NCBI GenBank assembly: GCA_036172665.1
Contig: CM069880.1
Location: 3,288,501 to 3,352,500, forward strand
DNA length: 64,000 bases
Direction: 5' to 3'
DNA from: Prosopocoilus inquinatus
Taxonomy: Eukaryota; Arthropoda; Insecta; Coleoptera; Lucanidae
Part shown: positions 1 through 64,000 of the stretch, piece by piece
Numbering within the stretch: position 1 is the stretch's first letter
Layout: each line of letters starts with the position of its first letter
Notes under the pieces: generated by a model
Databases searched by the model: none
Seen by the model: only the letters and a program-made list of their open reading frames with translations
What the model was told of the DNA's origin: nothing
Translations under genes and position numbers: made by a program

Positions 1-25
1 TGAAGCTGGAAATAGTTTTAAACGA

Positions 26-47
26 AACAACACGCATTAGCGTTGTT
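26..47. other. Imperfect dyad present once per monomer
   Basis: At monomer positions 23-44, AACAAC and GTTGTT are inverted repeats. Inside them, GC at 31-32 and GC at 37-38 can also pair around an ATTA loop, leaving AC unpaired on the left. The full dyad exists in monomers with CGCATTAGCGTTG. In B types a T-to-A change (GCGATG) breaks one stem pair. In the CGTATTAG and ACATATTAG types the inner GC pair is lost but the outer six pairs remain. The first window copy is given here. Whether it forms a cruciform or binds a protein is unknown. Confidence 0.6.
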
Positions 48-96
48 CCTGTGATGTATCTAATCGATCCTTACTCATCTATCATGTTATTTGACG

Positions 97-113
97 TTTC
101 GATGGACTCCAGT
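97..113 (+). other. Weak CENP-B-box-like site
   Basis: At monomer positions 94-110 many monomers read TTTCGATGGACTCCAGT. Against the 9 essential bases of the mammalian CENP-B box (NTTCGNNNNANNCGGGN) this matches 7: TTCG, the central A, and the first C and last G of CGGG. Types B, G, K, H and some E have TTTGG instead of TTTCG, which lowers the match to 6. A 7 of 9 match is not statistically compelling in a 149-bp sequence searched on both strands, so this is noted as a position of systematic variation, not as a demonstrated protein site. Confidence 0.25.
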
Positions 114-3100
114 AACTTTGATGTGAGATACGACGTTTTCTTACGCAGCAGAAGCTGGAAATAGTTTTAAACGAAACAACACGCATTAGCGATGTTCCTG
201 TGATGTATCTAATCGATCCCTACTCATCTATCATGTTATTTTACGTTTGGATGGACTCCAGTAACTCTGATGTGAGTTACAAAGTTTTTGGACGCAGCAG
301 AAGCTGGAAATAGTTTTGAACGAAACAACACGTATTAGCGTTGTTCCTGTGATGTATCTAATCGATCCTTACTTAGCTACTATGTTATTTGACGTTTCGA
401 TGGACTCCAGTAACTCTAATGTGAGATACGAAATTTTCGGACGCAGCAGCAGCTGGAAATAGTTTTAAACGAAACAACACATATTAGCGTTGTTCCTGTG
501 ATGTATCTAATCGATCCTTACTCATCTATCATGTTATTTGAAGTTTGGATGGACTCCAGTAACTCTGATGTGAGATACAAAGTTCTCGGACGCAGCAGAA
601 GCTGGAAATAGTTTTGAAGGAAACAACACGTATTAGCGTTGTTCCTGTGATGTATCTAAACGATCCTTACGTATCTAACATGTTATTTGACGTTTGGATG
701 GACTCCAGTAAGTCTGATGTGATATACAAAGTTTTTGGACGCAGCAGGAGCTGGAAATAGTTTTAAACGAAACAACACGTATTAGCGATGTTCCTGTGAT
801 GTATCTAATCGATCCTTACTCATGTATCATGTTATTTGACGTTTGGACGGACTCCAGTAACTCTGATGTGAGATACAAAGTTCTCGGACGCAGCAGAAGC
901 TGGAAATAGTTTCGAACGAAACAACACGTATTAGCGTTATTCCTGTGATGTATCTAAACTATCCTTACTTAACTAACATGTTATTTGACGTTTGGATGGC
1001 CTCCAGTAAGTCTGATGTGAGATACAAAGTTTTTGGACGCAGCTGAAGTTAGAAATAGTTTTAAACGAAACAACACGCATTAGCGTTGTTCCTGTGATGT
1101 ATCTAATCGATCCTTACTTATCTATCATGTTATTTGACGTTTCGATGGACTCCAGTATCTCTGATGTGAGATACAAAGTTTTTGGACGCAGCAGAAGCTG
1201 GAAATAGTTTTGAACGAAACAACACGTATTAGCGTTGTTCCTGTGATGTATCTAATCGATCCTTACTTAGCTACTATGTTATTTGACGTTTCGATGGACT
1301 CCAGTAACTCTAATGTGAGATACGAAATTTTCGGACGCAGCAGCAGCTGGAAATAGTTTTAAACGAAACAACACATATTAGCGTTGTTCCTGTGATGTAT
1401 CTAATCGATCCATACTCATCTATCATGTTATTTGGCGTTTCGATGGACTCCAGTAACTTTGATGTGAGATACGAAGTTCTCGGACGCAGCTGAAGCTGGA
1501 AATAGTTTTAAACGAAACAACACGCATTAGCGTTGTTCCTGTGATGTATCTAATCGATCCTTACTCATCTATCATGTTATTTGGCGTTTCGATGGACTCC
1601 AGTAACTTTGATGTGAGATACGACGTTGTCGGACGCAGCAGAAGCTGGAAATAGTTTTGAAGGAAACAAAACGCATTAGCGATGTTCCTGTGATGTATCT
1701 AATCGATCCTTACTCATCTATCATGTTATTTTACGTTTGGATGGACTCCAGTAACTCTGATGTGAGATAAAAAGTTTTTGGACGCAGCAGAAGCTGGAAA
1801 TAGTTTTGAACGAAACGACACGTATTAGCGTTGTTCCTGTGATGTATCTAATCGATCCTTACTTAGCTACTATGTTATTTGACGTTTCGATGGACTCCAG
1901 TAACTCTAATGTGAGATACGAAATTTTCGGACGCAGCAGCAGCTGGAAATAGTTTTAAACGAAACAACACATATTAGCGTTGTTCCTGTGATGTATCTAA
2001 TCGATCCTTTCTCATCTATTATGTTATTTGACGTTTGGATGGACACCGGTAACTCTGATGTGAGATACGAAGTTCTCGGACGCAGCAGAAGCTGGAAATA
2101 GTTTTAAACGAAACAACACGCATTAGCGTTGTTCCTGTGATGTATCTAATCGATCCTTACTCATCTATCATGTTATTTGGCGTTTCGATGGACTCCAGTA
2201 ACTTTGATGTGAGATACGACGTTTTCGGACGCAGCAGAAGCTGGAAATAGTTTTAAACGAAACAACACGCATTAGCGATGTTCCTGTGATGTATCTAATC
2301 GATCCTTACTCATCTATCATGTTATTTTACGTTTGGATGGACTCCAGTAACTCTGATGTGAGATACGACGTTTTCGGACGCAGCAGAAGCTGGAAATAGT
2401 TTTAAACTAAACAACACGCATTAGCGATGTTCCTGTGATGTATCTAATCGATCCTTACTCATCTATCATGTTATTTTACGTTTGGATGGACTCCAGTAAC
2501 TCTGATGTGAGATACGACGTTTTCGGACGCAGCAGAAGCTGGAAATAGTTTTAAACTAATCAACACGCATTAGCGATGTTCCTGTGATGTATCTAATCGA
2601 TCCTTACTCATCTATCATGTTATTTTACGTTTGGATGGACTCCAGTAACTCTGATGTGAGATACAAAGTTTTTGGACGCAGCAGAAGCTGGAAATAGTTT
2701 TGAAGGAAACAACACGCATTAGCGTTGTTCCTGTGATGTATCTAAACGATCCTTATTTATCTAACATGTTATTTGACGTTTCGATGGACTCCAGTAAGTC
2801 TGATGTGAGATACAAAGTTTTTGGACGCAGCAGGTGCTGGGAATAGTTTTAAACGAAACAACACGTATTAGCGTTGTTCCTGTGCTGTATCTAATCGATC
2901 CATACTTATCTATCATGTTATTTGACGTTTCGATGGACTCCAGTAACTCTGATGTGAGATACGACGTTTTCGGACGCAGCAGAAGCTGGAAATAGTTTTA
3001 AACGAAACAACACGTATTAGCGTTGTTCCTGTGATGTATCTAATCGATCCTTTCTCATCTATTATGTTATTTGACGTTTGGATGGACACCAGTAACTCTG

Positions 3101-3430
3101 ATGTGAGATACGAAGTTCTCGGACGCAGCAGAAGCTGGAAATAGTTTTAAACGAAATAACACGCATTAGCGTTGTTCCTGTGATGTATCTAATCGATCCT
3201 TACTCATCTATCATGTTATTTGGCGTTTCGATGGACTCCAGTAACTTTGATGTGAGATACGACGTTTTCGGACGCAGCAGAAGCTGGAAATAGTTTTGAA
3301 GGAAACAACACGCATTAGCGATGTTCCTGTGATGTATCTAATCGATCCTTACTCATCTATCATGTTATTTTACGTTTGGATGGACTCCAGTAACTCTGAT
3401 GTGAGATACGACGTTTTCGGACGCAGCAGA

Positions 3431-6400
3431 AGCTGGAAATAGTTTTAAACGAAACAACACGTATTAGCGTTGTTCCTGTGATGTATCTAATCGATCCTTT
3501 CTCATCTATTATGTTATTTGACGTTTGGATGGACACCAGTAACTCTGATGTGAGATACGAAGTTCTCGGACGCAGCAGAAGCTGGAAATAGTTTTAAACG
3601 AAACAACACGCATTAGCGTTGTTCCTGTGATGTATCTAATCGATCCTTACTCATCTATCATGTTATTTGGCGTTTCGATGGACTCCAGTAACTTTGATGT
3701 GAGATACGACGTTTTCGGACGCAGCAGAAGCTGGAAATAGTTTTGAAGGAAACAACACGCATTAGCGATGTTCCTGTGATGTATCTAATCGATCCTTACT
3801 CATCTATCATGTTATTTTACGTTTGGATGGACTCCAGTAACTCTGATGTGAGATACAAAGTTTTTGGACGCAGCAGAAGCTGGAAATAGTTTTGAACGAA
3901 ACGACACGTATTAGCGTTGTTCCTGTGATGTATCTAATCGATCCTTACTTAGCTACTATGTTATTTGACGTTTCGATGGACTCCAGTAACTCTAATGTGA
4001 GATACGAAATTTTCGGACGCAGCAGCAGCTGGAAATAGTTTTAAACGAAACAACACATATTAGCGTTGTTCCTGTGATGTATCTAATCGATCCTTACTCA
4101 TCTATCATGTTATTTGGCGTTTCGATGGACTCCAGTAACTTTGATGTGAGATACGAAGTTCTCGGACGCAGCTGAATCTGGAAATAGTTTTAAACGAAAC
4201 AACACGTATTAGCGTTGTTCCTGTGATGTATCTAATCGATCCTTACTTAGCTACTATGTTATTTGACGTTTCGATGGACTACAGTAACTCTAATGTGAGA
4301 TATGAAATTTTCGGACGCAGCAGCAGCTGGAAATAGTTTTAAACGAAACAACACATATTAGCGTTGTTCCTGTGATGTATCTAATCGATCCTTACTCATC
4401 TCTCATGTTATTTGACGTTTGGACTTACTCCAGTAACTCTGATGTGAGATAAAAAGTTCTCGGACGCAGCAGAAGCTGGAAATAGTTTTGAACGAAACAA
4501 CACGTATTAGCGTTGTTCCTGTGATGTATCTAAACGATCCTTATTTATCTAACATGTTATTTGACGTTTCGATGGACTCCAGTAAGTCTGATGTGAGATA
4601 CAAAGTTTTTGGACGCAGCAGGAGCTGGAAATAGTTTTAAACGAAACAACACGTATTAGCGTTGTTCCTGTACTGTATCTAATCGATCCTTACTTATCTA
4701 TCATGTTATTTGACGTTTCGAAGGACTCCAGTAACTCTGATGTGATATACGACGTTTTCGGACGCAGCAGAAGCTGGAAATAGTTTTAAACGAAACAACA
4801 CGTATTAGCGTTGTTCCTGTGATGTATCTAATCGATCCTTTCTCATCTATTATGTTATTTGACGTTTGGATGGACACCAGTAACTCTGATGTGAGATACG
4901 AAGTTCTCGGACGCAGCAGAAGCTGGAAATAGTTTTAAACGAAACAACACGCATTAGCGTTGTTCCTGTGATGTATCTAATCGATCCTTACTCATCTATC
5001 ATGTTATTTGGCGTTTCGATGGACTCCAGTAACTCTGATGTGAGATACAAAGTTTTTGGACGCAGCAGAAGCTGGAAATAGTTTTGAAGGAGACACCACG
5101 CATTAGCGTTGTTCCTGTGATGTATCTAATCGATCCTTACTCATCTATCATGTTATTTTACGTTTGGATGGACTCCAGTAACTCTGATGTGAGATACAAA
5201 GTTTTTGGACGCAGCAGAAGCTGGAAATAGTTTTGAACGAAACAACACGTATTAGCGTTGTTCCTGTGATGTATCTAATCGATCCTTACTTAGCTACTAT
5301 GTTATTTGACGTTTCGATGGACTCCAGTAACTCTAATGTGAGATACGAAATTTTCGGACGCAGCAGCAGCTGGAAATAGTTTTAAACGAAACAACACATA
5401 TTAGCGTTGTTCCTGTGATGTATCTAATCGATCCTTACTCATCTATCATGTTATTTGGCGTTTCGATGGACTCCAGTAACTTTGATGTGAGATACGAAGT
5501 TCTCGGACGCAGCTGAAGCTGGAAATAGTTTTAAACGAAACAACACGTATTAGCGTTGTTCCTGTGATGTATCTAATCGATCCTTACTTAGCTACTATGT
5601 TATTTGACGTTTCGATGGACTCCAGTAACTCTAATGTGAGATACGAAATTTTCGGACGCAGCAGCAGCTGGAAATAGTTTTAAACGAAACAACACATATT
5701 AGCGTTGTTCCTGTGTTGTATCTAATCGATCCTTACTCATCTCTCATGTTATTTGACGTTTGGACGGACTCCAGTAACTCTGATGTGAGATACAAAGTTC
5801 TCGGACGCAGCAGAAGCTGGAAATAGTTTTGAACGAAACAACACGTATTAGCGTTGTTCCTATGATGTATCTAAACGATCCTTATTTATCTAACATGTTA
5901 TTTGACGTTTCGATGGACTCCAGTAAGTCTGATGTGAGATACAAAGTTTTCGGACGCAGCAGAAGCTGGAAATAGTTTTAAACGAAACAACACGTATTAG
6001 CGTTGTTCCTGTGATGTATCTAATCGATCCTTTCTCATCTATTATGTTATTTGACGTTTGGATGGACACCAGTAACTCTGATGTGAGATACGAAGTTCTC
6101 GGACGCAGCAGAAGCTGGAAATAGTTTTAAACGAAACAACACGCATTAGCGTTGTTCCTGTGATGTATCTAATCGATCCTTACTCATCTATCATGTTATT
6201 TGGCGTTTCGATGGACTCCAGTAACTTTGATGTGAGATACGACGTTTTCGGACGCAGCAGAAGCTGGAAATAGTTTTAAACGAAACAACACGCATTAGCG
6301 ATGTTCCTGTGATGTATCTAATCGATCCTTACTCATCTATCATGTTATTTTACGTTTGGATGGACTCCAGTAACTCTGATGTGAGATACGACGTTTTCGG

Positions 6401-6559
6401 ACGCAGCAGAAGCTGGAAATAGTTTTAAACGAAACAACACGCATTAGCGATGTTCCTGTGATGTATCTAATCGATCCTTACTCATCTATCATGTTATTTT
6501 ACGTTTGGATGGACTCCAGTAACTCTGATGTGAGATACGACGTTTTCGGACGCAGCAGA
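3431..6559 (+). repeat. 21-monomer block, copy 1 (36-monomer spacing)
   Basis: The order is G A B2 C D1 C K E F G A B2 C D1 C K' E G A B B. The block recurs at 8795-11923, exactly 5364 bp (36 x 149) downstream. Shared rare markers prove the relationship: TTTGGACTTACTCC at about 4418 and 9782, CCTGTACTG at 4667 and 10031, TTCGAAGGACTCC near 4716 and 10080, ACACCACGC near 5093 and 10457, GTGTTGTATC near 5713 and 11077, and GATATGAAATT near 4299 and 9663. Copy 1 also has its own changes, for example GCTGAATCTGG near 4172 and GACTACAG near 4277, so the two copies have diverged slightly since duplication. Confidence 0.9.
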
Positions 6560-8347
6560 AGCTGGAAATAGTTTTAAACGAAACAACACGCATTAGCGTT
6601 GTTCCTGTGATGTATCTAATCGATCCTTACTCATCTACCATGTTATTTGGCGTTTCGATGGACTCCAGTAACTCTGATGTGAGATACAAAGTTCTCGGAG
6701 GCAGCAGAAGCTGGAAATAGTTTTGAACGAAACAACACGTATTAGCGTTGTTCCTGTGATGTATCTAAACGATCCTTATTTATCTAACATGTTATTTGAC
6801 GTTTGGATGGACTCCAGTATGTCTGATGTGAGATACAAAGTTTTTGGACGCAGCAGGAGCTGGAAATAGTTTTAAACGAAACAACACGTATTAGCGTTGT
6901 TCCTGTGCTGTATCTAATCGATCCTTACTTATCTATCATGTTATTTGACGTTTCGATGGACTCCAGTAACTCTGATGTGAGATACGACGTTTTCGGACGC
7001 AGCAGAAGCTGGAAATAGTTTTAAACGAAACAACACGTATTAGCGTTGTTCCTGTGATGTATCTAATCGATCCTTTCTCATCTATTATGTTATTTGACGT
7101 TTGGATGGACACCAGTAACTCTGATGTGAGATACGAAGTTCTCGGACGCAGCAGAAGCTGGAAATAGTTTTAAACGAAACAACACGCATTAGCGTTGTTC
7201 CTGTGATGTATCTAATCGATCCTTACTCATCTATCATGTTATTTGGCGTTTCGATGGACTCCAGTAACTTTGATGTGAGATACGACGTTTTCGGACGCAG
7301 CAGAAGCTGGAAATAGTATTGAAGGAAACAACACGCATTAGCGATGTTCCTGTGATGTATCTAATCGATCCTTACTCATCTATCATGTTATTTTACGTTT
7401 GGATGGACTCCAGTAACTCTGATGTGAGATACAAAGTTTTTGGACGCAGCAGAAGCTGGAAATAGTTTTGAACGAAACGACACGTATTAGCGTTGTTCCT
7501 GTGATGTATCTAATCGATCCTTACTTAGCTACTATGTTATTTGACGTTTCGATGGACTCCAGTAACTCTAATGTGAGATACGAAATTTTCGGACGCAGCA
7601 GCAGCTGGAAATAGTTTTAAACGAAACAACACATATTAGCGTTGTTCCTGTGTTGTATCTAATCGATCCTTACTCATCTCTCATGTTATTTGACGTTTGG
7701 ACGGACTCCAGTAACTCTGATGTGAGATACAAAGTTCTCGGACGCAGCAGAAGCTGGAAATAGTTTTGAACGAAACAACACGTATTAGCGTTGTTCCTAT
7801 GATGTATCTAAACGATCCTTATTTATCTAACATGTTATTTGACGTTTCGATGGACTCCAGTAAGTCTGATGTGAGATACAAAGTTTTCGGACGCAGCAGA
7901 AGCTGGAAATAGTTTTAAACGAAACAACACGTATAAGCGTTGTTCCTGTGATGTATCTAATCGATCCTTTCTCATCTATTATGTTATTTGACGTTTGGAT
8001 GGACACCAGTAACTCTGATGTGAGATACGAAGTTCTCGGACGCAGCAGAAGCTGGAAATAGTTTTAAACGAAACAACACGCATTAGCGTTGTTCCTGTGA
8101 TGTATCTAATCGATCCTTACTCATCTATCATGTTATTTGGCGTTTCGATGGACTCCAGTAACTTTGATGTGAGATACGACGTTTTCGGACGCAGCAGAAG
8201 CTGGAAATAGTTTTAAACGAAACAACACGCATTAGCGATGTTCCTGTGATGTATCTAATCGATCCTTACTCATCTATCATGTTATTTTACGTTTGGATGG
8301 ACTCCAGTAACTCTGATGTGAGATACGACGTTTTCGGACGCAGCAGA
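6560..8347 (+). repeat. 12-monomer repeat unit, copy 1
   Basis: Twelve monomers in the order A E F G A B2 C K' E G A B (1788 bp). The first seven (6560-7602) are repeated at 8348-9390. Rare shared markers, each offset by exactly 1788 bp, are CTCGGAGGCAGC at about 6694 and 8482, GTATGTCTG in the next E monomer, CATCTACCATG in the leading A monomer, and TAGTATTGAAGG at 7314 and 9102. After the seventh monomer the two copies diverge: K' here, D1 in copy 2. The duplication therefore has a clear right breakpoint. Confidence 0.88.
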
Positions 8348-9390
8348 AGCTGGAAATAGTTTTAAACGAAACAACACGCATTAGCGTTGTTCCTGTGATG
8401 TATCTAATCGATCCTTACTCATCTACCATGTTATTTGGCGTTTCGATGGACTCCAGTAACTCTGATGTGAGATACAAAGTTCTCGGAGGCAGCAGAAGCT
8501 GGAAATAGTTTTGAACGAAACAACACGTATTAGCGTTGTTCCTGTGATGTATCTAAACGATCCTTATTTATCTAACATGTTATTTGACGTTTGGATGGAC
8601 TCCAGTATGTCTGATGTGAGATACAAAGTTTTTGGACGCAGCAGGAGCTGGAAATAGTTTTAAACGAAACAACACGTATTAGCGTTGTTCCTGTGCTGTA
8701 TCTAATCGATCCTTACTTATCTATCATGTTATTTGACGTTTCGATGGACTCCAGTAACTCTGATGTGAGATACGACGTTTTCGGACGCAGCAGAAGCTGG
8801 AAATAGTTTTAAACGAAACAACACGTATTAGCGTTGTTCCTGTGATGTATCTAATCGATCCTTTCTCATCTATTATGTTATTTGACGTTTGGATGGACAC
8901 CAGTAACTCTGATGTGAGATACGAAGTTCTCGGACGCAGCAGAAGCTGGAAATAGTTTTAAACGAAACAACACGCATTAGCGTTGTTCCTGTGATGTATC
9001 TAATCGATCCTTACTCATCTATCATGTTATTTGGCGTTTCGATGGACTCCAGTAACTTTGATGTGAGATACGACGTTTTCGGACGCAGCAGAAGCTGGAA
9101 ATAGTATTGAAGGAAACAACACGCATTAGCGATGTTCCTGTGATGTATCTAATCGATCCTTACTCATCTATCATGTTATTTTACGTTTGGATGGACTCCA
9201 GTAACTCTGATGTGAGATACAAAGTTTTTGGACGCAGCAGAAGCTGGAAATAGTTTTGAACGAAACGACACGTATTAGCGTTGTTCCTGTGATGTATCTA
9301 ATCGATCCTTACTTAGCTACTATGTTATTTGACGTTTCGATGGACTCCAGTAACTCTAATGTGAGATACGAAATTTTCGGACGCAGCAGC
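8348..9390 (+). repeat. 12-monomer repeat, partial copy 2
   Basis: Seven monomers (A E F G A B2 C) homologous to 6560-7602. The last four overlap the start of the second 21-monomer block at 8795, so this stretch is where two layers of duplication meet. It carries the CGGAGG, GTATGTCTG and TAGTATTGAAGG markers of copy 1. Confidence 0.85.
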
Positions 9391-11923
9391 AGCTGGAAAT
9401 AGTTTTAAACGAAACAACACATATTAGCGTTGTTCCTGTGATGTATCTAATCGATCCTTACTCATCTATCATGTTATTTGGCGTTTCGATGGACTCCAGT
9501 AACTTTGATGTGAGATACGAAGTTCTCGGACGCAGCTGAAGCTGGAAATAGTTTTAAACGAAACAACACGTATTAGCGTTGTTCCTGTGATGTATCTAAT
9601 CGATCCTTACTTAGCTACTATGTTATTTGACGTTTCGATGGACTCCAGTAACTCTAATGTGAGATATGAAATTTTCGGACGCAGCAGCAGCTGGAAATAG
9701 TTTTAAACGAAACAACACATATTAGCGTTGTTCCTGTGATGTATCTAATCGATCCTTACTCATCTCTCATGTTATTTGACGTTTGGACTTACTCCAGTAA
9801 CTCTGATGTGAGATAAAAAGTTCTCGGACGCAGCAGAAGCTGGAAATAGTTTTGAACGAAACAACACGTATTAGCGTTGTTCCTGTGATGTATCTAAACG
9901 ATCCTTATTTATCTAACATGTTATTTGACGTTTCGATGGACTCCAGTAAGTCTGATGTGAGATACAAAGTTTTTGGACGCAGCAGGAGCTGGAAATAGTT
10001 TTAAACGAAACAACACGTATTAGCGTTGTTCCTGTACTGTATCTAATCGATCCTTACTTATCTATCATGTTATTTGACGTTTCGAAGGACTCCAGTAACT
10101 CTGATGTGATATACGACGTTTTCGGACGCAGCAGAAGCTGGAAATAGTTTTAAACGAAACAACACGTATTAGCGTTGTTCCTGTGATGTATCTAATCGAT
10201 CCTTTCTCATCTATTATGTTATTTGACGTTTGGATGGACACCAGTAACTCTGATGTGAGATACGAAGTTCTCGGACGCAGCAGAAGCTGGAAATAGTTTT
10301 AAACGAAACAACACGCATTAGCGTTGTTCCTGTGATGTATCTAATCGATCCTTACTCATCTATCATGTTATTTGGCGTTTCGATGGACTCCAGTAACTCT
10401 GATGTGAGATACAAAGTTTTTGGACGCAGCAGAAGCTGGAAATAGTTTTGAAGGAAACACCACGCATTAGCGTTGTTCCTGTGATGTATCTAATCGATCC
10501 TTACTCATCTATCATGTTATTTTACGTTTGGATGGACTCCAGTAACTCTGATGTGAGATACAAAGTTTTTGGACGCAGCAGAAGCTGGAAATAGTTTTGA
10601 ACGAAACAACACGTATTAGCGTTGTTCCTGTGATGTATCTAATCGATCCTTACTTAGCTACTATGTTATTTGACGTTTCGATGGACTCCAGTAACTCTAA
10701 TGTGAGATACGAAATTTTCGGACGCAGCAGCAGCTGGAAATAGTTTTAAACGAAACAACACATATTAGCGTTGTTCCTGTGATGTATCTAATCGATCCTT
10801 ACTCATCTATCATGTTATTTGGCGTTTCGATGGACTCCAGTAACTTTGATGTGAGATACGAAGTTCTCGGACGCAGCTGAAGCTGGAAATAGTTTTAAAC
10901 GAAACAACACGTATTAGCGTTGTTCCTGTGATGTATCTAATCGATCCTTACTTAGCTACTATGTTATTTGACGTTTCGATGGACTCCAGTAACTCTAATG
11001 TGAGATACGAAATTTTCGGACGCAGCAGCAGCTGGAAATAGTTTTAAACGAAACAACACATATTAGCGTTGTTCCTGTGTTGTATCTAATCGATCCTTAC
11101 TCATCTCTCATGTTATTTGACGTTTGGACGGACTCCAGTAACTCTGATGTGAGATACAAAGTTCTCGGACGCAGCAGAAGCTGGAAATAGTTTTGAACGA
11201 AACAACACGTATTAGCGTTGTTCCTATGATGTATCTAAACGATCCTTATTTATCTAACATGTTATTTGACGTTTCGATGGACTCCAGTAAGTCTGATGTG
11301 AGATACAAAGTTTTCGGACGCAGCAGAAGCTGGAAATAGTTTTAAACGAAACAACACGTATTAGCGTTGTTCCTGTGATGTATCTAATCGATCCTTTCTC
11401 ATCTATTATGTTATTTGACGTTTGGATGGACACCAGTAACTCTGATGTGAGATACGAAGTTCTCGGACGCAGCAGAAGCTGGAAATAGTTTTAAACGAAA
11501 CAACACGCATTAGCGTTGTTCCTGTGATGTATCTAATCGATCCTTACTCATCTATCATGTTATTTGGCGTTTCGATGGACTCCAGTAACTTTGATGTGAG
11601 ATACGACGTTTTCGGACGCAGCAGAAGCTGGAAATAGTTTTAAACGAAACAACACGCATTAGCGATGTTCCTGTGATGTATCTAATCGATCCTTACTCAT
11701 CTATCATGTTATTTTACGTTTGGATGGACTCCAGTAACTCTGATGTGAGATACGACGTTTTCGGACGCAGCAGAAGCTGGAAATAGTTTTAAACAAAACA
11801 ACACGCATTAGCGATGTTCCTGTGATGTATCTAATCGATCCTTACTCATCTATCATGTTATTTTACGTTTGGATGGACTCCAGTAACTCTGATGTGAGAT
11901 ACGACGTTTTCGGACGCAGCAGA
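8795..11923 (+). repeat. 21-monomer block, copy 2 (36-monomer spacing)
   Basis: The monomer order is the same as at 3431-6559. Upstream of the block the neighbours differ: F precedes it here and a GAAGG-type B precedes copy 1. Downstream, B2 follows here at 11924 whereas the CGGAGG-type A follows copy 1. The homologous segment is therefore bounded at about 3129 bp. The third monomer has the TAGTATTGAAGG marker, which copy 1 lacks, so the 5' end has been exchanged with the 12-monomer family. Confidence 0.88.
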
Positions 11924-13413
11924 AGCTGGAAATAGTTTTAAACGAAACAACACGCATTAGCGATGTTCCTGTGATGTATCTAATCGATCCTTACTCATCT
12001 ATCATGTTATTTTACGTTTGGATGGACTCCAGTAACTCTGATGTGAGATACAAAGTTTTTGGACGCAGCAGAAGCTGGAAATAGTTTTGAAGGAAACAAC
12101 ACGCATTAGCGTTGTTCCTGTGATGTATCTAAACGATCCTTATTTATCTAACATGTTATTTGACGTTTCGATGGACTCCAGTAAGTCTGATGTGAGATAC
12201 AATGTTTTTGGACGCAGCAGGTGCTGGAAATAGTTTTAAACGAAACAACACGTATTAGCGTTGTTCCTGTACTGTATCTAATCGATCCTTACTTATCTAT
12301 CATGTTATTTGACGTTTCGATGGACTCCAGTAACTCTGATGTGAGATACGACGTTTTCGGACGCAGCAGAAGCTGGAAATAGTTTTAAACGAAACAACAC
12401 GTATTAGCGTTGTTCCTGTGATGTATCTAATCGATCCTTTCTCATCTATTATGTTATTTGACGTTTGGATGGACACCAGTAACTCTGATGTGAGATACGA
12501 AGTTCTCGGACGCAGCAGAAGCTGGAAATAGTTTTAAACGAAACAACACGCATTAGCGATGTTCCTGTGATGTATCTAATCGATCCTTACTCATCTATCA
12601 TGTTATTTTACGTTTGGATGGACTCCAGTAACTCTGATGTGAGATACGACGTTTTCGGACGCAGCAGAAGCTGGAAATAGTTTTAAACGAAACAACACGC
12701 ATTAGCGATGTTCCTGTGATGTATCTAATCGATCCTTACTCATCTATCATGTTATTTTACGTTTGGATGGACTCCAGTAACTCTGATGTGAGATACGAAG
12801 TTCTCGGACGCAGCTGAAGCTGGAAATAGTTTTAAACGAAACAACACGCATTAGCGTTGTTCCTGTGATGTATCTAATCGATCCTTACTCATCTATCATG
12901 TTATTTGGCGTTTCGATGGACTCCAGTAACTTTGATGTGAGATACGAAGTTCTCGGACGCAGCTGAAGCTGGAAATAGTTTTAAACGAAACAACACGTAT
13001 TAGCGTTGTTCCTGTGATGTATCTAATCGATCCTTACTTAGCTACTATGTTATTTGACGTTTCGATGGACTCCAGTAACTCTAATGTGAGATACGAAATT
13101 TTCGGACGCAGCAGCAGCTGGAAATAGTTTTAAACGAAACAACACATATTAGCGTTGTTCCTGTGCTGTATCTAATCGATCCTTACTTATCTATCATGTT
13201 ATTTGTCGTTTCGATGGACTCCAGTAACTCTGATGTGAGATACGACGTTTTCGGACGCAGCAGAAGCTGGAATTAGTTTTAAACGAAACAACACGTATTA
13301 GCGTTGTTCCTGTGATGTATCTAATCGATCCTTACTCATCTATCATGTTATTTGGCGTTTCGATGGACTCCAGTAACTTTGATGTGAGATACGAAGTTCT
13401 CGGACGCAGCTGA
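11924..13413 (+). repeat. Ten-monomer transition block
   Basis: The order is B2 E F G B B' A' C F3 A'. The block opens a 19-monomer stretch (11924-14754) whose order is matched at 18480-21310, offset 6556 bp (44 x 149). Rare shared markers are the CAGCAGGTGC junction after E and CCTGTACTG in the following F. This copy has its own change CAATGTTTTTGG near 12200. F3 monomers are followed by monomers that begin GGAATTAG instead of GGAAATAG. Confidence 0.82.
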
Positions 13414-13711
13414 AGCTGGAAATAGTTTTAAACGAAACAACACGTATTAGCGTTGTTCCTGTGATGTATCTAATCGATCCTTACTTAGCTACTATGTTAT
13501 TTGACGTTTCGATGGACTCCAGTAACTCTAATGTGAGATACGAAATTTTCGGACGCAGCAGCAGCTGGAAATAGTTTTAAACGAAACAACACATATTAGC
13601 GTTGTTCCTGTGCTGTATCTAATCGATCCTTACTTATCTATCATGTTATTTGTCGTTTCGATGGACTCCAGTAACTCTGATGTGAGATACGACGTTTTCG
13701 GACGCAGCAGA
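12818..13711 (+). repeat. Tandem 3-monomer repeat [A' C F3] x2
   Basis: Two successive 447-bp units, 12818-13264 and 13265-13711. Each has an A' monomer ending GCAGCTGAA, a C monomer ending CAGCAGCA, and an F3 monomer with ACATATTAG, GTGCTG and TTGTCG. The second unit starts with GGAATTAG, as does the monomer after it. The same doubled trimer occurs at 19374-20267. Confidence 0.88.
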
Positions 13712-15350
13712 AGCTGGAATTAGTTTTAAACGAAACAACACGTATTAGCGTTGTTCCTGTGATGTATCTAATCGATCCTTACTCATCTATCATGTTATTT
13801 GGCGTTTCGATGGACTCCAGTAACTCTGATGTGAGATACAAAGTTCTCGGACGCAGCAGAAGCTGGAAATAGTTTTGAACCAAACAACACGTATTAGCGT
13901 TGTTCCTGTGATGTATCTAAACGATCCTTATTTATCTAACATGTTATTTGACGTTTGGATGGACTCCAGTAAGTCTGATGTGAGATACAAAGTTTTTGGA
14001 CGCAGCAGGAGCTGGAAATAGTTTTAAACGAAACAACACGTATTAGCGTTGTTCCTGTGCTGTATCTAATCGATCCTTACTTATCTATCATGTTATTTGA
14101 CGTTTCGATGGACTCCAGTAACTCTGATGTGAGATACGACGTCTTCGGACGCAGCAGAAGCTGGAAATAGTTTTAAACGAAACAACACGTATTAGCGTTG
14201 TTCCTGTGATGTATCTAATCGATCCTTTCTCATCTATTATGTTATTTGACGTTTGGATGGACACCAGTAACTCTGATGTGAGATACGAAGTTCTCGGACG
14301 CAGCAGAAGCTGGAAATAGTTTTAAACGAAACAACACGCATTAGCGTTGTTCCTGTGATGTATCTAATCGATCCTTACTCATCTATCATGTTATTTGGCG
14401 TTTCGATGGACTCCAGTAACTTTGATGTGAGATACGACGTTTTCGGACGCAGCAGAAGCTGGAAATAGTTTTAAACGAAACAACACGCATTAGCGATGTT
14501 CCTGTGATGTATCTAATCGATCCTTACTCATCTATCATGTTATTTTACGTTTGGATGGACTCCAGTAACTCTGATGTGAGATACGACGTTTTCGGACGCA
14601 GCAGAAGCTGGAAATAGTTTTGAAGGAAACAAGACGCATTAGCGATGTTCCTGTGATGTATCTAATCGATCCTTACTCATCTATCATGTTATTTTACGTT
14701 TGGATGGACTCCAGTAACTCTGATGTGAGATACAAAGTTTTTGGACGCAGCAGAAGCTGGAAATAGTTTTGAAGGAAACAACACGCATTAGCGTTGTTCC
14801 TGTGATGTATCTAAACGATCCTTATTTATCTAACATGTTATTTGACGTTTCGATGGACTCCAGTAACTTTGATGTGAGATACGACGTTTTCGGACGCAGC
14901 AGAAGATGATAATAGTTTTGAACCAAACAACACGTATTAGCGTTGTTCCTGTGATGTATCTAAACGATCCTTATTTATCTAACATGTTATTTGACGTTTG
15001 GATGGACTCCAGTAAGTCTGATGTGAGATACAAAGTTTTTGGACGCAGCAGGAGCTGGAAATAGTTTTAAACGAAACAACACGTATTAGCGTTGTTCCTG
15101 TGCTGTATCTAATCGATCCTTACTTATCTATCATGTTATTTGACGTTTCGATGGACTCCAGTAACTCTGATGTGAGATACGACGTCTTCGGACGCAGCAG
15201 AAGCTGGAAATAGTTTTAAACGAAACAACACGTATTAGCGTTGTTCCTGTGATGTATCTAATCGATCCTTTCTCATCTATCATGTTATTTGGCGTTTCGA
15301 TGGACTCCAGTAACTTTGATGTGAGATACGAAGTTCTCGGACGCAGCTGA
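13414..15350 (+). repeat. 13-monomer repeat unit, copy 1 (1937 bp)
   Basis: The order is C F3 X E4 F G A B B2 E3 E4 F G/A'. The next copy begins at 15351. Rare markers offset by exactly 1937 bp are AGAAGATGATAATAG at 14901 and 16838, AACAAGACGC at about 14629 and 16566, and GACGTCTTCGG at 14138/16075 and 15181/17118. The unit contains two E4-F pairs spaced by seven monomers, so the 13-mer itself grew by an internal duplication. Its last monomer (15202-15350) is a G/A' hybrid. Confidence 0.9.
15202..15350 (+). repeat. G/A' hybrid monomer (closing the 13-mer)
   Basis: It begins as G (ACGTATTAG, TTTCTCATC) and continues as A' (CTATCATG, TTGGCG, AACTTT, GAAGTTCTCGG, GCAGCTGAA). The crossover point lies in the ATCTAT stretch common to both. 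The same hybrid recurs at 17139-17287 in the second 13-mer copy. A related G/A hybrid at 18927-19075 ends GACGTTTTCGG. Confidence 0.88.
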
Positions 15351-17287
15351 AGCTGGAAATAGTTTTAAACGAAACAACACGTATTAGCGTTGTTCCTGTG
15401 ATGTATCTAATCGATCCTTACTTAGCTACTATGTTATTTGACGTTTCGATGGACTCCAGTAACTCTAATGTGAGATACGAAATTTTCGGACGCAGCAGCA
15501 GCTGGAAATAGTTTTAAACGAAACAACACATATTAGCGTTGTTCCTGTGCTGTATCTAATCGATCCTTACTTATCTATCATGTTATTTGTCGTTTCGATG
15601 GACTCCAGTAACTCTGATGTGAGATACGACGTTTTCGGACGCAGCAGAAGCTGGAATTAGTTTTAAACGAAACAACACGTATTAGCGTTGTTCCTGTGAT
15701 GTATCTAATCGATCCTTACTCATCTATCATGTTATTTGGCGTTTCGATGGACTCCAGTAACTCTGATGTGAGATACAAAGTTCTCGGACGCAGCAGAAGC
15801 TGGAAATAGTTTTGAACCAAACAACACGTATTAGCGTTGTTCCTGTGATGTATCTAAACGATCCTTATTTATCTAACATGTTATTTGACGTTTGGATGGA
15901 CTCCAGTAAGTCTGATGTGAGATACAAAGTTTTTGGACGCAGCAGGAGCTGGAAATAGTTTTAAACGAAACAACACGTATTAGCGTTGTTCCTGTGCTGT
16001 ATCTAATCGATCCTTACTTATCTATCATGTTATTTGACGTTTCGATGGACTCCAGTAACTCTGATGTGAGATACGACGTCTTCGGACGCAGCAGAAGCTG
16101 GAAATAGTTTTAAACGAAACAACACGTATTAGCGTTGTTCCTGTGATGTATCTAATCGATCCTTTCTCATCTATTATGTTATTTGACGTTTGGATGGACA
16201 CCAGTAACTCTGATGTGAGATACGAAGTTCTCGGACGCAGCAGAAGCTGGAAATAGTTTTAAACGAAACAACACGCATTAGCGTTGTTCCTGTGATGTAT
16301 CTAATCGATCCTTACTCATCTATCATGTTATTTGGCGTTTCGATGGACTCCAGTAACTTTGATGTGAGATACGACGTTTTCGGACGCAGCAGAAGCTGGA
16401 AATAGTTTTAAACGAAACAACACGCATTAGCGATGTTCCTGTGATGTATCTAATCGATCCTTACTCATCTATCATGTTATTTTACGTTTGGATGGACTCC
16501 AGTAACTCTGATGTGAGATACGACGTTTTCGGACGCAGCAGAAGCTGGAAATAGTTTTGAAGGAAACAAGACGCATTAGCGATGTTCCTGTGATGTATCT
16601 AATCGATCCTTACTCATCTATCATGTTATTTTACGTTTGGATGGACTCCAGTAACTCTGATGTGAGATACAAAGTTTTTGGACGCAGCAGAAGCTGGAAA
16701 TAGTTTTGAAGGAAACAACACGCATTAGCGTTGTTCCTGTGATGTATCTAAACGATCCTTATTTATCTAACATGTTATTTGACGTTTCGATGGACTCCAG
16801 TAACTTTGATGTGAGATACGACGTTTTCGGACGCAGCAGAAGATGATAATAGTTTTGAACCAAACAACACGTATTAGCGTTGTTCCTGTGATGTATCTAA
16901 ACGATCCTTATTTATCTAACATGTTATTTGACGTTTGGATGGACTCCAGTAAGTCTGATGTGAGATACAAAGTTTTTGGACGCAGCAGGAGCTGGAAATA
17001 GTTTTAAACGAAACAACACGTATTAGCGTTGTTCCTGTGCTGTATCTAATCGATCCTTACTTATCTATCATGTTATTTGACGTTTCGATGGACTCCAGTA
17101 ACTCTGATGTGAGATACGACGTCTTCGGACGCAGCAGAAGCTGGAAATAGTTTTAAACGAAACAACACGTATTAGCGTTGTTCCTGTGATGTATCTAATC
17201 GATCCTTTCTCATCTATCATGTTATTTGGCGTTTCGATGGACTCCAGTAACTTTGATGTGAGATACGAAGTTCTCGGACGCAGCTGA
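15351..17287 (+). repeat. 13-monomer repeat unit, copy 2 (1937 bp)
   Basis: The monomer order is identical to 13414-15350, with the ATGATAATAG, AACAAGACGC and GACGTC markers in register. It ends in the same G/A' hybrid monomer (17139-17287), so the hybrid formed before the 13-mer duplicated. Confidence 0.9.
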
Positions 17288-18032
17288 AGCTGGAAATAGT
17301 TTTAAACGAAACAACACGTATTAGCGTTGTTCCTGTGATGTATCTAATCGATCCTTACTTAGCTACTATGTTATTTGACGTTTCGATGGACTCCAGTAAC
17401 TCTAATGTGAGATACGAAATTTTCGGACGCAGCAGCAGCTGGAAATAGTTTTAAACGAAACAACACATATTAGCGTTGTTCCTGTGCTGTATCTAATCGA
17501 TCCTTACTTATCTATCATGTTATTTGTCGTTTCGATGGACTCCAGTAACTCTGATGTGAGACACGACGTTTTCGGACGCAGCAGAAGCTGGAATTAGTTT
17601 TAAACGAAACAACACGTATTAGCGTTGTTCCTGTGATGTATCTAATCGATCCTTACTCATCTATCATGTTATTTGGCGTTTCGATGGACTCCAGTAACTC
17701 TGATGTGAGATACAAAGTTCTCGGACGCAGCAGAAGCTGGAAATAGTTTTGAACCAAACAACACGTATTAGCGTTGTTCCTGTGATGTATCTAAACGATC
17801 CTTATTTATCTAACATGTTATTTGACGTTTGGATGGACTCCAGTAAGTCTGATGTGAGATACAAAGTTTTTGGACGCAGCAGGAGCTGGAAATAGTTTTA
17901 AACGAAACAACACGTATTAGCGTTGTTCCTGTGCTGTATCTAATCGATCCTTACTTATCTATCATGTTATTTGACGTTTCGATGGACTCCAGTAACTCTG
18001 ATGTGAGATACGACGTTTTCGGACGCAGCAGA
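17288..18032 (+). repeat. 13-monomer repeat, partial copy 3
   Basis: Five monomers, C F3 X E4 F, corresponding to the start of the 13-mer. The F3 monomer here has GAGACACGACG, a variant absent from the two complete copies but fixed in the F3 monomer of the later 31-monomer repeats (for example near 24562 and 29180). The F monomer has the common GACGTTTTCGG and not the GACGTC variant. This segment therefore looks like the closest relative of the 31-mer's 3' end. Confidence 0.8.
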
Positions 18033-18181
18033 AGCTGGAAATAGTTTTAAACGAAACAACACGTATTAGCGTTGTTCCTGTGATGTATCTAATCGATCCT
18101 TTCTCATCTATTATGTTATTTGACGTTTGGATGGACACCAGTAACTCTGATGTGAGATGCGAAGTTCTCGGACGCAGCAGA

Positions 18182-18330
18182 AGCTGGAAATAGTTTTAAA
18201 CGAAACAACACGCATTAGCGTTGTTCCTGTGATGTATCTAATCGATCCTTACTCATCTATCATGTTATTTTACGTTTGGATGGACTCCAGTAACTCTGAT
18301 GTGAGATACGACGTTTTCGGACGCAGCAGA
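18182..18330 (+). repeat. A/B hybrid monomer
   Basis: The left part carries A diagnostics (CGCATTAGCGTTG) and the right part B diagnostics (TTTTACGTTTGG, AACTCT). It sits directly after G*, where A is expected, so A and the following B were fused or A was partly converted by B. Confidence 0.8.
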
Positions 18331-19373
18331 AGCTGGAAATAGTTTTAAACGAAACAACACGCATTAGCGATGTTCCTGTGATGTATCTAATCGATCCTTA
18401 CTCATCTATCATGTTATTTTACGTTTGGATGGACTCCAGTAACTCTGATGTGAGATACGACGTTTTCGGACGCAGCAGAAGCTGGAAATAGTTTTAAACG
18501 AAACAACACGCATTAGCGATGTTCCTGTGATGTATCTAATCGATCCTTACTCATCTATCATGTTATTTTACGTTTGGATGGACTCCAGTAACTCTGATGT
18601 GAGATACAAAGTTTTTGGACGCAGCAGAAGCTGGAAATAGTTTTGAAGGAAACAACACGCATTAGCGTTGTTCCTGTGATGTATCTAAACGATCCTTATT
18701 TATCTAACATGTTATTTGACGTTTCGATGGACTCCAGTAAGTCTGATGTGAGATACAAAGTTTTTGGACGCAGCAGGTGCTGGAAATAGTTTTAAACGAA
18801 ACAACACGTATTAGCGTTGTTCCTGTACTGTATCTAATCGATCCTTACTTATCTATCATGTTATTTGACGTTTCGATGGACTCCAGTAACTCTGATGTGA
18901 GATACGACGTTTTCGGACGCAGCAGAAGCTGGAAATAGTTTTAAACGAAACAACACGTATTAGCGTTGTTCCTGTGATGTATCTAATCGATCCTTTCTCA
19001 TCTATCATGTTATTTGGCGTTTCGATGGACTCCAGTAACTTTGATGTGAGATACGACGTTTTCGGACGCAGCAGAAGCTGGAAATAGTTTTAAACGAAAC
19101 AACACGCATTAGCGATGTTCCTGTGATGTATCTAATCGATCCTTACTCATCTATCATGTTATTTTACGTTTGGATGGACTCCAGTAACTCTGATGTGAGA
19201 TACGACGTTTTCGGACGCAGCAGAAGCTGGAAATAGTTTTAAACGAAACAACACGCATTAGCGATGTTCCTGTGATGTATCTAATCGATCCTTACTCATC
19301 TATCATGTTATTTTACGTTTGGATGGACTCCAGTAACTCTGATGTGAGATACGAAGTTCTCGGACGCAGCTGA

Positions 19374-20267
19374 AGCTGGAAATAGTTTTAAACGAAACAA
19401 CACGCATTAGCGTTGTTCCTGTGATGTATCTAATCGATCCTTACTCATCTATCATGTTATTTGGCGTTTCGATGGACTCCAGTAACTTTGATGTGAGATA
19501 CGAAGTTCTCGGACGCAGCTGAAGCTGGAAATAGTTTTAAACGAAACAACACGTATTAGCGTTGTTCCTGTGATGTATCTAATCGATCCTTACTTAGCTA
19601 CTATGTTATTTGACGTTTCGATGGACTCCAGTAACTCTAATGTGAGATACGAAATTTTCGGACGCAGCAGCAGCTGGAAATAGTTTTAAACGAAACAACA
19701 CATATTGGCGTTGTTCCTGTGCTGTATCTAATCGATCCTTACTTATCTATCATGTTATTTGTCGTTTCGATGGACTCCAGTAACTCTGATGTGAGATACG
19801 ACGTTTTCGGACGCAGCAGAAGCTGGAATTAGTTTTAAACGAAACAACACGTATTAGCGTTGTTCCTGTGATGTATCTAATCGATCCTTACTCATCTATC
19901 ATGTTATTTGGCGTTTCGATGGACTCCAGTAACTTTGATGTGAGATACGAAGTTCTCGGACGCAGCTGAAGCTGGAAATAGTTTTAAACGAAACAACACG
20001 TATTAGCGTTGTTCCTGTGATGTATCTAATCGATCCTTACTTAGCTACTATGTTATTTGACGTTTCGATGGACTCCAGTAACTCTAATGTGAGATACGAA
20101 ATTTTCGGACGCAGCAGCAGCTGGAAATAGTTTTAAACGAAACAACATATATTAGCGTTGTTCCTGTGCTGTATCTAATCGATCCTTACTTATCTATCAT
20201 GTTATTTGTCGTTTCGATGGACTCCAGTAACTCTGATGTGAGATACGACGTTTTCGGACGCAGCAGA
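19374..20267 (+). repeat. Tandem 3-monomer repeat [A' C F3] x2, second locus
   Basis: Two 447-bp units (19374-19820 and 19821-20267) with the same composition and GGAATTAG junctions as 12818-13711, exactly 6556 bp downstream. The doubled trimer therefore predates the 44-monomer-scale duplication. Confidence 0.85.
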
Positions 20268-20714
20268 AGCTGGAATTAGTTTTAAACGAAACAACACGTA
20301 TTAGCGTTGTTCCTGTGATGTATCTAATCGATCCTTACTCATCTATCATGTTATTTGGCGTTTCGATGGACTCCAGTAACTCTGATGTGAGATACAAAGT
20401 TCTCGGACGCAGCAGAAGCTGGAAATAGTTTTGAACCAAACAACACGTATTAGCGTTGTTCCTGTGATGTATCTAAACGATCCTTATTTATCTAACATGT
20501 TATTTGACGTTTGGATGGACTCCAGTAAGTCTGATGTGAGATACAAAGTTTTTGGACGCAGCAGGAGCCGGAAATAGTTTTAAACGAAACAACACGTATT
20601 AGCGTTGTTCCTGTGCTGTATCTAATCGATCCTTACTTATCTATCATGTTATTTGACGTTTCGATGGACTCCAGTAACTCTGATGTGAGATACGACGTCT
20701 TCGGACGCAGCAGA

Positions 20715-23700
20715 AGCTGGAAATAGTTTTAAACGAAACAACACGCATTAGCGTTGTTCCTGTGATGTATCTAATCGATCCTTTCTCATCTATTATGTTA
20801 TTTGACGTTTGGATGGACACCAGTAACTCTGATGTGAGATACGAAGTTCTCGGACGCAGCAGAAGCTGGAAATAGTTTTAAACGAAACAACACGCATTAG
20901 CGTTGTTCCTGTGATGTATCTAATCGATCCTTACTCATCTATCATGTTATTTGGCGTTTCGATGGACTCCAGTAACTTTGATGTGAGATACGACGTTTTC
21001 GGACGCAGCAGAAGCTGGAAATAGTTTTAAACGAAACAACACGCATTAGCGATGTTCCTGTGATGTATCTAATCGATCCTTACTCATCTATCATGTTATT
21101 TTACGTTTGGATGGACTCCAGTAACTCTGATGTGAGATACGACGTTTTCGGACGCAGCAGAAGCTGGAAATAGTTTTGAAGGAAACAAGACGCATTAGCG
21201 ATGTTCCTGTGATGTATCTAATCGATCCTTACTCATCTATCATGTTATTTTACGTTTGGATGGACTCCAGTAACTCTGATGTGAGATACAAAGTTTTTGG
21301 ACGCAGCAGAAGCTGGAAATAGTTTTGAACGAAACAACACGTATTAGCGTTGTTCCTGTGATGTATCTAATCGATCCTTACTCATCTCTCATGTTATTTG
21401 ACGTTTGGACGGACTCCAGTAACTCTGATGTGAGATAAAAAGTTCTCGGACGCAGCAGAAGCTGGAAATAGTTTTGAACGAAACAACACGTATTAGCGTT
21501 GTTCCTGTGATGTATCTAAACGATCCTTATTTATCTATCATGTTATTTGACGTTTGGATGGACTCCAGTAAGTCTGATGTGAGATACAAAGTTTTTGGAC
21601 GCAGCAGGAGCTGGAAATAGTTTTAAACGAAACAACACGTATTAGCGTTGTTCCTGTGCTGTATCTAATCGATCCTTACTTATCTATCATGTTATTTGTC
21701 GTTTCGATGGACTCCAGTAACTCTGATGTGAGATACGACGTTTTCGGACGCAGCAGAAGCTGGAATTAGTTTTTAACGAAACAACACGCATTAGCGATGT
21801 TCCTGTGATGTATCTAATAGATACTTACTCATCTATCATGTTATTTTACGTTTGGATGGACTCCAGTAAGTCTGATGTGAGATACAAAGTTTTTGGACGC
21901 AGCAGCAGCTGGAAATAGTTTTAAACGAAACAACACGTATTAGCGTTGTTCCTGTGCTGTATCTAATCGATCCTTACTTATCTATCATGTTATTTGTCGT
22001 TTCGATGGACTCCAGTAACTCTGATGTGAGATACGACGTTTTCGGACGCAGCAGAAGCTGGAAATAGTTTTGAACGAAACAACACGTATTAGCGTTGTTC
22101 CTGTGATGTATCTAATCGATCCTTACTCATCTATCATGTTATTTGGCGTTTCGATGGACTCCAGTAACTTTGATGTGAGATACGACGTTTTCGGACGCAG
22201 CAGAAGCTGGAAATAGTTTTAAACGAAACAACACGCATTAGCGATGTTCCTGTGATGTATCTAATCGATCCTTACTCATCTATCATGTTATTTTACGTTT
22301 GGATGGACTCCAGTAACTCTGATGTGAGATACGACGTTTTCGGACGCAGCAGAAGCTGGAAATAGTTTTAAACGAAACAACACGCATTAGCGATGTTCCT
22401 GTGATGTATCTAATCGATCCTTACTCATCTATCATGTTATTTTACGTTTGGATGGACTCCAGTAACTCTGATGTGAGATACAAAGTTTTTGGACGCAGCA
22501 GAAGCTGGAAATAGTTTTGAAGGAAACAACACGCATTAGCGTTGTTCCTGTGATGTATCTAATCGATCCTTACTCATCTATCATGTTATTTGGCGTTTCG
22601 ATGGACTCCAGTAACTTTGATGTGAGATACGAAGTTCTCGGACGCAGCTGAAGCTGGAAATAGTTTTAAACGAAACAACACGTATTAGCGTTGTTCCTGT
22701 GATGTATCTAATCGATCCTTACTTAGCTACTATGTTATTTGACGTTTCGATGGACTCCAGTAACTCTAATGTGAGATACGAAATTTTCGGACGCAGCAGC
22801 AGCTGGAAATAGTTTTAAACGAAACAACACATATTAGCGTTGTTCCTGTGATGTATCTAATCGATCCTTACTCATCTCTCATGTTATTTGATGTTTGGAC
22901 GGACTCCAGTAACTCTGATGTGAGATACAAAGTTCTCGGACGCAGCAGAAGCTGGAAATAGTTTTGAACGAAACAACACGTATTAGCGTTGTTCCTGTGA
23001 TGTATCTAAACGATCCTTATTTATCTAACATGTTATTTGACGTTTCGATGGACTCCAGTAACTCTGATGTGAGATACGAAGTTCTCGGACGCAGCAGAAG
23101 CTGGAAATAGTTTTAAACGAAACAACACGTATTAGCGTTGTTCCTGTGATGTATCTAATCGATCCTTACTTAGCTACTATGTTATTTGACGTTTCGATGG
23201 ACTCCAGTAACTCTAATGTGAGATACGAAATTTTCGGACGCAGCAGCAGCTGGAAATAGTTTTAAACGAAACAACACATATTAGCGTTGTTCCTGTGATG
23301 TATCTAATCGATCCTTACTCATCTCTCATGTTATTTGATGTTTGGACGGACTCCAGTAACTCTGATGTGAGATACAAAGTTCTCGGACGCAGCAGAAGCT
23401 GGAAATAGTTTTGAACGAAACAACACGTATTAGCGTTGTTCCTGTGATGTATCTAAACGATCCTTATTTATCTAACATGTTATTTGACGTTTCGATGGAC
23501 TCCAGTAACTCTGATGTGAGATACGAAGTTCTCGGACGCAGCAGAAGCTGGAAATAGTTTTAAACGAAACAACACGCATTAGCGTTGTTCCTGTGATGTA
23601 TCTAATCGATCCTTACTCATCTATCATGTTATTTGGCGTTTCGATGGACTCCAGTAACTTTGATGTGAGATACGACGTTTTCGGACGCAGCAGAAGCTGG

Positions 23701-25035
23701 AAATAGTTTTAAACGAAACAACACGCATTAGCGATGTTCCTGTGATGTATCTAATCGATCCTTACTCATCTATCATGTTATTTTACGTTTGGATGGACTC
23801 CAGTAACTCTGATGTGAGATACGACGTTTTCGGACGCAGCAGAAGCTGGAAATAGTTTTAAACGAAACAACACGCATTAGCGATGTTCCTGTGATGTATC
23901 TAATCGATCCTTACTCATCTATCATGTTATTTTACGTTTGGATGGACTCCAGTAACTCTGATGTGAGATACAAAGTTTTTGGACGCAGCAGAAGCTGGAA
24001 ATAGTTTTGAAGGAAACAACACGCATTAGCGTTGTTCCTGTGATGTATCTAAACGATCCTTATTTATCTAACATGTTATTTGACGTTTCGATGGACTCCA
24101 GTAACTTTGATGTGAGATACGACGTTTTCGGACGCAGCAGAAGCTGGAAATAGTTTTGAAGGAAACAACACGCATTAGCGATGTTCCTGTGATGTATCTA
24201 ATCGATCCTTACTCATCTATCATGTTATTTGGCGTTTCGATGGACTCCAGTAACTTTGATGTGAGATACGAAGTTCTCGGACGCAGCTGAAGCTGGAAAT
24301 AGTTTTAAACGAAACAACACGTATTAGCGTTGTTCCTGTGATGTATCTAATCGATCCTTACTTAGCTACTATGTTATTTGACGTTTCGATGGACTCCAGT
24401 AACTCTAATGTGAGATACGAAATTTTCGGACGCAGCAGCAGCTGGAAATAGTTTTAAACGAAACAACACATATTAGCGTTGTTCCTGTGCTGTATCTAAT
24501 CGATCCTTACTTATCTATCATGTTATTTGTCGTTTCGATGGACTCCAGTAACTCTGATGTGAGACACGACGTTTTCGGACGCAGCAGAAGCTGGAATTAG
24601 TTTTAAACGAAACAACACGTATTAGCGTTGTTCCTGTGATGTATCTAATCGATCCTTACTCATCTATCATGTTATTTGGCGTTTCGATGGACTCCAGTAA
24701 CTCTGATGTGAGATACAAAGTTCTCGGACGCAGCAGAAGCTGGAAATAGTTTTGAACCAAACAACACGTATTAGCGTTGTTCCTGTGATGTATCTAAACG
24801 ATCCTTATTTATCTAACATGTTATTTGACGTTTGGATGGACTCCAGTAAGTCTGATGTGAGATACAAAGTTTTTGGACGCAGCAGGAGCTGGAAATAGTT
24901 TTAAACGAAACAACACGTATTAGCGTTGTTCCTGTGCTGTATCTAATCGATCCTTACTTATCTATCATGTTATTTGACGTTTCGATGGACTCCAGTAACT
25001 CTGATGTGAGATACGACGTTTTCGGACGCAGCAGA
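20715..25035 (+). repeat. 31-mer higher-order repeat, copy alpha (29 monomers)
   Basis: This is the first recognisable copy of the 31-monomer repeat, 4321 bp. Numbering the canonical repeat 1-31, it has positions 1-4 (G A B B2) followed directly by 7-31 (K E F2 H F2 A2 B B2 A' C D2 E2 C D2 E2 A B B2 E3 A'' C F3 X E4 F). The C and D1 monomers at positions 5-6 are absent. Its G lacks the GATGCG marker and its third monomer is plain B, not Bk. Its B2 still has the AACAAGACGC marker of the 13-mer family, at about 21185. It is therefore an early or recombinant form joining the 13-mer family to the 31-mer family. Confidence 0.88.
22652..23545 (+). repeat. Tandem trimer core [C D2 E2] x2 (copy alpha)
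   Basis: A 447-bp trimer occurs twice in direct succession: C (CTTAGCTAC), D2 (ACATATTAG, CATCTCTC, TTGATG, GGACGG) and E2 (CTAAACG, TTTCG, GAAGTTCTCGG). The same doubled trimer sits at 27270-28163, 31740-32633, 36060-36953, 40530-41423, 46341-47234, 50960-51853 and 55579-56472, once in each 31-mer-equivalent. The trimer duplication therefore occurred before the 31-mer spread. The TTGATG variant appears only in these D2 monomers. Confidence 0.9.
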
Positions 25036-26376
25036 AGCTGGAAATAGTTTTAAACGAAACAACACGTATTAGCGTTGTTCCTGTGATGTATCTAATCGAT
25101 CCTTTCTCATCTATTATGTTATTTGACGTTTGGATGGACACCAGTAACTCTGATGTGAGATGCGAAGTTCTCGGACGCAGCAGAAGCTGGAAATAGTTTT
25201 AAACGAAACAACACGCATTAGCGTTGTTCCTGTGATGTATCTAATCGATCCTTACTCATCTATCATGTTATTTGGCGTTTCGATGGACTCCAGTAACTTT
25301 GATGTGAGATACGACGTTTTCGGACGCAGCAGAAGCTGGAAATAGTTTTAAACGAAACAACACGCATTAGCGATGTTCCTGTGATGTATCTAATCGATCC
25401 TTACTCATCTATCATGTTATTTTAAGTTTGGATGGACTCCAGTAACTCTGATGTGAGATACGACGTTTTCGGACGCAGCAGAAGCTGGAAATAGTTTTGA
25501 AGGAAACAACACGCATTAGCGATGTTCCTGTGATGTATCTAATCGATCCTTACTCATCTATCATGTTATTTTACGTTTGGATGGACTCCAGTAACTCTGA
25601 TGTGAGATACAAAGTTTTTGGACGCAGCAGAAGCTGGAAATAGTTTTGAACGAAACAACACGTATTAGCGTTGTTCCTGTGATGTATCTAATCGATCCTT
25701 ACTTAGCTACTATGTTATTTGACGTTTCGATGGACTCCAGTAACTCTAATGTGAGATACGAAATTTTCGGACGCAGCAGCAGCTGGAAATAGTTTTAAAC
25801 GAAACAACACATATTAGCGTTGTTCCTGTGATGTATCTAATCGATCCTTACTCATCTATCATGTTATTTGGCGTTTCGATGGACTCCAGTAACTTTGATG
25901 TGAGATACGAAGTTCTCGGACGCAGCTGAAGCTGGAAATAGTTTTAAACGAAACAACACGTATTAGCGTTGTTCCTGTGATGTATCTAATCGATCCTTAC
26001 TCATCTCTCATGTTATTTGACGTTTGGACGGACTCCAGTAACTCTGATGTGAGATAAAAAGTTCTCGGACGCAGCAGAAGCTGGAAATAGTTTTGAACGA
26101 AACAACACGTATTAGCGTTGTTCCTGTGATGTATCTAAACGATCCTTATTTATCTATCATGTTATTTGACGTTTGGATGGACTCCAGTAAGTCTGATGTG
26201 AGATACAAAGTTTTTGGACGCAGCAGGAGCTGGAAATAGTTTTAAACGAAACAACACGTATTAGCGTTGTTCCTGTGCTGTATCTAATCGATCCTTACTT
26301 ATCTATCATGTTATTTGTCGTTTCGATGGACTCCAGTAACTCTGATGTGAGATACGACGTTTTCGGACGCAGCAGA

Positions 26377-26524
26377 AGCTGGAATTAGTTTTTAACGAAA
26401 CAACACGCATTAGCGATGTTCCTGTGATGTATCTAATAGATACTTACTCATCTATCATGTTATTTTACGTTTGGATGGACTCCAGTAAGTCTGATGTGAG
26501 ATAAAAGTTTTTGGACGCAGCAGC
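26377..26524 (+). repeat. 148-bp H monomer with 1-bp deletion
   Basis: This type-H monomer reads GAGATAAAAGTTT at about 26498-26510 where its relatives at 21758, 30846, 45447 and 50066 read GAGATACAAAGTTT, so one C is missing. All downstream monomer starts shift by -1. It is one of only two departures from the 149-bp period that I found. Confidence 0.92.
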
Positions 26525-29206
26525 AGCTGGAAATAGTTTTAAACGAAACAACACGTATTAGCGTTGTTCCTGTGCTGTATCTAATCGATCCTTACTTATC
26601 TATCATGTTATTTGTCGTTTCGATGGACTCCAGTAACTCTGATGTGAGATACGACGTTTTCGGACGCAGCAGAAGCTGGAAATAGTTTTGAACGAAACAA
26701 CACGTATTAGCGTTGTTCCTGTGATGTATCTAATCGATCCTTACTCATCTATCATGTTATTTGGCGTTTCGATGGACTCCAGTAACTTTGATGTGAGATA
26801 CGACGTTTTCGGACGCAGCAGAAGCTGGAAATAGTTTTAAACGAAACAACACGCATTAGCGATGTTCCTGTGATGTATCTAATCGATCCTTACTCATCTA
26901 TCATGTTATTTTACGTTTGGATGGACTCCAGTAACTCTGATGTGAGATACGACGTTTTCGGACGCAGCAGAAGCTGGAAATAGTTTTAAACGAAACAACA
27001 CGCATTAGCGATGTTCCTGTGATGTATCTAATCGATCCTTACTCATCTATCATGTTATTTTACGTTTGGATGGACTCCAGTAACTCTGATGTGAGATACA
27101 AAGTTTTTGGACGCAGCAGAAGCTGGAAATAGTTTTGAAGGAAACAACACGCATTAGCGTTGTTCCTGTGATGTATCTAATCGATCCTTACTCATCTATC
27201 ATGTTATTTGGCGTTTCGATGGACTCCAGTAACTTTGATGTGAGATACGAAGTTCTCGGACGCAGCTGAAGCTGGAAATAGTTTTAAACGAAACAACACG
27301 TATTAGCGTTGTTCCTGTGATGTATCTAATCGATCCTTACTTAGCTACTATGTTATTTGACGTTTCGATGGACTCCAGTAACTCTAATGTGAGATACGAA
27401 ATTTTCGGACGCAGCAGCAGCTGGAAATAGTTTTAAACGAAACAACACATATTAGCGTTGTTCCTGTGATGTATCTAATCGATCCTTACTCATCTCTCAT
27501 GTTATTTGATGTTTGGACGGACTCCAGTAACTCTGATGTGAGATACAAAGTTCTCGGACGCAGCAGAAGCTGGAAATAGTTTTGAACGAAACAACACGTA
27601 TTAGCGTTGTTCCTGTGATGTATCTAAACGATCCTTATTTATCTAACATGTTATTTGACGTTTCGATGGACTCCAGTAACTCTGATGTGAGATACGAAGT
27701 TCTCGGACGCAGCAGAAGCTGGAAATAGTTTTAAACGAAACAACACGTATTAGCGTTGTTCCTGTGATGTATCTAATCGATCCTTACTTAGCTACTATGT
27801 TATTTGACGTTTCGATGGACTCCAGTAACTCTAATGTGAGATACGAAATTTTCGGACGCAGCAGCAGCTGGAAATAGTTTTAAACGAAACAACACATATT
27901 AGCGTTGTTCCTGTGATGTATCTAATCGATCCTTACTCATCTCTCATGTTATTTGATGTTTGGACGGACTCCAGTAACTCTGATGTGAGATACAAAGTTC
28001 TCGGACGCAGCAGAAGCTGGAAATAGTTTTGAACGAAACAACACGTATTAGCGTTGTTCCTGTGATGTATCTAAACGATCCTTATTTATCTAACATGTTA
28101 TTTGACGTTTCGATGGACTCCAGTAACTCTGATGTGAGATACGAAGTTCTCGGACGCAGCAGAAGCTGGAAATAGTTTTAAACGAAACAACACGCATTAG
28201 CGTTGTTCCTGTGATGTATCTAATCGATCCTTACTCATCTATCATGTTATTTGGCGTTTCGATGGACTCCAGTAACTTTGATGTGAGATACGACGTTTTC
28301 GGACGCAGCAGAAGCTGGAAATAGTTTTAAACGAAACAACACGCATTAGCGATGTTCCTGTGATGTATCTAATCGATCCTTACTCATCTATCATGTTATT
28401 TTACGTTTGGATGGACTCCAGTAACTCTGATGTGAGATACGACGTTTTCGGACGCAGCAGAAGCTGGAAATAGTTTTAAACGAAACAACACGCATTAGCG
28501 ATGTTCCTGTGATGTATCTAATCGATCCTTACTCATCTATCATGTTATTTTACGTTTGGATGGACTCCAGTAACTCTGATGTGAGATACAAAGTTTTTGG
28601 ACGCAGCAGAAGCTGGAAATAGTTTTGAAGGAAACAACACGCATTAGCGTTGTTCCTGTGATGTATCTAAACGATCCTTATTTATCTAACATGTTATTTG
28701 ACGTTTCGATGGACTCCAGTAACTTTGATGTGAGATACGACGTTTTCGGACGCAGCAGAAGCTGGAAATAGTTTTGAAGGAAACAACACGCATTAGCGAT
28801 GTTCCTGTGATGTATCTAATCGATCCTTACTCATCTATCATGTTATTTGGCGTTTCGATGGACTCCAGTAACTTTGATGTGAGATACGAAGTTCTCGGAC
28901 GCAGCTGAAGCTGGAAATAGTTTTAAACGAAACAACACGTATTAGCGTTGTTCCTGTGATGTATCTAATCGATCCTTACTTAGCTACTATGTTATTTGAC
29001 GTTTCGATGGACTCCAGTAACTCTAATGTGAGATACGAAATTTTCGGACGCAGCAGCAGCTGGAAATAGTTTTAAACGAAACAACACATATTAGCGTTGT
29101 TCCTGTGCTGTATCTAATCGATCCTTACTTATCTATCATGTTATTTGTCGTTTCGATGGACTCCAGTAACTCTGATGTGAGACACGACGTTTTCGGACGC
29201 AGCAGA

Positions 29207-29355
29207 AGCTGGAATTAGTTTTAAACGAAACAACACGTATTAGCGTTGTTCCTGTGATGTATCTAATCGATCCTTACTCATCTATCATGTTATTTTACGT
29301 TTGGATGGACTCCAGTAACTCTGATGTGAGATACGACGTTTTCGGACGCAGCAGA
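29207..29355 (+). repeat. X/B hybrid monomer opening the inserted run
   Basis: It starts GGAATTAG with ACGTATTAGCGTTG (type X), then switches to TTTTACGTTTGG with GACGTTTTCGG (type B). The next monomer (29356-29504) starts as B and ends CAAAGTTTTTGG with CAGGA, an E-type end. Both are duplicated in copy gamma (37997 and 38146). They mark the left breakpoint of the nine-monomer insertion. Confidence 0.82.
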
Positions 29356-29504
29356 AGCTGGAAATAGTTTTAAACGAAACAACACGCATTAGCGATGTTC
29401 CTGTGATGTATCTAATCGATCCTTACTCATCTATCATGTTATTTTACGTTTGGATGGACTCCAGTAACTCTGATGTGAGATACAAAGTTTTTGGACGCAG
29501 CAGG

Positions 29505-30547
29505 AGCTGGAAATAGTTTTAAACGAAACAACACGTATTAGCGTTGTTCCTGTGCTGTATCTAATCGATCCTTACTTATCTATCATGTTATTTGTCGTTT
29601 CGATGGACTCCAGTAACTCTGATGTGAGATACGACGTTTTCGGACGCAGCAGAAGCTGGAATTAGTTTTTAACGAAACAACACGCATTAGCGATGTTCCT
29701 GTGATGTATCTAATCGATACTTACTCATCTATCATGTTATTTTACGTTTGGATGGACTCCAGTAAGTCTGATGTGAGATACGAAGTTCTCGGACGCAGCT
29801 GAAGCTGGAAATAGTTTTAAACGAAACAACACGTATTAGCGTTGTTCCTGTGATGTATCTAATCGATCCTTACTTAGCTACTATGTTATTTGACGTTTCG
29901 ATGGACTCCAGTAACTCTAATGTGAGATACGAAATTTTCGGACGCAGCAGCAGCTGGAAATAGTTTTAAACGAAACAACACATATTAGCGTTGTTCCTGT
30001 GATGTATCTAAACGATCCTTATTTATCTAACATGTTATTTGACGTTTGGATGGACTCCAGTAAGTCTGATGTGAGATACAAAGTTTTTGGACGCAGCAGG
30101 AGCTGGAAATAGTTTTAAACGAAACAACACGTATTAGCGTTGTTCCTGTGCTGTATCTAATCGATCCTTACTTATCTATCATGTTATTTGTCGTTTCGAT
30201 GGACTCCAGTAACTCTGATGTGAGATACGACGTTTTCGGACGCAGCAGAAGCTGGAATTAGTTTTTAACGAAACAACACGCATTAGCGATGTTCCTGTGA
30301 TGTATCTAATCGATACTTACTCATCTATCATGTTATTTTACGTTTGGATGGACTCCAGTAAGTCTGATGTGAGATACAAAGTTTTTGGACGCAGCAGCAG
30401 CTGGAAATAGTTTTAAACGAAACAACACGTATTAGCGTTGTTCCTGTGCTGTATCTAATCGATCCTTACTTATCTATCATGTTATTTGTCGTTTCGATGG
30501 ACTCCAGTAACTCTGATGTGAGATAAAAAGTTCTCGGACGCAGCAGA
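29505..30547 (+). repeat. Seven-monomer cassette F2 H' C E F2 H F2 (copy beta)
   Basis: A 1043-bp cassette present in copies beta (29505-30547), gamma (38295-39337), delta (44106-45148) and eta (59155-60197) and absent from alpha, epsilon and zeta. Its signatures are an H monomer with AATCGATAC that ends GCAGCTGAA, and an E monomer that begins with ACATATTAG. Its flanks differ among copies: B/E on the left in beta and gamma, K/E in delta and eta. In beta and gamma the final F2 changes to a K-type end (GATAAAAAGTTCTCGG). Presence or absence of this cassette explains most of the length differences among copies. Confidence 0.85.
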
Positions 30548-33500
30548 AGCTGGAAATAGTTTTGAACGAAACAACACGTATTAGCGTTGTTCCTGTGATG
30601 TATCTAAACGATCCTTATTTATCTATCATGTTATTTGACGTTTGGATGGACTCCAGTAAGTCTGATGTGAGATACAAAGTTTTTGGACGCAGCAGGAGCT
30701 GGAAATAGTTTTAAACGAAACAACACGTATTAGCGTTGTTCCTGTGCTGTATCTAATCGATCCTTACTTATCTATCATGTTATTTGTCGTTTCGATGGAC
30801 TCCAGTAACTCTGATGTGAGATACGACGTTTTCGGACGCAGCAGAAGCTGGAATTAGTTTTTAACGAAACAACACGCATTAGCGATGTTCCTGTGATGTA
30901 TCTAATAGATACTTACTCATCTATCATGTTATTTTACGTTTGGATGGACTCCAGTAAGTCTGATGTGAGATACAAAGTTTTTGGACGCAGCAGCAGCTGG
31001 AAATAGTTTTAAACGAAACAACACGTATTAGCGTTGTTCCTGTGCTGTATCTAATCGATCCTTACTTATCTATCATGTTATTTGTCGTTTCGATGGACTC
31101 CAGTAACTCTGATGTGAGATACGACGTTTTCGGACGCAGCAGAAGCTGGAAATAGTTTTGAACGAAACAACACGTATTAGCGTTGTTCCTGTGATGTATC
31201 TAATCGATCCTTACTCATCTATCATGTTATTTGGCGTTTCGATGGACTCCAGTAACTTTGATGTGAGATACGACGTTTTCGGACGCAGCAGAAGCTGGAA
31301 ATAGTTTTAAACGAAACAACACGCATTAGCGATGTTCCTGTGATGTATCTAATCGATCCTTACTCATCTATCATGTTATTTTACGTTTGGATGGACTCCA
31401 GTAACTCTGATGTGAGATACGACGTTTTCGGACGCAGCAGAAGCTGGAAATAGTTTTAAACGAAACAACACGCATTAGCGATGTTCCTGTGATGTATCTA
31501 ATCGATCCTTACTCATCTATCATGTTATTTTACGTTTGGATGGACTCCAGTAACTCTGATGTGAGATACAAAGTTTTTGGACGCAGCAGAAGCTGGAAAT
31601 AGTTTTGAAGGAAACAACACGCATTAGCGTTGTTCCTGTGATGTATCTAATCGATCCTTACTCATCTATCATGTTATTTGGCGTTTCGATGGACTCCAGT
31701 AACTTTGATGTGAGATACGAAGTTCTCGGACGCAGCTGAAGCTGGAAATAGTTTTAAACGAAACAACACGTATTAGCGTTGTTCCTGTGATGTATCTAAT
31801 CGATCCTTACTTAGCTACTATGTTATTTGACGTTTCGATGGACTCCAGTAACTCTAATGTGAGATACGAAATTTTCGGACGCAGCAGCAGCTGGAAATAG
31901 TTTTAAACGAAACAACACATATTAGCGTTGTTCCTGTGATGTATCTAATCGATCCTTACTCATCTCTCATGTTATTTGATGTTTGGACGGACTCCAGTAA
32001 CTCTGATGTGAGATACAAAGTTCTCGGACGCAGCAGAAGCTGGAAATAGTTTTGAACGAAACAACACGTATTAGCGTTGTTCCTGTGATGTATCTAAACG
32101 ATCCTTATTTATCTAACATGTTATTTGACGTTTCGATGGACTCCAGTAACTCTGATGTGAGATACGAAGTTCTCGGACGCAGCAGAAGCTGGAAATAGTT
32201 TTAAACGAAACAACACGTATTAGCGTTGTTCCTGTGATGTATCTAATCGATCCTTACTTAGCTACTATGTTATTTGACGTTTCGATGGACTCCAGTAACT
32301 CTAATGTGAGATACGAAATTTTCGGACGCAGCAGCAGCTGGAAATAGTTTTAAACGAAACAACACATATTAGCGTTGTTCCTGTGATGTATCTAATCGAT
32401 CCTTACTCATCTCTCATGTTATTTGATGTTTGGACGGACTCCAGTAACTCTGATGTGAGATACAAAGTTCTCGGACGCAGCAGAAGCTGGAAATAGTTTT
32501 GAACGAAACAACACGTATTAGCGTTGTTCCTGTGATGTATCTAAACGATCCTTATTTATCTAACATGTTATTTGACGTTTCGATGGACTCCAGTAACTCT
32601 GATGTGAGATACGAAGTTCTCGGACGCAGCAGAAGCTGGAAATAGTTTTAAACGAAACAACACGCATTAGCGTTGTTCCTGTGATGTATCTAATCGATCC
32701 TTACTCATCTATCATGTTATTTGGCGTTTCGATGGACTCCAGTAACTTTGATGTGAGATACGACGTTTTCGGACGCAGCAGAAGCTGGAAATAGTTTTAA
32801 ACGAAACAACACGCATTAGCGATGTTCCTGTGATGTATCTAATCGATCCTTACTCATCTATCATGTTATTTTACGTTTGGATGGACTCCAGTAACTCTGA
32901 TGTGAGATACGACGTTTTCGGACGCAGCAGAAGCTGGAAATAGTTTTAAACGAAACAACACGCATTAGCGATGTTCCTGTGATGTATCTAATCGATCCTT
33001 ACTCATCTATCATGTTATTTTACGTTTGGATGGACTCCAGTAACTCTGATGTGAGATACAAAGTTTTTGGACGCAGCAGAAGCTGGAAATAGTTTTGAAG
33101 GAAACAACACGCATTAGCGTTGTTCCTGTGATGTATCTAAACGATCCTTATTTATCTAACATGTTATTTGACGTTTCGATGGACTCCAGTAACTTTGATG
33201 TGAGATACGACGTTTTCGGACGCAGCAGAAGCTGGAAATAGTTTTGAAGGAAACAACACGCATTAGCGATGTTCCTGTGATGTATCTAATCGATCCTTAC
33301 TCATCTATCATGTTATTTGGCGTTTCGATGGACTCCAGTAACTTTGATGTGAGATACGAAGTTCTCGGACGCAGCTGAAGCTGGAAATAGTTTTAAACGA
33401 AACAACACGTATTAGCGTTGTTCCTGTGATGTATCTAATCGATCCTTACTTAGCTACTATGTTATTTGACGTTTCGATGGACTCCAGTAACTCTAATGTG

Positions 33501-34123
33501 AGATACGAAATTTTCGGACGCAGCAGCAGCTGGAAATAGTTTTAAACGAAACAACACATATTAGCGTTGTTCCTGTGCTGTATCTAATCGATCCTTACTT
33601 ATCTATCATGTTATTTGTCGTTTCGATGGACTCCAGTAACTCTGATGTGAGACACGACGTTTTCGGACGCAGCAGAAGCTGGAATTAGTTTTAAACGAAA
33701 CAACACGTATTAGCGTTGTTCCTGTGATGTATCTAATCGATCCTTACTCATCTATCATGTTATTTGGCGTTTCGATGGACTCCAGTAACTCTGATGTGAG
33801 ATACAAAGTTCTCGGACGCAGCAGAAGCTGGAAATAGTTTTGAACCAAACAACACGTATTAGCGTTGTTCCTGTGATGTATCTAAACGATCCTTATTTAT
33901 CTAACATGTTATTTGACGTTTGGATGGACTCCAGTAAGTCTGATGTGAGATACAAAGTTTTTGGACGCAGCAGGAGCTGGAAATAGTTTTAAACGAAACA
34001 ACACGGATTAGCGTTGTTCCTGTGCTGTATCTAATCGATCCTTACTTATCTATCATGTTATTTGACGTTTCGATGGACTCCAGTAACTCTGATGTGAGAT
34101 ACGACGTTTTCGGACGCAGCAGA

Positions 34124-34272
34124 AGCTGGAAATAGTTTTAAACGAAACAACACGTATTAGCGTTGTTCCTGTGATGTATCTAATCGATCCTTTCTCATCT
34201 ATTATGTTATTTTAAGTTTGGATGGACTCCAGTAACTCTGATGTGAGATACGACGTTTTCGGACGCAGCAGA
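34124..34272 (+). repeat. G/Bk hybrid monomer at duplication junction
   Basis: The first half has G diagnostics (ACGTATTAGCGTTG, TTTCTCATCTATTATG) and the second half Bk diagnostics (TTTTAAGTTTGG, ACTCCAG, GACGTTTTCGG). The switch lies between 34204 and about 34212, within the ATGTTATTT stretch that G and Bk share. It joins the end of copy beta to the interior of copy gamma and removes two monomers relative to a G*-A-Bk junction. This is the visible product of an unequal crossover. Confidence 0.9.
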
Positions 34273-35166
34273 AGCTGGAAATAGTTTTGAAGGAAACAAC
34301 ACGCATTAGCGATGTTCCTGTGATGTATCTAATCGATCCTTACTCATCTATCATGTTATTTTACGTTTGGATGGACTCCAGTAACTCTGATGTGAGATAC
34401 AAAGTTTTTGGACGCAGCAGAAGCTGGAAATAGTTTTGAACGAAACAACACGTATTAGCGTTGTTCCTGTGATGTATCTAATCGATCCTTACTTAGCTAC
34501 TATGTTATTTGACGTTTCGATGGACTCCAGTAACTCTAATGTGAGATACGAAATTTTCGGACGCAGCAGCAGCTGGAAATAGTTTTAAACGAAACAACAC
34601 ATATTAGCGTTGTTCCTGTGATGTATCTAATCGATCCTTACTCATCTATCATGTTATTTGGCGTTTCGATGGACTCCAGTAACTTTGATGTGAGATACGA
34701 AGTTCTCGGACGCAGCTGAAGCTGGAAATAGTTTTAAACGAAACAACACGTATTAGCGTTGTTCCTGTGATGTATCTAATCGATCCTTACTCATCTCTCA
34801 TGTTATTTGACGTTTGGACGGACTCCAGTAACTCTGATGTGAGATAAAAAGTTCTCGGACGCAGCAGAAGCTGGAAATAGTTTTGAACGAAACAACACGT
34901 ATTAGCGTTGTTCCTGTGATGTATCTAAACGATCCTTATTTATCTATCATGTTATTTGACGTTTGGATGGACTCCAGTAAGTCTGATGTGAGATACAAAG
35001 TTTTTGGACGCAGCAGGAGCTGGAAATAGTTTTAAACGAAACAACACGTATTAGCGTTGTTCCTGTGCTGTATCTAATCGATCCTTACTTATCTATCATG
35101 TTATTTGTCGTTTCGATGGACTCCAGTAACTCTGATGTGAGATACGACGTTTTCGGACGCAGCAGA

Positions 35167-35314
35167 AGCTGGAATTAGTTTTTAACGAAACAACACGCAT
35201 TAGCGATGTTCCTGTGATGTATCTAATAGATACTTACTCATCTATCATGTTATTTTACGTTTGGATGGACTCCAGTAAGTCTGATGTGAGATAAAAGTTT
35301 TTGGACGCAGCAGC
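35167..35314 (+). repeat. 148-bp H monomer, second copy of the same deletion
   Basis: Carries the identical missing C (GAGATAAAAGTTT near 35288-35300), exactly 8790 bp after the first. Because the deletion is shared and not recurrent, it dates the 8.8-kb duplication as younger than the deletion. Downstream monomer phase is -2. Confidence 0.92.
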
Positions 35315-38300
35315 AGCTGGAAATAGTTTTAAACGAAACAACACGTATTAGCGTTGTTCCTGTGCTGTATCTAATCGATCCTTACTTATCTATCATGTTA
35401 TTTGTCGTTTCGATGGACTCCAGTAACTCTGATGTGAGATACGACGTTTTCGGACGCAGCAGAAGCTGGAAATAGTTTTGAACGAAACAACACGTATTAG
35501 CGTTGTTCCTGTGATGTATCTAATCGATCCTTACTCATCTATCATGTTATTTGGCGTTTCGATGGACTCCAGTAACTTTGATGTGAGATACGACGTTTTC
35601 GGACGCAGCAGAAGCTGGAAATAGTTTTAAACGAAACAACACGCATTAGCGATGTTCCTGTGATGTATCTAATCGATCCTTACTCATCTATCATGTTATT
35701 TTACGTTTGGATGGACTCCAGTAACTCTGATGTGAGATACGACGTTTTCGGACGCAGCAGAAGCTGGAAATAGTTTTAAACGAAACAACACGCATTAGCG
35801 ATGTTCCTGTGATGTATCTAATCGATCCTTACTCATCTATCATGTTATTTTACGTTTGGATGGACTCCAGTAACTCTGATGTGAGATACAAAGTTTTTGG
35901 ACGCAGCAGAAGCTGGAAATAGTTTTGAAGGAAACAACACGCATTAGCGTTGTTCCTGTGATGTATCTAATCGATCCTTACTCATCTATCATGTTATTTG
36001 GCGTTTCGATGGACTCCAGTAACTTTGATGTGAGATACGAAGTTCTCGGACGCAGCTGAAGCTGGAAATAGTTTTAAACGAAACAACACGTATTAGCGTT
36101 GTTCCTGTGATGTATCTAATCGATCCTTACTTAGCTACTATGTTATTTGACGTTTCGATGGACTCCAGTAACTCTAATGTGAGATACGAAATTTTCGGAC
36201 GCAGCAGCAGCTGGAAATAGTTTTAAACGAAACAACACATATTAGCGTTGTTCCTGTGATGTATCTAATCGATCCTTACTCATCTCTCATGTTATTTGAT
36301 GTTTGGACGGACTCCAGTAACTCTGATGTGAGATACAAAGTTCTCGGACGCAGCAGAAGCTGGAAATAGTTTTGAACGAAACAACACGTATTAGCGTTGT
36401 TCCTGTGATGTATCTAAACGATCCTTATTTATCTAACATGTTATTTGACGTTTCGATGGACTCCAGTAACTCTGATGTGAGATACGAAGTTCTCGGACGC
36501 AGCAGAAGCTGGAAATAGTTTTAAACGAAACAACACGTATTAGCGTTGTTCCTGTGATGTATCTAATCGATCCTTACTTAGCTACTATGTTATTTGACGT
36601 TTCGATGGACTCCAGTAACTCTAATGTGAGATACGAAATTTTCGGACGCAGCAGCAGCTGGAAATAGTTTTAAACGAAACAACACATATTAGCGTTGTTC
36701 CTGTGATGTATCTAATCGATCCTTACTCATCTCTCATGTTATTTGATGTTTGGACGGACTCCAGTAACTCTGATGTGAGATACAAAGTTCTCGGACGCAG
36801 CAGAAGCTGGAAATAGTTTTGAACGAAACAACACGTATTAGCGTTGTTCCTGTGATGTATCTAAACGATCCTTATTTATCTAACATGTTATTTGACGTTT
36901 CGATGGACTCCAGTAACTCTGATGTGAGATACGAAGTTCTCGGACGCAGCAGAAGCTGGAAATAGTTTTAAACGAAACAACACGCATTAGCGTTGTTCCT
37001 GTGATGTATCTAATCGATCCTTACTCATCTATCATGTTATTTGGCGTTTCGATGGACTCCAGTAACTTTGATGTGAGATACGACGTTTTCGGACGCAGCA
37101 GAAGCTGGAAATAGTTTTAAACGAAACAACACGCATTAGCGATGTTCCTGTGATGTATCTAATCGATCCTTACTCATCTATCATGTTATTTTACGTTTGG
37201 ATGGACTCCAGTAACTCTGATGTGAGATACGACGTTTTCGGACGCAGCAGAAGCTGGAAATAGTTTTAAACGAAACAACACGCATTAGCGATGTTCCTGT
37301 GATGTATCTAATCGATCCTTACTCATCTATCATGTTATTTTACGTTTGGATGGACTCCAGTAACTCTGATGTGAGATACAAAGTTTTTGGACGCAGCAGA
37401 AGCTGGAAATAGTTTTGAAGGAAACAACACGCATTAGCGTTGTTCCTGTGATGTATCTAAACGATCCTTATTTATCTAACATGTTATTTGACGTTTCGAT
37501 GGACTCCAGTAACTTTGATGTGAGATACGACGTTTTCGGACGCAGCAGAAGCTGGAAATAGTTTTGAAGGAAACAACACGCATTAGCGATGTTCCTGTGA
37601 TGTATCTAATCGATCCTTACTCATCTATCATGTTATTTGGCGTTTCGATGGACTCCAGTAACTTTGATGTGAGATACGAAGTTCTCGGACGCAGCTGAAG
37701 CTGGAAATAGTTTTAAACGAAACAACACGTATTAGCGTTGTTCCTGTGATGTATCTAATCGATCCTTACTTAGCTACTATGTTATTTGACGTTTCGATGG
37801 ACTCCAGTAACTCTAATGTGAGATACGAAATTTTCGGACGCAGCAGCAGCTGGAAATAGTTTTAAACGAAACAACACATATTAGCGTTGTTCCTGTGCTG
37901 TATCTAATCGATCCTTACTTATCTATCATGTTATTTGTCGTTTCGATGGACTCCAGTAACTCTGATGTGAGACACGACGTTTTCGGACGCAGCAGAAGCT
38001 GGAATTAGTTTTAAACGAAACAACACGTATTAGCGTTGTTCCTGTGATGTATCTAATCGATCCTTACTCATCTATCATGTTATTTTACGTTTGGATGGAC
38101 TCCAGTAACTCTGATGTGAGATACGACGTTTTCGGACGCAGCAGAAGCTGGAAATAGTTTTAAACGAAACAACACGCATTAGCGATGTTCCTGTGATGTA
38201 TCTAATCGATCCTTACTCATCTATCATGTTATTTTACGTTTGGATGGACTCCAGTAACTCTGATGTGAGATACAAAGTTTTTGGACGCAGCAGGAGCTGG

Positions 38301-41300
38301 AAATAGTTTTAAACGAAACAACACGTATTAGCGTTGTTCCTGTGCTGTATCTAATCGATCCTTACTTATCTATCATGTTATTTGTCGTTTCGATGGACTC
38401 CAGTAACTCTGATGTGAGATACGACGTTTTCGGACGCAGCAGAAGCTGGAATTAGTTTTTAACGAAACAACACGCATTAGCGATGTTCCTGTGATGTATC
38501 TAATCGATACTTACTCATCTATCATGTTATTTTACGTTTGGATGGACTCCAGTAAGTCTGATGTGAGATACGAAGTTCTCGGACGCAGCTGAAGCTGGAA
38601 ATAGTTTTAAACGAAACAACACGTATTAGCGTTGTTCCTGTGATGTATCTAATCGATCCTTACTTAGCTACTATGTTATTTGACGTTTCGATGGACTCCA
38701 GTAACTCTAATGTGAGATACGAAATTTTCGGACGCAGCAGCAGCTGGAAATAGTTTTAAACGAAACAACACATATTAGCGTTGTTCCTGTGATGTATCTA
38801 AACGATCCTTATTTATCTAACATGTTATTTGACGTTTGGATGGACTCCAGTAAGTCTGATGTGAGATACAAAGTTTTTGGACGCAGCAGGAGCTGGAAAT
38901 AGTTTTAAACGAAACAACACGTATTAGCGTTGTTCCTGTGCTGTATCTAATCGATCCTTACTTATCTATCATGTTATTTGTCGTTTCGATGGACTCCAGT
39001 AACTCTGATGTGAGATACGACGTTTTCGGACGCAGCAGAAGCTGGAATTAGTTTTTAACGAAACAACACGCATTAGCGATGTTCCTGTGATGTATCTAAT
39101 CGATACTTACTCATCTATCATGTTATTTTACGTTTGGATGGACTCCAGTAAGTCTGATGTGAGATACAAAGTTTTTGGACGCAGCAGCAGCTGGAAATAG
39201 TTTTAAACGAAACAACACGTATTAGCGTTGTTCCTGTGCTGTATCTAATCGATCCTTACTTATCTATCATGTTATTTGTCGTTTCGATGGACTCCAGTAA
39301 CTCTGATGTGAGATAAAAAGTTCTCGGACGCAGCAGAAGCTGGAAATAGTTTTGAACGAAACAACACGTATTAGCGTTGTTCCTGTGATGTATCTAAACG
39401 ATCCTTATTTATCTATCATGTTATTTGACGTTTGGATGGACTCCAGTAAGTCTGATGTGAGATACAAAGTTTTTGGACGCAGCAGGAGCTGGAAATAGTT
39501 TTAAACGAAACAACACGTATTAGCGTTGTTCCTGTGCTGTATCTAATCGATCCTTACTTATCTATCATGTTATTTGTCGTTTCGATGGACTCCAGTAACT
39601 CTGATGTGAGATACGACGTTTTCGGACGCAGCAGAAGCTGGAATTAGTTTTTAACGAAACAACACGCATTAGCGATGTTCCTGTGATGTATCTAATAGAT
39701 ACTTACTCATCTATCATGTTATTTTACGTTTGGATGGACTCCAGTAAGTCTGATGTGAGATACAAAGTTTTTGGACGCAGCAGCAGCTGGAAATAGTTTT
39801 AAACGAAACAACACGTATTAGCGTTGTTCCTGTGCTGTATCTAATCGATCCTTACTTATCTATCATGTTATTTGTCGTTTCGATGGACTCCAGTAACTCT
39901 GATGTGAGATACGACGTTTTCGGACGCAGCAGAAGCTGGAAATAGTTTTGAACGAAACAACACGTATTAGCGTTGTTCCTGTGATGTATCTAATCGATCC
40001 TTACTCATCTATCATGTTATTTGGCGTTTCGATGGACTCCAGTAACTTTGATGTGAGATACGACGTTTTCGGACGCAGCAGAAGCTGGAAATAGTTTTAA
40101 ACGAAACAACACGCATTAGCGATGTTCCTGTGATGTATCTAATCGATCCTTACTCATCTATCATGTTATTTTACGTTTGGATGGACTCCAGTAACTCTGA
40201 TGTGAGATACGACGTTTTCGGACGCAGCAGAAGCTGGAAATAGTTTTAAACGAAACAACACGCATTAGCGATGTTCCTGTGATGTATCTAATCGATCCTT
40301 ACTCATCTATCATGTTATTTTACGTTTGGATGGACTCCAGTAACTCTGATGTGAGATACAAAGTTTTTGGACGCAGCAGAAGCTGGAAATAGTTTTGAAG
40401 GAAACAACACGCATTAGCGTTGTTCCTGTGATGTATCTAATCGATCCTTACTCATCTATCATGTTATTTGGCGTTTCGATGGACTCCAGTAACTTTGATG
40501 TGAGATACGAAGTTCTCGGACGCAGCTGAAGCTGGAAATAGTTTTAAACGAAACAACACGTATTAGCGTTGTTCCTGTGATGTATCTAATCGATCCTTAC
40601 TTAGCTACTATGTTATTTGACGTTTCGATGGACTCCAGTAACTCTAATGTGAGATACGAAATTTTCGGACGCAGCAGCAGCTGGAAATAGTTTTAAACGA
40701 AACAACACATATTAGCGTTGTTCCTGTGATGTATCTAATCGATCCTTACTCATCTCTCATGTTATTTGATGTTTGGACGGACTCCAGTAACTCTGATGTG
40801 AGATACAAAGTTCTCGGACGCAGCAGAAGCTGGAAATAGTTTTGAACGAAACAACACGTATTAGCGTTGTTCCTGTGATGTATCTAAACGATCCTTATTT
40901 ATCTAACATGTTATTTGACGTTTCGATGGACTCCAGTAACTCTGATGTGAGATACGAAGTTCTCGGACGCAGCAGAAGCTGGAAATAGTTTTAAACGAAA
41001 CAACACGTATTAGCGTTGTTCCTGTGATGTATCTAATCGATCCTTACTTAGCTACTATGTTATTTGACGTTTCGATGGACTCCAGTAACTCTAATGTGAG
41101 ATACGAAATTTTCGGACGCAGCAGCAGCTGGAAATAGTTTTAAACGAAACAACACATATTAGCGTTGTTCCTGTGATGTATCTAATCGATCCTTACTCAT
41201 CTCTCATGTTATTTGATGTTTGGACGGACTCCAGTAACTCTGATGTGAGATACAAAGTTCTCGGACGCAGCAGAAGCTGGAAATAGTTTTGAACGAAACA

Positions 41301-42913
41301 ACACGTATTAGCGTTGTTCCTGTGATGTATCTAAACGATCCTTATTTATCTAACATGTTATTTGACGTTTCGATGGACTCCAGTAACTCTGATGTGAGAT
41401 ACGAAGTTCTCGGACGCAGCAGAAGCTGGAAATAGTTTTAAACGAAACAACACGCATTAGCGTTGTTCCTGTGATGTATCTAATCGATCCTTACTCATCT
41501 ATCATGTTATTTGGCGTTTCGATGGACTCCAGTAACTTTGATGTGAGATACGACGTTTTCGGACGCAGCAGAAGCTGGAAATAGTTTTAAACGAAACAAC
41601 ACGCATTAGCGATGTTCCTGTGATGTATCTAATCGATCCTTACTCATCTATCATGTTATTTTACGTTTGGATGGACTCCAGTAACTCTGATGTGAGATAC
41701 GACGTTTTCGGACGCAGCAGAAGCTGGAAATAGTTTTAAACGAAACAACACGCATTAGCGATGTTCCTGTGATGTATCTAATCGATCCTTACTCATCTAT
41801 CATGTTATTTTACGTTTGGATGGACTCCAGTAACTCTGATGTGAGATACAAAGTTTTTGGACGCAGCAGAAGCTGGAAATAGTTTTGAAGGAAACAACAC
41901 GCATTAGCGTTGTTCCTGTGATGTATCTAAACGATCCTTATTTATCTAACATGTTATTTGACGTTTCGATGGACTCCAGTAACTTTGATGTGAGATACGA
42001 CGTTTTCGGACGCAGCAGAAGCTGGAAATAGTTTTGAAGGAAACAACACGCATTAGCGATGTTCCTGTGATGTATCTAATCGATCCTTACTCATCTATCA
42101 TGTTATTTGGCGTTTCGATGGACTCCAGTAACTTTGATGTGAGATACGAAGTTCTCGGACGCAGCTGAAGCTGGAAATAGTTTTAAACGAAACAACACGT
42201 ATTAGCGTTGTTCCTGTGATGTATCTAATCGATCCTTACTTAGCTACTATGTTATTTGACGTTTCGATGGACTCCAGTAACTCTAATGTGAGATACGAAA
42301 TTTTCGGACGCAGCAGCAGCTGGAAATAGTTTTAAACGAAACAACACATATTAGCGTTGTTCCTGTGCTGTATCTAATCGATCCTTACTTATCTATCATG
42401 TTATTTGTCGTTTCGATGGACTCCAGTAACTCTGATGTGAGACACGACGTTTTCGGACGCAGCAGAAGCTGGAATTAGTTTTAAACGAAACAACACGTAT
42501 TAGCGTTGTTCCTGTGATGTATCTAATCGATCCTTACTCATCTATCATGTTATTTGGCGTTTCGATGGACTCCAGTAACTCTGATGTGAGATACAAAGTT
42601 CTCGGACGCAGCAGAAGCTGGAAATAGTTTTGAACCAAACAACACGTATTAGCGTTGTTCCTGTGATGTATCTAAACGATCCTTATTTATCTAACATGTT
42701 ATTTGACGTTTGGATGGACTCCAGTAAGTCTGATGTGAGATACAAAGTTTTTGGACGCAGCAGGAGCTGGAAATAGTTTTAAACGAAACAACACGTATTA
42801 GCGTTGTTCCTGTGCTGTATCTAATCGATCCTTACTTATCTATCATGTTATTTGACGTTTCGATGGACTCCAGTAACTCTGATGTGAGATACGACGTTTT
42901 CGGACGCAGCAGA

Positions 42914-45900
42914 AGCTGGAAATAGTTTTAAACGAAACAACACGTATTAGCGTTGTTCCTGTGATGTATCTAATCGATCCTTTCTCATCTATTATGTTAT
43001 TTGACGTTTGGATGGACACCAGTAACTCTGATGTGAGATGCGAAGTTCTCGGACGCAGCAGAAGCTGGAAATAGTTTTAAACGAAACAACACGCATTAGC
43101 GTTGTTCCTGTGATGTATCTAATCGATCCTTACTCATCTATCATGTTATTTGGCGTTTCGATGGACTCCAGTAACTTTGATGTGAGATACGACGTTTTCG
43201 GACGCAGCAGAAGCTGGAAATAGTTTTAAACGAAACAACACGCATTAGCGATGTTCCTGTGATGTATCTAATCGATCCTTACTCATCTATCATGTTATTT
43301 TAAGTTTGGATGGACTCCAGTAACTCTGATGTGAGATACGACGTTTTCGGACGCAGCAGAAGCTGGAAATAGTTTTGAAGGAAACAACACGCATTAGCGA
43401 TGTTCCTGTGATGTATCTAATCGATCCTTACTCATCTATCATGTTATTTTACGTTTGGATGGACTCCAGTAACTCTGATGTGAGATACAAAGTTTTTGGA
43501 CGCAGCAGAAGCTGGAAATAGTTTTGAACGAAACAACACGTATTAGCGTTGTTCCTGTGATGTATCTAATCGATCCTTACTTAGCTACTATGTTATTTGA
43601 CGTTTCGATGGACTCCAGTAACTCTAATGTGAGATACGAAATTTTCGGACGCAGCAGCAGCTGGAAATAGTTTTAAACGAAACAACACATATTAGCGTTG
43701 TTCCTGTGATGTATCTAATCGATCCTTACTCATCTATCATGTTATTTGGCGTTTCGATGGACTCCAGCAACTTTGATGTGAGATACGAAGTTCTCGGACG
43801 CAGCTGAAGCTGGAAATAGTTTTAAACGAAACAACACGTATTAGCGTTGTTCCTGTGATGTATCTAATCGATCCTTACTTAGCTACTATGTTATTTGACG
43901 TTTCGATGGACTCCAGTAACTCTAATGTGAGATACGAAATTTTCGGACGCAGCAGCAGCTGGAAATAGTTTTAAACGAAACAACACATATTAGCGTTGTT
44001 CCTGTGATGTATCTAATCGATCCTTACTCATCTCTCATGTTATTTGACGTTTGGACGGACTCCAGTAACTCTGATGTGAGATACAAAGTTTTTGGACGCA
44101 GCAGGAGCTGGAAATAGTTTTAAACGAAACAACACGTATTAGCGTTGTTCCTGTGCTGTATCTAATCGATCCTTACTTATCTATCATGTTATTTGTCGTT
44201 TCGATGGACTCCAGTAACTCTGATGTGAGATACGACGTTTTCGGACGCAGCAGAAGCTGGAATTAGTTTTTAACGAAACAACACGCATTAGCGATGTTCC
44301 TGTGATGTATCTAATCGATACTTACTCATCTATCATGTTATTTTACGTTTGGATGGACTCCAGTAAGTCTGATGTGAGATACGAAGTTCTCGGACGCAGC
44401 TGAAGCTGGAAATATTTTTAAACGAAACAACACGTATTAGCGTTGTTCCTGTGATGTATCTAATCGATCCTTACTTAGCTACTATGTTATTTGACGTTTC
44501 GATGGACTCCAGTAACTCTAATGTGAGATACGAAATTTTCGGACGCAGCAGCAGCTGGAAATAGTTTTAAACGAAACAACACATATTAGCGTTGTTCCTG
44601 TGATGTATCTAAACGATCCTTATTTATCTAACATGTTATTTGACGTTTGGATGGACTCCAGTAAGTCTGATGTGAGATACAAAGTTTTTGGACGCAGCAG
44701 GAGCTGGAAATAGTTTTAAACGAAACAACACGTATTAGCGTTGTTCCTGTGCTGTATCTAATCGATCCTTACTTATCTATCATGTTATTTGTCGTTTCGA
44801 TGGACTCCAGTAACTCTGATGTGAGATACGACGTTTTCGGACGCAGCAGAAGCTGGAATTAGTTTTTAACGAAACAACACGCATTAGCGATGTTCCTGTG
44901 ATGTATCTAATCGATACTTACTCATCTATCATGTTATTTTACGTTTGGATGGACTCCAGTAAGTCTGATGTGAGATACAAAGTTTTTGGACGCAGCAGCA
45001 GCTGGAAATAGTTTTAAACGAAACAACACGTATTAGCGTTGTTCCTGTGCTGTATCTAATCGATCCTTACTTATCTATCATGTTATTTGTCGTTTCGATG
45101 GACTCCAGTAACTCTGATGTGAGATACGACGTTTTCGGACTCAGCAGAAGCTGGAATTAGTTTTAAACGAAACAACACGTATTAGCGTTGTTCCTGTGAT
45201 GTATCTAATCGATCCTTACTCATCTATCATGTTATTTGGCGTTTCGATGGACTCCAGTAAGTCTGATGTGAGATACAAAGTTTTTGGACGCAGCAGGAGC
45301 TGGAAATAGTTTTAAACGAAACAACACGTATTAGCGTTGTTCCTGTGCTGTATCTAATCGATCCTTACTTATCTATCATGTTATTTGTCGTTTCGATGGA
45401 CTCCAGTAACTCTGCTGTGAGATACGACGTTTTCGGACGCAGCAGAAGCTGGAATTAGTTTTTAACGAAACAACACGCATTAGCGATGTTCCTGTGATGT
45501 ATCTAATAGATACTTACTCATCTATCATGTTATTTTACGTTTGGATGGACTCCAGTAAGTCTGATGTGAGATACAAAGTTTTTGGACGCAGCAGCAGCTG
45601 GAAATAGTTTTAAACGAAACAACACGTATTAGCGTTGTTCCTGTGCTGTATCTAATCGATCCTTACTTATCTATCATGTTATTTGTCGTTTCGATGGACT
45701 CCAGTAACTCTGATGTGAGATACGACGTTTTCGGACGCAGCAGAAGCTGGAAATAGTTTTGAACGAAACAACACGTATTAGCGTTGTTCCTGTGATGTAT
45801 CTAATCGATCCTTACTCATCTATCATGTTATTTGGCGTTTCGATGGACTCCAGTAACTTTGATGTGAGATACGACGTTTTCGGACGCAGCAGAAGCTGGA

Positions 45901-48724
45901 AATAGTTTTAAACGAAACAACACGCATTAGCGATGTTCCTGTGATGTATCTAATCGATCCTTACTCATCTATCATGTTATTTTACGTTTGGATGGACTCC
46001 AGTAACTCTGATGTGAGATACGACGTTTTCGGACGCAGCAGAAGCTGGAAATAGTTTTAAACGAAACAACACGCATTAGCGATGTTCCTGTGATGTATCT
46101 AATCGATCCTTACTCATCTATCATGTTATTTTACGTTTGGATGGACTCCAGTAACTCTGATGTGAGATACAAAGTTTTTGGACGCAGCAGAAGCTGGAAA
46201 TAGTTTTGAAGGAAACAACACGCATTAGCGTTGTTCCTGTGATGTATCTAATCGATCCTTACTCATCTATCATGTTATTTGGCGTTTCGATGGACTCCAG
46301 TAACTTTGATGTGAGATACGAAGTTCTCGGACGCAGCTGAAGCTGGAAATAGTTTTAAACGAAACAACACGTATTAGCGTTGTTCCTGTGATGTATCTAA
46401 TCGATCCTTACTTAGCTACTATGTTATTTGACGTTTCGATGGACTCCAGTAACTCTAATGTGAGATACGAAATTTTCGGACGCAGCAGCAGCTGGAAATA
46501 GTTTTAAACGAAACAACACATATTAGCGTTGTTCCTGTGATGTATCTAATCGATCCTTACTCATCTCTCATGTTATTTGATGTTTGGACGGACTCCAGTA
46601 ACTCTGATGTGAGATACAAAGTTCTCGGACGCAGCAGAAGCTGGAAATAGTTTTGAACGAAACAACACGTATTAGCGTTGTTCCTGTGATGTATCTAAAC
46701 GATCCTTATTTATCTAACATGTTATTTGACGTTTCGATGGACTCCAGTAACTCTGATGTGAGATACGAAGTTCTCGGACGCAGCAGAAGCTGGAAATAGT
46801 TTTAAACGAAACAACACGTATTAGCGTTGTTCCTGTGATGTATCTAATCGATCCTTACTTAGCTACTATGTTATTTGACGTTTCGATGGACTCCAGTAAC
46901 TCTAATGTGAGATACGAAATTTTCGGACGCAGCAGCAGCTGGAAATAGTTTTAAACGAAACAACACATATTAGCGTTGTTCCTGTGATGTATCTAATCGA
47001 TCCTTACTCATCTCTCATGTTATTTGATGTTTGGACGGACTCCAGTAACTCTGATGTGAGATACAAAGTTCTCGGACGCAGCAGAAGCTGGAAATAGTTT
47101 TGAACGAAACAACACGTATTAGCGTTGTTCCTGTGATGTATCTAAACGATCCTTATTTATCTAACATGTTATTTGACGTTTCGATGGACTCCAGTAACTC
47201 TGATGTGAGATACGAAGTTCTCGGACGCAGCAGAAGCTGGAAATAGTTTTAAACGAAACAACACGCATTAGCGTTGTTCCTGTGATGTATCTAATCGATC
47301 CTTACTCATCTATCATGTTATTTGGCGTTTCGATGGACTCCAGTAACTTTGATGTGAGATACGACGTTTTCGGACGCAGCAGAAGCTGGAAATAGTTTTA
47401 AACGAAACAACACGCATTAGCGATGTTCCTGTGATGTATCTAATCGATCCTTACTCATCTATCATGTTATTTTACGTTTGGATGGACTCCAGTAACTCTG
47501 ATGTGAGATACGACGTTTTCGGACGCAGCAGAAGCTGGAAATAGTTTTAAACGAAACAACACGCATTAGCGATGTTCCTGTGATGTATCTAATCGATCCT
47601 TACTCATCTATCATGTTATTTTACGTTTGGATGGACTCCAGTAACTCTGATGTGAGATACAAAGTTTTTGGACGCAGCAGAAGCTGGAAATAGTTTTGAA
47701 GGAAACAACACGCATTAGCGTTGTTCCTGTGATGTATCTAAACGATCCTTATTTATCTAACATGTTATTTGACGTTTCGATGGACTCCAGTAACTTTGAT
47801 GTGAGATACGACGTTTTCGGACGCAGCAGAAGCTGGAAATAGTTTTGAAGGAAACAACACGCATTAGCGATGTTCCTGTGATGTATCTAATCGATCCTTA
47901 CTCATCTATCATGTTATTTGGCGTTTCGATGGACTCCAGTAACTTTGATGTGAGATACGAAGTTCTCGGACGCAGCTGAAGCTGGAAATAGTTTTAAACG
48001 AAACAACACGTATTAGCGTTGTTCCTGTGATGTATCTAATCGATCCTTACTTAGCTACTATGTTATTTGACGTTTCGATGGACTCCAGTAACTCTAATGT
48101 GAGATACGAAATTTTCGGACGCAGCAGCAGCTGGAAATAGTTTTAAACGAAACAACACATATTAGCGTTGTTCCTGTGCTGTATCTAATCGATCCTTACT
48201 TATCTATCATGTTATTTGTCGTTTCGATGGACTCCAGTAACTCTGATGTGAGACACGACGTTTTCGGACGCAGCAGAAGCTGGAATTAGTTTTAAACGAA
48301 ACAACACGTATTAGCGTTGTTCCTGTGATGTATCTAATCGATCCTTACTCATCTATCATGTTATTTGGCGTTTCGATGGACTCCAGTAACTCTGATGTGA
48401 GATACAAAGTTCTCGGACGCAGCAGAAGCTGGAAATAGTTTTGAACCAAACAACACGTATTAGCGTTGTTCCTGTGATGTATCTAAACGATCCTTATTTA
48501 TCTAACATGTTATTTGACGTTTGGATGGACTCCAGTAAGTCTGATGTGAGATACAAAGTTTTTGGACGCAGCAGGAGCTGGAAATAGTTTTAAACGAAAC
48601 AACACGTATTAGCGTTGTTCCTGTGCTGTATCTAATCGATCCTTACTTATCTATCATGTTATTTGACGTTTCGATGGACTCCAGTAACTCTGATGTGAGA
48701 TACGACGTTTTCGGACGCAGCAGA
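42914..48724 (+). repeat. 31-mer family, copy delta (39 monomers)
   Basis: 5811 bp. The order is G* A Bk B2 C D1 C K/E F2 H' C E F2 H F2 X/E F2 H F2, then canonical positions 12-31. Compared with the 31-monomer form it has eight extra monomers between about 44106 and 45297. Those are F2 H' C E F2 H F2, also seen in copies beta, gamma and the last partial copy, plus an X/E hybrid. Private changes are CCAGCAAC near 43767, AATATTTTTAAAC near 44412, GGACTCAGC near 45137 and CTCTGCTGTG near 45411. GGACTCAGC is shared only with 60186. Confidence 0.9.
45149..45297 (+). repeat. X/E hybrid monomer (copy delta)
   Basis: Starts as X (GGAATTAG, TTGGCGTTTCG) and ends as E (AAGTCTG, CAAAGTTTTTGG, CAGGA). 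It lies directly right of the seven-monomer cassette in delta, where an E would be expected before F2. In eta the same position (60198-60346) is instead an X-like monomer with a GATAAAAAGTTCTCGGAGG end. Confidence 0.8.
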
Positions 48725-51700
48725 AGCTGGAAATAGTTTTAAACGAAACAACACGTATTAGCGTTGTTCCTGTGATGTATCTAATCGATCCTTTCTCATC
48801 TATTATGTTATTTGACGTTTGGATGGACACCAGTAACTCTGATGTGAGATGCGAAGTTCTCGGACGCAGCAGAAGCTGGAAATAGTTTTAAACGAAACAA
48901 CACGCATTAGCGTTGTTCCTGTGATGTATCTAATCGATCCTTACTCATCTATCATGTTATTTGGCGTTTCGATGGACTCCAGTAACTTTGATGTGAGATA
49001 CGACGTTTTCGGACGCAGCAGAAGCTGGAAATAGTTTTAAACGAAACAACACGCATTAGCGATGTTCCTGTGATGTATCTAATCGATCCTTACTCATCTA
49101 TCATGTTATTTTAAGTTTGGATGGACTCCAGTAACTCTGATGTGAGATACGACGTTTTCGGACGCAGCAGAAGCTGGAAATAGTTTTGAAGGAAACAACA
49201 CGCATTAGCGATGTTCCTGTGATGTATCTAATCGATCCTTACTCATCTATCATGTTATTTTACGTTTGGATGGACTCCAGTAACTCTGATGTGAGATACA
49301 AAGTTTTTGGACGCAGCAGAAGCTGGAAATAGTTTTGAACGAAACAACACGTATTAGCGTTGTTCCTGTGATGTATCTAATCGATCCTTACTTAGCTACT
49401 ATGTTATTTGACGTTTCGATGGACTCCAGTAACTCTAATGTGAGATACGAAATTTTCGGACGCAGCAGCAGCTGGAAATAGTTTTAAACGAAACAACACA
49501 TATTAGCGTTGTTCCTGTGATGTATCTAATCGATCCTTACTCATCTATCATGTTATTTGGCGTTTCGATGGACTCCAGTAACTTTGATGTGAGATACGAA
49601 GTTCTCGGACGCAGCTGAAGCTGGAAATAGTTTTAAACGAAACAACACGTATTAGCGTTGTTCCTGTGATGTATCTAATCGATCCTTACTCATCTCTCAT
49701 GTTATTTGACGTTTGGACGGACTCCAGTAACTCTGATGTGAGATAAAAAGTTCTCGGACGCAGCAGAAGCTGGAAATAGTTTTGAACGAAACAACACGTA
49801 TTAGCGTTGTTCCTGTGATGTATCTAAACGATCCTTATTTATCTATCATGTTATTTGACGTTTGGATGGACTCCAGTAAGTCTGATGTGAGATACAAAGT
49901 TTTTGGACGCAGCAGGAGCTGGAAATAGTTTTAAACGAAACAACACGTATTAGCGTTGTTCCTGTGCTGTATCTAATCGATCCTTACTTATCTATCATGT
50001 TATTTGTCGTTTCGATGGACTCCAGTAACTCTGATGTGAGATACGACGTTTTCGGACGCAGCAGAAGCTGGAATTAGTTTTTAACGAAACAACACGCATT
50101 AGCGATGTTCCTGTGATGTATCTAATAGATACTTACTCATCTATCATGTTATTTTACGTTTGGATGGACTCCAGTAAGTCTGATGTGAGATACAAAGTTT
50201 TTGGACGCAGCAGCAGCTGGAAATAGTTTTAAACGAAACAACACATATTAGCGTTGTTCCTGTGCTGTATCTAATCGATCCTTACTTATCTATCATGTTA
50301 TTTGTCGTTTCGATGGACTCCAGTAACTCTGATGTGAGATACGACGTTTTCGGACGCAGCAGAAGCTGGAAATAGTTTTGAACGAAACAACACGTATTAG
50401 CGTTGTTCCTGTGATGTATCTAATCGATCCTTACTCATCTATCATGTTATTTGGCGTTTCGATGGACTCCAGTAACTTTGATGTGAGATACGACGTTTTC
50501 GGACGCAGCAGAAGCTGGAAATAGTTTTAAACGAAACAACACGCATTAGCGATGTTCCTGTGATGTATCTAATCGATCCTTACTCATCTATCATGTTATT
50601 TTACGTTTGGATGGACTCCAGTAACTCTGATGTGAGATACGACGTTTTCGGACGCAGCAGAAGCTGGAAATAGTTTTAAACGAAACAACACGCATTAGCG
50701 ATGTTCCTGTGATGTATCTAATCGATCCTTACTCATCTATCATGTTATTTTACGTTTGGATGGACTCCAGTAACTCTGATGTGAGATACAAAGTTTTTGG
50801 ACGCAGCAGAAGCTGGAAATAGTTTTGAAGGAAACAACACGCATTAGCGTTGTTCCTGTGATGTATCTAATCGATCCTTACTCATCTATCATGTTATTTG
50901 GCGTTTCGATGGACTCCAGTAACTTTGATGTGAGATACGAAGTTCTCGGACGCAGCTGAAGCTGGAAATAGTTTTAAACGAAACAACACGTATTAGCGTT
51001 GTTCCTGTGATGTATCTAATCGATCCTTACTTAGCTACTATGTTATTTGACGTTTCGATGGACTCCAGTAACTCTAATGTGAGATACGAAATTTTCGGAC
51101 GCAGCAGCAGCTGGAAATAGTTTTAAACGAAACAACACATATTAGCGTTGTTCCTGTGATGTATCTAATCGATCCTTACTCATCTCTCATGTTATTTGAT
51201 GTTTGGACGGACTCCAGTAACTCTGATGTGAGATACAAAGTTCTCGGACGCAGCAGAAGCTGGAAATAGTTTTGAACGAAACAACACGTATTAGCGTTGT
51301 TCCTGTGATGTATCTAAACGATCCTTATTTATCTAACATGTTATTTGACGTTTCGATGGACTCCAGTAACTCTGATGTGAGATACGAAGTTCTCGGACGC
51401 AGCAGAAGCTGGAAATAGTTTTAAACGAAACAACACGTATTAGCGTTGTTCCTGTGATGTATCTAATCGATCCTTACTTAGCTACTATGTTATTTGACGT
51501 TTCGATGGACTCCAGTAACTCTAATGTGAGATACGAAATTTTCGGACGCAGCAGCAGCTGGAAATAGTTTTAAACGAAACAACACATATTAGCGTTGTTC
51601 CTGTGATGTATCTAATCGATCCTTACTCATCTCTCATGTTATTTGATGTTTGGACGGACTCCAGTAACTCTGATGTGAGATACAAAGTTCTCGGACGCAG

Positions 51701-53343
51701 CAGAAGCTGGAAATAGTTTTGAACGAAACAACACGTATTAGCGTTGTTCCTGTGATGTATCTAAACGATCCTTATTTATCTAACATGTTATTTGACGTTT
51801 CGATGGACTCCAGTAACTCTGATGTGAGATACGAAGTTCTCGGACGCAGCAGAAGCTGGAAATAGTTTTAAACGAAACAACACGCATTAGCGTTGTTCCT
51901 GTGATGTATCTAATCGATCCTTACTCATCTATCATGTTATTTGGCGTTTCGATGGACTCCAGTAACTTTGATGTGAGATACGACGTTTTCGGACGCAGCA
52001 GAAGCTGGAAATAGTTTTAAACGAAACAACACGCATTAGCGATGTTCCTGTGATGTATCTAATCGATCCTTACTCATCTATCATGTTATTTTACGTTTGG
52101 ATGGACTCCAGTAACTCTGATGTGAGATACGACGTTTTCGGACGCAGCAGAAGCTGGAAATAGTTTTAAACGAAACAACACGCATTAGCGATGTTCCTGT
52201 GATGTATCTAATCGATCCTTACTCATCTATCATGTTATTTTACGTTTGGATGGACTCCAGTAACTCTGATGTGAGATACAAAGTTTTTGGACGCAGCAGA
52301 AGCTGGAAATAGTTTTGAAGGAAACAACACGCATTAGCGTTGTTCCTGTGATGTATCTAAACGATCCTTATTTATCTAACATGTTATTTGACGTTTCGAT
52401 GGACTCCAGTAACTTTGATGTGAGATACGACGTTTTCGGACGCAGCAGAAGCTGGAAATAGTTTTGAAGGAAACAACACGCATTAGCGATGTTCCTGTGA
52501 TGTATCTAATCGATCCTTACTCATCTATCATGTTATTTGGCGTTTCGATGGACTCCAGTAACTTTGATGTGAGATACGAAGTTCTCGGACGCAGCTGAAG
52601 CTGGAAATAGTTTTAAACGAAACAACACGTATTAGCGTTGTTCCTGTGATGTATCTAATCGATCCTTACTTAGCTACTATGTTATTTGACGTTTCGATGG
52701 ACTCCAGTAACTCTAATGTGAGATACGAAATTTTCGGACGCAGCAGCAGCTGGAAATAGTTTTAAACGAAACAACACATATTAGCGTTGTTCCTGTGCTG
52801 TATCTAATCGATCCTTACTTATCTATCATGTTATTTGTCGTTTCGATGGACTCCAGTAACTCTGATGTGAGACACGACGTTTTCGGACGCAGCAGAAGCT
52901 GGAATTAGTTTTAAACGAAACAACACGTATTAGCGTTGTTCCTGTGATGTATCTAATCGATCCTTACTCATCTATCATGTTATTTGGCGTTTCGATGGAC
53001 TCCAGTAACTCTGATGTGAGATACAAAGTTCTCGGACGCAGCAGAAGCTGGAAATAGTTTTGAACCAAACAACACGTATTAGCGTTGTTCCTGTGATGTA
53101 TCTAAACGATCCTTATTTATCTAACATTTTATTTGACGTTTGGATGGACTCCAGTAAGTCTGATGTGAGATACAAAGTTTTTGGACGCAGCAGGAGCTGG
53201 AAATAGTTTTAAACGAAACAACACGTATTAGCGTTGTTCCTGTGCTGTATCTAATCGATCCTTACTTATCTATCATGTTATTTGACGTTTCGATGGACTC
53301 CAGTAACTCTGATGTGAGATACGACGTTTTCGGACGCAGCAGA
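48725..53343 (+). repeat. 31-monomer higher-order repeat, copy epsilon (4619 bp)
   Basis: This is the clearest complete canonical unit. The order is G* A Bk B2 C D1 K E F2 H F2 A2 B B2 A' C D2 E2 C D2 E2 A B B2 E3 A'' C F3 X E4 F. Positions 16-18 and 19-21 are a tandem [C D2 E2] duplication. Position 11 starts ACATATTAG (near 50246), where copies alpha to delta have ACGTATTAG. Position 30 reads AACATTTTATTT (near 53125), where other copies read AACATGTTATTT. Both variants are shared with copy zeta only. The unit is 31 x 149 = 4619 bp and the next one starts exactly there. Confidence 0.93.
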
Positions 53344-56300
53344 AGCTGGAAATAGTTTTAAACGAAACAACACGTATTAGCGTTGTTCCTGTGATGTATC
53401 TAATCGATCCTTTCTCATCTATTATGTTATTTGACGTTTGGATGGACACCAGTAACTCTGATGTGAGATGCGAAGTTCTCGGACGCAGCAGAAGCTGGAA
53501 ATAGTTTTAAACGAAACAACACGCATTAGCGTTGTTCCTGTGATGTATCTAATCGATCCTTACTCATCTATCATGTTATTTGGCGTTTCGATGGACTCCA
53601 GTAACTTTGATGTGAGATACGACGTTTTCGGACGCAGCAGAAGCTGGAAATAGTTTTAAACGAAACAACACGCATTAGCGATGTTCCTGTGATGTATCTA
53701 ATCGATCCTTACTCATCTATCATGTTATTTTAAGTTTGGATGGACTCCAGTAACTCTGATGTGAGATACGACGTTTTCGGACGCAGCAGAAGCTGGAAAT
53801 AGTTTTGAAGGAAACAACACGCATTAGCGATGTTCCTGTGATGTATCTAATCGATCCTTACTCATCTATCATGTTATTTTACGTTTGGATGGACTCCAGT
53901 AACTCTGATGTGAGATACAAAGTTTTTGGACGCAGCAGAAGCTGGAAATAGTTTTGAACGAAACAACACGTATTAGCGTTGTTCCTGTGATGTATCTAAT
54001 CGATCCTTACTTAGCTACTATGTTATTTGACGTTTCGATGGACTCCAGTAACTCTAATGTGAGATACGAAATTTTCGGACGCAGCAGCAGCTGGAAATAG
54101 TTTTAAACGAAACAACACATATTAGCGTTGTTCCTGTGATGTATCTAATCGATCCTTACTCATCTATCATGTTATTTGGCGTTTCGATGGACTCCAGTAA
54201 CTTTGATGTGAGATACGAAGTTCTCGGACGCAGCTGAAGCTGGAAATAGTTTTAAACGAAACAACACGTATTAGCGTTGTTCCTGTGATGTATCTAATCG
54301 ATCCTTACTTAGCTACTATGTTATTTGACGTTTCGATGGACTCCAGTAACTCTAATGTGAGATACGAAATTTTCGGACGCAGCAGCAGCTGGAAATAGTT
54401 TTAAACGAAACAACACATATTAGCGTTGTTCCTGTGATGTATCTAATCGATCCTTACTCATCTCTCATGTTATTTGACGTTTGGATGGACTCCAGTAAGT
54501 CTGATGTGAGATACAAAGTTTTTGGACGCAGCAGGAGCTGGAAATAGTTTTAAACGAAACAACACGTATTAGCGTTGTTCCTGTGCTGTATCTAATCGAT
54601 CCTTACTTATCTATCATGTTATTTGTCGTTTCGATGGACTCCAGTAACTCTGATGTGAGATACGACGTTTTCGGACGCAGCAGAAGCTGGAATTAGTTTT
54701 TAACGAAACAACACGCATTAGCGATGTTCCTGTGATGTATCTAATAGATACTTACTCATCTATCATGTTATTTTACGTTTGGATGGACTCCAGTAAGTCT
54801 GATGTGAGATACAAAGTTTTTGGACGCAGCAGCAGCTGGAAATAGTTTTAAACGAAACAACACATATTAGCGTTGTTCCTGTGCTGTATCTAATCGATCC
54901 TTACTTATCTATCATGTTATTTGTCGTTTCGATGGACTCCAGTAACTCTGATGTGAGATACGACGTTTTCGGACGCAGCAGAAGCTGGAAATAGTTTTGA
55001 ACGAAACAACACGTATTAGCGTTGTTCCTGTGATGTATCTAATCGATCCTTACTCATCTATCATGTTATTTGGCGTTTCGATGGACTCCAGTAACTTTGA
55101 TGTGAGATACGACGTTTTCGGACGCAGCAGAAGCTGGAAATAGTTTTAAACGAAACAACACGCATTAGCGATGTTCCTGTGATGTATCTAATCGATCCTT
55201 ACTCATCTATCATGTTATTTTACGTTTGGATGGACTCCAGTAACTCTGATGTGAGATACGACGTTTTCGGACGCAGCAGAAGCTGGAAATAGTTTTAAAC
55301 GAAACAACACGCATTAGCGATGTTCCTGTGATGTATCTAATCGATCCTTACTCATCTATCATGTTATTTTACGTTTGGATGGACTCCAGTAACTCTGATG
55401 TGAGATACAAAGTTTTTGGACGCAGCAGAAGCTGGAAATAGTTTTGAAGGAAACAACACGCATTAGCGTTGTTCCTGTGATGTATCTAATCGATCCTTAC
55501 TCATCTATCATGTTATTTGGCGTTTCGATGGACTCCAGTAACTTTGATGTGAGATACGAAGTTCTCGGACGCAGCTGAAGCTGGAAATAGTTTTAAACGA
55601 AACAACACGTATTAGCGTTGTTCCTGTGATGTATCTAATCGATCCTTACTTAGCTACTATGTTATTTGACGTTTCGATGGACTCCAGTAACTCTAATGTG
55701 AGATACGAAATTTTCGGACGCAGCAGCAGCTGGAAATAGTTTTAAACGAAACAACACATATTAGCGTTGTTCCTGTGATGTATCTAATCGATCCTTACTC
55801 ATCTCTCATGTTATTTGATGTTTGGACGGACTCCAGTAACTCTGATGTGAGATACAAAGTTCTCGGACGCAGCAGAAGCTGGAAATAGTTTTGAACGAAA
55901 CAACACGTATTAGCGTTGTTCCTGTGATGTATCTAAACGATCCTTATTTATCTAACATGTTATTTGACGTTTCGATGGACTCCAGTAACTCTGATGTGAG
56001 ATACGAAGTTCTCGGACGCAGCAGAAGCTGGAAATAGTTTTAAACGAAACAACACGTATTAGCGTTGTTCCTGTGATGTATCTAATCGATCCTTACTTAG
56101 CTACTATGTTATTTGACGTTTCGATGGACTCCAGTAACTCTAATGTGAGATACGAAATTTTCGGACGCAGCAGCAGCTGGAAATAGTTTTAAACGAAACA
56201 ACACATATTAGCGTTGTTCCTGTGATGTATCTAATCGATCCTTACTCATCTCTCATGTTATTTGATGTTTGGACGGACTCCAGTAACTCTGATGTGAGAT

Positions 56301-57962
56301 ACAAAGTTCTCGGACGCAGCAGAAGCTGGAAATAGTTTTGAACGAAACAACACGTATTAGCGTTGTTCCTGTGATGTATCTAAACGATCCTTATTTATCT
56401 AACATGTTATTTGACGTTTCGATGGACTCCAGTAACTCTGATGTGAGATACGAAGTTCTCGGACGCAGCAGAAGCTGGAAATAGTTTTAAACGAAACAAC
56501 ACGCATTAGCGTTGTTCCTGTGATGTATCTAATCGATCCTTACTCATCTATCATGTTATTTGGCGTTTCGATGGACTCCAGTAACTTTGATGTGAGATAC
56601 GACGTTTTCGGACGCAGCAGAAGCTGGAAATAGTTTTAAACGAAACAACACGCATTAGCGATGTTCCTGTGATGTATCTAATCGATCCTTACTCATCTAT
56701 CATGTTATTTTACGTTTGGATGGACTCCAGTAACTCTGATGTGAGATACGACGTTTTCGGACGCAGCAGAAGCTGGAAATAGTTTTAAACGAAACAACAC
56801 GCATTAGCGATGTTCCTGTGATGTATCTAATCGATCCTTACTCATCTATCATGTTATTTTACGTTTGGATGGACTCCAGTAACTCTGATGTGAGATACAA
56901 AGTTTTTGGACGCAGCAGAAGCTGGAAATAGTTTTGAAGGAAACAACACGCATTAGCGTTGTTCCTGTGATGTATCTAAACGATCCTTATTTATCTAACA
57001 TGTTATTTGACGTTTCGATGGACTCCAGTAACTTTGATGTGAGATACGACGTTTTCGGACGCAGCAGAAGCTGGAAATAGTTTTGAAGGAAACAACACGC
57101 ATTAGCGATGTTCCTGTGATGTATCTAATCGATCCTTACTCATCTATCATGTTATTTGGCGTTTCGATGGACTCCAGTAACTTTGATGTGAGATACGAAG
57201 TTCTCGGACGCAGCTGAAGCTGGAAATAGTTTTAAACGAAACAACACGTATTAGCGTTGTTCCTGTGATGTATCTAATCGATCCTTACTTAGCTACTATG
57301 TTATTTGACGTTTCGATGGACTCCAGTAACTCTAATGTGAGATACGAAATTTTCGGACGCAGCAGCAGCTGGAAATAGTTTTAAACGAAACAACACATAT
57401 TAGCGTTGTTCCTGTGCTGTATCTAATCGATCCTTACTTATCTATCATGTTATTTGTCGTTTCGATGGACTCCAGTAACTCTGATGTGAGACACGACGTT
57501 TTCGGACGCAGCAGAAGCTGGAATTAGTTTTAAACGAAACAACACGTATTAGCGTTGTTCCTGTGATGTATCTAATCGATCCTTACTCATCTATCATGTT
57601 ATTTGGCGTTTCGATGGACTCCAGTAACTCTGATGTGAGATACAAAGTTCTCGGACGCAGCAGAAGCTGGAAATAGTTTTGAACCAAACAACACGTATTA
57701 GCGTTGTTCCTGTGATGTATCTAAACGATCCTTATTTATCTAACATTTTATTTGACGTTTGGATGGACTCCAGTAAGTCTGATGTGAGATACAAAGTTTT
57801 TGGACGCAGCAGGAGCTGGAAATAGTTTTAAACGAAACAACACGTATTAGCGTTGTTCCTGTGCTGTATCTAATCGATCCTTACTTATCTATCATGTTAT
57901 TTGACGTTTCGATGGACTCCAGTAACTCTGATGTGAGATACGACGTTTTCGGACGCAGCAGA
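53344..57962 (+). repeat. 31-monomer higher-order repeat, copy zeta (4619 bp)
   Basis: Same length and order as copy epsilon except for positions 7-8. These are C (54238) and a K/E hybrid (54387) where epsilon has K and E. The C-K/E arrangement matches copy delta and the last partial copy, while the ACATATTAG and AACATTTT variants match epsilon. Zeta is thus a mosaic of two sources, consistent with unequal exchange or gene conversion. Confidence 0.92.
54387..54535 (+). repeat. D/K/E hybrid monomer (copy zeta)
   Basis: Starts ACATATTAG with CATCTCTC (D2/K type) and ends GGATGG, AAGTCTG, CAAAGTTTTTGG, CAGGA (type E). The equivalents at 43957 and 59006 switch later: they keep GGACGG and AACTCTG before the CAAAGTTTTTGG end. 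The switch point therefore differs between copies, which indicates either separate exchanges or later conversion. Confidence 0.78.
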
Positions 57963-60346
57963 AGCTGGAAATAGTTTTAAACGAAACAACACGTATTAGC
58001 GTTGTTCCTGTGATGTATCTAATCGATCCTTTCTCATCTATTATGTTATTTGACGTTTGGATGGACACCAGTAACTCTGATGTGAGATGCGAAGTTCTCG
58101 GACGCAGCAGAAGCTGGAAATAGTTTTAAACGAAACAACACGCATTAGCGTTGTTCCTGTGATGTATCTAATCGATCCTTACTCATCTATCATGTTATTT
58201 GGCGTTTCGATGGACTCCAGTAACTTTGATGTGAGATACGACGTTTTCGGACGCAGCAGAAGCTGGAAATAGTTTTAAACGAAACAACACGCATTAGCGA
58301 TGTTCCTGTGATGTATCTAATCGATCCTTACTTATCTATCATGTTATTTTAAGTTTGGATGGACTCCAGTAACTCTGATGTGAGATACGACGTTTTCGGA
58401 CGCAGCAGAAGCTGGAAATAGTTTTGAAGGAAACAACACGCATTAGCGATGTTCCTGTGATGTATCTAATCGATCCTTACTCATCTATCATGTTATTTTA
58501 CGTTTGGATGGACTCCAGTAACTCTGATGTGAGATACAAAGTTTTTGGACGCAGCAGAAGCTGGAAATAGTTTTGAACGAAACAACACGTATTAGCGTTG
58601 TTCCTGTGATGTATCTAATCGATCCTTACTTAGCTACTATGTTATTTGACGTTTCGATGGACTCCAGTAACTCTAATGTGAGATACGAAATTTTCGGACG
58701 CAGCAGCAGCTGGAAATAGTTTTAAACGAAACAACACATATTAGCGTTGTTCCTGTGATGTATCTAATCGATCCTTACTCATCTATCATGTTATTTGGCG
58801 TTTCGATGGACTCCAGTAACTTTGATGTGAGATACGAAGTTCTCGGACGCAGCTGAAGCTGGAAATAGTTTTAAACGAAACAACACGTATTAGCGTTGTT
58901 CCTGTGATGTATCTAATCGATCCTTACTTAGCTACTATGTTATTTGACGTTTCGATGGACTCCAGTAACTCTAATGTGAGATACGAAATTTTCGGACGCA
59001 GCAGCAGCTGGAAATAGTTTTAAACGAAACAACACATATTAGCGTTGTTCCTGTGATGTATCTAATCGATCCTTACTCATCTCTCATGTTATTTGACGTT
59101 TGGACGGACTCCAGTAACTCTGATGTGAGATACAAAGTTTTTGGACGCAGCAGGAGCTGGAAATAGTTTTAAACGAAACAACACGTATTAGCGTTGTTCC
59201 TGTGCTGTATCTAATCGATCCTTACTTATCTATCATGTTATTTGTCGTTTCGATGGACTCCAGTAACTCTGATGTGAGATACGACGTTTTCGGACGCAGC
59301 AGAAGCTGGAATTAGTTTTTAACGAAACAACACGCATTAGCGATGTTCCTGAGATGTATCTAATCGATACTTACTCATCTATCATGTTATTTTACGTTTG
59401 GATGGACTCCAGTAAGTCTGATGTGAGATACGAAGTTCTCGGACGCAGCTGAAGCTGGAAATAGTTTTAAACGAAACAACACGTATTAGCGTTGTTCCTG
59501 TGATGTATCTAATCGATCCTTACTTAGCTACTATGTTATTTGACGTTTCGATGGACTCCAGTAACTCTAATGTGAGATACGAAATTTTCGGACGCAGCAG
59601 CAGCTGGAAATAGTTTTAAACGAAACAACACATATTAGCGTTGTTCCTGTGATGTATCTAAACGATCCTTATTTATCTAACATGTTATTTGACGTTTGGA
59701 TGGACTCCAGTAAGTCTGATGTGAGATACAAAGTTTTTGGACGCAGCAGGAGCTGGAAATAGTTTTAAACGAAACAACACGTATTAGCGTTGTTCCTGTG
59801 CTGTATCTAATCGATCCTTACTTATCTATCATGTTATTTGTCGTTTCGATGGACTCCAGTAACTCTGATGTGAGATACGACGTTTTCGGACGCAGCAGAA
59901 GCTGGAATTAGTTTTTAACGAAACAACACGCATTAGCGATGTTCCTGTGATGTATCTAATCGATACTTACTCATCTATCATGTTATTTTACGTTTGGATG
60001 GACTCCAGTAAGTCTGATGTGAGATACAAAGTTTTTGGACGCAGCAGCAGCTGGAAATAGTTTTAAACGAAACAACACGTATTAGCGTTGTTCCTGTGCT
60101 GTATCTAATCGATCCTTACTTATCTATCATGTTATTTGTCGTTTCGATGGACTCCAGTAACTCTGATGTGAGATACGACGTTTTCGGACTCAGCAGAAGC
60201 TGGAATTAGTTTTAAACGAAACAACACGTATTAGCGTTGTTCCTGTGATGTATCTAATCGATCCTTACTCATCTATCATGTTATTTGGCGTTTCGATGGA
60301 CTCCAGTAACTCTGATGTGAGATAAAAAGTTCTCGGAGGCAGCAGA
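57963..60346 (+). repeat. 31-mer family, partial copy eta
   Basis: Sixteen monomers: G* A Bk B2 C D1 C K/E F2 H' C E F2 H F2 and an X/K hybrid. The first fifteen match copy delta (42914-45148) at an offset of 15049 bp (101 x 149), including the private GGACTCAGC at 60186. Private changes here are CTTATCTATC in Bk near 58331 and CCTGAGATG near 59347. At 60198-60346 the sequence switches to the CTCGGAGGCAGC family otherwise seen only at 6.7 and 8.5 kb, which ends the young domain. Confidence 0.88.
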
Positions 60347-63300
60347 AGCTGGAAATAGTTTTGAACGAAACAACACGTATTAGCGTTGTTCCTGTGATGT
60401 ATCTAAACGATCCTTATTTATCTAACATGTTATTTGACGTTTGGATGGACTCCAGTATGTCTGATGTGAGATACAAAGTTTTTGGACGCAGCAGGAGCTG
60501 GAAATAGTTTTAAACGAAACAACACGTATTAGCGTTGTTCCTGTGCTGTATCTAATCGATCCTTACTTATCTATCATGTTATTTGACGTTTCGATGGACT
60601 CCAGTAACTCTGATGTGAGATACGACGTTTTCGGACGCAGCAGAAGCTGGAAATAGTTTTAAACGAAACAACACGTATTAGCGTTGTTCCTGTGATGTAT
60701 CTAATCGATCCTTTCTCATCTATTATGTTATTTGACGTTTGGATGGACACCAGTAACTCTGATGTGAGATACGAAGTTTTTGGACGCAGCAGAAGCTGGA
60801 AATAGTTTTGAACGAAACGACACGTATTAGCGTTGTTCCTGTGATGTATCTAATCGATCCTTACTTAGCTACTATGTTATTTGACGTTTCGATGGACTCC
60901 AGTAACTCTAATGTGAGATACGAAATTTTCGGACGCAGCAGCAGCTGGAAATAGTTTTAAACGAAACAACACATATTAGCGTTGTTCCTGTGATGTATCT
61001 AATCGATCCTTTCTCATCTATTATGTTATTTGACGTTTGGATGGACACCAGTAACTCTGATGTGAGATACGAAGTTCTCGGACGCAGCAGAAGCTGGAAA
61101 TAGTTTTAAACGAAACAACACGCATTAGCGTTGTTCCTGTGATGTATCTAATCGATCCTTACTCATCTATCATGTTATTTGGCGTTTCGATGGACTCCAG
61201 TAACTTTGATGTGAGATACGACGTTTTCGGACGCAGCAGAAGCTGGAAATAGTTTTAAACGAAACAACACGCATTAGCGATGTTCCTGTGATGTATCTAA
61301 TCGATCCTTACTCATCTATCATGTTATTTTACGTTTGGATGGACTCCAGTAACTCTGATGTGAGATACGACGTTTTCGGACGCAGCAGAAGCTGGAAATA
61401 GTTTTAAACGAAACAACACGCATTAGCGATGTTCCTGTGATGTATCTAATCGATACTTACTCATCTATCATGTTATTTTACGTTTGGATGGACTCCAGTA
61501 ACTCTGATGTGAGATACGACGTTTTCGGACGCAGCAGAAGCTGGAAATAGTTTTAAACGAAACAACACGCATTAGCGATGTTCCTGTGATGTATCTAATC
61601 GATCCTTACTCATCTATCATGTTATTTTACGTTTGGATGGACTCCAGTAACTCTGATGTGAGATACAAAGTTTTTGGACGCAGCAGAAGCTGGAAATAGT
61701 TTTGAAGGAAACAACACGCATTAGCGTTGTTCCTGTGATGTATATAAACGATCCTTACTCATCTATCATGTTATTTGGCGTTTCGATGGACTCCAGTAAC
61801 TTTGATGTGAGATACGACGTTTTCGGACGCAGCAGAAGCTGGAAATAGTTTTAAACGAAACAACACGCATTAGCGATGTTCCTGTGATGTATCTAATCGA
61901 TCCTTACTCATCTATCATGTTATTTTACGTTTGGATGGACTCCAGTAACTCTGATGTGAGATACGACGTTTTCGGACGCAGCAGAAGCTGGAAATAGTTT
62001 TAAACGAAACAACACGCATTAGCGATGTTCCTGTGATGTATCTAATCGATCCTTACTCATCTATCATGTTATTTTACGTTTGGATGGACTCCAGTAACTC
62101 TGATGTGAGATACGAAGTTCTCGGACGCAGCTGAAGCTGGAAATAGTTTTAAACGAAACAACACGCATTAGCGTTGTTCCTGTGATGTATCTAATCGATC
62201 CTTACTCATCTATCATGTTATTTGGCGTTTCGATGGACTCCAGTAACTTTGATGTGAGATACGAAGTTCTCGGACGCAGCTGAAGCTGGAAATAGTTTTA
62301 AACGAAACAACACGTATTAGCGTTGTTCCTGTGATGTATCTAATCGATCCTTACTTAGCTACTATGTTATTTGACGTTTCGATGGACTCCAGTAACTCTA
62401 ATGTGAGATACGAAATTTTCGGACGCAGCAGCAGCTGGAAATAGTTTTAAACGAAACAACACATATTAGCGTTGTTCCTGTGCTGTATCTAATCGATCCT
62501 TACTTATCTATCATGTTATTTGTCGTTTCGATGGACTCCAGTAACTCTGATGTGAGATACGACGTTTTCGGACGCAGCAGAAGCTGGAATTAGTTTTAAA
62601 CGAAACAACACGTATTAGCGTTGTTCCTGTGATGTATCTAATCGATCCTTACTCATCTATCATGTTATTTGGCGTTTCGATGGACTCCAGTAACTCTGAT
62701 GTGAGATACAAAGTTCTCGGACGCAGCAGAAGCTGGAAATAGTTTTGAACCAAACAACACGTATTAGCGTTGTTCCTGTGATGTATCTAAACGATCCTTA
62801 TTTATCTAACATGTTATTTGACGTTTGGATGGACTCCAGTAAGTCTGATGTGAGATACAAAGTTTTTGGACGCAGCAGGAGCTGGAAATAGTTTTAAACG
62901 AAACAACACGTATTAGCGTTGTTCCTGTGCTGTATCTAATCGATCCTTACTTATCTATCATGTTATTTGACGTTTCGATGGACTCCAGTAACTCTGATGT
63001 GAGATACGACGTTTTCGGACGCAGCAGAAGCTGGAAATAGTTTTAAACGAAACAACACGCATTAGCGATGTTCCTGTGATGTATCTAATCGATCCTTACT
63101 CATCTATCATGTTATTTTACGTTTGGATGGACTCCAGTAACTCTGATGTGAGATACGAAGTTCTCGGACGCAGCTGAAGCTGGAAATAGTTTTAAACGAA
63201 ACAACACGCATTAGCGTTGTTCCTGTGATGTATCTAATCGATCCTTACTCATCTATCATGTTATTTGGCGTTTCGATGGACTCCAGTAACTTTGATGTGA

Positions 63301-64000
63301 GATACGACGTTTTCGGACGCAGCAGAAGCTGGAAATAGTTTTGAAGGAAACAACACCCATTAGCGATGTTCCTGTGATGTATCTAATCGATCCTTACTCA
63401 TCTATCATGTTATTTGGCGTTTCGATGGACTCCAGTAACTTTGATGTGAGATACGAAGTTCTCGGACGCAGCTGAAGCTGGAAATAGTTTTTAACGAAAC
63501 AACACGTATTAGCGTTGTTCCTGTGATGTATCTAATCGATCCTTTCTCATCTATTATGTTATTTGACGTTTGGATGGACACCAGTAACTCTGATGTGAGA
63601 TACGAAGTTCTCGGACGCAGCAGAAGCTGGAAATAGTTTTAAACGAAACAACACGCATTAGCGTTGTTCCTGTGATGTATCTAATCGATCCTTACTCATC
63701 TATCATGTTATTTGGCGTTTCGATGGACTCCAGTAACTTTGATGTGAGATACGACGCTTTCGGACGCAGCAGAAGCTGGAAATAGTTTTAAACGAAACAA
63801 CACGCATTAGCGATGTTCCTGTGATGCATCTAATCGATCCTTACTCATCTATCATGTTATTTTACGTTTGGATGGACTCCAGTAACTCTGATGTGAGATA
63901 CGACGTTTTCGGACGCAGCAGAAGCTGGAAATAGTTTTGAACCAAACAACACGTATTAGCGTTGTTCCTGTGATGTATCTAAACGATCCTTATTTATCTA
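60347..64000 (+). repeat. Right segment with older monomer order
   Basis: Twenty-four complete monomers and a 78-bp partial one: E F G C G A B B B2 E/A B B' A' C F3 X E4 F B' A A'' G A B, then E4. The E monomer has the GTATGTCTG marker of 6.8 and 8.6 kb. The run C, G (ACATATTAG start), A, B, B, B2 at 60794-61687 repeats the order at 1792-2685. The run B B' A' C F3 at 61837-62581 repeats the order at 12520-13264. Private changes include GTATATAAACG near 61740, ACACCCATTAG near 63353, GACGCTTTCGG near 63753 and GATGCATC near 63824. It is more like the left end than like the adjacent 31-mer domain. Confidence 0.82.
61688..61836 (+). repeat. E/A hybrid monomer (right segment)
   Basis: Begins with GAAGG and TATAAACGATCC (type E, with a private change in TATATAAACG) and continues with CTCATCTATC, TTGGCG and AACTTT (type A). 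It follows B2, where E is the usual successor, and precedes B, the usual successor of A. Confidence 0.78.

What the first reader, a model, noticed from the sequence alone, without database searches (positions are those of the whole stretch)
20715..60346. 31-monomer higher-order repeat (4619 bp) with copies of 29, 61, 59, 39, 31, 31 monomers
Seen directly: copy starts at 20715, 25036, 34124, 42914, 48725, 53344 and 57963, each set by the same G-A-B or G/Bk junction and the same downstream order. Two copies are exactly 31 x 149 bp; the rest differ by whole numbers of monomers. A 31-monomer unit is long compared with well-known satellite higher-order repeats, and its copy-to-copy length variation is unusually readable.
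Basis: seen in the sequence. Interest (0 to 1): 0.8.

Follow-up and report, generated by a model that had tools for sequence, protein, structure and literature searches.

The report
Long higher-order repeat in 149-bp satellite
This is a stretch of ordinary eukaryote-type satellite DNA, a 149-base unit repeated head to tail, in which a block of about 31 units was recently copied several times; it is a well-preserved record of how such arrays rearrange rather than a new kind of element.

Summary
The repeat is real. The window is one 149-bp satellite array of 429 full monomers; lag 31 is its best monomer lag. The interpretation needs correcting. The stable unit is a 20-monomer core (2,980 bp; eight copies, 0-2 differences) joined by linkers of 9-19 monomers; core spacing is 31, 30, 29, 30, 39, 31, 31. 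The two exact 31-mers differ only at two monomers, QG versus BV. I read these as two different one-monomer deletions from a 32-mer, an inference partly resting on a reconstructed parent monomer. Monomer types are often mosaics: 18 of 43 are exact single-crossover hybrids of two others, against mean 2.4 (maximum 10) when site order is permuted. In-register homologous exchange inside monomers best explains types and length variants. The block looks young: 5 private substitutions in 266 monomers, 28 in 139 in the left flank. Longer units and hybrid monomers are published in primates, so this is a new member of a known kind. Host, location and function are unknown.

The parts
1..64000 (+). 149-bp tandem satellite array, all head to tail, no interruption
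   Evidence: TRF 429.5 copies; 430 anchors on the + strand, all spacings 149 except two of 148
5..20715 (+). older left flank of the same satellite (monomers 0-138), with its own local repeats at lags 36, 13 and 44 monomers
   Evidence: 28 private substitutions in 139 monomers; runs at lags 36, 13, 44
21312..60198 (+). young higher-order block (monomers 143-403)
   Evidence: monomers 143 and 403 are nearer to block monomers 150-383 than to left-flank monomers 0-133; 404-405 are 2 mismatches from any of monomers 150-383; F, C and L of 139-142 carry flank-type alleles
21610..24589 (+). core copy 1, 20 monomers ANADCEJBHKBHKDCEOJBA
26229..29207 (+). core copy 2 (carries the 1-bp deletion)
30698..33677 (+). 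core copy 3
35019..37997 (+). core copy 4 (same 1-bp deletion as core 2)
39488..42467 (+). core copy 5
45299..48278 (+). core copy 6 (one private substitution)
49918..52897 (+). core copy 7 (shares G30A in its third monomer with core 8)
54537..57516 (+). core copy 8
25484..42914 (+). longest near-identical duplication: 58 monomers at 25484-34124 and again at 34274-42914, one mismatch; the most recent-looking event by divergence
   Evidence: run of 58 at lag 59 from monomer 171, 1 mismatch, 99.988%
49918..59155 (+). tandem duplication of a 31-monomer unit (core + MGAFDCLBIBV) at 49918-54536 and again at 54537-59155
   Evidence: 32-monomer run at lag 31 from monomer 335, 3 mismatches, 99.937%
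34125..34273 (+). hybrid monomer n = F x C; removes two monomers (61-mer to 59-mer)
   Evidence: 1 mismatch to the F x C type consensus, crossover in 79-88; the mismatching site (91A) is the allele of the block's own C monomers; context test p=0.014
45150..45298 (+). hybrid monomer o = M x G; removes one monomer in the 39-mer
   Evidence: 0 mismatches, crossover in 96-111; context test p=0.010
49620..49768 (+). hybrid monomer Q = B x W' (also at 21312, 25931, 34721); removes one monomer
   Evidence: W' is inferred; 5' parent rests on site 30 and on the missing B; context test not significant, p=0.44
54388..54536 (+). hybrid monomer V = W' x G (also at 43958, 59007); removes one monomer
   Evidence: crossover in 112-126 with inferred W', 1 mismatch with observed W or H; context test with W x G p=0.061; in the other context the best pair was W x E, p=0.021
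30400..30548 (+). hybrid monomer d = A x Q (also at 39190), joins ARBSAN to the G before the core
   Evidence: 0 mismatches, crossover in 99-126; context test p=0.001
29208..29356 (+). hybrid monomer c = M x C (also at 37998)
   Evidence: 0 mismatches, crossover in 39-88; one-flank context test p=0.02, with o instead of M as the 5' parent
29953..30101 (+). hybrid monomer S = W'-like x G (also at 38743, 44554, 59603); 5' parent ambiguous (W', W, V, I or H)
   Evidence: 0 mismatches for each of these 5' parents, crossover in 30-59
60348..64000 (+). right flank, older-type satellite again
   Evidence: 4 private substitutions in the last 24 monomers

Best explanation
This is a non-coding satellite array, most likely centromeric or pericentromeric DNA of a eukaryote, carrying a young higher-order repeat. 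In-register homologous exchange between misaligned monomers did two things. Exchanges between near neighbours removed monomers, often 1-3 at a time (n, o, Q, V, p) and sometimes more (d, c, R, q), and left hybrid monomers at the joints. Larger events (unequal sister exchange or break-induced replication) duplicated blocks of about 30-60 monomers (4.5-9 kb). The 20-monomer core survived nearly unchanged in eight copies while the linkers between cores were reshaped, so copy lengths differ by whole monomers. The two exact 31-monomer copies are best read as two separate one-monomer deletions from a 32-monomer unit with order ...BI-B-W'-G-A.... Shown: the periodicity, the core and linker map, the mosaic types, several hybrid joints and the contrast in private variants. 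Inferred: the 32-mer ancestor, the exchange pathway, the eukaryotic host and the centromeric setting.
For: Strict 149-bp register. Eight cores with 0-2 differences in 2,980 bp. Spacings 31, 30, 29, 30, 39, 31, 31. 18 of 43 types are exact two-parent single-crossover hybrids, against mean 2.4 and maximum 10 in 500 site-order permutations, and mean 0.25 and maximum 3 in 200 column shuffles; this holds at six cyclic shifts (13-19 hybrids against permuted maxima of 7-9). Of 60 context tests predicting the hybrid parents from flanking order, 21 have p<0.05 and 9 have p<0.01; they are not independent. Hybrids n, o, d, c and p fit with 0-1 mismatch. Copies 5 and 6 differ only at QG/BV. V and Q agree exactly over positions 72-111, and W in the left flank differs from the inferred parent only at sites 100 and 101. 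Private substitutions: 28 in 139 left-flank monomers against 5 in monomers 139-404, Fisher p=3e-9 per base. No coding signal: 21 of 102 minor alleles are synonymous, against 98 of 447 possible substitutions.
Against: A looser context test gave p<0.05 for only 5 of 22 rare-type contexts, with 9 more not computable. Q's parent is not recovered by the 3-monomer context test (p=0.44), and for V the W x G pair reaches only p=0.061. W' was built in part from Q and V themselves, so their perfect fit is partly by construction, and the order W-G-A-N is seen nowhere in the window: the two W-G pairs in the left flank are followed by X. Hybrid and parent can often be exchanged, so 18 hybrid types are not 18 events. 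Copies 5 and 6 share a core variant but have different linkers, so exchange between linker forms could have made one from the other. Lags 190 and 159 beat 31 inside the block. Duplication turns private variants into shared ones, so the low private count measures recent copying, not age in years. No host genome is held, so location, CENP-A binding and copy number beyond the window are unknown. Assembly error cannot be excluded, since 58 monomers (8.6 kb) at lag 59 differ by one base.
Confidence: 0.82

Rival explanations
1. The true unit is a fixed 31-mer, and 29, 61, 59 and 39 are simple losses or gains from it, with Q-G as the original form and B-V as a derived one.
For: Lag 31 is the best single lag over the window. 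The Q-form occurs at 4 places and the V-form at 3.
Against: Core spacing varies over 29, 30, 31 and 39, and only 3 of 7 spacings are 31. Turning Q-G into B-V needs both a gain and a loss, whereas B-W-G, seen in the left flank (once as B-W-G and once as l-W-G, l being a B-like type), gives each form by one deletion.
Confidence: 0.2
2. Assembly artefact: a repeat-graph assembler duplicated or collapsed parts of the array, so copy number and order are not biological.
For: Copies 2 and 3 share 58 monomers with one mismatch, and eight cores have at most 2 differences; such arrays are hard to assemble (general knowledge).
Against: Only one indel variant appears against 102 minor substitution alleles, so base accuracy seems high. 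Several joints fall inside monomers as hybrids with crossovers at different places. Some copies carry their own variants and linkers.
Confidence: 0.1
3. Gene conversion without crossover copied variant tracts between monomers and made the mosaic types, while block duplication is a separate process.
For: Mosaic types are common throughout the array, and conversion would leave the array length unchanged.
Against: At n and p the hybrid replaces a run of monomers that is seen whole in sister contexts (FDC, FDCL), and at o and d the flanking order also skips monomers; conversion alone does not explain that. It may still account for part of the older mosaic.
Confidence: 0.25
4. The array is a tandemly repeated gene or a structured RNA template and not a satellite.
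For: The consensus has one frame open for 63 codons.
Against: 149 is not a multiple of 3; minor alleles fall evenly over codon positions (38, 33, 31) and the synonymous share equals chance; no protein candidate shared three 5-residue words with the query; fold z-score +0.58 for one monomer; no Rfam match at gathering score in 20000-30000.
Confidence: 0.02

Closest known systems
Alpha-satellite higher-order repeats of primates, cascading type (Gluncic and co-workers; PMC11050224, passages read)
   Same: Monomers in a fixed order form a unit, unit copies are far more alike than monomers, and some types recur within one unit (here 16 types in 31 positions).
   Different: Different monomer (149 bp against about 171 bp), no CENP-B-box-like match, monomers only about 7% apart, few unit copies in view, host unknown.
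Structural variants and hybrid monomers of human HORs (PMC9549924, section 2.5.2)
   Same: Whole-monomer insertions and deletions, hybrids of two monomers with conserved monomer length.
   Different: Here seven core-to-core intervals in one window use five linker forms; which form is the primary one is not clear.
Very long HOR units: human chr21 52mer (PMC12385485), orangutan chr13 59mer (PMC11276891)
   Same: Dozens of monomers per unit; for the 52mer, two copies 0.2% apart.
   Different: Those are longer; 31 is not a record.
HORs in other animals and plants (PMC4053949: 76 of 171 species with Sanger data)
   Same: Shows HORs are widespread outside primates.
   Different: Units of three or more monomers were rarely found there, because of read length; this unit is much longer.

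Membership tests
Tandem satellite DNA | long head-to-tail array of one non-coding unit | tested here: met
   64 kb, 429.5 copies; no coding signal
Higher-order repeat | multimonomer units more alike than their monomers | tested here: met
   cores 99.93-100% alike; monomers 93.3% alike on average
Willard-type HOR | each monomer type once per unit | tested here: not met
   16 types in 31 positions; A and B four times each in copy 5
Cascading HOR (PMC11050224) | some monomer types repeated inside the canonical unit | tested here: met
   definition read in passages of the paper; the term was coined for alpha satellite
Alpha satellite | 171-bp monomer; CENP-B box in some monomers | tested here: not met
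   period 149; 0 matches to the box core with up to 1 mismatch in 64 kb, 6.6 expected by chance (motif recalled); sequence similarity to alpha satellite was not tested
Functional centromere DNA | occupied by CENP-A / CenH3 nucleosomes | not testable with these tools
   no host genome, no ChIP data
Prokaryotic, phage or plasmid repeat | occurs in those records | tested here: not met
   no blastn match in plasmids (447 bases) or phages (894 bases); one exact 22-mer absent from genome contigs and viral contigs

The most novel reading that the evidence does not exclude
The B-W'-G step is a preferred site of one-monomer loss: it was removed at least twice (Q, V), perhaps three times (S), at different crossover points, and no intact copy remains in the young block although the left flank keeps W-G. 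This would point to a sequence-specific fragile or selected-against monomer that sets the unit length.
Probability: 0.12. Interest if true: 0.55.

Novelty: new member of a known kind. Interest (0 to 1): 0.35.

Why it matters
How satellite arrays turn a single monomer into long ordered units is still mainly modelled (my own judgement). Here the exchanges are legible base by base: the hybrid monomers named here place crossovers to within 6-50 bp, and near-identical cores show the block duplications. It is a clean test case for models of unequal exchange in a non-alpha satellite, but it follows rules already described for alpha satellite.

Tried and rejected
Host identification failed. No genome is held for the window. 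A 22-base pattern from the consensus has no exact match in GTDB genomes or viral contigs. Plasmids and phages give nothing at blastn sensitivity. Paper searches with pieces of the monomer gave only matches of 12-mers in what was listed: 53 papers held at least one of six terms, 30 were listed, and in those 30 no 13- to 15-mer was found. One of these was opened and the match is an SSR primer. A second set of six pieces gave 0 papers. Searches for '149 bp' satellite names gave one mitogenome paper and one snake paper with a name ending in -149; neither was opened. Searches gave one human-variation paper and none. A poppy centromere paper (PMC11406182) has no '149' in its main text.

Rejected readings: coding repeat, structured RNA, CENP-B-box satellite. 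A type-by-type context test with one flanking monomer was too weak (p<0.05 in 5 of 22 computed contexts, 9 not computable) and was replaced by one with 2-3 flanking monomers; both are reported. Linkage by distance falls unevenly with distance, within and between monomers; it was not tested against a null and no weight is put on it.
Full report
What is there. The 64-kb window is a single head-to-tail array of a 149-bp unit (TRF: 429.5 copies, 92% matches). An anchor motif occurs 430 times, and all 429 spacings are 149 bp except two of 148 bp. The two 148-bp monomers, at 26378 and 35168, carry the same 1-bp deletion and show the same sequence, so they are copies of one event. Mean identity between monomers is 93.3%, and 102 distinct monomer sequences occur. 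Average-linkage clustering at 2.5 mismatches gives 43 types; the four linkage and cut-off choices tried give 33-55.

Lag 31 is the best of 299 lags over the window. Runs of near-identical monomers reach 58, against at most 7 in 200 shuffles of monomer order. Within monomers 139-404, however, lags 190 and 159 score above lag 31 (0.684, 0.486, 0.374), which already shows that the block is not a plain 31-mer array. Copy boundaries and sizes of 29, 61, 59, 39, 31 and 31 are reproduced, and the four predicted diagonals exist.

A better description. A 20-monomer core, ANADCEJBHKBHKDCEOJBA in my letters, occurs eight times. The eight cores differ at three sites in all: one private substitution (core 6), one substitution shared by cores 7 and 8, and the 1-bp deletion shared by cores 2 and 4. 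They are 31, 30, 29, 30, 39, 31 and 31 monomers apart, joined by linkers of 11, 10, 9, 10, 19, 11 and 11 monomers in five forms. The least diverged long duplication is that of 58 monomers at lag 59 (one mismatch); the 31-monomer tandem duplication at 49918-59155 has three mismatches over 32 monomers.

How the lengths arose. Many monomer types behave as mosaics. Of 43 types, 18 are exact single-crossover hybrids of two other types; permuting the order of sites gives 2.4 on average and at most 10 in 500 runs, and shuffling columns gives at most 3 in 200 runs. The result holds for six choices of monomer start (13-19 hybrids; permuted maxima 7-9 in 100 runs each). Because hybrid and parent can often be exchanged, this is not a count of events. 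Several joints inside the linkers are such hybrids. Type n is F joined to C and explains the loss of two monomers between the 61- and 59-mers. Its single mismatch to the type consensus is the allele that the block's own C monomers carry. Type o is M joined to G, and d is A joined to Q. When parents are predicted only from the flanking order, 21 of 60 tests have p<0.05 and 9 have p<0.01; the tests overlap and are not independent. A weaker version gave 5 of 22, with 9 contexts not computable.

The two exact 31-mers. Copies 5 and 6 are identical in 29 of 31 monomers; all 19 mismatches lie in Q-G versus B-V. V reads as a W-like monomer joined to G, with crossover at 112-126. Q reads as B joined to the same W-like monomer, with crossover at 30-71. 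Q and V agree exactly over 72-111, and the W monomers of the left flank differ from the inferred parent only at sites 100 and 101. Since the left flank shows the order B-I-B-W-G once and B-I-l-W-G once, a 32-monomer ancestor that lost one monomer in two different ways is the simplest reading. The caveats are real. The parent is partly built from Q and V. Q's 5' parent rests on one site plus the missing B. The context test for Q is not significant, and for V with W x G it gives p=0.061. In the left flank W-G is followed by X, not by A-N. Exchange between linker forms is also evident, because cores 7 and 8 are sisters with different upstream linkers.

Age. Alleles found in a single monomer number 28 in the 139 left-flank monomers, 5 in monomers 139-404 and 4 in the last 24; left flank against block, Fisher p=3e-9 per base. 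Copying turns private variants into shared ones, so this says that the block was copied more recently than its left flank, not how long ago. Only one indel variant is present against 102 minor substitution alleles, so monomer length is tightly kept.

What it is not. Minor alleles fall evenly over codon positions and are synonymous as often as chance predicts. The open frame finds no protein. One monomer folds no better than its shuffles. A 10-kb stretch has no Rfam match at gathering score. No CENP-B-box-like site with up to 1 mismatch is present, where 6.6 are expected by chance. CpG is not depleted in the consensus (9 sites, observed/expected 1.54), which argues against long-term CpG methylation decay but does not name a host. 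Plasmids and phages give no blastn match, and one exact 22-mer is absent from the GTDB and viral collections. A eukaryotic host is therefore inferred, not shown.

Literature. PMC9549924 (passages and section 2.5.2 read) states that all human HORs have structural variants, usually whole-monomer insertions or deletions, and that hybrid monomers of mostly conserved length are abundant. PMC4053949 (passages and one section read) reports HORs in 76 of 171 species with Sanger data. PMC11050224 (passages) defines cascading HORs, which fits the 16 types in 31 positions found here. PMC12385485 (abstract and one section) reports a 52mer, and says that the 33mer annotated in hg38, reported in PMC6718397 (abstract), is absent from the complete assembly. 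PMC11276891 (abstract) reports a 59mer. PMC11034957 (abstract) supports break-induced replication as a way to change array length. The 31-mer is therefore long but not exceptional, and the mechanism is the expected one.

Verdict. The feature is real, young and unusually readable, and it is a new example of a known kind. Interest is moderate.

Noticed in passing
26378-26525 and 35168-35315: The only length variant among 429 monomers is one 1-bp deletion, shared by two cores 8,790 bp apart, against 102 minor substitution alleles; monomer length seems tightly kept.
   Followed up: partly
5-20715: The left flank has its own local higher-order order: a 13-monomer unit repeated about 2.5 times (monomers 89-121), a 21-monomer run at lag 36 and a 15-monomer run at lag 44.
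   Followed up: no
5-1196: Six of the first eight monomers (types e to j) are singletons, some of them the most diverged of all types (up to 8 mismatches from any common type), as if nearing an edge of the homogenised array.
   Followed up: no
60199-64000: The right flank returns to older monomer types, with hybrids p (F x L, 0 mismatches) and q (O x D, 1 mismatch) in it.
   Followed up: partly
whole window: CpG observed/expected of the consensus is 1.54 and minor alleles show more transversions (61) than transitions (41), so no sign of methylation-driven decay.
   Followed up: no
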